64,000 nt of DNA, from assembly GCA_949152475.1 (NCBI GenBank), contig OX424563.1, positions 36,218,120-36,282,119 of the forward strand, read 5' to 3'. Source of the DNA: Terebella lapidaria. Lineage: Eukaryota > Annelida > Polychaeta > Terebellida > Terebellidae. How positions within the stretch are numbered: position 1 is the first letter of the stretch; each line of letters starts with the position of its first letter. The notes beneath the pieces were generated by a model. It saw only the letters and a list, made by a program, of their open reading frames with translations. It was not told the DNA's origin and ran no database searches. The translations under genes and the position numbers were made by a program. Of this stretch, positions 1-64,000 are shown piece after piece.

Positions 1-356
1 AAATGTGTAAATTAGCCACTGAGGCTTAAACACTTGCACATACAGGTTAGGATTGTGTATAAGCTCACAAGAAGTCATGTATTTATGGTACATCTTTTGG
101 TGACCTTGAATTTGACCTTATATGTGACCTTGAAGGCCAAATCTCACAATCTTGCCTGACCTGACATGTGTAAATTGACCTCTACAGACAAAATACTTGT
201 TGATAGAGCTTTGTATTATGAAGTCATATGCAGCATACTTAATGCAGTTCACAAAGATGACCTTGATTGGTAAATCTCGAGGTCATATGTCAGTAATGTC
301 GCCTGCAATGTTTAAAACCAAAATTGTCCGGTAACCTTTCTTAGCCCTTGGGCTAA
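1..356 (-). repeat. Partial interspersed repeat, same family as 57389-58425
   Basis: The segment reads, on the opposite strand, as the left part of the element at 57389-58425. Shared blocks include the 'tgaccttgattggtaaatc' stretch, 'aggtcatatg', 'ccaaaattgtccggtaacc' and the flanking hairpin TTAGCC-TTGGGCTAA. No protein coding potential is visible. It is cut by the window edge on the left and abuts the element that begins near 353 on the right. The family name is unknown to me; homology between the two copies is seen directly. Confidence 0.7.
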
Positions 357-1135
357 TTAAGGCATTTCGGCAGAAATGCCTTTATGGTTTTAGCAGAATT
401 TTTTTTTTTTTTTTTTCTTTTTTTTCTTCTTCCGCCACTTTTGGTTTCCGGACGATAACTTTAGATTGCCTTGAAAGATCCTCGTCAAATTTTCACCACA
501 AGTCAGAAATGATATGTGGAAGAACCCTATTCTTTTTGAGCCGGATCCGAGGTCCGTGAGGTCCTTGAGGATGAAATCGAGGCTGATCTTGAAACTTGGT
601 TTCCGGACGATAACTCGAAAAATATTCAGGCAATAGTTGCAGAATTTTGCACAGAGGTTTATATATCAACAGGGAAGAACCCTATTGATTTTGGGATCGA
701 TCCGTCAAACGACCTTTGACCTAGAGGTCGAAATAATTTTTTGCTGAGTCATCCATGAGGCATCCTGCATATCTCGGAAACGGTGCATCGTAGAGCGAAA
801 CGGACGTTATTTTCGGACTCGTCGCCCTAGACAAACATGTCTAAGGGGTATTATGGATGAACTTTGACCTTGACCCGAAATTTTTTTGCCGAGTCGGCAT
901 TTTTCGTTTTCGTCGATATCTCGGAAACGGTGTGTCGTAGAGCGAAACGGACGTTATTTTCGGACTTGTCGCCCTAGACAAACATGTCCAAAGGGTATTA
1001 TGGATGAACTTTGACCTTGACCTTGAATTTTTTTGCCGAGTCGGCATTTTTCGTTTTCGTCGATATCTAGTATATATTATAAATTAATCATCACACCGAA
1101 ATGCCTCCAAGGCATCTTTAGGCCTTGACGTCTAG
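353..1135 (+). mobile_element. Short Helentron/pearl-like non-autonomous element (copy A)
   Basis: Begins at CTAATTAAGG and carries a perfect 10-bp-stem hairpin (AAGGCATTTC-ggca-GAAATGCCTT, 359-382), a poly-T tract, a ~400-bp unique left region, about two copies of a ~147-bp core repeat, and a 3' end with hairpin ATGCCT-cca-AGGCAT finishing in CTAG before a T. The subterminal GGCATTTCGG near the left end is the reverse complement of CCGAAATGCC near the right end. Subterminal inverted repeats, a 3' hairpin and a CTRR-type end are hallmarks of Helitron/Helentron elements, and tandem ~150-bp cores are typical of bivalve pearl elements. It has no coding capacity, so it would need an autonomous partner. 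Assignment is by structure only. Confidence 0.6.
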
Positions 1136-1589
1136 TTTTTTTTAATGGACTTGGAATTTTTCCCTAACCTGCACCCATGCAAGTGCTGGCTCTCCATGCA
1201 GCCAGAAGTCTCTCTTATGGGTTTCTGATGCAGCCAAATACTGTAAAGCCTTGTCAGTCAGGTGCTGGTGCCCACTGTAACTAAGCCATGCTACTGTATT
1301 CACTGACTGCAGCCTGTGCAGCCTGAGAATAGGCTCTGCCGTCTCAGCCAGTGCTGTATGTATTATTTAAAGCCCGAGGAGCGCTCCATTACCTATTAGT
1401 ATTGGAGACCGAGGGCGAATCCCGAGTTAATTTTCACGGCAATGATATTTTAGCAGATGTGAATCCGCGAAATACGCGAAAATTACATTACCGCGAAAAT
1501 TACATGATTTACAGTATTACAATTGAAGTAACATAGGCAGAGTATATGTGCATGAGGCAGCATACGGTGGCTTAGATTCGCCATCACGT
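1136..1589. other. Non-coding spacer between two repeat elements
   Basis: No gene, RNA gene or clear repeat is recognised. Around 1466-1505 there is a short doubled motif, CGCGAAAATTACAT, near a second CGCGAAAT. Small open frames here have no recognisable product. Confidence 0.5.
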
Positions 1590-4110
1590 CTAATTAAGGC
1601 ATTTCGGCAGAAATGCCTTTATGGTTTAGCAGAATTTTTTTTTTTTCTTCTTCTTCCGCTGTTTTGGTTTCCGGACGATAACTTTAGATTGCCACGATGG
1701 ATCCTTATCAAATTTTCACCACTAGTCAGAAATGATATGTGGAAGAAGCCTATTCTTTTTGAGCCGGCTCCGAGGTCCGTGAGGATGAAATCAAGGTTTT
1801 TGGTTTCCGGACGATAAGTCGAAAAATATTCAGGCAATAGATGCAGAATACCACCAGGGAAGAACCCTATTGATTTTGGGATCAATCCGTCAAATGACCT
1901 TTGACCTAGAGGTCAAAATAATTTTTTGCTGATTCATCCTTGAGGCTTCCTGCATATCTCAGAAACGGTGCGTCGTAGAGCGAAACGGACATTATTTATG
2001 GACTCGTCGCCCTAGACAAACATGTCTATGGGGTTTTTTTTTTTATTCGACTCCGAGGTCCGTGAGGTCCGTGAGGATGAAATCAAGGCCGATTATGAGA
2101 CTTGGTTTCCGGACGATAACTCGAAAAATATTCAGGCAATAGTTGCAGAACTTTGCTTGGAGGTTTATATACCACCAGGGAAGAACCCTATCGATTTTGG
2201 GATTGATCCGTCAAACGACCTTTGACCTAGAGGTCGAAATAACTTTTTGCTGACTCATCCTTGAGGCTTCTTGCATATCTCGGAAATGGTACGTCGTAGA
2301 GCGAAACGGACGTTATTTTCGGACTCGTCGCCCTAGACAAACATGTCTAAGGGGTATTATGGATGAACTTTGACCTTGACCCGAAATTTTTTTGCCGAGT
2401 CGGCATTTTTCGTTCTCGTCGATATCTCGGAAACAGTGCGTCGTAGAGTGAAGTGGACGTTATTTTCGGACTCGTCGCCCTAGACAAACATGTCTAAGGG
2501 GTATTATGGAAGAACTTTGACCTTGACCTGAAATTTTTTTGCCGAATCGGCATTTTCGTTTTCGTCGATATCTCGGAAAGGTGCGTCGTAGAGCGAAACG
2601 GACGTTATTTTCGGACTCGTCGCCCTAGACAAACATGTCTAAGGGGTATGATGGATGAACTTTGACCTTGACCCGAAATTTTTTTGCCGAGTCGGCATTT
2701 TTTTGTTTCGTCAATATCTCGGAAACGGTGAGTCGTACAGCGAAACGGACGTTATTTTCGGACTCGTCGTCCTAGACAAACATGTCTAAGGGGTATTATG
2801 GATGAACTTTGACCTTGACCCGAAATTTTTTTTCCTGAGTCTGCATTTTTCGTTTTCGTCGATATCTCAGAAACGGTGCGTTGTAGAGCGAAACGGACGT
2901 TATTTTCGGACTCGTCGCCCTAGACAAACATGTCTAAGGGGTATGATGGATGAACTTTGACCTTGACCCGAAATTTTTTTGCCGAGTCGGCATTTTTTTG
3001 TTTCGTCGATATCTCGGAAACGGTGTGTCGTAGAGCGAAACGGACGTTATTTTCGGACTCGTCGTCCTAGACAAACATGTCTGAGGGGTATTATGGATAA
3101 ACTTTGACCTTGACCCGTTTTTTTTCGCGGAGTCGGCATTTTTCGTTTTCGTCGATATCTCGGAAACGGTACGTCGTAGAGCGAAACGGATGATATTTTC
3201 GGACTCGTCGCCCTAGACAAACATGTCTAAGGGGTATTATGGATGAACTTTGACCTTGACCCGAAATTTTTTTGCCGAGTCGGCATTTTTCGTTTTCGTC
3301 GATATCTCGGAAACGGTGCGTCGTAGAGAGAAACGGATGTCTAAGGGGTATTATGGATGAACTTTGACCTTGACCCGAAATTTTTTTGCCGAGTCGGCAT
3401 TTTTCGTTTTCATCGATATCTCGGAAACGGTGTGTCGTAGAGCGAAACGGGCGTTATTTTCAGACTTTCGGACCTAGACAAACATGTCTAATGGGTATGA
3501 TGGATAACTTCGACCTTGACCCGAAATTTTTTTGCCGAGTGGCATTTTTGTTTTCGTTGATATCTCGGAAACGGTGCGTCGTGGAGCGAAACGGACGTTA
3601 TTTTCGGACTTTCGGACCTAGACAAACATGTCTAAGGGGTATGATGGATGAACTTTGACCTTGACCCGAAATTTTTTTGCCGAGTCGGCATTCTTTTGTT
3701 TCGTCGATATCTCGGAAACGGTGAGTCGTAGAGCGAAACGGACGTTATTTTCGGACTCTTTGTCCTAAACTAACATATCTGAGGGGTATTATGGATGAAC
3801 TTTGACCTTGCCCCAATTTTTTTTTGCTGAGTCGGCATTTTTCGTTTTCGTCGATATCTCAGAAACGGTGCGCATAGAGCGAAACGGACATTATTTTTGG
3901 ACTCGTCGACCTAGACAAACATGCCTGGGGGGTATGTTGGATGAACTTTGACCTTGACCCGAATTTTTTTTCGCTGAGTCGACATTTTTCATTTTCGTCA
4001 ATATCTAGCAAACGGTGTGTCATTGAGCCCGTGGCAAACATGTTTTAAATATTACGAATTAGTCCTAACACCGAAATGCCTCCAAGGCATCTTTAGGCCT
4101 TGATGTCTAG
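1590..4110 (+). mobile_element. Helentron/pearl-like element with long core array (copy B)
   Basis: Same left end as copy A (CTAATTAAGG and the perfect hairpin at 1596-1619), the same unique left region with duplicated segments ('ggaagaaccctattgat' type), then about 14 tandem ~147-bp cores, and the same right end (hairpin ATGCCT-cca-AGGCAT, then CTAG at 4107-4110 followed by T). Copies A and B have the same ends and differ mainly in core number, which shows that core number varies freely within the family. No transposase, helicase or Rep protein is encoded, so this is a non-autonomous member. Confidence 0.65.
1960..4035 (+). repeat. Tandem ~147-bp core repeat array in copy B
   Basis: Successive units begin at 'gatatctcggaaacggtgcg', continue through 'tcgtagagcgaaacggacg' and 'cctagacaaacatgtctaag', pass the AT-rich 'tgaccttgacccgaaat' and end with a T-run and 'gccgagtcggca'. 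Landmarks (for example 'catgtctaagg' near 2342, 2489, 2635, 2781 and 2929) are 146-148 bp apart. Some units carry internal deletions (near 3320-3340). 'GCCGAGTCGGC' and 'ACATGT' are short palindromes within the unit. Open frames across the array are repeat artefacts. Confidence 0.85.
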
Positions 4111-4135
4111 TTTACACCCCATTCAGTTTCCACCT

Positions 4136-4612
4136 CGGTGAGAACCTTCTCACCCCGGTGAAAACCTCACCTAGGTGAAAACCTTCTCACCCCGTTGAAA
4201 ACCTTCTCACCCCGGTGAATACCTTCTCACCCCGGTGAAAACCTTCTCACCCCGGTGAAAACCTTCCCACTCCGGTGAAAACCTTCTCACCCCGGTGAAT
4301 ACCTTCTCACACCGGTGAGAACCTTCTCACCCCGGTGAGAACCTTTTCACCCCGGTGAAAACCTTCTCACCCCCGTGAGAACCTTTTCACCCTGGTGAAA
4401 ACCTTCTCACCCCGCTGAAAACCTTCTCACCCCGATGAAAACCTTCTCACCCCGATGAAAACCTTCTCACCCCGGTGAAAATCTTCTCACCCCGGTGAAT
4501 ACCTTCTCACCCCAGTGAAAATCTTCTCACCCCGGTGAATACCTTCTCACCCCGGTGAAAACCTCCTCACCCTGGTGAAAACCTCCTCACCCTGGTCATC
4601 CCAGTAAAAACC
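4136..4612. repeat. 20-bp minisatellite (CCGGTGAAAACCTTCTCACC)n
   Basis: About 24 tandem copies of a 20-bp unit, with point variants (gaaaa/gaata/gagaa; ccccg/ccctg). The unit contains a near-palindrome CACC-CCGGTG. It lies between the end of element copy B and the inverted core array of copy C, where pearl-type elements carry a simple-repeat block. Confidence 0.9.
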
Positions 4613-6805
4613 TTCTAGTGCCAGGAGGCCGAAATTGAGCTCTGTTTCGCTCTACGACGCACCGTTTCCGAGATACGGTCAAACAGGAAGTGCAGAGTCG
4701 GCGAAACTTTAAATTCGACACCAGGGGTCGTCTCGACCCAAGATACCCTCTAGACTAGTATGTCTAGAGCCAGAAGGCCGGAATTGAGCTGCGTTTCGCT
4801 CTACGACGCACCGTTTCCGAGATATGGCCAAACAGGAAGTGTCGAGTCAGCGAAAAAAAAATCGACACCAGGGGTCGTCTCGACCCAAGATACCCTCTAG
4901 ACTAGTTTGTTTAGTGCCAGTAGGCTGAAATTGAGCTCCGTTTCGCTCTACGACACACCGTTCCCGGGATACGGCCAAACAGGAAGTGTCGAGTTGGCGA
5001 AAAAAAATTCGACACCAGGGGTCGTCTCGACCCAAGATACCTTCTAGACTACTTTGACTAGTGCCAGGAGGCCGGAATTGAGCTCCGTTTCCCTGTATGA
5101 TGCACCGTTTCCGAGATACGGCCAAACAGCAAGTGCCGATTCGGCGAAAAAAAAAAATTGACAACAGGGGTCGTCTCGACCCAAAATACCCATAAGCCTA
5201 GTTTGTCTAGTGCCAGGAGGCCGGAATTGAGCTCCGTTTCGCTCTACGACGCACCATTTCCGAGATACGGCCAAACAGGAAGTGCCGAGTCGGCGAAAAA
5301 TAAATTCAACACCAGGGGTCGTCTCGACCCAAAATACTCACTAGACTAGTTTGTCTAGTGCCAGAAGGCCGGAATTGAGCTCCGTTTCGCTCTACGACGC
5401 ACCGTTTCCGAGATACGGCCAAACAGGAAGTGCCGAGTCAGCGAAAATCAATTCGACACCAGGGGTCGTCTCGACCCAAGATACCCTCTAGACTAGTATG
5501 TCTAGTGCCAGGAGGCCGAAATTGAGCTCCGTTTCGCTCCACGACGCACCGTTTCCGAGATACGGCCAAACAGGAAGTGTCGAGTCGGCAAAAAAAAATT
5601 CGACACCAGGGGTCGTCTCGACCCAGGATACCCATTAGACTAGTTTGTCTAGTGCTAGAAGGCCGGAATTGAGCTCCGTTTCCCTGTATGACGCACCGTT
5701 TCCGAGATACGGCCAAACAGGAAGTGCCGAGTCGGCTAAAATAAATTCGACACTAGGGGTCGTCTCGACCCAAAATACCCCCTGGACTAGTTTGGTCTAG
5801 TGCCAGGAGGCCGGAATTGAGCTCCGTTTCGCTCTACGACTCACCGTTTCCGAGATACGGCCAAACAGGAAGTGCCGAGTCGGCGAAAAAAAAAACGACA
5901 CAAGGGGTCGTCTCGACCCAAGATACCCTCTAGACTACTTTGTCTAGCGCCAGTAGGCCGAAATTGAGCTCCGTTTCACTCTACGACACACCGTTTCCGA
6001 GATACGGCCGAACAGGAAGTGCCGATTCGGCGAAAAAAAAAATTGACAACAGGGGTCGTCTCGACCCAAAATACCCATAAGCCTAGTTTGTCTAGTGCCA
6101 GGGGCCGGAATTGAGCTCCGTTTCGCTCTACGACGCACCATTTCCGAGATACGGCCAAACAGGAAGTGTCGATTCGGCGAAAACAATTCGACACCAGAGT
6201 CGTCTCGACCCAAAATACCCTCGAGGCTAGTGTGTCTAGTGCCAGAAGGCCGAAATTGAGCTCCGTTTCGCTCTACGACGCACCGTTTCCGAGATACGGC
6301 CAAACAGGAAGTGCCGAGTCGGCGAATAAAAATTCGACACCAGGGGTCGTCTCGACCCAAGATACCCTCTAGACTAGTTTGTCTAGTGCCAGGAGGCTGA
6401 AATTGAGCTCCGTTTTGCTCTACGACGCACCATTTCCGAGATACGGCCAAACAGGAAGTGCCGAGTCGGCGAAAAAAATTCGACACCAGGGGTCGTCTCG
6501 ACCCAAGATACCCACTAGACTAGTTTGTCTAGTGCCAGGAGGCTGAAATTGAGCTCCGTTTCGCTCTACGACATACCGTTCCCGGGAAATTGTTCCCGCG
6601 AAATTGAACTCCGTTTTGCTCTACGACGCACCGTTTCTGAGATACGGCCAAACAGGAAGTGCTGAGTCGGGAAAAAAAAATTCGACACCAGGGGTCGTTT
6701 CGACCCAAGATACCCCCTAGACCTTAGCTCCGTTTCGTTTGTTTTGTCTAGTGCCAGGAGGCCGAAATTGAGCTCCATTTCGTTCTACGACGCACCGTTT
6801 CCGAG
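4613..6805 (-). repeat. Inverted, diverged ~147-bp core array in copy C
   Basis: The unit on the + strand runs 'ccggaattgagctccgtttc', 'gctctacgacgcaccgtttc', 'cgagatacggccaaacagga', 'agtgccgagtcggcgaaa', then 'caggggtcgtctcgaccc' and 'gactagtttgtctagtgcca'. Period is 147-148 bp (tctag landmarks near 5206, 5354 and 5501). The reverse complement shares 'tctcggaaacggtgcgtcg', 'tagagcgaaacgga', 'ctagacaaa' and 'gccgactcggca' with the copy B core in the same order, but the intervening blocks differ. The two arrays are therefore anciently diverged subfamilies. A rearranged or partially deleted unit lies near 6585-6760. Confidence 0.85.
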
Positions 6806-7236
6806 ATATGCATGAAAGCCTCAAGGATGAATCATGAAAAATTCTTCCGAGCTCTAGGTCAAAGTTCGTTCAACAGATTGATCCCGAAATCAATAGGGTT
6901 CTTCCTTGGTGGTATATGAACTCCCATGCACAAATTGCACAGAATACTTGCCATTGCATGAATACTTTTTGAGTTATCGCTCGGAAACCAAGTCTCAAAA
7001 TCAACCTTGATTTCATCCTCACGGACCTCACGGACCCCGGAGCCGCCTCCAAAACAATAGGGGTCTTCCATGTAATATTTCTGACCAGTGGTGTAAATTT
7101 GGACAAGATCCGTTCAGGCGTTCCCGAGTTATTGATCGGAAACCAAAACGGCGGAAGGTAAAAAAAAAAAAGAAAAAAACAAAAAACAAAAAAAATTAGA
7201 CAAAACCATAAGGGCATTTCGTGCCGAAATGCCCTA

Positions 7237-7511
7237 ATAAGCAACCACACAGAAACAGACCATATCTCACACACACTGTCAAACTTTTTTCATTCAACTT
7301 TGTTTCATGACATTTTCTGTTGGAGAACTTAGTCCACTTAGACCATGTTTAGGCCTACGTACTGTTGATACTCGGATTGTGTGTTGTTAACTTGCAGTCT
7401 TAAGCAATGACCAATGAACATCTTCCATTGTTTTAGCTTTGTACAGACCCATTCATTAGTATATAAAGAGGATTTAGAGACTTTTTGGAATTTCTCCAGA
7501 CCCACTAGAGA
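7237..7511 (+). promoter_or_regulatory. ANAPC4: Putative ANAPC4 promoter / 5' UTR region
   Basis: This is the 275-bp stretch between the last upstream repeat and the first ATG. A TATA-like TATATAAAG lies at 7460-7468, which would put initiation near 7490-7500 and leave a very short 5' UTR before the ATG at 7512. A CCAAT motif is present at 7411-7415. These are motif matches only. An upstream non-coding first exon cannot be excluded, because no transcript data are available. Confidence 0.35.
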
Positions 7512-7628
7512 ATGCCGGAAGGTTACTCGTTTCGTCAGGTAGACGAGAATCATGTCCCTGGAGTTGTTGTTAGCATGCTCTGGTCTCCAAAGATGGACCT
7601 GATCGCAGTCGCTAACGTACAAGGAGAG
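7512..7628 (+). CDS. ANAPC4: ANAPC4 exon 1
   Basis: Encodes 39 codons from ATG to QGE and ends in phase 0 at GAG|gtgagc. It contains the first propeller strand motif LWSPKMDLIAVAN, conserved in ANAPC4. The start was chosen because this ATG is the first in frame, the residues after it (SFRQVDENHVP) already align with the family N-terminus, and a TATA-like box lies about 50 bp upstream. Confidence 0.85.
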
Positions 7629-10600
7629 GTGAGCTATGATGATATTCAGCAGCATTTATCAACAAAATCATTGAACTGTTCCATATCCAGCATAAAGTGT
7701 AGGTTGATTAGACAACTGTATTTGACCAGGTGCTGCTGTATCGGCTGACATGGCAGAAGGTCTGGACACTATCCCCACCAGCAAAGGAGGTCCAAGTCAC
7801 TGCATTGGCATGGCGACCAGATGGCAAAGGTCCAGCTCTACCATCAATTATATTCATCAGAATTTGAATGATTTGAAAAAAAAAAGAATAAATGCAAGCT
7901 TTTTTAAGCAGCTGATCTTGAATGACACTTGTGAACCATGTTTTGAACACATAGTTCCTTACTCTAAATCACTTATAGTGTACATTGTGTATATACATGT
8001 ACAGCAAATTGTGTGAGATCAAAATACATAGGAATTCTTTTAGATCTCAAAAGCTATAAACAGAAGAAAACCTACAAGTTAGTATAAAGATCAGGTGATA
8101 CAAAAAGCACTATTTCAAGAAGGATTGTTGTTTATTGCAGTGCTTGCGGTGGGGTACAAGACAGGCAAGATCACACTGTGTGATGTGGAGATCTCCAGCC
8201 TGGTCCACGTGCTACAGATGACCTCCGGCGTGACATCGCTGACTTGGACAGCTGAGTTAGCAGGCGTCGGCCAGGGCTCAGCCAATCAGAGAGCTGGGGA
8301 GGGAGGCTCGAGTGGTCAACAGGACTGTTTCCAAGACACTTCCACACATGACCTGCCCAGACTTCCACAGTTCTCGAAAGCGTATGTTAAATAATATACC
8401 CAAAAATCTCACATTCAATAAGTTACTTCTGCATGCCTCTCATTTGTGTGTAAGGGCACACAACCTTTTGAAAATGTTTTATTTTTCGTTTTCAAATAGT
8501 TTCAGTTGCCGTGTTCATTTGTGTGTATTTTGATTTTTGTTTTCTTAACTTCGGAATTGCTTGCTTTCAGTTACTCTGCGTTGTCTGCAAGTGGAAAGTG
8601 AGTGTTATGTGTGGAAGAAAAGTATCTGAATCAAAATAAGGTCTCCTTTGTGTAAAATATAAATCTACTTGTGCAAGAATATATTGTTCAGTTTTTAATT
8701 TTTTGGAAAATGGTATAACTTGCCTCAATACCATATTGGTCCTAATAGTGGCACGCACCCCAATGGTAGAGCACCCCCCTGTTTTCCCCAAAAAATGTTT
8801 GATTTTGGTAACCTTGTAGTTCACTTCATATCTTTCTAATAAGATTCCAATCCACATATTTATGTTCATACTCAAGGAGATTGAAGGCCATAAGTATATT
8901 ATTCAGTAATTTTCTTAAATTTGACCTCGAATTTGACCTCATTTTCGCGCACGCTGCTATAGGAGGTCTTGCTTTGGCTCGCCGTGCTACTATTAGGATC
9001 AATATGGTATGTGCAACCATGTCTGTGTAACTTTGCATTTGATTGTGTGAATTGTCTCAATAACATTATGTTGTTGTTTTCCAGTGAGGAGATGGGTGAA
9101 GATTCTAAACGTTTGAAAGATCAAAAACAGTATGTCAACTTTTCTGTCATGATTTGTAATTTGAAGAATTTGAAGAATTATACAGTAAGATCTTGATCAG
9201 TTAAACATGTGTAGGAACTGTTGGTGTTTCAGGTTCGCAAAACTATAATAAAAAGTAAATCCAAAGCTAGATTTTTAACTTGTATGAAATGGAAATGATG
9301 TACATCTATGGAAATAAATAAAGTGCAGCTATATTTTTGAATATTTTGTGGCACCTTGCAGTCTGAACATTCTGACGGTGGGGTCGGAGGATGGACACAT
9401 ATGTCTGTTTGCCTACGGCATGTTTCCAGTGGCTTCTTTGGATCTACGCAATCACGGAACTGGCAAGGTCCTGTCTGAATACTGAGTACTGAATACAAAT
9501 AACATCACCGAGCCCCACACACACGAGATATGTTTTTGAAGATATATTGATGGAAATATGTTTGTACATGTGCCTTACAGTGTGGCCGCGTAGTGTCGTG
9601 TTACCTCTCCAACGGCCTGTACATGTTTGTATGTGTGTCTTACAGTGTGGCCGCGTAGTGTCGTGTTACCTCTCCAATGACCTGTACATGTTTGTACGTG
9701 TGTCTTACAGTGTGCCGCGTAGTGTCGTGTTACCTCTCCAATGACCTGTATATGTTTGTACGTGTGCCTTACAGTGTGGTCGCGTAGTGTCGTGTTACCT
9801 CTCCGATGACCTGTACATGTTTGTACGTGTGCCTTACAGTGTGGCCGCGTAGTGTCGTGTTACCTCTCCAATGACCTGTACATGTTTGTACGTGTGCATT
9901 ACAGTGTGGCCGCGTAGTGTCGTGTTACCTCTCCAATGACCTGTACATGTTCGTACGTGTGCCTTACAGTGTGGCCGCGTAGTGTCGTGTTACCTCTCCA
10001 ATGACCTGTACCTGTTTGTACGTGTGCCTTACAGTGTGGCCGCGTAGGGTCGTGTTACCTCTCCACTGACCTGTACATGTTTGTACGTGTGCCTTACAGT
10101 GTGGCCGCGTAGTGTCGTGTTACCTCTCCACTGACCTGTACATGTTTGTACGTGTGCCTTACAGTGTGGCCGCGTAGTGTCGTGTTACCTCTCCAACGAC
10201 CTGTACATGTTTGTACGTGTGCCTTACAGTGTGGCCGCGTAGTGTCGTGTTACCTCTCCAATGACCTGTACATGTTCGTACGTGTGCCTTACAGTGTGGC
10301 CGCGTAGTGTCGTGTTACCTCTCCAATGACCTGTACCTGTTTGTACGTGTGCCTTACAGTGTGGCCGCGTAGGGTCGTGTTACCTCTCCACTGACCTGTA
10401 CATGTTTGTACGTGTGCCTTACAGTGTGGCCGCGTAGTGTCGTGTTACCTCTCCACTGACCTGTACATGTTTGTACGTGTGCCTTACAGTGTGGCCGCGT
10501 AGTGTCGTGTTACCTCTCCAACGACCTGTACATGTTTGTACGTGTGCCTTACAGTGTGGCCGCGTAGTGTCGTGTTACCTCTCCACTGACCTGTACATGT

Positions 10601-13600
10601 TTGTACGTGTGCCTTACAGTGTGGCCGCGTAGTGTCGTGTTACCTCTCCAACGGCCTGTACATGTTTGTACGTGTGCCTTACAGTGTGGCCGCGTAGTGT
10701 CGTATTACCTCTCCAATGACCTGTACATGTTTGTACGTGTGCCTTACAGTGTGGCCGCGTAGTGTCGTGTTACCTCTCCACTGACCTGTACATGTTTGTA
10801 CGTGTGTCTCACAGTGTGTCCGCGTAGTGTCGTGTTACCTCTCCAATGACCTGTACATGTTTGTACGTGTGCCTTACAGTGTGGCCGCGTAGTGTCGTGT
10901 TACCTCTCCAATGACCTCTACATGTTTGTACGTGTGCCTTACAGTGTGGCCGCGTAGTGTTGTGTTACCTCTCCAATGACCTGTACATGTTTGTACGTGT
11001 GTCTTACAGTGTGGCCGCGTAGTGTCGTGTTACCTCTCCAATGACCTGTACATGTTTGTACGTGTGTCTTACAGTGTGGCCGCGTAGTGTCGTGTTACCT
11101 CTCCAACGACCTGTACATGTTTGTACGTGTGTCTCACAGTGTGTCCGCGTAGTGTCGTGTTACCTCTCCAATGACCTGTACATGTTTGTACGTGTGTCTG
11201 ACAGTGTTGCCGCGTAGTGTCGTGTTACCTCTCCAATGACCTGTACATGTTTGTGCGTGTGCCTTACAGTGTGGCCGCGTAGTGTCGTGTTACCTCTCCA
11301 ATGACCTGTACATGTTTGTACGAGTGTCTTACAGTGTGGCCGTGTAGTGTCGTGTTACCTCTCCAATGACCTGTACATGTTTGTACGTGTGTCTTACAGT
11401 GTGGCCGCGTAGTGTCGTGTTACCTCTCCAATGACCTGTACATGTTGGTACGTGTGTCTCACAGTGTGGCCGCGTAGTGTCGTGTTACCTCTCCAATGAC
11501 CTGTACATGTTTGTACGTGTGTCTTTCAGTGTGGGCGTGTAGTGTCGTGTTACCTCTCCAATGACCTGTACATGTTTGTACGTGTGTCTTACAGTGTGGC
11601 CGCGTAGTGTCGTGTTACCTCTCCAATGACCTGTACATGTTTGTACGTGTGTCTTTCAGTGTGGGCGTGTAGTGTCGTGTTACCTCTCCAATGACCTGTA
11701 CATGTTTGTACGTGTGTCTTTCAGTGTGGCCGCGTAGTGTCGTGTTACCTCTCCAATGACCTGTACATGTTTGTACGTGTGCTTACAGTGTGGCCGCGTA
11801 GTGTCGTGTTACCTCTCCAATGACCTGTACATGTTTGTACGTGTGTCTTTCAGTGTGGCCGCGTAGTGTCGTGTTACCTCTCCAATGACCTGTACATGTT
11901 TGTACGTGTGCCTTACAGTGTGGCCGGGTAGTGTCGTGTTACCTCTCCAATAACCTGTACATGTTTGTACGTGTGTCTTACAGTGTGGCCGCGTAGTGTC
12001 GTGTTACCTCTCCAATGACCTGTACGTGTTTGTACGTGTGCCTTAAAGTGTGGCCGCGTAGTGTCGTGTTATTTCTCCAATGACCTGTACATGTTTGTAC
12101 GTGTGCCTTACAGTGTGGCCGCGTAGTGTCGTGTTACCTCTCCAATGACCTGTACATGTTTGTACGTGTGTCTTACAGTGTGGCCGAGTAGTGTCGTGTT
12201 ACCTCTCCAATGACCTGTACATGTTTGTACGTGTGTCTGACAGTGTTGCCGCGTAGTGTCGTGTTACCTCTCCAATGACCTGTACATGTTTGTGCGTGTG
12301 CCTTACAGTGTGGCCGCGTAGTGTCGTGTTACCTCTCCAATGACCTGTACATGTTTGTACGAGTGTCTTACAGTGTGGCCGTGTAGTGTCGTGTTACCTC
12401 TCCAATGACCTGTACATGTTTGTACGTGTGTCTTACAGTGTGGCCGCGTAGTGTCGTGTTACCTCTCCAATGACCTGTACATGTTGGTACGTGTGTCTCA
12501 CAGTGTGGCCGCGTAGTGTCGTGTTACCTCTCCAATGACCTGTACATGTTTGTACGTGTGTCTTTCAGTGTGGGCGTGTAGTGTCGTGTTACCTCTCCAA
12601 TGACCTGTACATGTTTGTACGTGTGTCTTACAGTGTGGCCGCGTAGTGTCGTGTTACCTCTCCAATGACCTGTACATGTTTGTACGTGTGTCTTTCAGTG
12701 TGGGCGTGTAGTGTCGTGTTACCTCTCCAATGACCTGTACATGTTGGTACGTGTGTCTTTCAGTGTGGCCGCGTAGTGTCGTGTTACCTCTCCAATGACC
12801 TGTACATGTTTGTACGTGTGCTTACAGTGTGGCCGCGTAGTGTCGTGTTACCTCTCCAATGACCTGTACATGTTTGTACGTGTGTCTTTCAGTGTGGCCG
12901 CGTAGTGTCGTGTTACCTCTCCAATGACCTGTACATGTTTGTACGTGTGCCTTACAGTGTGGCCGGGTAGTGTCGTGTTACCTCTCCAATAACCTGTACA
13001 TGTTTGTACGTGTGTCTTACAGTGTGGCCGCGTAGTGTCGTGTTACCTCTCCAATGACCTGTACGTGTTTGTACGCGTGCCTTAAAGTGTGGCCGCGTAG
13101 TGTCGTGTTATTTCTCCAATGACCTGTACATGTTTGTACGTGTGCCTTACAGTGTGGCCGCGTAGTGTCGTGTTACCTCTCCAATGACCTGTACATGTTT
13201 GTACGTGTGTCTTACAGTGTGGCCGAGTAGTGTCGTGTTACCTCTCCAATGACCTGTACATGTTTGTACGTGTGTCTTACAGTGTGGCCGCGTAGTGTCG
13301 TGTTACCTCTCCAATGACCTGTACGTGTTTGTACGTGTGCCTTACAGTGTGGCCGTGTAGTGTCGTGTTACCTCTCCAATGACCTGTACATGTTTGTACG
13401 TGTGTCTTACAGTGTGGCCGCGTAGTGTCGTGTTACCTCTCCAATCACCTGTACATGTTTGTACGTGTGTCTGACAGTGTTGCCGCGTAGTGTCGTGTTA
13501 CCTCTCCAATGACCTGTACATGTTTGTACGTGTGCCTTACAGTGTGGCAGCGTAGTGTCGTGTTACCTCTCGAATAACCTGTACATGTTTGTACGTGTGT

Positions 13601-16600
13601 CTTACAGTGTGGCCTAGTAGTGTCGTGTTTCCTCTGCAATGACCTGTACATGTTTGTACGTGTGTCTTACAGTGTGGCCGCGTAGTGTCGTGTTACCTCT
13701 CCAATGACCTGTACATGTTTGTACATGTGTCTTACAGTGTGGCCGCGTAGTGTCGTGTTACCTCTCCAATGACCTGTACATGTTTGTACGTGTGTCTTAC
13801 AGTGTGACCGCGTAGTGTCGTGTTACCTCTCCAATGACCTGTACATGTTTGTACGTGTGTCTTACAGTGTGGCCGGATAGTGTCGTGTTACCTCTCCAAT
13901 GACCTGTACATGTTTGTACGTGTGCCTTACAGTGTGGCCGGGTAGTGTCGTGTTACCTCTCCAATGACCTGTACATGTTTGTATGTGTGTCTTACAGTGT
14001 GGGCGCGTAGTGTCGTGTTAACTTTTCAATGACCTGTACATGTTTGTACGTGTGTCTTACAGTGTGGCCGCGTAGTGTCGTGTTACCTCTCCAATGACCT
14101 GTACATGTTTGTACGTGTGTCTTACAGTGTGGCCCAGTAGTGTCGTGTTTCCTCTGCAATGACCTGTACATGTTTGTACGTGTGTCTTACAGTGTGGCCG
14201 CGTAGTGTCTTGTTACCTCTCCAATGACCTGTATATGTTTGTACGTGTGTCTTACAGTGTGGCCGCGTAGTGTCGTGTTACCTTTCCAATGACCTGTACA
14301 TGTTTGTACGTGTGCCTTACTGTGTGGCCGCGTAGTGTCGTGTTACCTCTCCAATGACCTGTACATGTTTGTACGTGTGTCTTACAGTGTGGCCGCGTAG
14401 TGTCGTGTTACCTCTCCAATGACCTGTACATGTTTGTACGTGTGTCTCACAGTGTGGCCGCGTAGTGTCGTGTTACCTCTCCAATGACCTGTACATGTTT
14501 GTACGTGTGCCTTACAGTGTGGCCCTGTAGTGTCGTGTTTCCTCTCCAATGACCTGTACCTGTTTGTACGTGTGCCTTGCAGTGTGGCCGCATAGTGTCG
14601 TGTTACCTCTCCAATGACCTGTACATGTTTGTACGTGTGCCTTACAGTGTGGCCGCGTAGTGTCGTGTTACCTCTCCAATGACCTGTACATGTTTGTACG
14701 TGTGTCTGACAGTGTGGCCGCGTAGTGTCGTGTTACCTCTCCGACCTGTACATGTTTGTACGTGTGTCTTACAGTGTGGCCGCGTAGTGTCGTGTTACCT
14801 CTCCAATGACCTGTACATGTTTGTGCGTGTGCCTTACAGTGTGGCCGCATAGTGTCGTGTTACCTCTCCAATGACCTGTACATGTTTGTACGTGTGTCTT
14901 ACAGTGTGGCCGCGTAGTGTCGTGTTACCTCTCCAATGACCTGTACATGTTTGTACATGTGTCTTACAGTGTGGCCGCGTATTGTCGTGTTACCTCTCCA
15001 ATGACCTGTACATGTTTGTACGTGTGTCTTACAGTGTGGCCGCGTAGTGTCGTGTTACCTCTCCAATGACCTGTACATGTTTGTATGTGTGCCTTACAGT
15101 GCGGCCGGATAGTGTCGTGTTACCTCTCCAATGACCTGTACATGTTTGTACCTGTGCCTTACAGTGTGGCCGCGTAGTGTCGTGTTACCTCCGACCTGTA
15201 CATGTTTGTACGTATGCCTTACAGTGTGGCCGCTTAATGTCGTGTTACCTCTCCAATGACCTGTACATGTTTGTACGTGTGTCTTACAGTGTGGCCGCGT
15301 AGTGTCGTGTTACCTCTCCAATGACCTGTACATGTTTGTACGTGTGTCTTACAGTGTGGCCGCGTAGTGTCGTGTTACCTCTCCAATGACCTGTACATGT
15401 TTGTACGTGTGTCTTACAGTGTGGCCGCGTAGTGTCATGTTACCTCTCCAATGACCTGTACATGTTTGTACGTGTGCCTTACAGTGTGGCCGCGTAGTGT
15501 CGTGTTTCCTTTCCAATGACCTGTACATGTTTGTACGTGTGTCTTACAGTGTGGCCGCGTAGTGTCGTGTTACCTCCGACCTGTACATGTTTGTACGTGT
15601 GCCTTACAGTGTGGCCGCGTAATGTCGTGTTACCTCTCCAATGACCTGTACATGTTTGTACGTGTGCCTTACAGTGTGGCCGCGTAGTGTCGTGTTACCT
15701 CTCCAATGACCTGTACATGTTTGTACGTGTGTCTTACAGTGTGGCCGCGTAGTGTCGTGTTACCTCTCCAATGACCTGTACATGTTTGTACGTGTGTCTT
15801 ACAGTGTGGCCGCGTAGTGTCGTGTTTCCTCTCCAATGACCTGTACATGTTTGTACGTGTGCCTTACAGTGTGGCCGCGTAGTGTCGTGTTACCTCTCCA
15901 ATGACCTGTACATGTTTGTACGTGTGTCTTACAGTGTGGTCGAGTAGTGTACTGTTACCTCTCCAATGACCTGTACATGTTTGTACGTGTGTCTTACAGT
16001 GTGGCCGCGTAGTGTCGTGTTGCCTCTCCATTGACCTGTACCTGTTTGTATGTGTGCCTTACAGTGTGGCCGCGTAGTGTCGTGTTACCTCTCCAATGAC
16101 CTGTACATGTTTGTACGTGTGTCTTACAGTGTGGCCGCGTAGTGTCGTGTTACCTCTCCAATGACCTGTACATGTTTGTACGTGTGTCTTACAGTGTGGC
16201 CGCGTAGTGTCGTGTTACCTCTCCAATGACCTGTACATGTTTGTACGTGTGTCTTACAGTGTGGCCGCGTAGTGTCGTGTTACCTCTCCAATGACCTGTA
16301 CATGTTTGTACGTGTGTCTTACAGTGTGGCCGCGTAGTGTCGTGTTACCTCTCCAATGACCTGTACATGTTTGTACGTGTGTCTTACAGTGTGGCCGCGT
16401 AGTGTCGTGTTACCTCTCCAATGACCTGTACATTATTGTACGTGTGGCTTACAGTGTGGCCGCGTAGTGTCGTGTTACCTCTCCAATGACCTGTACATGT
16501 TTGTACATGTGTCTTACAGTGTGGCCGCGTAGTGTCGTGTTAACTCTCCAATGACCTGTACATGTTTGTGTGTGTGTCTTACAGTGTGGCCGGGTAGTGT

Positions 16601-19600
16601 CGTGTTACCTCTCGAATGACCTGTACATGTTTGTACGTGTGTCTTACAGTGTGGCCGCGTAGTGTCGTATTACCTCTCCAATGACCTGTACATGTTTGTA
16701 CGTGTGTCTTACAGTGTGGCCGCGTAGTGTCGTATTACTTCTCCAATGACCTGTACATGTTTGTTCGTGTGCCTTACAATGTGGCCGCATAGTTCGTGTT
16801 ACCTCTCCAATGACCTGTACATGTTTGTACGTGTGTCTTAGAGTGTGGCCGCGTAGTGTCATTTTACCTCTCCAATGACCTGTACATGTTTGTATGTGTG
16901 CCTGACAGTGTGGCCGCGTAGTGTCGTGTTACCTCTCGAATGACCTGTACATGTTTGTACGTGTGCCTGACAGTGTGGCCGCGTAGTGTCGTGTTACCTC
17001 TCGAATGACCTGTACATGTTTGTACGTGTGTCTTACAGTGTGGCCGCGTAGTGTCGTATTACCTCTCCAATGACCTGTACATGTTTGTTCGTGTGCCTTA
17101 CAATGTGGCCGCGTAGTTCGTGTTACCTCTCCAATGACCTGTACATGTTTGTACGTGTGTCTTAGAGTGTGGCCGCGTAGTGTCATGTTACCACTCCAAT
17201 GACCTGTACATGTTTGTAAGTGTGTCTTACAGTGTGGCCGCGTAGTGTCGTGTTACCTCTCCAATGACCTGTACATGTTTGTACGTGTGTCTTACAGTGT
17301 GGCCGCGTAGTGTCGTGTTACCTCTCCAATGACCTGTACATGTTTGTACGTGTGCCTTACAGTGTGGCCGCGTAGTGTCGTGTTACCTCTCCAATGACCT
17401 GTACATGTTTGTACGTGTGCTTTACAGTGTGGCCGTGTAGTGTCGTGTTACCTCTCCAATGACCTGTACATGTTTGTACGTGTGTCTTACAGTGTGGCCG
17501 CGTAGTGTCGTATTACCTCTCCAATGACCTGTACATGTTTGTTCGTGTGCCTTACAATGTGGCCGCGTAGTTCGTGTTACCTCTGCAATGACCTGTACAT
17601 GTTTGTACGTGTGTCTTAGAGTGTGGCCGCGTAGTGTCATGTTACCTCTCCAATGACCTGTACATGTTTGTAAGTGTGTCTTACAGTGTGGCCGCGTAGT
17701 GTCGTGTTACCTCTCCAATGACCTGTACATGTTTGTACGTGTGTCTTACAGTGTGGCCGCGTAGTGTCGTGTTACCTCTCCAATGACCTGTACATGTTTG
17801 TACGTGTGCCTTACAGTGTGGCCGCGTAGTGTCATGTTACCTCTCCAATGACCTGTACATGTTTGTACGTGTGTCTTACAGTGTGACCGCGTAGTGTCGT
17901 GTTACCTCTCCAATGACCTGTACATGTTTGTACGTGTGTCTTACAGTGTGGCCGGATAGTGTCGTGTTACCTCTCCAATGACCTGTACATGTTTGTACGT
18001 GTGCCTTACAGTGTGGCCGGGTAGTGTCGTGTTACCTCTCCAATGACCTGTACATGTTTGTATGTGTGTCTTACAGTGTGGGCGCGTAGTGTCGTGTTAA
18101 CTTTTCAATGACCTGTACATGTTTGTACGTGTGTCTTACAGTGTGGCCGCGTAGTGTCGTGTTACCTCTCCAATGACCTGTACATGTTTGTACGTGTGTC
18201 TTACAGTGTGGCCCAGTAGTGTCGTGTTTCCTCTGCAATGACCTGTACATGTTTGTACGTGTGTCTTACAGTGTGGCCGCGTAGTGTCTTGTTACCTCTC
18301 CAATGACCTGTATATGTTTGTACGTGTGTCTTACAGTGTGGCCGCGTAGTGTCGTGTTACCTTTCCAATGACCTGTACATGTTTGTACGTGTGCCTTACT
18401 GTGTGGCCGCGTAGTGTCGTGTTACCTCTCCAATGACCTGTACATGTTTGTACGTGTGTCTTACAGTGTGGCCGCGTAGTGTCGTGTTACCTCTCCAATG
18501 ACCTGTACATGTTTGTACGTGTGTCTCACAGTGTGGCCGCGTAGTGTCGTGTTACCTCTCCAATGACCTGTACATGTTTGTACGTGTGCCTTACAGTGTG
18601 GCCCTGTAGTGTCGTGTTTCCTCTCCAATGACCTGTACCTGTTTGTACGTGTGCCTTGCAGTGTGGCCGCATAGTGTCGTGTTACCTCTCCAATGACCTG
18701 TACATGTTTGTACGTGTGCCTTACAGTGTGGCCGCGTAGTGTCGTGTTACCTCTCCAATGACCTGTACATGTTTGTACGTGTGTCTGACAGTGTGGCCGC
18801 GTAGTGTCGTGTTACCTCTCCGACCTGTACATGTTTGTACGTGTGTCTTACAGTGTGGCCGCGTAGTGTCGTGTTACCTCTCCAATGACCTGTACATGTT
18901 TGTGCGTGTGCCTTACAGTGTGGCCGCATAGTGTCGTGTTACCTCTCCAATGACCTGTACATGTTTGTACGTGTGTCTTACAGTGTGGCCGCGTAGTGTC
19001 GTGTTACCTCTCCAATGACCTGTACATGTTTGTACATGTGTCTTACAGTGTGGCCGCGTATTGTCGTGTTACCTCTCCAATGACCTGTACATGTTTGTAC
19101 GTGTGTCTTACAGTGTGGCCGCGTAGTGTCGTGTTACCTCTCCAATGACCTGTACATGTTTGTATGTGTGCCTTACAGTGCGGCCGGATAGTGTCGTGTT
19201 ACCTCTCCAATGACCTGTACATGTTTGTACCTGTGCCTTACAGTGTGGCCGCGTAGTGTCGTGTTACCTCCGACCTGTACATGTTTGTACGTATGCCTTA
19301 CAGTGTGGCCGCTTAATGTCGTGTTACCTCTCCAATGACCTGTACATGTTTGTACGTGTGTCTTACAGTGTGGCCGCGTAGTGTCGTGTTACCTCTCCAA
19401 TGACCTGTACATGTTTGTACGTGTGTCTTACAGTGTGGCCGCGTAGTGTCGTGTTACCTCTCCAATGACCTGTACATGTTTGTACGTGTGTCTTACAGTG
19501 TGGCCGCGTAGTGTCATGTTACCTCTCCAATGACCTGTACATGTTTGTACGTGTGCCTTACAGTGTGGCCGCGTAGTGTCGTGTTTCCTTTCCAATGACC

Positions 19601-22600
19601 TGTACATGTTTGTACGTGTGTCTTACAGTGTGGCCGCGTAGTGTCGTGTTACCTCCGACCTGTACATGTTTGTACGTGTGCCTTACAGTGTGGCCGCGTA
19701 ATGTCGTGTTACCTCTCCAATGACCTGTACATGTTTGTACGTGTGCCTTACAGTGTGGCCGCGTAGTGTCGTGTTACCTCTCCAATGACCTGTACATGTT
19801 TGTACGTGTGTCTTACAGTGTGGCCGCGTAGTGTCGTGTTACCTCTCCAATGACCTGTACATGTTTGTACGTGTGTCTTACAGTGTGGCCGCGTAGTGTC
19901 GTGTTTCCTCTCCAATGACCTGTACATGTTTGTACGTGTGCCTTACAGTGTGGCCGCGTAGTGTCGTGTTACCTCTCCAATGACCTGTACATGTTTGTAC
20001 GTGTGTCTTACAGTGTGGCCCAGTAGTGTCGTGTTTCCTCTGCAATGACCTGTACATGTTTGTACGTGTGTCTTACAGTGTGGCCGCGTAGTGTCTTGTT
20101 ACCTCTCCAATGACCTGTATATGTTTGTACGTGTGTCTTACAGTGTGGCCGCGTAGTGTCGTGTTACCTCTCCAATGACCTGTACATGTTTGTACGTGTG
20201 TCTTACAGTGTGGCCCAGTAGTGTCGTGTTTCCTCTGCAATGACCTGTACATGTTTGTACGTGTGTCTTACAGTGTGGCCGCGTAGTGTCTTGTTACCTC
20301 TCCAATGACCTGTACATGTTTGTACGTGTGTCTTACAGTGTGGCCGCGTAGTGTCGTGTTACCTCTCCAATGACCTGTACATGTTTGTACGTGTGTCTTA
20401 CAGTGTGGTCGAGTAGTGTACTGTTACCTCTCCAATGACCTGTACATGTTTGTACGTGTGTCTTACAGTGTGGCCGCGTAGTGTCGTGTTGCCTCTCCAT
20501 TGACCTGTACCTGTTTGTATGTGTGCCTTACAGTGTGGCCGCGTAGTGTCGTGTTACCTCTCCAATGACCTGTACATGTTTGTACGTGTGTCTTACAGTG
20601 TGGCCGCGTAGTGTCGTGTTACCTCTCCAATGACCTGTACATGTTTGTACGTGTGTCTTACAGTGTGGCCGCGTAGTGTCGTGTTACCTCTCCAATGACC
20701 TGTACATGTTTGTACGTGTGTCTTACAGTGTGGCCGCGTAGTGTCGTGTTACCTCTCCAATGACCTGTACATGTTTGTACGTGTGTCTTACAGTGTGGCC
20801 GCGTAGTGTCGTGTTACCTCTCCAATGACCTGTACATGTTTGTACGTGTGTCTTACAGTGTGGCCGCGTAGTGTCGTGTTACCTCTCCAATGACCTGTAC
20901 ATTATTGTACGTGTGGCTTACAGTGTGGCCGCGTAGTGTCGTGTTACCTCTCCAATGACCTGTACATGTTTGTACATGTGTCTTACAGTGTGGCCGCGTA
21001 GTGTCGTGTTAACTCTCCAATGACCTGTACATGTTTGTGTGTGTGTCTTACAGTGTGGCCGGGTAGTGTCGTGTTACCTCTCGAATGACCTGTACATGTT
21101 TGTACGTGTGTCTTACAGTGTGGCCGCGTAGTGTCGTATTACCTCTCCAATGACCTGTACATGTTTGTACGTGTGTCTTACAGTGTGGCCGCGTAGTGTC
21201 GTATTACTTCTCCAATGACCTGTACATGTTTGTTCGTGTGCCTTACAATGTGGCCGCATAGTTCGTGTTACCTCTCCAATGACCTGTACATGTTTGTACG
21301 TGTGTCTTGGAGTGTGGCCGCGTAGTGTCATTTTACCTCTCCAATGACCTGTACATGTTTGTATGTGTGCCTGACAGTGTGGCCGCGTAGTGTCGTGTTA
21401 CCTCTCCAATGACCTGTACATGTTTGTACGTGTGCCTGACAGTGTGGCCGCGTAGTGTCGTGTTACCTCTCCAATGACCTGTACATGTTTGTACGTGTGC
21501 CTTACAGTGTGGCCGCGTAGTGTCGTGTTACCTCTCCAATGATCTGTACATGTTTGTACGTGTGTCTTACAGTGTGGCCGCGTAGGGTCGTATTACCTCT
21601 CCAATGACCTGTACATGTTTGTACGTGTGTCTTACAGTGTGGCCGCGTAGTGTCGTATTACCTCTCCAATGACCTGTACATGTTTGTTCGTGTGCCTTAC
21701 AATGTGGCCGCGTAGTTCGTGTTACCTCTCCAATGACCTGTACATGTTTGTACGTGTGTCTTAGAGTGTGGCCGCGTAGTGTCATTTTACCTCTCCAATG
21801 ACCTGTACATGTTTGTACGTGTGCCTGACAGTGTGGCCGCGTAGTGTCGTGTTACCTCTCGAATGACCTGTACATGTTTGTACGTGTGTCTTACAGTGTG
21901 GCCGCGTAGTGTCGTATTACCTCTCCAATGACCTGTACATGTTTGTTCGTGTGCCTTACAATGTGGTTGCGTAGTTCGTGTTACCTCTCCAATGACCTGT
22001 ACATGTTTGTACGTGTGTCTTAGAGTGTGGCCGCGTAGTGTCATGTTACCACTCCAATGACCTGTACATGTTTATAAGTGTGTCTTACAGTGTGGCCACG
22101 TAGTGTCGTGTTACCTCTCCAATGACCTGTACATGTTTGTACGTGTGTCTTACAGTGTGGCCTCGTAGTGTCGTGTTACCTCTCCAATGACCTGTACATG
22201 TTTGTACGTGTGCCTTACAGTGTGGCCGCGTAGTGTCGTGTTACCTCTCCAATGACCTGTACATGTTTGTACGTGTGCTTTACAGTGTGGCCGTGTAGTG
22301 TCGTGTTACCTCTCCAATGACCTGTACATGTTTGTACGTGTGTCTTACAGTGTGGCCGCGTAGTGTCGTATTACCTCTCCAATGACCTGTACATGTTTGT
22401 TCGTGTGCCTTACAATGTGGCCGCGTAGTTCGTGTTACCTCTCCAATGACCTGTACATGTTTGTACGTGTGTCTTAGAGTGTGGCCGCGTAGTGTCATGT
22501 TACCTCTCCAATGACCTGTACATGTTTGTAAGTGTGTCTTACAGTGTGGCCGCGTAGTGTCGTGTTACCTCTCCAATGACCTGTACATGTTTGTACGTGT

Positions 22601-25600
22601 GCCTTACAGTGTGGCCGCGTAGTGTCGTGTTACCTCTCCAATGACCTGTACATGTTTGTACGTGTGCCTTACAGTGTGGCCGCGTAGTGTCGTGTTACCT
22701 CTCCAATGACCTGTACATGTTTGTACGTGTGCTTTACAGTGTGGCCGTGTAGTGTCGTGTTACCTCTCCAATGACCTGTACATGTTTGTTCGTGTGCCTT
22801 ACAATGTGGCCGCGTAGTTCGTGTTACCTCTCCAATGACCTGTACATGTTTGTACGTGTGTCTTAGAGTGTGGCCGCGTAGTGTCATGTTACCACTCCAA
22901 TGACCTGTACATGTTTATAAGTGTGTCTTACAGGGTGGCCACGTAGTGTCGTGTTACCTCTCCAATGACCTGTACATGTTTGTACGTGTGTCTTACAGTG
23001 TGGCCGCGTAGTGTCGTGTTACCTCTCCAATGACCTGTACATGTTTGTACGTGTGCCTTACAGTGTGGCCGCGTAGTGTCGTGTTACCTCTCCAATGACC
23101 TGTACATGTTTGTACGTGTGCTTTACAGTGTGGCCGTGTAGTGACGTGTTACCTCTCCAATGACCTGTACATGTTTGTACGTGTGTCTTACAGTGTGGCC
23201 GCGTAGTGTCGTATTACCTCTCCAATGACCTGTACATGTTTGTACGTGTGCCTTACAATGTGGCCGCGTAGTTCGTGTTACCTCTCCAATGACCTGTACA
23301 TGTTTGTACGTGTGTCTTAGAGTGTGGCCGCGTAGTGTCATGTTACCTCTCCAATGACCTGTACATGTTTGTAAGTGTGTCTTACAGTGTGGCCGCGTAG
23401 TGTCGTGTTACCTCTCCAATGACCTGTACATGTTTGTACGTGTGCCTTACAGTGTGGCCGCGTAGTGTCGTGTTACCTCTCCAATGACCTGTACATGTTT
23501 GTACGTGTGCCTTACAGTGTGGCCGCGTAGTGTCGTGTTACCTCTCCAATGACCTGTACATGTTTATACGTGTGTCTTACAGTGTGGCCGCGTAGTGTCG
23601 TGTTACCTCTCCAATGACCTGTACATGTTTGTACGTGTGTCTTACAGTGTGGCCGCGTAGTGTCGTGTTTCCTCTCCAATGACCTGTACATGTTTGTACG
23701 TGTGCCTTACAGTGTGGCCGCGTAGTGTCGTGTTACCTCTCCAATGACCTGTACATCTTTGTACGTGTGTCTTACAGTGTGGTCGAGTAGTGTACTGTTA
23801 CCTCTCCAATGACCTGTACATGTTTGTACGTGTGTCTTACAGTGTGGCCGCGTAGTGTCGTGTTGCCTCTCCATTGACCTGTACCTGTTTGTATGTGTGC
23901 CTTACAGTGTGGCCGCGTAGTGTCGTGTTACCTCTCCAATGACCTGTACATGTTTGTACGTGTGTCTTACAGTGTGGCCGCGTAGTGTCGTGTTACCTCT
24001 CCAATGACCTGTACATGTTTGTACGTGTGTCTTACAGTGTGGCCGCGTAGTGTCGTGTTACCTCTCCAATGACCTGTACATGTTTGTACGTGTGTCTTAC
24101 AGTGTGGCCGCGTAGTGTCGTGTTACCTCTCCAATGACCTGTACATGTTTGTACGTGTGTCTTACAGTGTGGCCGCGTAGTGTCGTGTTACCTCTCCAAT
24201 GACCTGTACATGTTTGTACGTGTGTCTTAGAGTGTGGCCGCGTAGTGTCGTGTTACCTCTCCAATGACCTGTACATGTTTGTACGTGTGTCTTACAGTGT
24301 GGCCGCGTAGTGTCGTGTTACCTCTCCAATGACCTGTACATGTTTGTACGTGTGTCTTACAGTGTGGCCGCGTAGTGTCGTGTTACCTCTCCAATGACCT
24401 GTACATGTTTGTACGTGTGTCTTACAGTGTGGCCGCGTAGTGTCGTGTTACCTCTCCAATGACCTGTACATTATTGTACGTGTGGCTTACAGTGTGGCCG
24501 CGTAGTGTCGTGTTACCTCTCCAATGACCTGTACATGTTTGTACATGTGTCTTACAGTGTGGCCGCGTAGTGTCGTGTTACCTCTCCAATGACCTGTACA
24601 TGTTTGTGTGTGTGTCTTACAGTGTGGCCGGGTAGTGTCGTGTTACCTCTCGAATGACCTGTACATGTTTGTACATGTGTCTTACAGTGTGGCCGCGTAG
24701 TGTCGTATTACCTCTCCAATGACCTGTACATGTTTGTACGTGTGTCTTACAGTGTGGCCGCGTAGTGTCGTATTACCTCTCCAATGAACTGTACATGTTT
24801 GTTCGTGTGCCTTACAATGTGGCCGCGTAGTTCGTGTTACCTCTCCAATGACCTGTACATGTTTGTACGTGTGTCTTAGAGTGTGGCCGCGTAGTGTCAT
24901 TTTACCTCTCGAATGACCTGTACATGTTTGTACGTGTGTCTGACAGTGTGGCCGCGTAGTGTCGTGTTACCTCTCAAATGACCTGTACATGTTTGTACGT
25001 GTGTCTTACAGTGTGGCCGCGTAGTGTCGTGTTTCCTCTCCAATGACCTGTACATGTTTGTACGTGTGCCTTACAGTGTGGCCGCGTAGTGTCGTGTTAC
25101 CTCTCCAATGACCTGTACATCTTTGTACGTGTGTCTTACAGTGTGGTCGAGTAGTGTACTGTTACCTCTCCAATGACCTGTACATGTTTGTACGTGTGTC
25201 TTACAGTGTGGCCGCGTAGTGTCGTGTTGCCTCTCCATTGACCTGTACCTGTTTGTATGTGTGCCTTACAGTGTGGCCGCGTAGTGTCGTGTTACCTCTC
25301 CAATGACCTGTACATGTTTGTACGTGTGTCTTACAGTGTGGCCGCGTAGTGTCGTGTTACCTCTCCAATGACCTGTACATGTTTGTACGTGTGTCTTACA
25401 GTGTGGCCGCGTAGTGTCGTGTTACCTCTCCAATGACCTGTACATGTTTGTACGTGTGTCTTACAGTGTGGCCGCGTAGTGTCGTGTTACCTCTCCAATG
25501 ACCTGTACATGTTTGTACGTGTGTCTTACAGTGTGGCCGCGTAGTGTCGTGTTACCTCTCCAATGACCTGTACATGTTTGTACGTGTGTCTTACAGTGTG

Positions 25601-28600
25601 GCCGCGTAGTGTCGTGTTACCTCTCCAATGACCTGTACATGTTTGTGTGTGTGTCTTACAGTGTGGCCGCGTAGTGTCGTGTTACCTCTCCAATGACCTG
25701 TACATGTTTGTACGTGTGTCTTACAGTGTGGCCGCGTAGTGTCGTGTTACCTCTCCAATGACCTGTACATGTTTGTACGTGTGTCTTACAGTGTGGCCGC
25801 GTAGTGTCGTGTTACCTCTCCAATGACCTGTACATGTTTGTACGTGTGTCTTACAGTGTGGCCGCGTAGTGTCGTGTTACCTCTCCAATGACCTGTACAT
25901 GTTTGTACGTGTGTCTTACAGTGTGGCCGCGTAGTGTCGTGTTACCTCTCCAATGACCTGTACATGTTTGTGTGTGTGTCTTACAGTGTGGCCGCGTAGT
26001 GTCGTGTTACCTCTCCAATGACCTGTACATGTTTGTACGTGTGTCTTACAGTGTGGCCGCGTAGTGTCGTGTTACCTCTCCAATGACCTGTACATGTTTG
26101 TACGTGTGTCTTACAGTGTGGCCGCGTAGTGTCGTGTTACCTCTCCAATGACCTGTACATTATTGTACGTGTGGCTTACAGTGTGGCCGCGTAGTGTCGT
26201 GTTACCTCTCCAATGACCTGTACATGTTTGTACATGTGTCTTACAGTGTGGCCGCGTAGTGTCGTGTTACCTCTCCAATGACCTGTACATGTTTGTGTGT
26301 GTGTCTTACAGTGTGGCCGGGTAGTGTCGTGTTACCTCTCGAATGACCTGTACATGTTTGTACATGTGTCTTACAGTGTGGCCGCGTAGTGTCGTATTAC
26401 CTCTCCAATGACCTGTACATGTTTGTACGTGTGTCTTACAGTGTGGCCGCGTAGTGTCGTATTACCTCTCCAATGAACTGTACATGTTTGTTCGTGTGCC
26501 TTACAATGTGGCCGCGTAGTTCGTGTTACCTCTCCAATGACCTGTACATGTTTGTACGTGTGTCTTAGAGTGTGGCCGCGTAGTGTCATTTTACCTCTCG
26601 AATGACCTGTACATGTTTGTACGTGTGTCTGACAGTGTGGCCGCGTAGTGTCGTGTTACCTCTCAAATGACCTGTACATGTTTGTACGTGTGTCTTACAG
26701 TGTGGCCGCGTAGTGTCGTATTACCTCTCCAATGACCTGTACATGTTTGTTCGTGTGCCTTACAATGTGGCCGCGTAGTTCGTGTTACCTCTCCAATGAC
26801 CTGTACATGTTTGTACGTGTGTCTTAGAGTGTGGCCGCGTAGTGTCATGTTACCACTCCAATGACCTGTACATGTTTATAAGTGTGTCTTACAGTGTGGC
26901 CACGTAGTGTCGTGTTACCTCTCCAATGACCTGTACATGTTTGTACGTGTGTCTTACAGTGTGGCCGCGTAGTGTCGTGTTACCTCTCCAATGACCTGTA
27001 CATGTTTGTACGTGTGCCTTACAGTGTGGCCGCGTAGTGTCGTGTTACCTCTCCAATGACCTGTACATGTTTGTACGTGTGCTTTACAGTGTGGCCGTGT
27101 AGTGTCGTGTTACCTCTCCAATGACCTGTACATGTTTGTACGTGTGTCTTACAGTGTGGCCGCGTAGTGTCGTGTTACCTCTCCAATGACCTGTACATGT
27201 TTGTACGTGTGCTTTACAGTGTGGCCGTGTAGTGTCGTGTTACCTCTCCAATGACCTGTACATGTTTGTACGTGTGTCTTACAGTGTGGCCGCGTAGTGT
27301 CGTATTACCTTTCCAATGACCTGTACATGTTTGTTCGTGTGCCTTACAATGTGGCCGCGTAGTTCGTGTTACCTCTCCAATGACCTGTACATGTTTGTAC
27401 GTGTGTCTTAGAGTGTGGCCGCGTAGTGTCATGTTACCTCTCCAATGACCTGTACATGTTTGTAAGTGTGTCTTACAGTGTGGCCGCGTAGTGTCGTGTT
27501 ACCTCTCCAATGACCTGTACATGTTTGTACGTGTGCCTTACAGTGTGGCCGCGTAGTGTCGTGTTACCTCTCCAATGACCTGTACATGTTTGTAAGTGTG
27601 TCTTACAGTGTGGCCGCGTAGTGTCGTGTTACCTCTCCAATGACCTGTACATGTTTGTACGTGTGCCTTACAGTGTGGCCGCGTAGTGTCGTGTTACCTC
27701 TCCAATGACCTGTACATGTTTGTACGTGTGCCTTACAGTGTGGCCGCGTAGTGTCGTGTTACCTCTCCAATGACCTGTACATGTTTGTACGTGTGCTTTA
27801 CAGTGTGGCCGCGTAGGGTCGTGTTACCTCTCCAATGACCTGTACATGTTTGTATGTGTGCTTTACAGTGTGGCCGTGTAGTGTCGTGTTACCTCTCCAA
27901 TGACCTGTACATGTTTGTTCGTGTGCCTTACAATGTGGCCGCGTAGTTCGTGTTACCTCTCCAATGACCTGTACATGTTTGTACGTGTGTCTTAGAGTGT
28001 GGCCGCCTAGTGTCATGTTACCACTCCAATGACCTGTACATGTTTATAAGTGTGTCTTACAGGGTGGCCACGTAGTGTCGTGTTACCTCTCCAATGACCT
28101 GTACATGTTTGTACGTGTGTCTTACAGTGTGGCCGCGTAGTGTCGTGTTACCTCTCCAATGACCTGTACATGTTTGTACGTGTGCCTTACAGTGTGGCCG
28201 CGTAGTGTCGTGTTACCTCTCCAATGACCTGTACATGTTTGTACGTGTGCTTTACAGTGTGGCCGTGTAGTGTCGTGTTACCTCTCCAATGACCTGTACA
28301 TGTTTGTACGTGTGTCTTACAGTGTGGCCGCGTAGTGTCGTATTACCTCTCCAATGACCTGTACATGTTTGTTCGTGTGCCTTACAATGTGGCCGCGTAG
28401 TTCGTGTTACCTCTCCAATGACCTGTACATGTTTGTACGTGTGTCTTAGAGTGTGGCCGCGTAGTGTCATGTTACCTCTCCAATGACCTGTACATGTTTG
28501 TAAGTGTGTCTTACAGTGTGGCCGCGTAGTGTCGTGTTACCTCTCCAATGACCTGTACATGTTTGTACGTGTGCCTTACAGTGTGGCCGCGTAGTGTCGT

Positions 28601-31600
28601 GTTACCTCTCCAATGACCTGTACATGTTTGTACGTGTGCCTTACAGTGTGGCCGCGTAGTGTCGTGTTACCTCTCCAATGACCTGTACATGTTTGTACGT
28701 GTGCTTTACAGTGTGGCCGTGTAGTGTCGTGTTACCTCTCCAATGACCTGTACATGTTTGTACGTGTGCTTTACAGTGTGGCCGCGTAGTGTCGTGTTAC
28801 CTCTCCAATGACCTGTACATGTTTGTACGTGTGCCTTACAGTGTGGCCGCGTAGTGTCGTGTTACCTCTCCAATGACCTGTACATGTTTGTACGTGTGCT
28901 TTACAGTGTGGCCGCGTAGTGTCGTGTTACCTCTCCAATGACCTGTACATGTTTGTATGTGTGCTTTACAGTGTGGCCGTGTAGTGTCGTGTTACCTCTC
29001 CAATGACCTGTACATGTTTGTACGTGTGCTTTATAGTGTGGCCGTGTAGTGTCGTGTTACCTCTCCAATGACCTGTACATGTTTGTACGTGTGTCTTAGA
29101 GTGTGGCCGCGTAGTGTCATGTTACCACTCCAATGACCTGTACATGTTTGTAAGTGTGTCTTACAGTGTGGCCGCGTAGTGTCGTGTTACCTCTCCAATG
29201 ACCTGTACATGTTTGTACGTGTGTCTTACAGTGTGGCCGCGTAGTGTCGTGTTACCTCTCCAATGACCTGTACATGTTTGTACGTGTGCCTTACAGTGTG
29301 GCCGCGTAGTGTCGTGTTACCTCTCCAATGACCTGTACATGTTTGTACGTGTGCTTTACAGTGTGGCCGTGTAGTGTCGTGTTACCTCTCCAATGACCTG
29401 TACATGTTTGTACGTGTGTCTTACAGTGTGGCCGCGTAGTGTCGTATTACCTCTCCAATGACCTGTACATGTTTGTTCGTGTGCCTTACAATGTGGCCGC
29501 GTAGTTCGTGTTACCTCTCCAATGACCTGTACATGTTTGTTCGTGTGCCTTACAATGTGGCCGCGTAGTTCGTGTTACCTCTCCAATGACCTGTACATGT
29601 TTGTACATGTGTCTTAGAGTGTGGCCGCGTAGTGTCATTTTACCTCTCCAATGACCTGTACATGTTTGTACGTGTGCCTGACAGTGTGGCAGCGTAGTGT
29701 CGTGTTACCTCTCGAATGACCTGTACATGTTTGTACGTGTGTCTTACAGTGTGGCCGCGTAGTGTCGTATTACCTCTCCAATGACCTGTACATGTTTGTT
29801 CGTGTGCCTTACAATGTGGCCGCGTAGTTCGTGTTACCTCTCCAATGACCTGTACATGTTTGTACGTGTGTCTTAGAGTGTGGCCGCGTAGTGTCATGTT
29901 ACCACTCCAATGACCTGTACATGTTTATAAGTGTGTCTTACAGTGTGGCCACGTAGTGTCGTGTTACCTCTCCAATGACCTGTACATGTTTGTACGTGTG
30001 TCTTACAGTGTGGCTGCGTAGTGTCGTGTTACCTCTCCAATGACCTGTACATGTTTGTACGTGTGCCTTACAGTGTGGCCGCGTAGTGTCGTGTCACCTC
30101 TCCAATGACCTATACATGTTTGTACGTGTGCTTTACAGTGTGGCCGTGTAGTGTCGTGTTACCTCTCCAATGACCTGTACATGTTTGTACGTGTGTCTTA
30201 CAGTGTGGCCGCGTAGTGTCGTATTACCTCTCCAATGACCTGTACATGTTTGTTCGTGTGCCTTACAATGTGGCCGCGTAGTTCGTGTTACCTCTCCAAT
30301 GACCTGTACATGTTTGTACGTGTGTCTTAGAGTGTGGCCGCGTAGTGTCATGTTACCTCTCCAATGACCTGTACATGTTTGTAAGTGTGTCTTACAGTGT
30401 GGCCGCGTAGTGTCGTGTTACCTCTCCAATGACCTGTACATGTTTGTACGTGTGCCTTACAGTGTGGCCGCGTAGTGTCGTGTTACCTCTCCAATGACCT
30501 GTACATGTTTGTACGTGTGCCTTACAGTGTGGCCGCGTAGTGTCGTGTTACCTCTCCAATGACCTGTACATGTTTGTACGTGTGCTTTACAGTGTGGCCG
30601 CGTAGTGTCGTGTTACCTCTCCAATGACCTGTACATGTTTGTTTGTGTGCTTTACAGTGTGGCCGTGTAGTGTCGTGTTACCTCTCCAATGACCTGTACA
30701 TGTTTGTACGTGTGTCTTACAGTGTGGCCGCGTAGTGTCGTGTTACCTCTCCAATGACCTGTACATGTTTGTACGTGTGCCTTACAGTGTGGCCGCGTAG
30801 TGTCGTGTTACCTCTCCAATGACCTGTACATGTTTGTACGTGTGCCTTACAGTGTGGCCGCGTAGTGTCGTGTTACCTCTCCAATGACCTGTACATGTTT
30901 GTACGTGTGTCTTAGAGTGTGGCCGCGTAGTGTCGTGTTACCTCTCCAATGACCTGTACATGTTTGTATGTGTGCTTTACAGTGTGGCCGTGTAGTGTCG
31001 TGTTACCTCTCCAATGACCTGTACATGTTTGTTCGTGTGCCTTACAATGTGGCCGCGTAGTTCGTGTTACCTCTCCAATGACCTGTACATGTTTGTACGT
31101 GTGTCTTAGAGTGTGGCCGCGTAGTGTCATGTTACCACTCCAATGACCTGTACATGTTTATAAGTGTGTCTTACAGGGTGGCCACGTAGTGTCGTGTTAC
31201 CTCTCCAATGACCTGTACATGTTTGTACGTGTGTCTTACAGTGTGGCCGCGTAGTGTCGTGTTACCTCTCCAATGACCTGTACATGTTTGTACGTGTGCC
31301 TTACAGTGTGGCCGCGTAGTGTCGTGTTACCTCTCCAATGACCTGTACATGTTTGTACGTGTGCTTTACAGTGTGGCCGTGTAGTGTCGTGTTACCTCTC
31401 CAATGACCTGTACATGTTTGTACGTGTGTCTTACAGTGTGGCCGCGTAGTGTCGTATTACCTCTCCAATGACCTGTACATGTTTGTTCGTGTGCCTTACA
31501 ATGTGGCCGCGTAGTTCGTGTTACCTCTCCAATGACCTGTACATGTTTGTACGTGTGTCTTAGAGTGTGGCCGCGTAGTGTCATGTTACGTCTCCAATGA

Positions 31601-34600
31601 CCTGTACATGTTTGTAAGTGTGTCTTACAGTGTGGCCGCGTAGTGTCGTGTTACCTCTCCAATGACCTGTACATGTTTGTACGTGTGCCTTACAGTGTGG
31701 CCGCGTAGTGTCGTGTTACCTCTCCAATGACCTGTACATGTTTGTATGTGTGCCTTACAGTGTGGCCGCGTAGTGTCGTGTTACCTCTCCAATGACCTGT
31801 ACATGTTTGTACGTGTGCTTTACAGTGTGGCCGCGTAGTGTCGTGTTACCTCTCCAATGACCTGTACATGTTTGTACGTGTGCCTTACAGTGTGGCCGCG
31901 TAGTGTCGTGTTACCTCTCCAATGACCTGTACATGTTTGTATGTGTGCTTTACAGTGTGGCCGTGTAGTGTCGTGTTACCTCTCCAATGACCTGTACATG
32001 TTTGTACGTGTGCTTTATAGTGTGGCCGTGTAGTGTCGTGTTACCTCTCCAATGACCTGTACATGTTTGTACGTGTGTCTTAGAGTGTGGCCGCGTAGTG
32101 TCATGTTACCACTCCAATGACCTGTACATGTTTGTAAGTGTGTCTTACAGTGTGGCCGCGTAGTGTCGTGTTACCTCTCCAATGACCTGTACATGTTTGT
32201 ACGTGTGTCTTACAGTGTGGCCGCGTAGTGTCGTGTTACCTCTCCAATGACCTGTACATGTTTGTACGTGTGCCTTACAGTGTGGCCGCGTAGTGTCGTG
32301 TTACCTCTCCAATGACCTGTACATGTTTGTATGTGTGCTTTACAGTGTGGCCGTGTAGTGTCGTGTTACCTCTCCAATGACCTGTACACGTTTGTACGTG
32401 TGTCTTACAGTGTGGCCGCGTAGTGTCGTATTACCTCTCCAATGACCTGTACATGTTTGTTCGTGTGCCTTACAATGTGGCCGCGTAGTTCGTGTTACCT
32501 CTGCAATGACCTGTACATGTTTGTACGTGTGTCTTAGAGTGTGGCCGCGTAGTGTCATGTTACCTCTCCAATGACCTGTACATGTTTGTAAGTGTGTCTT
32601 ACAGTGTGGCCGCGTAGTGTCGTGTTACCTCTCCAATGACCTGTACATGTTTGTACGTGTGTCTTACAGTGTGGCCGCGTAGTGTCGTGTTACCTCTCCA
32701 ATGACCTGTACATGTTTGTACGTGTGCCTTACAGTGTGGCCGCGTAGTGTCGTGTTACCTCTCCAATGACCTGTACATGTTTGTACGTGTGTCTTACAGT
32801 GTGGCCGCGTAGGGTCGTATTACCTCTCCAATGACCTGTACATGTTTGTACGTGTGTCTTACAGTGTGGCCGCGTAGTGTCGTATTACCTCTCCAATGAC
32901 CTGTACATGTTTGTTCGTGTGCCTTACAATGTGGCCGCGTAGTTCGTGTTACCTCTCCAATGACCTGTACATGTTTGTACGTGTGTCTTAGAGTGTGGCC
33001 GCGTAGTGTCATTTTACCTCTCCAATGACCTGTACATGTTTGTACGTGTGCCTGACAGTGTGGCCGCGTAGTGTCGTGTTACCTCTCGAATGACCTGTAC
33101 ATGTTTGTACGTGTGTCTTACAGTGTGGCCGCGTAGTGTCGTATTACCTCTCCAATGACCTGTACATGTTTGTTCGTGTGCCTTACAATGTGGCCGCGTA
33201 GTTCGTGTTACCTCTCGAATGACCTGTACATGTTTGTACGTGTGTCTTAGAGTGTGGCCGCGTAGTGTCATGTTACCACTCCAATGACCTGTACATGTTT
33301 ATAAGTGTGTCTTACAGTGTGGCCACGTAGTGTCGTGTTACCTCTCCAATGACCTGTACATGTTTGTACGTGTGTCTTACAGTGTGGCCGCGTAGTGTCG
33401 TGTTACCTCTCCAATGACCTGTACATGTTTGTACGTGTGCCTTACAGTGTGGCCGCGTAGTGTCGTGTTACCTCTCCAATGACCTGTACATGTTTGTACG
33501 TGTGTCTTACAGTGTGGCCGCGTAGTGTCATGTTACCTCTCCAATGACCTGTACATGTTTGTACGTGTGCTTTACAGTGTGGCCGTGTAGTGTCGTGTTA
33601 CCTCTCCAATGACCTGTACATGTTTGTACGTGTGTCTTACAGTGTGGCCGCGTAGTGTCGTATTACCTCTCCAATGACCTGTACATGTTTGTTCGTGTGC
33701 CTTACAATGTGGCCGCGTAGTTCGTGTTACCTCTCCAATGACCTGTACATGTTTGTACGTGTGTCTTAGAGTGTGGCCGCGTAGTGTCATGTTACCACTC
33801 CAATGACCTGTACATGTTTATAAGTGTGTCATACAGTGTGGCCGCGTAGTGTCGTGTTACCTCTCCAATGACCTGTACATGTTTGTACGTGTGTCTTACA
33901 GTGTGGCCGCGTAGTGTCGTGTTACCTTTCCAATGACCTGTACATGTTTGTACGTGTGTCTTACAGTGTGGCCGCGTAGTGTCGTGTTACCTCTCCAATG
34001 ACCTGTACATGTTTGTAAGTGTGTCTTACAGTGTGGCCGCGTAGTGTCGTGTTACCTCTCCAATGACCTGTACATGTTTGTACGTGTGTCTTACAGTGTG
34101 GCCGCGTAGTGTCGTGTTACCTCTCCAATGACCTGTACATGTTTGTACGTGTGTCTTACAGTGTGGCCGCGTAGTGTCGTGTTACCTCTCCAATGACCTG
34201 TACATGTTTGTACGTGTGTCTTACAGTGTGGCCGCGTAGTGTCGTGTTACCTCTCCAATGACCTGTACATGTTTGTATGTGTGCTTTACAGTGTGGCCGT
34301 GTAGTGTCGTGTTACCTCTCCAATGACCTGTACATGTTTGTTCGTGTGCCTTACAATGTGGCCGCGTAGTTCGTGTTACCTCTCCAATGACCTGTACATG
34401 TTTGTACGTGTGTCTTAGAGTGTGGCCGCGTAGTGTCATGTTACCACTCCAATGACCTGTACATGTTTATAAGTGTGTCTTACAGTGTGGCCACTTAGTG
34501 TCGTGTTACCTCTCCAATGACCTGTACATGTTTGTACGTGTGTCTTACAGTGTGGCCGCGTAGTGTCGTGTTACCTCTCCAATGACCTGTACATGTTTGT

Positions 34601-37600
34601 ACGTGTGCCTTACAGTGTGGCCGCGTAGTGTCGTGTTACCTCTCCAATGACCTGTACATGTTTGTACGTGTGCTTTACAGTGTGGCCGTGTAGTGTCGTG
34701 TTACCTCTCCAATGACCTGTACATGTTTGTACGTGTGTCTTACAGTGTGGCCGCGTAGTGTCGTATTACCTCTCCAATGACCTGTACATGTTTGTTCGTG
34801 TGCCTTACAATGTGGCCGCGTAGTTCGTGTTACCTCTCCAATGACCTGTACATGTTTGTACGTGTGTCTTAGAGTGTGGCCGCGTAGTGTCATGTTCCCT
34901 CTCCAATGACCTGTACATGTTTGTAAGTGTGTCTTACAGTGTGGCTGCGTAGTGTCGTGTTACCTCTCCAATGACCTGTACATGTTTGTACGTGTGCCTT
35001 ACAGTGTGGCCGCGTAGTGTCGTGTTACCTCTCCAATGACCTGTACATGTTTGTACGTGTGCCTTACAGTGTGGCCGCGTAGTGTCGTGTTACCTCTCCA
35101 ATGACCTGTACATGTTTGTACGTGTGCTTTACAGTGTGGCCGTGTAGTGTCGTGTTACCTCTCCAATGACCTGTACATGTTTGTACGTGTGCTTTACAGT
35201 GTGGCCGCGTAGTGTCGTGTTACCTCTCCAATGACCTGTACATGTTTGTATGTGTGCTTTACAGTGTGGCCGTGTAGTGTCGTGTTACCTCTCCAATGAC
35301 CTGTACATGTTTGTACGTGTGCTTTATAGTGTGGCCGTGTAGTGTCGTGTTACCTCTCCAATGACCTGTACATGTTTGTACGTGTGTCTTACAGTGTGGC
35401 ACGTAGTGTCGTGTTACCTTTCCAATGACCTGTACATGTTTGTACGTGTGTCTCACAGTGTGGCCGCGTAGTGTCGTGTTACCTCTCCAATGACCTGTAC
35501 ATGTTTGTACGTGTGTCTTACAGTGTGGCCGCGTAGTGTCGTGTTACCTCTCCAATGACCTGTACATGTTTGTACGTGTGTCTTACAGTGTGGCCGCGTA
35601 GGGTCGTGTTACCTCTCCAATGACCTGTACATGTTTGTACGTGTGTCTTACAGTTAGGCCGCGTAGTGTCGTGTTACCTCTCCAATGACCTGTACATGTT
35701 TGTACGTGTGTCTTACAGTGTGGCCGCGTAGTGTCGTGTTACCTTTCCAATGACCTGTACATGTTTGTACGTGTGTCTCACAGTGTGGCCGTGTAGTGTT
35801 GTGTTACCTCTCCAATGACCTGTACATGTTTGTACGTGTGTCAAACAGTGTGGCCGCGTAGTGTCGTGTTACCTCTCCAATGACCTGTACATGTTTGTAC
35901 GTGTGTCTCACAGTGTGGCCGTGTAGTGTCGTGTTACCTCTCCATTGACCTGTACATGTTTGTACGTGTGCCTTACAGTGTGGCCGGGTAGTGTCGTGTT
36001 ACCTCTCCAATGACCTGTACATGTTTGTACGTGTGTCTTACAGTGTGGCCGCGTAGTGTCGTGTTTCCTTTCCAATGACCTGTACATGTTGTACGTGTGT
36101 CTTACAGTGTGGCCGCGGATTGTCGTGTTACCTCTCCAATGACCTGTACGTGTTTGTACGTGTGTTTTACATTGTGGCCGCGTAGTGTCGTGTTACCTCT
36201 CCAATGACCTGTACATGTTTATACGTGTGTCTTACAGTGTGGACGCGTAGTGTCGTGTTACCTTTCCAATGACCTGTACATGTTTGTACGTGTGCCTTAC
36301 AGTGTGGCCGCGTAGTGTCGTGTTACCTCTCCAATGACCCGTACATGTTTATACGTGTGTCTTACAGTGTGGACGCGTAGTGTCGTGTTACCTTTCCAAT
36401 GACCTGTACATGTTTGTACGTGTGCCTCACACTGTGGCCGCGTAGTGTCGTGTTACCTCTCCAATGACCTGTACATGTTTGTATGTGTGTCTTACAGTGT
36501 GGCCGTGTAGTGTCGTGTTACCTCTCCAATGACCTGTACATGTTTGTACGTGTGTCTTACAGTGTGGCCGTGTAGTGTCGTGTTACCTCTCCAATGACCT
36601 GTACATGTTTGTATGTGTGTCTTACAGTGTGGCCGTGTAGTGTCGTGTTACCTCTCCAATGACCTGTACATGTTTGTACGTGTGTCTTACAGTGTGGCCG
36701 CGTAGTGTCGTATTACCTCTCCAATGACCTGTACATGTTTGTTCGTGTGCCTTACAATGTGGCCGCGTAGTTCGTGTTACCTCTCCAATGACCTGTACAT
36801 GTTTGTACGTGTGTCTTAGAGTGTGGCCGCGTAGTGTCATGTTCCCTCTCCAATGACCTGTACATGTTTGTAAGTGTGTCTTACAGTGTGGCTGCGTAGT
36901 GTCGTGTTACCTCTCCAATGACCTGTACATGTTTGTACGTGTGCCTTACAGTGTGGCCGCGTAGTGTCGTGTTACCTCTCCAATGACCTGTACATGTTTG
37001 TACGTGTGCCTTACAGTGTGGCCGCGTAGTGTCGTGTTACCTCTCCAATGACCTGTACATGTTTGTACGTGTGCCTTACAGTGTGGCCGTGTAGTGTCGT
37101 GTTACCTCTCCAATGACCTGTACATGTTTGTACGTGTGCTTTACAGTGTGGCCGCGTAGTGTCGTGTTACCTCTCCAATGACCTGTACATGTTTGTATGT
37201 GTGCTTTACAGTGTGGCCGTGTAGTGTCGTGTTACCTCTCCAATGACCTGTACATGTTTGTACGTGTGCTTTATAGTGTGGCCGTGTAGTGTCGTGTTAC
37301 CTCTCCAATGACCTGTACATGTTTGTACGTGTGTCTTACAGTGTGGCACGTAGTGTCGTGTTACCTTTCCAATGACCTGTACATGTTTGTACGTGTGTCT
37401 CACAGTGTGGCCGCGTAGTGTCGTGTTACCTCTCCAATGACCTGTACATGTTTGTACGTGTGTCTTACAGTGTGGCCGCGTAGTGTCGTGTTACCTCTCC
37501 AATGACCTGTACATGTTTGTACGTGTGTCTTACAGTGTGGCCGCGTAGGGTCGTGTTACCTCTCCAATGACCTGTACATGTTTGTACGTGTGTCTTACAG

Positions 37601-40600
37601 TTAGGCCGCGTAGTGTCGTGTTACCTCTCCAATGACCTGTACATGTTTGTACGTGTGTCTTACAGTGTGGCCGCGTAGTGTCGTGTTACCTTTCCAATGA
37701 CCTGTACATGTTTGTACGTGTGTCTCACAGTGTGGCCGTGTAGTGTTGTGTTACCTCTCCAATGACCTGTACATGTTTGTACGTGTGTCAAACAGTGTGG
37801 CCGCGTAGTGTCGTGTTACCTCTCCAATGACCTGTACATGTTTGTACGTGTGTCTCACAGTGTGGCCGTGTAGTGTCGTGTTACCTCTCCAATGACCTGT
37901 ACATGTTTGTACGTGTGCCTTACAGTGTGGCCGGGTAGTGTCGTGTTACCTCTCCAATGACCTGTACATGTTTGTACGTGTGTCTTACAGTGTGGCCGCG
38001 TAGTGTCGTGTTTCCTTTCCAATGACCTGTACATGTTGTACGTGTGTCTTACAGTGTGGCCGCGGATTGTCGTGTTACCTCTCCAATGACCTGTACGTGT
38101 TTGTACGTGTGTTTTACATTGTGGCCGCGTAGTGTCGTGTTACCTCTCCAATGACCTGTACATGTTTATACGTGTGTCTTACAGTGTGGACGCGTAGTGT
38201 CGTGTTACCTTTCCAATGACCTGTACATGTTTGTACGTGTGCCTTACAGTGTGGCCGCGTAGTGTCGTGTTACCTCTCCAATGACCCGTACATGTTTATA
38301 CGTGTGTCTTACAGTGTGGACGCGTAGTGTCGTGTTACCTTTCCAATGACCTGTACATGTTTGTACGTGTGCCTCACACTGTGGCCGCGTAGTGTCGTGT
38401 TACCTCTCCAATGACCTGTACATGTTTGTATGTGTGTCTTACAGTGTGGCCGTGTAGTGTCGTGTTACCTCTCCAATGACCTGTACATGTTTGTACGTGT
38501 GTCTTACAGTGTGGCCGTGTAGTGTCGTGTTACCTCTCCAATGACCTGTACATGTTTGTACGTGTGTCTTACAGTGTGGCCGCGTAGTGTCGTGTTACCT
38601 CTCCAATGACCTGTACATGTTTGTACGTGTGTCTTACAGTGTGGCCGCGTAGTGTCGTGTTACCTCTCCAATGACCTGTACATGTTTGTACATGTGCCTT
38701 ACAGTGTGGCCGCGTAGTGTCGTGTTTCCTTTCCAATGACCTGTACATGTTTGTACATGTGCCTTACAGTGTGGCCGTGTAGTGTCGTGTTACCTCTCCA
38801 ATGACCTGTACATGTTTGTACGTGTGTCTTACAGTGTGGCCGCGTGGTGTCGTGTTACCTCTCCAATGACCTGTACATGTTTGTACGTGTGCCTTACAGT
38901 GTGGCCGTGTAGTGTCGTGTTACTTCTCCAATGACCTGTACATGTTTGTACGTGTGCCTTACAGTGTGGCCGCGTGGTGTCGTGTTACCTCTCCAATGAC
39001 CTGTACATGTTTGTACGTGTGTCTTACAGTGTGGCCGCGTAGTGTCGTGTTACCTCTCCAATGACCTGTACATGTTTGTACGTGTGCCTTACAGTGTGGC
39101 CGCGTAGTGTCGTGTTTCCTTTCCAATGACCTGTACATGTTTGTACGTGTGTCTTACAGTGTGGCCGCGTAGTGTCGTGTTACCTCTCCGATGACCTGTA
39201 CATGTTTGTACGTGTGTCTTACAGTGTGGCCGCGTAGTGTCGTGTTACCTCTCCAATGACCTGTACATGTTTGTATGTGTGTCTTTAAGTGTGGCCGCAT
39301 AGTGTCGTGTTACCTCTCCAATGACCTGTACATGTTTGTACGTGTGTCTTACAGTGTGGCCGCGTAGTGTCGTGTTACCTTTCCAATGACCTGTACATGT
39401 TTGTACGTGTGTCTTACAGTGTGGCCGCGTAGTGTCGTGTTACCTCTCCAATGACCTGTACATGTTTGTACGTGTGTCTTACAGTGTGGCCGCGTAGTGT
39501 CGTGTTACCTCTCCAATGACCTGTACATGTTTGTACGTGTGTCTTACAGTGTGGCCGCGTAGTGTCGTGTTACCTCTCCAATGACCTGTACATGTTTGTA
39601 CGTGTGTCTTACAGTGTGGCCGCGTAGTGTCGTGTTACCTCTCCAATGACCTGTACATGTTTGTACGTGTGCCTTACAGTGTGGCCGCGTAGTGTCGTGT
39701 TACCTCTCCAATGACCTGTACATGTTTGTACGTGTGCCTTACAGTGTGGCCGCTTAGTGTCGTGTTACCTCTCCAATGACCTGTACATGTTTGTACGTGT
39801 GCCTTACAGTGTGGCCGCGTAGTGTCGTGTTACCTCTCCAATGACCTGTACATGTTTGTACGTGTGTCTTACAGTGTGGCCGCGTAGGGTCGTATTACCT
39901 CTCCAATGACCTGTACATGTTTGTACGTGTGTCTTACAGTGTGGCCGCGTAGTGTCGTATTACCTCTCCAATGACCTGTACATGTTTGTTCGTGTGCCTT
40001 ACAATGTGGCCGCGTAGTTCGTGTTACCTCTCCAATGACCTGTACATGTTTGTACGTGTGTCTTAGAGTGTGGCCGCGTAGTGTCATTTTACCTCTCCAA
40101 TGACCTGTACATGTTTGTACGTGTGCCTGACAGTGTGGCCGCGTAGTGTCGTGTTACCTCTCGAATGACCTGTACATGTTTGTACGTGTGTCTTACAGTG
40201 TGGCCGCGTAGTGTCGTATTACCTCTCCAATGACCTGTACATGTTTGTTCGTGTGCCTTACAATGTGGCCGCGTAGTTCGTGTTACCTCTCCAATGACCT
40301 GTACATGTTTGTACGTGTGTCTTAGAGTGTGGCCGCGTAGTGTCATGTTACCACTCCAATGACCTGTACATGTTTATAAGTGTGTCTTACAGTGTGGCCA
40401 CGTAGTGTCGTGTTACCTCTCCAATGACCTGTACATGTTTGTACGTGTGTCTTACAGTGTGGCCGCGTAGTGTCGTGTTACCTCTCCAATGACCTGTACA
40501 TGTTTGTACGTGTGCCTTACAGTGTGGCCGCGTAGTGTCGTGTTACCTCTCCAATGACCTGTACATGTTTGTACGTGTGCTTTACAGTGTGGCCGTGTAG

Positions 40601-43600
40601 TGTCGTGTTACCTCTCCAATGACCTGTACATGTTTGTACGTGTGTCTTACAGTGTGGCCGCGTAGTGTCGTATTACCTCTCCAATGACCTGTACATGTTT
40701 GTCCGTGTGCCTTACAATGTGGCCGCGTAGTTCGTGTTACCTCTCCAATGACCTGTACATGTTTGTACGTGTGTCTTAGAGTGTGGCCGCGTAGTGTCAT
40801 GTTACCTCTCCAATGACCTGTACATGTTTGTAAGTGTGTCTTACAGTGTGGCCGCGTAGTGTCGTGTTACCTCTCCAATGACCTGTACATGTTTGTACGT
40901 GTGCCTTACAGTGTGGCCGCGTAGTGTCGTGTTACCTCTCCAATGACCTGTACATGTTTGTACGTGTGCCTTACAGTGTGGCCGCGTAGTGTCGTGTTAC
41001 CTCTCCAATGACCTGTACATGTTTGTACGTGTGCTTTACAGTGTGGCCGTGTAGTGTCGTGTTACCTCTCCAATGACCTGTACATGTTTGTACGTGTGTC
41101 TTACAGTGTGGCCGCGTAGTGTCGTGTTACCTCTCCAATGACCTGTACATGTTTGTTCGTGTGCCTTACAATGTGGCCGCGTAGTTCGTGTTACCTCTCC
41201 AATGACCTGTACATGTTTGTACGTGTGTCTTACAGTGTGGCCGCGTAGTGTCGTGTTACCTCTCCAATGACCTGTACATGTTTGTACGTGTGCTTTACAG
41301 TGTGGCCGCGTAGTGTCGTGTTACCTCTCCAATGACCTGTACATGTTTGTAAGTGTGTCTTACAGTGTGGCCGCGTAGTGTCGTGTTACCTCTCCAATGA
41401 CCTGTACATGTTTGTACGTGTGCCTTACAGTGTGGCCGCGTAGTGTCGTGTTACCTCTCCAATGACCTGTACATGTTTGTACGTGTGCCTTACAGTGTGG
41501 CCGCGTAGTGTCGTGTTACCTCTCCAATGACCTGTACATGTTTGTACGTGTGCCTTACAGTGTGGCCGCGTAGTGTCGTGTTACCTCTCCAATGACCTGT
41601 ACATGTTTGTACGTGTGCCTTACAGTGTGGCCGCGTAGTGTCGTGTTACCTCTCCAATGACCTGTACATGTTTGTACGTGTGCCTTACAGTGTGGCCGCG
41701 TAGTGTCGTGTTACCTCTCCAATGACCTGTACATGTTTGTACGTGTGCCTTACAGTGTGGCCGCGTAGTGTCGTGTTACCTCTCCAATGACCTGTACATG
41801 TTTGTACGTGTGCCTTACAGTGTGGCCGCGTAGTGTCGTGTTACCTCTCCAATGACCTGTACATGTTTGTACGTGTGGCTTACAGTGTGGCCGCGTAGTG
41901 TCGTGTTACCTCTCCAATGACCTGTACATGTTTGTAAGTGTGTCTTACAGTGTGGCCGCGTAGTGTCGTGTTACCTCTCCAATGACCTGTACATGTTTGT
42001 ACGTGTGCCTTACAGTGTGGCCGCGTAGTGTCGTGTTACCTCTCCAATGACCTGTACATGTTTGTACGTGTGCCTTACAGTGTGGCCGCGTAGTGTCGTG
42101 TTACCTCTCCAATGACCTGTACATGTTTGTACGTGTGCTTTACAGTGTGGCCGTGTAGTGTCGTGTTACCTCTCCAATGACCTGTACATGTTTGTACGTG
42201 TGTCTTTCAGTGTGGGCGTGTAGTGTCGTGTTACCTCTCCAATGACCTGTACATGTTTGTAAGTGTGTCTTACAGTGTGGCCGCGTAGTGTCGTGTTACC
42301 TCTCCAATGACCTGTACATGTTTGTTAGTGTGTCTTACAGTGTGGCCGCGTAGTGTCGTGTTACCTCTCCAATGACCTGTACATGTTTGTACGTGTGCCT
42401 TACAGTGTGGCCGCGTAGTGTCGTGTTACCTCTCCAATGACCTGTACATGTTTGTACGTGTGCCTTACAGTGTGGCCGCGTAGTGTCGTGTTACCTCTCC
42501 AATGACCTGTACATGTTTGTACGTGTGCTTTACAGTGTGGCCGCGTAGTGTCGTGTTACCTCTCCAATGACCTGTACATGTTTGTACGTGTGTCTTACAG
42601 TGTGGCCGCGTAGTGTCGTGTTACCTCTCCAATGACCTGTACATGTTTGTACGTGTGTCTTACAGTGTGGCCGCGTAGTGTCGTGTTACCTCTCCAATGA
42701 CCTGTACATGTTTGTACGTGTGTCTTACAGTGTGGCCGCGTAGTGTCGTGTTACCTCTCCAATGACCTGTACATGTTTGTAAGTGTGTCTTACAGTGTGG
42801 CCGCGTAGTGTCGTGTTACCTCTCCAATGACCTGTACATGTTTGTACGTGTGCCTTACAGTGTGGCCGCGTAGTGTCGTGTTACCTCTCCAATGACATGT
42901 ACATGTTTGTACGTGTGCCTTACAGTGTGGCCGCGTAGTGTCGTGTTACCTCTCCAATGACCTGTACATGTTTGTACGTGTGCTTTATAGTGTGGCCGTG
43001 TAGTGTCGTGTTACCTCTCCAATGACCTGTACATGTTTGTACGTGTGGCTTACAGTGTGGCCGCGTAGTGTCGTGTTACCTCTCCAATGACCTGTACATG
43101 TTTATAAGTGTGTCTTACAGTGTGGCCGCGTAGTGTCGTGTTACCTCTCCAATGACCTGTACATGTTTGTTTGTGTGCTTTACAGTGTGGCCGCGTAGTG
43201 TCGTGTTACCTCTCCAATGACCTGTACATGTTTGTACGTGTGTCTTTCAGTGTGGGCGTGTAGTGTCGTGTTACCTCTCCAATGACCTGTACATGTTTGT
43301 ACGTGTGTCTTTCAGTGTGGGCGTGTAGTGTCGTGTTACCTCTCCAATGACCTGTACATGTTTGTACGTGTGCCTTACAGTGTGGCCGCGTAGTGTCGTG
43401 TTACCTCTCCAATGACCTGTACATGTTTGTACGTGTGGCTTACAGTGTGGCCGTGTAGTGTCGTGTTACCTCTCCAATGACCTGTACATGTTTGTACGTG
43501 TGTCTTACAGTGTGGCCGCGTAGTGTCGTGTTACCTCTCCAATGACCTGTACATGTTTGTACATGTGTCTTACAGTGTGGCCGCGTAGTGTCGTGTTACC

Positions 43601-46600
43601 TCTCCAATGACCTGTACATGTTTGTACGTGTGGCTTACAGTGTGGCCGCGTAGTGTCGTGTTACCTCTCCAATGACCTGTACATGTTTGTAAGTGTGTCT
43701 TACAGTGTGGCCGCGTAGTGTCGTGTTACCTCTCCAATGACCTGTACATGTTTGTACGTGTGCCTTACAGTGTGGCCGCGTAGTGTCGTGTTACCTCTCC
43801 AATGACCTGTACATGTTTGTACGTGTGCCTTACAGTGTGGCCGCGTAGTGTCGTGTTACCTCTCCAATGACCTGTACATGTTTGTACGTGTGCTTTACAG
43901 TGTGGCCGTGTAGTGTCGTGTTACCTCTCCAATGACCTGTACATGTTTGTACGTGTGCTTTACAGTGTGGCCGTGTAGTGTCGTGTTACCTCTCCAATGA
44001 CCTGTACATGTTTGTACGTGTGCCTTACAGTGTGGCCGCGTAGTGTCGTGTTACCTCTCCAATGACCTGTACATGTTTGTATGTGTGCTTTGCAGTGTGG
44101 CCGTGTAGTGTCGTGTTACCTCTCCAATGACCTGTACATGTTTGTTCGTGTGCCTTACAATGTGGCCGCGTAGTTCGTGTTACCTCTCCAATGACCTGTA
44201 CATGTTTGTACGTGTGTCTTAGAGTGTGGCCGCGTAGTGTCATGTTACCACTCCAATGACCTGTACATGTTTATAAGTGTGTCTTACAGTGTGGCCACTT
44301 AGTGTCGTGTTACCTCTCCAATGACCTGTACATGTTTGTACGTGTGTCTTACAGTGTGGCCGCGTAGTGTCGTGTTACCTCTCCAATGACCTGTACATGT
44401 TTGTACGTGTGCCTTACAGTGTGGCCGCGTAGTGTCGTGTTACCTCTCCAATGACCTGTACATGTTTGTACGTGTGCTTTACAGTGTGGCCGTGTAGTGT
44501 CGTGTTACCTCTCCAATGACCTGTACATGTTTGTACGTGTGTCTTACAGTGTGGCCGCGTAGTGTCGTATTACCTCTCCAATGACCTGTACATGTTTGTT
44601 CGTGTGCCTTACAATGTGGCCGCGTAGTTCGTGTTACCTCTCCAATGACCTGTACATGTTTGTACGTGTGTCTTAGAGTGTGGCCGCGTAGTGTCATGTT
44701 ACCTCTCCAATGACCTGTACATGTTTGTAAGTGTGTCTTACAGTGTGGCCGCGTAGTGTCGTGTTACCTCTCCAATGACCTGTACATGTTTGTATGTGTG
44801 CCTTACAGTGTGGCCGCGTAGTGTCGTGTTACCTCTCCAATGACCTGTACATGTTTGTACGTGTGCCTTACAGTGTGGCCGCGTAGTGTCGTGTTACCTC
44901 TCCAATGACCTGTACATGTTTGTACGTGTGTCTTAGAGTGTGGCCGTGTAGTGTCGTGTTACCTCTCCAATGACCTGTACATGTTTGTACGTGTGTCTTA
45001 CAGTGTGGCCGCGTAGTGTCGTGTTACCTCTCCAATGACCTGTACATGTTTGTATGTGTGCTTTACAGTGTGGCCGTGTAGTGTCGTGTTACCTCTCCAA
45101 TGACCTGTACATGTTTGTACGTGTGCTTTATAGTGTGGCCGTGTAGTGTCGTGTTACCTCTCCAATGACCTGTACATGTTTGTACGTGTGCTTTATAGTG
45201 TGGCCGTGTAGTGTCGTGTTACCTCTCCAATGACCTGTACATGTTTGTACGTGTGTCTTACAGTGTGGCACGTAGTGTCGTGTTACCTTTCCAATGACCT
45301 GTACATGTTTGTACGTGTGTCTCACAGTGTGGCCGCGTAGTGTCGTGTTACCTCTCCAATGACCTGTACATGTTTGTACGTGTGTCTTACAGTGTGGCCG
45401 CGTAGTGTCGTGTTACCTCTCCAATGACCTGTACATGTTTATACGTGTGTCTTACAGTGTGGCCGCGTAGGGTCGTGTTACCTCTCCAATGACCTGTACA
45501 TGTTTGTACGTGTGTCTTACAGTTAGGCCGCGTAGTGTCGTGTTACCTCTCCAATGACCTGTACATGTTTGTACGTGTGTCTTACAGTGTGGCCGCGTAG
45601 TGTCGTGTTACCTTTCCAATGACCTGTACATGTTTGTACGTGTGTCTCACAGTGTGGCCGTGTAGTGTCGTGTTTTCTTTCCAATGACCTGTACATGTTT
45701 GTACATGTGCCTTACAGTGTGGCCGCGTAGTGTCGTGTTACCTCTCCAATGACCTGTACATGTTTGTACGTGTGTCTTACAGTGTGGCCGCGTGGTGTCG
45801 TGTTACCTCTCCAATGACCTGTACATGTTTGTACGTGTGCCTTACAGTGTGGCCGTGTAGTGTCGTGTTACCTCTCCAATGACCTGTACATGTTTGTACG
45901 TGTGCCTTACAGTGTGGCCGCGTGGTGTCGTGTTACCTCTCCAATGACCTGTACATGTTTGTACGTGTGTCTTACAGTGTGGCCGCGTAGTGTCGTGTTA
46001 CCTCTCCAATGACCTGTACATGTTTGTACGTGTGCCTTACAGTGTGGCCGCGTAGTGTCGTGTTTCCTTTCCAATGACCTGTACATGTTTGTACGTGTGT
46101 CTTACAGTGTGGCCGCGTAGTGTCGTGTTACCTCTCCGATGACCTGTACATGTTTGTACGTGTGTCTTACAGTGTGGCCGCGTAGTGTCGTGTTACCTCT
46201 CCAATGACCTGTACATGTTTGTATGTGTGTCTTTAAGTGTGGCCGCATAGTGTCGTGTTACCTCTCCAATGACCTGTACATGTTTGTACGTGTGTCTTAC
46301 AGTGTGGCCGCGTAGTGTCGTGTTACCTTTCCAATGACCTGTACATGTTTGTACGTGTGTCTTACAGTGTGGCCGCGTAGTGTCGTGTTACCTCTCCAAT
46401 GACCTGTACATGTTTGTACGTGTGTCTTACAGTGTGGCCGCGTAGTGTCGTGTTACCTCTCCAATGACCTGTACATGTTTGTACGTGTGTCTTACAGTGT
46501 GGCCGCGTAGTGTCGTGTTACCTCTCCAATGACCTGTACATGTTTGTACGTGTGTCTTACAGTGTGGCCGCGTAGTGTCGTGTTACCTCTCCAATGACCT

Positions 46601-49600
46601 GTACATGTTTGTACGTGTGCCTTACAGTGTGGCCGCGTAGTGTCGTGTTACCTCTCCAATGACCTGTACATGTTTGTACGTGTGCCTTACAGTGTGGGCG
46701 CTTAGTGTCGTGTTACCTCTCCAATGACCTGTACATGTTTGTACGTGTGTCTTTCAGTGTGGCCGTGTAGTGTCGTGTTACCTCTCCAACGACCTGTACA
46801 TGTTTGTACGTGTGCCTTACAGTGTGGCCGCGTAGTGTCGTGTTTCCTCTCCAATGACCTGTACATGTTTGTACGTGTGTCTTACAGTCTGGCCGCGTAG
46901 TGTCGTGTTACCTCTCCAATGACCTGTACATGTTTGTACGTGTGCCTTACAGTGTGGCCGCGTAGTTTCGTGTTTCCTCTTCAATGACCTGTACATGTTT
47001 GTACGTGTGTCTTACAGTGTGGCCGCGTAGTGTCGTGTTATTTCTCCAATGACCTGTACATGTTTGTACGTGTGCCTTACAGTGTTGCCGCGTAGTGTCG
47101 TGTTACCTCTCCAATGACCTGTACATGTTTGTACGTGTGTCTTACAGTGTGGCCGCGTAGTGTCGTGTTACCTCTCCAATGACCTGTACATGTTTGTACG
47201 TGTGGCTTACAGTGTGGCCGCGTAGTGTCGTGTTACCTCTCCAATGACCTGTACATGTTTGTACGTGTGCCTTACAGTGTGGCCCCGTAGTGTCGTGTTA
47301 CCTCTCCAATGACCTGTACATGTTTGTGCGTGTGCCTTACAGTGTGGCCGCGTAGTGTCGTGTTACCTCTCCAATGACCTGTACATGTTTGTACGTGTGC
47401 CTTACAGTGTGGCCCCGTAGTGTCGTGTTACCTCTCCAATGACCTGTACATGTTTGTACATGTGTCTTACAGTGTGGCCGCGTAGTGTCGTGTTACCTCT
47501 CCAACGATCTGTACATGTTTGTACGTGTGTCTTACAGTGTGGCCGCGTAGTGTCGTGTTACCTCTCCGACCTGTACATGTTTGTACGTGTGTCTTACAGT
47601 GTGGCCGCATAGTGTCGTGTTACCTCTCCAATGACCTGTACATGTTTGTACGTGTGTCTTACAGTGTGGCCGCGTAGTGTCGTGTTACCTCTCCAATGAC
47701 CTGTACATGTTGGTACGTGTGTCTTACAGTGTGGCCGCGTAGTGTCGTGTTACCTCTCCAATGACCTGTACATCTTTGTACGTGTGTCTTACAGTGTTGC
47801 CGTGTAGTGTCGTGTTACCTCTCCAACGACCTGTACATGTATGTACGTGTGCCTTACAGTGTGGCCGCGTAGTGTCGTATTACCTCTCCAATGACCTGTA
47901 CATGTTTGTACGTGTGCCTTACAGTGTGGCCGCGTAGTGTCGTGTTACCTCTCCAATGACCTGTCATGTTTGTACGTGTGCCTTACAGTGTGGCCGCGTA
48001 GTGTCGTGTTACCTCTCCAACGACCTGTACATGTATGTACGTGTGCCTTACAGTGTGGCCGCGTAGTGTCGTGTTACCTCTCCAATGACCTGTACATGTA
48101 TGTACGTGTGCCTTACAGTGTGGCCGCGTAGTGTCGTGTTACCTCTCCAATGACCTGTACCTGCTGACTGCTCTTGTGGAGGCGCAGCGCGAAGACAGTA
48201 CGGCCAAAGACGTATTCCTCATCTCGGTCGGTACTTGTGCACATATATATATAGACTCGTATGTAATATATATTTACCATGAACTTATTTTCAGCTTTGT
48301 GAAATACGTGTATTGTCAAGTTCTTACCTGTACACGACTTTTCTACATGTCTAGTTTGACACGACACTGCTGGCCTCACGTCACAGAGAGTTACGTATTC
48401 TGGCTCTCAAGTTTGGACAAGTGCTAACTCTAATGCAGGTACGTGACAAGGGCCTTGATCTGTTGTGGCTGATGAGTGAATGTGTCCACATTACTTCAGT
48501 AAACATGTATATCATGGCATGGTGGAATCAGCTGACCAGTCTTTGACTGTTTGCTTCAGTACCTAGATTCCACGATACAGCAGATGATCGAGTCTTGGGA
48601 GGATATTCTGCTCGAGATTGACTCAAAACTCATGAAACTTGCCGAGGAGAAATATGTAAGTTGTTTGTCGTGTTTGAGTCATTGTCTTTGAATAACATAA
48701 ACTCTCGGTACCAGCACCAACTGATATGTATACAACAATTCCCAGTGATATTCACGCAGTCATTTCCAAACTGCCCCCTTTTAAGTATTTGACATTGTTT
48801 TGTGTGAATACTTGCAGAAAGCTTGCGGTGGTTCAGTCAGCAATGATTTCCTGCGACTGCTGATGTTGGGCCTGCCCAGGTATGTGTTGTCATGATGCTG
48901 GGCCTGCCAGGTATGTGTTGTCATGATCTGGGCCTGCCCAGGTATGTGTTGTCATGATCTGGGTCTGCCCAGGTATGTGTTGTCATGATCTGGGTCTGCC
49001 CAGGTATGTGTTGTCCTGCCCAGGTATGTGTTGTCATGATCTGGGTCTGCCCAGGTATGTGTTGTCGTGATCTGGGTCTGCCCAGGTATGTGTTATCGTG
49101 ATGCTGGGTCTGCCCAGGTATGTGTTGTCGTGATCTGGGTCTGCCCAGGTATGTGTTGTCGTGATCTGGGTCTGCCCAGGTATGTGTTGTCATGATCTGG
49201 GTCTGCCCAGGTATGTGTTGTCGTGATCTGGGTCTGCCCAGGTATGTGTTGTCATGATCTGGGTCTGCCCAGGTATGTGTTGTCCTGCCCAGGTATGTGT
49301 TGTCGTGATCTGGGTCTGCCCAGGTATGTGTTGTCCTGCCCAGGTATGTGTTGTCGTGATCTGGGTCTGCCCAGGTATGTGTTATCGTGATGCTGGGTCT
49401 GCCCAGGTATGTGTTGTCGTGATCTGGGTCTGCCCAGGTATGTGTTGTCGTGATCTGGGTCCGCCCAGGTATGTGTTGTCATGGTCTGGGTCTGCCCAGG
49501 TATGTGTTGTCGTGATCTGGGTCTGCCCAGGTATGTGTTCTCCTGCCCAGGTATGTGTTGTCGTGATCTGGGTCTGCCCAGGTATGTGTTATCGTGATGC

Positions 49601-52600
49601 TGGGTCTGCCCAGGTATGTGTTGTCGTGATCTGGGTCTGCCCAGGTATGTGTTGTCATGATCTGGGTCCGCCCAGGTATGTGTTGTCATGATCTGGGTCT
49701 GCCCAGGTATGTGTTGTCGTGATCTGGGTCTGCCCAGGTATGTGTTGTCATGATCTGGGTCTGCCCAGGTATGTGTTGTCATGATCTGGGTCTGCCCAGG
49801 TATGTGTTGTCGTGATCTGGGTCTGCCCAGGTATGTGTTGTCGTGATCTGGGTCTGCCCAGGTATGTGTTGTCATGATCTGGGTCTGCCCAGGTATGTGT
49901 TGTCGTGATCTGGGTCTGCCCAGGTATGTGTTGTCATGATCTGGGTCTGCCCAGGTATGTGTTGTCATGATCTGGGTCTGCCCAGGTATGTGTTGTCGTG
50001 ATCTGGGTCTGCCCAGGTATGTGTTGTCGTGATCTGGGTCTGCCCAGGTATGTGTTCTCATGATCTGGGTCTGCCCAGGTATGTGTTGTCGTGATCTGGG
50101 TCTGCCCAGGTATGTGTTGTCGTGATCTGGGTCTGCCCAGGTATGTGTTGTCATGATCTGGGTCTGCCGGGGTATGTGTTGTCATGATCTGGGTCTGCCC
50201 AGGTATGTGTTGTCGTGATGCTGGGTCTGACCAGGTATGTGTTGTCGTGATGCTGGGTCTGCCCAGGTATGTGTTGTCATGATGCTGGGTCTGCCCAGGT
50301 ATGTGTTGTCATGATCTGGGTCTGCCGGGGTATGTGTTGTCGTGATCTGGGTCTGCCCAGGTATGTGTTGTCATGATCTGGGTCTGCCCAGGTATGTGTT
50401 GTCGCGATCTGAGTCTGCCCAGGTATGTGTTGTCGTGATCTGGGTCTGCCCAGGTATGTGTTGTCATGATCTGGGTCTGCCCAGGTATGTGTTGTCATGA
50501 TGCTGGGTCTGCCCAGGTATGTGTTGTCGTCATCTGGGTCTGCCCAGGTATGTGTTGTCGCGATCTGGGTCTGCCCAGGTGATCTGGGTCTGCCCAGGTA
50601 TGTGTTGTCGTGATCTGGGTCTGCCCAGGTATGTGTTGTCGTGATCTGGGTCTGCCCAGGTATGTGTTGTCGTGATCTGGGTCTGCCCAGGTATGTGTTG
50701 TCATGGTCTGGGTCTGCCCAGGTATGTGTTGTCGTGATCTGGGTCTGCCCAGGTATGTGTTGTCGCGATCTGGGTCTGCCCAGGTATGTGTTGTCGTGAT
50801 CTGGGTCTGCCCAGGTATGTGTTGTCGTGATCTGGGTCTGCCCAGGTATGTGTTGTCATGATCTGGGTCTGCCGGGGTATGTGTTGTCATGATCTGGGTC
50901 TGCCCAGGTATGTGTTGTCGTGATGCTGGGTCTGACCAGGTATGTGTTGTCGTGATGCTGGGTCTGCCCAGGTATGTGTTGTCATGATGCTGGGTCTGCC
51001 CAGGTATGTGTTGTCATGATCTGGGTCTGCCGGGGTATGTGTTGTCGTGATCTGGGTCTGCCCAGGTAAGTGTTGTCATGATCTGGGTCTGCCCAGGTAT
51101 GTGTTGTCGCGATCTGAGTCTGCCCAGGTATGTGTTGTCGTGATCTGGGTCTGCCCAGGTATGTGTTGTCATGATCTGGGTCTGCCCAGGTATGTGTTGT
51201 CATGATGCTGGGTCTGCCCAGGTATGTGTTGTCGTCATCTGGGTCTGCCCAGGTATGTGTTGTCGCGATCTGGGTCTGCCCAGGTGATCTGGGTCTGCCC
51301 AGGTATGTGTTGTCGTGATCTGGGTCTGCCCAGGTATGTGTTGTCGTGATCTGGGTCTGCCCAGGTATGTGTTGTCGTGATCTGGGTCTGCCCAGGTATG
51401 TGTTGTCATGGTCTGGGTCTGCCCAGGTATGTGTTGTCGTGATCTGGGTCTGCCCAGGTATGTGTTGTCGCGATCTGGGTCTGCCCAGGTATGTGTTGTC
51501 ATGATCTGGGTCTGCCCAGGTATGTGTTGTCATGATGCTGGGTCTGCCCAGGTATGTGTTATCGTGATGCTGGGTCTGCCCAGGTATGTGTTGTCGTGAT
51601 CTGGGTCTGCCCAGGTATGTGTTGTCGCGATCTGGGTCTGCCCAGGTATGTGTTGTCATGATCTGGGTCTGCCCAGGTATGTGTTGTCATGATCTGGGTC
51701 TGCCCAGGTATGTGTTGTCATGATGCTGGGTCTGCCCAGGTATGTGTTGTCGTGATCTGGGTCTGCCCAGGTATGTGTTGTCGCGATCTGGGTCTGCCCA
51801 GGTATGTGTTGTCGTGATCTGGGTCTGCCCAGGTATGTGTTGTCGTGATCTGGGTCTGCCCAGGTATGTGTTGTCGTGATCTGGGTCTGCCCAGGTATGT
51901 GTTGTCGTGATCTGGGTCTGCCCAGGTATGTGTTGTCATGGTCTGGGTCTGCCCAGGTATGTGTTGTCATGATCTGGGTCTGCCCAGGTATGTGTTGTCA
52001 TGATCTGGGTCTGCCCAGGTATGTGTTGTCGTGATCTGGGTCTGCCCAGGTATGTGTTGTCGCCGTGTTGTCGTGATCTGGGTCTGCCCAGGTATGTGTT
52101 GTCATGATCTGGGTCTGCCCAGGTATGTGTTGTCATGATCTGGGTCTGCCCAGGTATGTGTTGTCGTGATCTGGGTCTGCCCAGGTATGTGTTGTCGTGA
52201 TCTGGGTCCACCCAGGTATGTGTTGTCATGATCTGGGTCTGCCCAGGTATGTGTTGTCATGATCTGGGTCTGCCCAGGTATGTGTTGTCATGATCTGGGT
52301 CTGCCCAGGTATGTGTTGTCGTTATCTGGGTCTGCCCAGGTATGTGTTGTCGTGATCTGGGTCTGCCCAGGTATGTGTTGTCATGATCTGGGTCTGCCCA
52401 GGTATGTGTTGTCGTGATCTGGGTCTGCCAGGTATGTGTTGTCATGATCTGGGTCTGCCCAGGTATGTGTTGTCATGATCTGGGTCCGCTCAGGTATGTG
52501 TTGTCGTGATCTGGGCCTGCCCAGGTATGTGTTGTCGTGATCTGGGTCTGCCCAGGTATGTGTTGTCGTGATCTGGGTCTGCCCAGGTATGTGTTGTCAT

Positions 52601-55600
52601 GATCTGGGTCTGCCCAGGTATGTGTTGTCATGGTCTGGGTCTGCCCAGGTATGTGTTGTCATGGTCTGGGTCTGCCCAGGTATGTGTTGTCATGGTCTGG
52701 GTCTGCCCAGGTATGTGTTGTCATGGTCTGGGTCTGCCCAGGTATGTGTTGTCGCGATCTGGGTCTGCCCAGGTATGTGTTGTCATGGTCTGGGTCTGCC
52801 CAGGTATGTGTTGTCATGGTCTGGGTCTGCCCAGGTATGTGTTGTCGTGATGCTGGGTCTGCCCAGGTATGTGTTGTCATGATCTGGGTCTGCCCAGGTA
52901 TGTGTTGTCATGATCTGGGTCTGCCCAGGTATGTGTTGTCATGATCTGGGTCTGCCCAGGTATGTGTTGTCATGGTCTGGGTCTGCCCAGGTATGTGTTG
53001 TCATGGTCTGGGTCTGCCCAGGTATGTGTTGTCGTGATGCTGGGTCTGCCCAGGTATGTGTTGTCATGATCTGGGTCTGCCCAGGTATGTGTTGTCGTGA
53101 TCTGGGTCTGCCCAGGTATGTGTTGTCGTGATCTGGGTCTGCCCAGGTATGTGTTGTCGTGATCTGGGTCCGCCCAGGTATGTGTTGTCATGGTCTGGGT
53201 CTGCCTAGGTATGTGTTGTCATGATCTGGGTCTGCCCAGGTATGTGTTGTCGTGATCTGGGTCCGCCCAGGTATGTGTTGTCATGGTCTGGGTCTGCCTA
53301 GGTATGTGTTGTCATGATCTGGGTCTGCCCAGGTATGTGTTGTCGTGATCTGGGTCTGCCCAGGTATGTGTTGTCGTGATCTGGGTCTGCCCAGGTATGT
53401 GTTATCGTGATCTGGGTCTGCCCAGGTATGTGTTGTCGTGATCTGGGTCTGCCCAGGTATGTGTTGTCGTGATCTGGGTCTGGCCAGGTATGTGTTATCG
53501 TGATGCTGGGTCTGCCAGGTATGTGTTGTCATGGTCTGGGTCTGCCCAGGTATGTGTTGTCATGGTCTGGGTCTGCCCAGGTATGTGTTGTCGTGATCTG
53601 GGTCTGCCCAGGTATGTGTTGTCGTGATCTGGGTCCACCCAGGTATGTGTTGTCATGATCTGGGTCTGCCCAGGTATGTGTTGTCGTGATCTGGGTCTGC
53701 CCGGGTATGTGTTGTCGTGATCTGGGTCCACCCAGGTATGTGTTGTCATGATCTGGGTCTGCCCAGGTATGTGTTGTCATGATCTGGGTCTGCCCAGGTA
53801 TGTGTTGTCGCCGTGTTGTCGTGATCTGGGTCTGCCCAGGTATGTGTTGTCGTGATCTGGGTCTGCCCTGGTATGTGTTGTCATGATCTGGGTCTGCCCA
53901 GGTATGTGTTGTCATGGTCTGGGTCTGCCCAGGTATGTGTTGTCATGATCTGGGTCTGCCCAGGTATGTGTTGTCATGATCTGGGTCTGCCCAGGTATGT
54001 GTTGTCGTGATCTGGGTCTGCCCAGGTATGTGTTGTCGTGATATGGGTCTGCCCAGGTATGTGTTGTCGTGATCTGGGTCTGCCCAGGTATGTGTTGTCG
54101 TGATCTGGGTCTGCCCAGGTATGTGTTGTCATGATGCTGGGTCTGCCCAGGTATGTGTTGTCGTGATCTGGGTCTGCCCAGGTATGTGTTGTCGTGATCT
54201 GGGTCTGCCCAGGTATGTGTTGTCATGATGCTGGGTCTGCCCAGGTATGTGTTGTCGTGATCTGGGTCTGCCCAGGTATGTGTTGTCGTGATCTGGGTCT
54301 GCCCAGGTATGTGTTGTCGTGATCTGGGTCTGCCCAGGTATGTGTTGTCGTGATCTGGGTCTGCCCAGGTATGTGTTGTCATGATGCTGGGTCTGCCCAG
54401 GTATGTGTTGTCGTGATCTGGGTCTGCCCAGGTATGTGTTGTCGTGATCTGGGTCTGCCCAGGTATGTGTTGTCATGATCTGGGTATGCCCAGGTATGTG
54501 TTGTCGTGATCTGGGTCTGCCCAGGTATGTGTTGTCGTGATCTGGGTCTGCCCAGGTATGTGTTGTCATGATCTGGGTCTGCCCAGGTATGTGTTGTCAT
54601 GATCTGGGTCTGCCCAGGTATGTGTTGTCATGGTCTGGGTCTGCCCAGGTATGTGTTGTCATGATCTGGGTCTGCCCAGGTATGTGTTGTCATGATGCTG
54701 GGTCTGCCCAGGTATGTGTTGTCGTGATCTGGGTCTGCCCAGGTATGTGTTGTCATGATGCTGGGTCTGCCCAGGTATGTGTTGTCGTCATCTGGGTCTG
54801 CCCAGGTATGTGTTGTCATGATCTGGGTCTGCCCAGGTATGTGTTGTCGCCGTGTTGTCAGGATCTGGGTCTGCCCAGGTATGTGTTGTCATGATCTGGG
54901 TCTGCCCAGGTATGTGTTGTCATGATCTGGGTCTGCCCAGGTATGTGTTGTCATGATCTGGGTCTGCCCAGGTATGTGTTGTCGTGATCTGGGTCTGCCC
55001 AGGTATGTGTTGTCATGATCTGGGTCTGCCCAGGTATGTGTTGTCATGATGCTGGGTCTGCCCAGGTATGTGTTGTCATGATGCTGGGTCTGCCCAGGTA
55101 TGTGTTGTCGTGATCTGGGTCTGCCCAGGTATGTGTTGTCGTGATCTGGGTCTGCCCAGGTATGTGTTGTCATGATCTGGGTATGCCCAGGTATGTGTTG
55201 TCGTGATCTAGGTCTGCCCAGGTATGTGTTGTCGTGATCTGGGTCTGCCCAGGTATGTGTTGTCATGATCTGGGTCTGCCCAGGTATGTGTTGTCATGAT
55301 CTGGGTCTGCCCAGGTATGTGTTGTCATGGTCTGGGTCTGCCCAGGTATGTGTTGTCATGATCTGGGTCTGCCCAGGTATGTGTTGTCATGATCTGGGTC
55401 TGCCCAGGTATGTGTTGTCATGATCTGGGTCTGCCCAGGTATGTGTTGTCATGATCTGGGTCTGCCCAGGTATGTGTTGTCGTGATCTGGGTCTGCCCAG
55501 GTATGTGTTGTCATGATCTGGGTCTGCCCAGGTATGTGTTGTCATGATGCTGGGTCTGCCCAGGTATGTGTTGTCATGATGCTGGGTCTGCCCAGGTATG

Positions 55601-57241
55601 TGTTGTCGTGATCTGGGTCTGCCCAGGTATGTGTTGTCGTGATCTGGGTCTGCCCAGGTATGTGTTGTCATGATCTGGGTATGCCCAGGTATGTGTTGTC
55701 GTGATCTAGGTCTGCCCAGGTATGTGTTGTCGTGATCTGGGTCTGCCCAGGTATGTGTTGTCATGATCTGGGTCTGCCCAGGTATGTGTTGTCATGATCT
55801 GGGTCTGCCCAGGTATGTGTTGTCATGGTCTGGGTCTGCCCAGGTATGTGTTGTCGTGATCTGGGTCTGCCCAGGTATGTGTTGTCATGATGCTGGGTCT
55901 GCCCAGGTATGTGTTGTCGTGATCTGGGTCTGCCCAGGTATGTGTTGTCATGATGCTGGGTCTGCCCAGGTATGTGTTGTCGTGATCTGGGTCTGCCCAG
56001 GTATGTGTTGTCATGATCTGGGTCTGCCCAGGTATGTGTTGTCGCCGTGTTGTCGTGATCTGGGTCTGCCCAGGTATGTGTTGTCATGATCTGGGTCTGC
56101 CCAGGTATGTGTTGTCATGATCTGGGTCTGCCCAGGTATGTGTTGTCATGATCTGGGTCTGCCCAGGTATGTGTTGTCGTGATCTGGGTCTGCCCAGGTA
56201 TGTGTTGTCATGATCTGGGTCTGCCCAGGTATGTGTTGTCATGATCTGGGTCTGCCCAGGTATGTGTTGTCATGATCTGGGTCTGCCCAGGTATGTGTTG
56301 TCATGATCTGGGCCTGCCCAGGTATGTGTTGTCGTGATCTGGGTCTGCCCAGGTATGTGTTGTTGTGATCTGGGTCTGCCCAGGTATGTGTTGTCATGAT
56401 CTGGGCCTGCCCAGGTATGTGTTGTCGTGATCTGGGTCTGCCCAGGTATGTGTTGTTGTGATCTGGGTCTGCCCAGGTATGTGTTGTCGTGATCTGGGTC
56501 TGCCCAGGTATGTGTTGTCGTGATCTGGGTCTGCCCAGGTATGTGTTGTCATGATCTGGGTCTGCCCAGGTATGTGTTGTCATGATCTGGGTCTGCCCAG
56601 GTATGTGTTGTCGTGATCTGGGTCTGCCCAGGTATGTGTTGTCATGATCTGGGTCTGCCCAGGTATGTGTTGTCGTGATATCTGTTGCTGTTGTTGAGAA
56701 GATTGTACATTAGATGTTGTAAGAATCTACTCAGCTCTCCTTCTGTTTCAGTGAGGAACTACAGAATTTTCTTCTCATGGAGCTCACAGAAAAAGTATGG
56801 CTGATTGTATCCTACTGACCATGCTTTGATTGATGTTGAAAAAGCAGAATATTTCCAGCAGTCCCAGAATTCCCTGGTTTTCATGGATGTACATTTTCAC
56901 AGGGCCTGAAGAAATTAGGACATTCCATTGATGCTTCATACTCGAACATACAGAAGCTGGTCTTGAAGCATTTACAGAGGTCAGTGATCTCTCTAACATT
57001 CTTCATCAAATTCTGTTGCTGTAATCAGAGTGTACTTTACATTCAGGACATTCAGTGACTAGGAAGGACTTGTGTTGTCTGCTTCCAGCGTGGGTCAAGC
57101 GATCGTCTACCATCTGGATGATATCCACGGGATGTCGCAGTGGCACGACCGATTTGGTGTACTCGGGCTCGCCCCTCAGACTGTACACAAAGCCGTCCAG
57201 ATCAGCGGAGCTCTCATGGTCAAAGCAAGTGAACTGCAACA
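7512..57241 (+). CDS. ANAPC4: Anaphase-promoting complex subunit 4, 5' half of gene (13 exons, 3' end outside window)
   Basis: ANAPC4 is a scaffold subunit of the APC/C, the ubiquitin ligase that triggers anaphase and mitotic exit. It sits in the platform with APC1 and APC5. Thirteen exons join in phase to about 419 codons: 7512-7628, 7730-7829, 8141-8381, 8571-8597, 9085-9129, 9362-9467, 48119-48226, 48355-48438, 48560-48655, 48818-48879, 56752-56794, 56903-56979, 57089-57241. Signature stretches resembling the vertebrate protein include LWSPKMDLIAVAN, VTALAWRPDGK, GKITLCDVE, FAYGMF, ESWEDILLEIDSKL, GLKKLGHSIDASYSNIQKLV and GMSQW. These cover the WD40 beta-propeller (about residues 1-270) and the start of the long helical domain. 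The family is about 800 residues long, so roughly half is present. Most introns are 100-500 bp; introns 6 (38.7 kb) and 10 (7.9 kb) are filled by tandem arrays, and intron 13 carries transposons. Exon borders are inferred from GT/AG, phase and homology recalled from memory, not from cDNA. Confidence 0.9.
7730..7829 (+). CDS. ANAPC4: ANAPC4 exon 2
   Basis: Acceptor tttgaccag|GTG and donor AAAG|gtccag; starts in phase 0 and ends in phase 1. It encodes VLLYRLTWQKVW and the conserved TALAWRPDGK of the WD40 propeller. The donor is weak beyond GT, but phase and homology on both sides agree. Confidence 0.85.
7830..8140 (+). other. ANAPC4 intron 2
   Basis: A 311-bp AT-rich intron. No repeat or gene is recognised in it. 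It ends in tttattgcag. Confidence 0.7.
8141..8381 (+). CDS. ANAPC4: ANAPC4 exon 3
   Basis: Acceptor tttattgcag, donor AAAGC|gtatgt; enters in phase 1 and leaves in phase 2. It encodes LAVGYKTGKITLCDVE, matching the propeller repeat of the family, then a longer, Gly/Ser/Gln-rich loop (about residues 100-125) and LPRLPQFSKA, matching the conserved LPKLP segment. The loop is lineage-variable. Confidence 0.9.
8571..8597 (+). CDS. ANAPC4: ANAPC4 exon 4 (27-nt microexon)
   Basis: Acceptor ttgctttcag and donor AAA|gtgagt bound only 27 nt, which with the neighbouring split codons encode the AYSALSASGN stretch. Phase 2 on both sides keeps the frame whether it is included or skipped, so alternative use is possible. 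The residues fit the family segment between the LPxLP motif and the acidic linker. Confidence 0.75.
8598..9084 (+). other. ANAPC4 intron 4
   Basis: A 487-bp intron, more than half of which is the TA-flanked MITE at 8729-9009. The rest is unremarkable AT-rich sequence ending in ttgttttccag. Confidence 0.75.
8729..9009. mobile_element. MITE with ~27-bp terminal inverted repeats and TA target duplication
   Basis: The left end TACCATATTGGTCCTAATAG(TGGCACG) and the reverse complement of the right end TACCATATTGATCCTAATAG(TAGCACG) agree at about 25 of 27 positions. The outer TA on each side fits the TA target-site duplication of the Tc1/mariner superfamily. At ~281 bp with no open frame of note, it is a miniature non-autonomous element inserted in intron 4 of ANAPC4. 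It contains a repeated 'aatttgacctc' motif near the right end. Confidence 0.85.
9085..9129 (+). CDS. ANAPC4: ANAPC4 exon 5
   Basis: A 45-nt exon with acceptor ttgttttccag and donor CA|gtatgt, phase 2 on both sides. It encodes the charged linker EEMGEDSKRLKDQK that precedes the conserved LNIL strand. Like exon 4 it could be skipped without a frameshift. Confidence 0.8.
9362..9467 (+). CDS. ANAPC4: ANAPC4 exon 6
   Basis: Acceptor caccttgcag; encodes LNILTVGSEDGHICLFAYGM and FPVASLDLRNHGTGK, matching the family LNILVLG..G.IELYAYGMF block of the propeller. The donor AAG|gtcctg is unusually weak at positions +3 to +6, although it must define the 38.7-kb intron that follows. No better in-phase donor is visible nearby. 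Confidence 0.85.
13760..21360 (+). repeat. Segmental duplication inside the 65-bp array (offset 4,079 then 4,469 bp)
   Basis: Private variants recur in the same order: 'agtgtgaccgcg' at 13801 and 17880 (4,079 bp apart), the 'ggtcgagtagtgtactg' unit with acag at 15931 and 20400 (4,469 bp apart), and the units around 16644 and 21113. The 390-bp change in offset equals six extra 65-bp units, produced by local re-duplication of the 'cccagtagtgtcgtgtttcc' cassette near 20020-20300. A block of about 3.2 kb has thus been copied as a whole and then edited. Confidence 0.85.
16640..44700 (+). repeat. Higher-order repeats with a diagnostic variant triad, 454-bp spacing frequent
   Basis: A triad of variant units recurs many times: one with 'gtgtcgtattacc', one 64-bp unit with 'gttcgtgtgccttacaatg' and 'gtagttcgtg', and one with 'gtgtcttagagtg' plus 'gtgtcatgtt' or 'gtgtcatttt'. 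Pairs of such blocks lie exactly 454 bp apart (six 65-mers plus one 64-mer) at 22669/23123, 27798/28252, 30912/31366, 34221/34675 and 44025/44479. This is a higher-order repeat structure like that of homogenised satellites. Confidence 0.85.
34690..38583 (+). repeat. Recent 1,947-bp tandem duplication within the 65-bp array
   Basis: About 30 monomers are repeated head to tail with offset 1,947 bp. Private markers include 'gtgtggcacgtag', 'acagttaggccg', 'gtgtcaaacag', 'gcggattgtcgtg' and 'gcctcacactgtgg' (36420 and 38367). The copies are almost identical, with one visible difference: 'ctccattgacc' near 35942 against 'ctccaatgacc' near 37889. Confidence 0.85.
48119..48226 (+). CDS. ANAPC4: ANAPC4 exon 7 (source of the 65-bp array)
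   Basis: Acceptor gccttacag|TGT lies in the last array unit. The exon is 36 codons, phase 0 at both ends, beginning CGRVVSCYLSNDLYLL and ending FLIS. The family match is the CLALCLSSDLKSLSV block. Its first 42 nt are the part amplified in the array; the remainder is unique, which shows that this copy is the functional exon. The donor is taken as TCG|gtcggt, because the stronger-looking TCGGTCG|gtactt would shift frame and create an immediate TGA in exon 8. Confidence 0.85.
48355..48438 (+). CDS. ANAPC4: ANAPC4 exon 8
   Basis: Acceptor ctacatgtctag, donor CAG|gtacgt, 28 codons in phase 0. It encodes FDTTLLASRHRELRILALKF and GQVLTLMQ, aligning with the family ETNLL...RMARKFTHISALLQ segment at the end of the propeller and into the helical domain. 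Confidence 0.85.
48560..48655 (+). CDS. ANAPC4: ANAPC4 exon 9
   Basis: Acceptor tttgcttcag, donor TAT|gtaagt (a full consensus donor), 32 codons in phase 0. It encodes the well-conserved helix ESWEDILLEIDSKLMKLAEE, matching CEAWEEILMQMDSRL of the vertebrate protein. Confidence 0.9.
48818..48879 (+). CDS. ANAPC4: ANAPC4 exon 10 (source of the 31-bp array)
   Basis: Acceptor atacttgcag, donor CCCAG|gtatgt, 62 nt, ending in phase 2. It encodes KACGGSVSNDFLRLLMLGLP, matching the family DEFMHLLLWGK segment. Its last 19 nt plus the first 13 nt of the following intron are the unit amplified about 250-fold downstream. Reading past the true donor reaches an in-frame TGA within six codons, so only the first donor yields an intact message. 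Confidence 0.9.
50161..51660 (+). repeat. 705-bp tandem duplication inside the 31-bp array
   Basis: Private variants repeat at an exact 705-bp offset: 'ggtctgccggggtatg' at 50161 and 50866, 'gggtctgaccagg' near 50224 and 50929, and 'gcgatctgagtctg' near 50404 and 51109. The second copy carries small internal differences such as 'aggtaagtg' at 51064. Confidence 0.8.
54889..55764 (+). repeat. 498-bp tandem duplication inside the 31-bp array
   Basis: The segments at 54889-55266 and 55387-55764 are identical in order of variants ('gggtatgccc', 'gatctaggtctg', paired 'tgatgctggg' units), offset 498 bp. This is a recent block copy of about 16 units. Confidence 0.8.
56752..56794 (+). CDS. ANAPC4: ANAPC4 exon 11
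   Basis: A 43-nt exon with acceptor ccttctgtttcag and donor AAA|gtatgg. Together with the split serine codon from exon 10 it encodes SEELQNFLLMELTEK, matching SAELQTLLMNQLTVK of the vertebrate protein. Phase 2 in, phase 0 out. Confidence 0.9.
56903..56979 (+). CDS. ANAPC4: ANAPC4 exon 12
   Basis: Acceptor cattttcacag, donor AG|gtcagt. Encodes GLKKLGHSIDASYSNIQKLV and LKHLQ, one of the best-conserved stretches of the helical domain. Phase 0 in, phase 2 out. Confidence 0.93.
57089..57241 (+). CDS. ANAPC4: ANAPC4 exon 13 (last exon in window)
   Basis: Acceptor tgcttccag, donor CA|gtacgt, 153 nt, ending in phase 2. Encodes VGQAIVYHLDDIHGMSQWHD, RFGVLGLAP and GALMVKASELQ, matching the family LLYHLSELKGMASW...LGL...KANELLQ block. 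The next exon must lie beyond 64000, because the rest of the window is transposon sequence. Confidence 0.92.
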
Positions 57242-57388
57242 GTACGTGTCGCCACAAGTTTGAAATAGAATATTATGAAACAGGAATAAATACACTGAGG
57301 AATAGTTACTGAGACGAAAATTCAAATTAATTGCCTATATCTCACCTCTATAATACTACAAGGCTAAACCTATTAGCCTACTAAAAAA

Positions 57389-58425
57389 TTAGCCCAAAGG
57401 CTAAGATAGGTTACCGGACAATTTTGGTTTGGCCATGGCAGCATTGGCAGGTAACAGACCTTTTACCAATCAAGGTTCGCAGTGTAAACATATGACCTTG
57501 GGATTTACCAATCAAGGTCATCCGTATGAACTTCGATGTTACCATTACATGTATGTGTGCGGCATTTGATATTCTATATGTTGAGTGGAATCGTTTAGGC
57601 CGCTCAGGTCAATTTACACATTCCAAGTCAGACTTTTTGCACTCAAGGTCATCTGATGTCAAGTTCAAGGTCATCATTAGTTGTGCCATATATGTCTTTC
57701 TATATGTTCATAATGCCAACATGAGCTCTATCTGCAAGCATTTCATCTATAGAGGCAAATCTGGGCATTTTTTGATCCCGAAATGGCTGTTTTGACTTTT
57801 CAAGGTCATCGAAGGTCAAATTCAAGGTCACCACACAAGTCGCTATATATGACTTACCATTTGAAAATGCCCATTTCTAAGCTCTATCTTCAAGCGTTCT
57901 ATGAGTACAGTCCGGACAGCTCCCATTATGAAGGAAAAAAGTGCCGAAAATTTTCAAAAATTTTTTTCATAGGGTGAAAATTTTTTTTTGCCCTAGAAAT
58001 GGCCCAAAATGGATAGTAATGCGTTTTGGGGCGAAAAAATTCAAAATGGCCGCCACACGAAAACCGGCGAATTTAGGGCAACCAAACTTATACATATCAC
58101 AGAGGTATATGAGAGGAATCTTTTGAAACCAAAAACTCAAAACTGATCAGACAGTTTTTGAGAAAATGGCCGTCAAAGTCCAAAATTGAGCGTTTTTCGA
58201 CAAAAACGGCCGCCATTTTGAAAAAAATGCGAAAATCAAAAAACAAAAAAATACCTCCTTCTCAAAATATTTTTAGGCCTTTCTGTGCAAAATTTCAGAA
58301 AGATTCGATCGTTAACTTTAAAGATAAAAATGTTAACGCCGGCCGGCCGGACGGACGGATGGCTAGACGGACAGCGGATGCAACGCCATGCCAATAGGTT
58401 ATCGGACCAAAGGTCCGGTAACCTA
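57389..58425 (+). mobile_element. Interspersed non-autonomous element with GGTTACCGGAC inverted ends
   Basis: The left end TAGGTTACCGGAC at 57407 and the right end GTCCGGTAACCTA at 58425 are inverted copies bounded by TA. A hairpin TTAGCC-caaa-GGCTAA lies just outside the left end and is also present in the related copy at 1-356, so the true boundary may lie a little further out, near 57389. A second hairpin GGACC-aaa-GGTCC sits at the right end. Many 'aaggtca' motifs occur in the left half, and a 'ggacggacggat' segment lies near 58350. No convincing coding sequence is present; short frames here are unlikely to be genes. Confidence 0.65.
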
Positions 58426-58848
58426 AAAAGACCCTCAGTCCAGCGTAGGTCCAGAGAATGACTTGAGAGCATGTGAGCCACCATTCCCCTTCTCCTTGCC
58501 CCAAGAGAGAGGCAGCCTATTTCAAGCCTCTCAATTCTCTGTTTGTTATGCTAAGCGATAGTTACCTCTGACTCTGGGGTCGTGTAATTGGCGAGCCCTC
58601 ATTCGCCAACCACACACCCCATGAAATATTGGTGAAAAAGCTAAACGAAAGTTAGCCGGTCCGTTTAGACCCTGCGTTAGTAATGGTAGTTACCTGAGCA
58701 GTTCACCCTCCGTGTGGTAGCATGATCGTGCCGGTCCACTGCCTCCCAGTTCACTTTTGTTTTTGGCGAGCTCCTGTCAACAACAACTTTGCGTCGCTCG
58801 CGATTGCCCCTTTGAAGTTTGGATTTTGGAACTTAGCTGTTTTCTACG
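58426..58848 (+). other. 5' leader / putative left terminal region of the DIRS-like element
   Basis: This is 423 bp between the end of the preceding repeat and the gag ATG. No open frame of interest is seen. By position it should contain the left terminal repeat and promoter of the retrotransposon, but the right end is outside the window, so terminal repeats cannot be checked. Confidence 0.45.
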
Positions 58849-61358
58849 ATGGATTCGTCTTCTGTCAGGAGATGTATCAAGTGTGGACACTTCTTGGTTC
58901 CTCTCGACCTCGATCCTCACGACCGCTGTCCGTCTTGCAGGCCGTTTGTTTGCTGCGCGTCTCAGCGTTGTCAGATCTGTGAAGCTTGGCCCGATGACAG
59001 ATTCGACCGGATAGATCAGCGTAGGATCGACAGGGAGAAGAAGAGGTCTCGCTCTGCGGATCGACGATCACTGGATTCTTCTTCCTCCTCTCGTCTTGAT
59101 TCCCTCGATCAGACGGTTGGGAATCTGCAGACATCGATCGCGTCCATGTCGGCGATGTTGTCGTCCCTGGTTGGGAAAGGAGTTGCGACCCCGGCCACCC
59201 CCACGGTGGATGAAGTACCGACCCCGCTTCTCTCCGGTGACCCGTTCGTCGGCGGCAACCCCCCGAGTCGTAGCCCAGCTGACCAGCCTTCGTGTTCCTG
59301 GGGTTTGCCTTCGTTGGACACGGCCACGGTGGATTCCCGTTCCCAGGCTGCCGAGACCGGCGAGTCGGTCTCGGAGGAACAGTCAGGTGAAGGCAGGGGC
59401 CCCGTCGGTCGTGCCAAGTGTGCCCCCCCGACTACTCCACCATCCAGCTCTCCGACGGCCCTGTTGATGTGCTTGTGGTGGACAAGTCTCTCGCCGGTAG
59501 CCCGGGCCGTGTTCAGCACCGTGACGCCTCTTCAGCCCAGGGTACCTCTTCTCCAGCCACCGCGGTGCCGCGCGGGTGCTCACCCGACCGTGACCGTGAT
59601 CAGCAGCCACCGGTGGCCAGCCCGCGGGTTTCTCAGCCCAGTGTTCTTCCCCGCGATCTACCACCGTCCGTCAGTCGATGCGCGGACCGCCCGTCGTCTT
59701 CCTCCAGTGGAGATTCTCACCGCGGGTCAACAGCCACGGCGGATAGTGTTCTTCCAGCAGTGGGCCGCCCGTCCTCGCCTGACCGCCGCCACCGTCCAGC
59801 TCGGCCTGCGGAGCAGCACCGTTCCGGCGATTGGGATCGTCCGTCCTCCAGCCGCGCGGATCGGTTCCGTGATTGGGTTTATGATCATCGTCGTGATTAT
59901 GACTTTGACCGTTATTACCACGAAGAGTTGGACCGTTACTACCGTTCCGGCCGTTCTCGTGACGATAGGGACTACTACTACTGTCGGGACCGTGCGGACC
60001 GCAGGGACTACTCCTCCAGGGATTCTCGCGGTAGCCGTGGAGACAAGAGTTCATGCTCGGACTTCGACCGTGCGAGGGAGCCCAAGCATCCCGCTTCAGA
60101 CCACGCCCCTAGGTCTGAAGGTGAGCAACACGCGTTCGAGTCGTCCTCTGTTAATGTTTCGGAGCCTCCAGTCTCTTTGCCTCCCGCCCCCCCCCCCCCC
60201 CCCCCGGCAGACCAGACCCCAGATGAACCTCCAGTCAAGAAGCCGTGGGTGGCTAGCCCGGCTAGGTCAGCTGACACCTCAGCTACGGCCGGTACCTCCA
60301 AGCCTTCCTCCTCCAAGTCAGACGACGACACCTTTGCCCAGGTCCGTCTTTGGGTTCAGGAGGCCTTCCTTGATGAGATCAAGCTACCTTCGGCCAAGGA
60401 GACTTCCTTTACGTCGGTGGGTGACCGTGTGCTTCACGCCCGTCAGCAGCCGGAGCCGGACGTGCGCTTTCCGTGGTCCGAGGGTATCTCGTCCGTGCGC
60501 TCTCTAGTGGAGGAGAAGATCACCCCCGTCAATGGACAGCCCCTACGAGCCGGCAAGTTCGCCTCGTGCTTCCAGGGACAGTTAAAACACTACCAGACTA
60601 CGGATTGCGGTAGCACTCTGGAGGCAGCGGCGGTGAACGACGACCTGTCAGTCATCGCCCCTGGGCTCAAGTCCTCGAGTGTTACCGCTACTCTTTCGGA
60701 CTCAGACCTCAAGACCTGGGAATCTTACCCGCGTCGGGTACAGCTGGTTGCCAACACCCTCGACTGGCTCTCGGGCCTCCTCAGCGTTCAGGTCGACCGT
60801 CTGGCCCCCAGTTCGGTTCCAGCAGACACCGATTTGGACACGGATGCCACCGTTCAAGTGCCGGTGTCGGAGTTGCTGCGTATGAAGAGGACTCTTTCCT
60901 CCGTGAACAAGTGTGTGGGACAGATCACGAAGGAGTCGCACGTGGAGTGGGCCAACGTTGTTCTCAGGCGGCGGGACGCCTATCTCAAGAGGTCTACCTC
61001 CAAGCTGTCGGACGCCTTCAAGTCCAAGCTACGCACGTCCTCGGTTTTCGGTCCTCACCTCTTTGACCCGGATGTCCTGGCCAAGGCCGGCCAGGCGGTT
61101 GCCCAGGAAGCGGACCTTCTGAGTAAATTTAACCTAGTTAAATTGGTGGAACGTCAGGAGAAGAAGCCTGCGGCGTCTTCTTCCTCGTCATTCAAGATCC
61201 CGAAGGTCAAGTCCACGGAGTCGAAATAGCAGTCTCAGTCGTCTCAGTTTTCCAAGGGCTCCAAGTTTGACAAGGGCAAGAAGTCAGCTAACTCTTCGCG
61301 TGGAGGTCGCGGCAGCAGTGGATCCTCATCTTCTGCCAAGCCTCAGCCCCGCTCCTGA
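58849..61358 (+). pseudogene. Gag-like ORF1 of the DIRS-like element (frameshift and internal stop)
   Basis: Begins at ATG 58849 with a Cys-rich N-terminus arranged as CxxC repeats (CIKC, CPSC, CQIC, residues ~9-43) ending in EAW, typical of DIRS ORF1 zinc-binding modules. An Arg/Ser-rich region follows. The frame is lost at a seven-C run at about 59422-59428, where one more C would restore it; the product continues in the next frame (from about 59418) through Asp/Arg/Tyr-rich and proline-rich parts (a long C run at ~60187-60206 encodes a Pro tract) and a conserved-looking helical C-terminal half. A TAG at 61227-61229 interrupts it, while the same frame stays open to TGA at 61356-61358 through a Ser/Gly/Lys-rich tail. 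The intact protein would form the particle or bind nucleic acid; that role is inferred from the family. Confidence 0.75.
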
Positions 61359-63165
61359 TGTGCCCCAGACGCTCCCACGGAACCACGATTCGGATGTATC
61401 CCCCGTGGGAGCTCGTCTTCAGGCCTTTTGGCCAGTCTGGGATACGGAATTTGAGGACTGTCTAGTAACTACCATACTGCGTCACGGGTACCGGATTCCC
61501 TTCAGTCAGGCGCCTCCTCTCTCCCCTCTACCGATAGCGTTCGCATCCTGCGCCCCGGGGTCGGAGAAGTTTGCGGTCCTGGACGCCCTCGTGTCCGAGA
61601 TGCTCCTCAAGGAAGCCACGGAGAAGGTGACCCAGAACTCTCCGGGCTTCTACAGTCGTCTGTTTGTCGTCCCCAAGCTCACGGGCGGCTGACGACCGAT
61701 AATCGACCTCAGTCCCCTGAACAAGTTCGTCTCCAAGGAGAAGTTTTCCATGGAGTGCCCACGGACGGTTCTTCTGTCTCTGCGCAGCGGGGACTGGATG
61801 ACGGCCATAGATCTGAAAGATGCCTACTTTCATATCCCGATTCATCCCTCATCACGGCCCTACCTTCGTTTCCAGTGGGGCAACGTGGTCTACCAGTTCC
61901 GTGCTCTGTGTTTCGGCCTCTCCACCGCCCCGTTCCTGTTCACCCGGGTGTTTCAGCCGGTATCGGCGTGGGCGCACCGCAGGGGTATTCGTCTCACGAG
62001 ATATCTGGACGATTGGCTCATTACGGCCACGGATCAGCAGACGGTGGCTGCACACACGGACCAGATCGTTCGGCTTTGTCAGCGAGTCGGTCTCATCATC
62101 AATTTCAAGAAGTCAGACTTGGCTCCTTCCCAGCGTGTCACCTACCCCGGGATGGACATCGATACGCAGTCCTTCCTGACACGTCCGACGGCAGATCGTA
62201 TTCAACGTTTGAACGGCGTTCTACGGTCTTTCTCCATCGGGGTTCCCGTCGCGGCGGTGGTGTTCCTGCGGCTCCTAGGTCACATGGTGTCGTTGGAGAA
62301 AATCGACCCTGGTGCACGGTTGCGCATGCGGTCGATTCAGTTCCACTTGAAGGACCACTGGTGCTCCGAGCAGGACCTGTCAACCCTTGTTTCGGTGGTT
62401 TCCGCTCTCCAGCCAGATCTTCTCTGGTGGTCCGATCTGGTCAACCTGCTGCGGGGTCATCCGATTCACGAGTTGGAGCCCGACTTTCTCCTGTTCTCCG
62501 ATGCGTCTCGCCTCGGTTGGGGTGCTCACCTCGGCGAAAGTCAAGTCTCCGGTCTCTGGTCGGCGGCCGATCTCCGGCATCACATCAATTGGCTGGAGCT
62601 CAGGGCTGTCTGGTTGGGCCTGCGCCATTTTCATCAGACGGTTGCCGGGTCCACGGTACTGGCCATGACCGACAACACGACGGTCGTCGGCTACATCAAG
62701 AACCGGGGGGGACACGGTCAAGGGAGCTAGGCAGCTTGACTCGAAATATCTTGGAGTGGGCGGAATCTCAGGATGTCAGTCTTCTGGCTCGTCACATCCC
62801 GGGCTCCATGAACACCATCGCCGATGGAGTCAGCGATGGAGTCAGCCTCACTTGGACCTGTTCGCCACGTTCCAGAACAATCGTCTACCCCTCTATGTGT
62901 CCCCGTTCCCGGACCCTCATGCCTGGGCAGTCGACGCCCTCACTCAGGACTGGTCCGTCCTATGGGCGTACGCTTTTCCTCCGTTCTCACTGATTCCCGT
63001 GGTTCTACAGAAGATTCGGATAAGCACGGCCCAGATCATCTTGGTGGCTCCCTGCTGGCCAGCCAAGCCTTGGTTTCCGGAGCTCCTGGAGCTTCTGACG
63101 GATCTTCATCGTCGATCCCCAGCCTTCTTCGTCAGGGACGTCAGTTTCACGAACATCTAGGCGTT
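61267..63165 (+). pseudogene. Reverse transcriptase-RNase H of the DIRS-like element (disrupted)
   Basis: Starts out of frame with, and overlapping, the end of ORF1. N-terminal LQAFWPVWDTEF leads into RT motifs: PKLTGG followed by a TGA (61690-61692) where Trp is expected before RPIIDLSPLN, then AIDLKDAYFHIPIHP (~61804), FGLSTAPFLF (61912), YLDDW (62002-62016), and RNase H motifs LFSDASRLGWGAHL (62491), WLELRAVW and MTDNTTVVGYIK (62665). A seven-G run (62705-62711), one G short of the frame, shifts it. The next frame continues with LARHIPGSMNTIADGVS, then a third frame with QPHLDLFATFQNN, and a further shift near 63120-63135 leads to VLHLHAWRLSG. Function in copying the element RNA is inferred from the family; as read, the ORF is broken. 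Confidence 0.85.
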
Positions 63166-63170
63166 CTGCA

Positions 63171-64000
63171 TCTTCACGCGTGGAGATTATCAGGCGTTCA
63201 TTCAGAAAGGCTGGCTTTTCGAAGAACGCTGCCAAGCAGATGTCCAGAACAGTTCGGTCATCCTCAGAGCGCCTATATCAAGCCAAGTGGAGAGTCTTCT
63301 CTTCTTGGTGTGGTCGACGGCAAGTTGATCCACGCCGTCCCCCTCTCCCTACGGTAGCGGACTTCTTTGTCTGGTTGAGAGACAAGCGCAAGCGAGCTCT
63401 TACTTCTGTCAAGGGATACCGTGCGGCATTGACTAATGTGCTAGCTTCTCACGGTTTGGACATTTCTACATCACGGGAGATTTCGGCCCTGTTCAAGTCC
63501 TTCGCCCAGGATTTGCCTCCGGTCTCCCGTGCACCAAAATGGGACTTGTCATTGGTCCTTTGTAGCCTCAACGAATCTCCATGTGAGCCCCTCGAGGAAG
63601 CGGAGCTTCGTTTTCTCACGCACAAGACTGTGTTCCTGTTGGCCCTTGCTTCCGCGAAGCAGGTCAGTGAGCTTCAGGGACTGTCTGCGGAGGTCTTATA
63701 CCCGGAAGATTGGTCTTCTGTTACCCTCCAGTACCATCTGGGGTTTCTTGCCAAGACCGAAACTCCTTCTGCCCTGGCGGCTGGGATGCGAACGTTCTCT
63801 GTCCCCGCCTTATCTCAGTTGGCGACTGACTGTGGGGATCTGTCCCTGTGTCCGGTACGTGCATTACGGTTGTATCTGAAGAGGACTAAGCCTTCACGAC
63901 CAAGGGAATCTCATCTCTTTCTCCCGTTTTCGGCATCGAGAGGGCAGGTCTCCAAGAACACGATCTCGCTTTGGATCAAGGCTGTTGTTGCACGTGCCTA
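63171..64000 (+). pseudogene. Tyrosine recombinase of the DIRS-like element (partial, catalytic Arg replaced)
   Basis: An open frame (RRSFRKAGFSKNAAKQMSRT, then RLYQAKWRVFSSWC) runs to the window end without a stop; ATG 63240 is one possible start. The N-terminal SAM-like core-binding region (to ~residue 110) is followed by the catalytic domain. The first catalytic arginine of the family lies in an ASxxRVxEL context; here the sequence is LALASAKQVSELQGLS, with CAG (Gln) at 63660-63662 in place of the arginine, consistent with a CGG to CAG change. The later HxxR and Tyr motifs lie beyond the window. Recombinases of this family integrate the circular cDNA; this copy is probably inactive. Confidence 0.8.

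What the first reader, a model, noticed from the sequence alone, without database searches (positions are those of the whole stretch)
9558..48226. A 38.6-kb satellite built from a gene's own 3' splice site
Each of about 590 units contains the last 23 nt of ANAPC4 intron 6 (including CTTACAG) and the first 42 nt of exon 7. The final unit runs directly into the unique part of exon 7. The junction CTGTAC/ATGTTTGTAC suggests an initial duplication through the GTAC microhomology shared by the intron (tttGTACatg) and the exon (ctGTACctg). A tandem array grown from a coding exon border and kept within a conserved cell-cycle gene is highly unusual, and it places hundreds of potential acceptors upstream of the real one.
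Basis: partly seen in the sequence, partly recalled or inferred. Interest (0 to 1): 0.95.

Follow-up and report, generated by a model that had tools for sequence, protein, structure and literature searches.

The report
Giant splice-site satellite in ANAPC4
A cell-division gene carries huge tandem arrays made of copies of its own exon-intron borders, including one of 595 copies, which looks like an extreme case of the small 'mirage' repeats already described in lancelet genes and is a natural test of how cells pick one splice site among hundreds of copies.

Summary
Window 9558-48160 holds 595 head-to-tail units of 65 nt: the last 23 nt of ANAPC4 intron 6 plus the first 42 nt of exon 7. The last unit runs into unique exon 7. 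AG is intact in 555 of 595 units. Each of the 554 intact upstream acceptors, if used and read through, meets a stop codon before exon 7 ends.

It is not alone. A third (~32 units of 78 nt, 5' splice site) lies downstream in the same gene. Together they are about 41% of the traced gene.

The kind is known: 'mirages' in lancelet Adh3, globin, TnC and PGBD5 genes, reportedly without disturbing splicing. Copy numbers I saw there are 2-7; here 595. The species is not identified; array length rests on the assembly; no reads or RNA were available. Verdict: new, very large member of a known kind.

The parts
9558..48160 (+). Array 1: 595 units of 65 nt (23 nt end of intron 6 + 42 nt start of exon 7), a 3'-splice-site satellite
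48119..48226 (+). ANAPC4 exon 7; its first 42 nt (48119-48160) are the exonic part of the last unit
   Evidence: alignment to APC4 chains
9362..9467 (+). ANAPC4 exon 6, donor GGCAAG|GTCCTG, upstream partner of the intron that holds array 1
48818..48879 (+). ANAPC4 exon 10; its last 13 nt (48867-48879) are the exonic part of the first unit of array 2
48867..56679 (+). Array 2: 252 units of ~31 nt (13 nt end of exon 10 + 18 nt start of intron 10), a 5'-splice-site satellite; AGGT intact in 244 of 252
56752..56794 (+). ANAPC4 exon 11, downstream of array 2
7512..57241 (+). ANAPC4 coding exons 1-13 (the gene continues downstream of the window)

Best explanation
These are 'mirages': minisatellites born by tandem duplication of a short stretch that straddles a splice junction and then amplified, here to satellite size. 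Shown: three arrays in one ANAPC4 gene, one from a 3' splice site (exon 7) and two from 5' splice sites (exon 10 and a late exon, the latter's borders set by eye); exactly repeated unit blocks inside arrays 1 and 2; and, by read-through, stop codons behind 554 of 554 intact upstream copies of the exon 7 acceptor. Inferred: the arrays are spliced out as intron. The spliceosome uses the exon-proximal copy (last acceptor of array 1, first donor of arrays 2 and 3), most simply through exon definition, because only that copy adjoins unique exon and its other splice site. Mis-spliced RNA would mostly carry premature stops and be destroyed. Growth is then nearly neutral, because duplicating a splice border leaves one correct border next to the exon. 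Expansion by unequal exchange or block duplication is inferred from the repeated blocks.
For: Frame is open across all 13 modelled exons with the exon-proximal junctions, and the peptide matches APC4 through exons 6-7 and 10-11. All 554 upstream intact AG acceptors, read through, give a stop before exon 7 ends, 513 of them at codon index 25 counted from 0. Reading past the exon 10 donor stops within the intron part of the first unit, which every downstream donor would include. In array 3 the open frame ends at a TGA inside the first donor, ATG TGA. Decoys copy the real sites: CAGGTATGT occurs 241 times in array 2 and GTGTGCCTTACAGTGT 132 times in array 1, authentic copies included. Block growth: an exact 33-unit block repeats 63 units apart, 365 of 595 units lie in exact repeats of 5 or more units, and 166 unit types exist. 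No clear sign that decoys are purged or kept: AG is broken in 40 of 595, and exon and intron columns do not differ significantly in diversity (Mann-Whitney p 0.27). Three of eight arrays (period up to 100, 400 bp or more) in the traced gene straddle a border, P 0.0016-0.0058 under random placement. Published mirages affect both boundary types and reportedly spare splicing.
Against: No RNA was examined, so which acceptor is used is unknown. Exon definition is not favoured by strong partners: exon 6 and 7 donors are weak (GTCCTG, GTCGGT). Species not identified, so the lancelet link is by resemblance. The border-enrichment test is post hoc and assumes 38-60 exon borders. Five of the eight arrays in the gene were not seen to touch a border. 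No further border array was recognised in the other sampled stretches, about 144 kb around the gene and 100 kb elsewhere, though these were screened by TRF table and by eye, not annotated. The globin authors note that the AG/GT signals of mirage units could act as cryptic sites.
Confidence: 0.82

Rival explanations
1. The array exists but its 38.6-kb length is an assembly artefact (over-expansion or a repeated block in the graph).
For: No reads were available. An exact 33-unit block (about 2.1 kb) repeats 63 units away. The 2010 globin paper reports an aberrantly assembled mirage in the genome draft (supplement legend seen).
Against: 166 distinct unit types with 72 singletons, and indel variants, are not what simple over-copying of one block gives; contig C9 is 41.5 Mb, a chromosome-scale assembly. 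Arrays 2 and 3 show the same phenomenon at 7.8 and 2.4 kb, lengths that a single long read can cross (general knowledge).
Confidence: 0.1
2. A pre-existing satellite inserted at the exon and was recruited as the exon border.
For: The genome-wide search could not be completed, so copies elsewhere are not excluded.
Against: The exonic 42 nt encode a stretch that aligns with vertebrate APC4, likewise the end of exon 10; no 16-mer of any of the three unit consensuses was found in about 315 kb sampled outside the arrays.
Confidence: 0.03
3. The arrays are functional: decoy sites make poison transcripts that dampen ANAPC4 output or slow its transcription.
For: Upstream acceptors of array 1 and read-through past the first donor of array 2 lead to premature stops; the three arrays add about 49 kb to the gene.
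Against: Splice-core columns are not specially conserved: AG broken in 40 of 595, AG-column heterozygosity 0.064 against means of 0.075 (intron part) and 0.035 (exon part). Published mirages reportedly give no aberrant mRNA.
Confidence: 0.07
4. Single units are sometimes included as pseudo-exons. AG to the downstream GTACGT gives 48 nt, in frame and without a stop, adding 16 residues to APC4.
For: GTACGT is present in 459 of 595 units at that place; the consensus frame was read directly from the unit.
Against: GTACGT after TTT looks like a weak donor (not scored); the insert has no counterpart in the aligned vertebrate APC4 chain.
Confidence: 0.04

Closest known systems
Lancelet 'mirages' (minisatellites spanning exon-intron boundaries): Adh3 (Canestro et al. 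2002, NAR 30:2871; seen only as a reference), globins BflGb6 and BflGb9 (PMC3087553, passages), TnC and PGBD5 (PMC3902484, passages)
   Same: Tandem repeats containing an intron end plus the adjoining exon part; both 5' and 3' boundaries affected; units carry AG/GT signals; homogenised unit blocks; sit in genes with intact frames.
   Different: Here 595, 252 and ~32 units in one gene, against 6 and 3 units in two BflGb6 haplotypes, a duplicate in BflGb9 and 2-7 units in PGBD5. Adh3 units are 10-72 bp; Adh3 and TnC copy numbers not seen by me. Species here not shown to be a lancelet.
Intron gain by duplication of AG/GT proto-splice sites (Rogers; Gao and Lynch; Zhuo et al., as cited in PMC3087553)
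   Same: Internal duplication of sequence containing splice signals.
   Different: Here an existing border is multiplied inside an existing intron; no new intron position was looked for or seen.
Ordinary intronic minisatellites and satellites
   Same: Head-to-tail array with repeated unit blocks.
   Different: The founder unit includes coding sequence and a splice site, and one array end is still the exon border.

Membership tests
mirage (splice-border minisatellite) | Tandem repeat units span an exon-intron boundary | tested here: met
   23+42 nt, 13+18 nt, about 51+27 nt (the last split by eye)
mirage (splice-border minisatellite) | Terminal unit is the authentic border of the gene | tested here: met
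   acceptor before 48119 in the last unit of array 1; donor after 48879 in the first unit of array 2
mirage (splice-border minisatellite) | Many units keep AG or GT splice signals | tested here: met
   AG 555 of 595, AGGT 244 of 252; CATGTGAGT 22 of 32
mirage (splice-border minisatellite) | Regular splicing is undisturbed | not testable with these tools
   no RNA data
mirage (splice-border minisatellite) | Length instability between alleles or in soma | not testable with these tools
   one assembly; only repeated internal blocks seen
mirage (splice-border minisatellite) | Found in cephalochordates (the only group in which I saw them described) | tested here: inconclusive
   genome searches meant to help identify the species did not complete
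dispersed satellite family | Same unit present at other loci | tested here: inconclusive
   0 hits of 16-mers in about 315 kb; whole-genome search not scored or not answered

The most novel reading that the evidence does not exclude
Splice borders in this genome are hot spots from which introns grow outward to satellite size. ANAPC4 tolerates more than 800 decoy splice sites because the splicing machinery reliably takes the copy touching unique exon sequence, so border duplication is a nearly free route to gene-size inflation (three arrays, about 41% of the traced gene).
Probability: 0.4. Interest if true: 0.75.

Novelty: new member of a known kind. Interest (0 to 1): 0.58.

Why it matters
How one splice site is chosen among near-identical copies is, to my knowledge, mostly studied with a few engineered duplicates. 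Here nature offers a 3' array where the last of 555 AG sites should win and a 5' array where the first of about 250 should win, in one gene, with stop codons as built-in reporters of errors. It also shows how far splice-border minisatellites can grow, and that one gene can start them three times.

Tried and rejected
GTAC microhomology as origin: rejected (55-nt spacing, blunt junction). Selection on the exonic part of decoys: codon-position and exon/intron differences are not significant (p 0.19 and 0.27). Structure-driven expansion: as single-stranded DNA the array 1 and array 3 units fold worse than their shuffles (z 1.52 and 1.18), the array 2 unit somewhat better (z -1.95); not pursued. 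Five other arrays in ANAPC4 introns, looked at as possible border arrays: no exon border seen in them, by eye; one of them, 60-nt units at L001:3356-6132, lies in the long intron after exon 13. A search of strung-together open frames for all remaining exons was prepared but not run, so the total exon number is unknown. Sampling of 100 kb on other contigs found no clear border array. Microhomology for array 2: TGATG is shared between exon and intron next to a one-base mismatch, suggestive only (by eye; the strict test gives 0). Four papers were searched for facts on lancelet genomes (PMC12828049, PMC10506793, PMC9673378, PMC12862219; passages); nothing usable for naming the species; the last cites a preprint on the Asymmetron genome that is not held.
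Full report
What is there. The window carries the first 13 coding exons of an ANAPC4 gene on the + strand, from 7512 to 57241, with an open frame through every junction. The spliced peptide matches APC4 chains in the PDB (best E 2.5e-77, chain 5bpt_A 'MGC81278 protein', which I recall as the Xenopus protein; chains named anaphase-promoting complex subunit 4 at 4.7e-76 to 5.4e-76) and the Pfam ANAPC4 and ANAPC4_WD40 families. Between exon 6 (ends 9467) and the unique part of exon 7 (48161-48226) lies one tandem array, 9558-48160: 595 units, 545 of them exactly 65 nt. Each unit is the last 23 nt of intron 6 and the first 42 nt of exon 7. AG is intact in 555 of 595 units and TTACAG in 460 of 595.

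A second array, 48867-56679, has 252 units of about 31 nt. Its first unit is the real end of exon 10 (last 13 nt, 48867-48879) followed by the first 18 nt of intron 10 (GTATGTG...); AGGT is intact in 244 of 252 units. I fetched 100 kb on each side and traced the gene downstream. Late exon peptides match APC4 (E 4.3e-17). A third array, L007:772-3213, has 32 units (the last one partial) of about 78 nt made of the end of the exon SMSHVIHDISFYDDAHF...NLQY and the start of its intron; the donor reads CATGTGAGT in 22 of 32 units and CATGTGTGT in 9 of 32. The borders of that exon were set by eye from the frame and the next exon. The three arrays total 48.9 kb, 41% of the 120 kb traced. The gene's 3' end was taken as the end of the last matching open frame and is approximate.

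Is it more than chance? The arrays themselves are beyond doubt. For the link with borders: of eight arrays with period up to 100 and length of at least 400 bp in the traced gene, three straddle a border; random placement gives P 0.0016 to 0.0058 for 38 to 60 assumed borders. The choice of arrays was made after seeing them. No further border array was recognised in the rest of the 264 kb or in 100 kb from other places, screened by TRF table and by eye only.

Consequences for splicing. From each of the 554 upstream acceptors with intact AG I read on to the end of exon 7: all 554 meet a stop, 513 at codon index 25 counted from 0. This assumes that nothing inside the retained stretch is spliced out again. 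Reading past the first donor of array 2 meets a stop inside the intron part of the first unit, so every downstream donor would include it. In array 3 the open frame ends at a TGA inside the first donor (ATG TGA). So a simple productive message needs the last acceptor of array 1 and the first donors of arrays 2 and 3, always the copy that touches unique exon. The local sites hardly distinguish these copies: the 9-mer CAGGTATGT occurs 241 times in array 2, and the 16-mer around the real acceptor 132 times in array 1, authentic copies included. The full 23-mer around the real acceptor occurs only 3 times, because the last units carry a variant base upstream. Exon definition would explain the choice; it is inferred, and the weak donors of exons 6 and 7 do not favour it. 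One alternative stays open: a 48-nt in-frame pseudo-exon (AG to GTACGT, the latter in 459 of 595 units).

How it arose and grew. The exonic part of array 1 encodes residues that align, with a three-residue gap, to vertebrate APC4, and the end of exon 10 aligns as well, so the exons are most likely older than the satellites. Array 1 holds an exact 33-unit block that recurs 63 units away, 365 of 595 units lie in exact repeats of five or more units, and 166 unit types exist, 72 of them singletons; array 2 holds exact blocks of up to 15 units. That points to block duplication. Decoy splice sites show no clear conservation or purging: AG is broken in 40 of 595 units, and the AG columns lie between the intron and exon means in diversity.

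Comparison with what is known. 'Mirages', tandem repeats spanning exon-intron boundaries, were named in lancelet Adh3 (10-72 bp units) and described in globins BflGb6 (150-160 bp; 6 and 3 units in two haplotypes) and BflGb9 (157 bp), at both 5' and 3' boundaries. The authors say that the structures seem not to interfere with regular splicing, though units could act as cryptic sites, and note length and somatic instability (PMC3087553, passages read). PGBD5 of lancelet has 2 or 7 repeats of 60 bp and 3 or 6 of 108 bp at splice sites in two assemblies, and TnC is named too (PMC3902484, passages read). The Adh3 paper itself is not held, so its copy numbers are unknown to me. I recalled the name before finding it in these papers. 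Two answered searches on this topic listed three papers each, and I read passages of two of them; neither mentions, in what I saw, a mirage of this size or one in ANAPC4. The library lacks most subscription papers and all preprints.

Limits. The species is not identified; a lancelet is my guess from the mirages and from the chromosome-scale contigs (761.6 Mb in 438 contigs; C1 100.8 Mb, C2 61.9 Mb, C9 41.5 Mb). No reads, RNA or related genomes were available. The whole-genome search for the unit was answered once without scoring and then not at all, so absence elsewhere holds only for about 315 kb.

Verdict. Real, correctly read in anatomy, wrong on the microhomology, incomplete in scope, and an extreme member of a described class.

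Noticed in passing
window 61693-62730 (+): Open frame with a reverse transcriptase domain (Pfam RVT_1, E 9.9e-22) in the ANAPC4 intron after exon 13, near another long frame 59391-61229 without a Pfam match; a retroelement.
   Followed up: partly
window 769-6584: A ~147-bp satellite family (ATATCTCGGAAACGG...), seemingly in both orientations, upstream of the gene; look-alikes of the same period recur in both flanks.
   Followed up: no
window 4131-4596 and L005:2903-3076: The same 20-bp unit CACCCCGGTGAAAACCTTCT forms arrays at two places about 103 kb apart.
   Followed up: no
window 7829, 9467, 48226: Donors of exons 2, 6 and 7 are weak GTC types (GTCCAG, GTCCTG, GTCGGT), yet the modelled frame uses them.
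   Followed up: partly
L007:772-3213: Third splice-border array of ANAPC4, 78-nt units, about 32 copies.
   Followed up: yes
L016:7882-8453: A 30-nt array of 19 copies lying close to what looks, by eye, like a coding exon on the minus strand, but not crossing its border.
   Followed up: no
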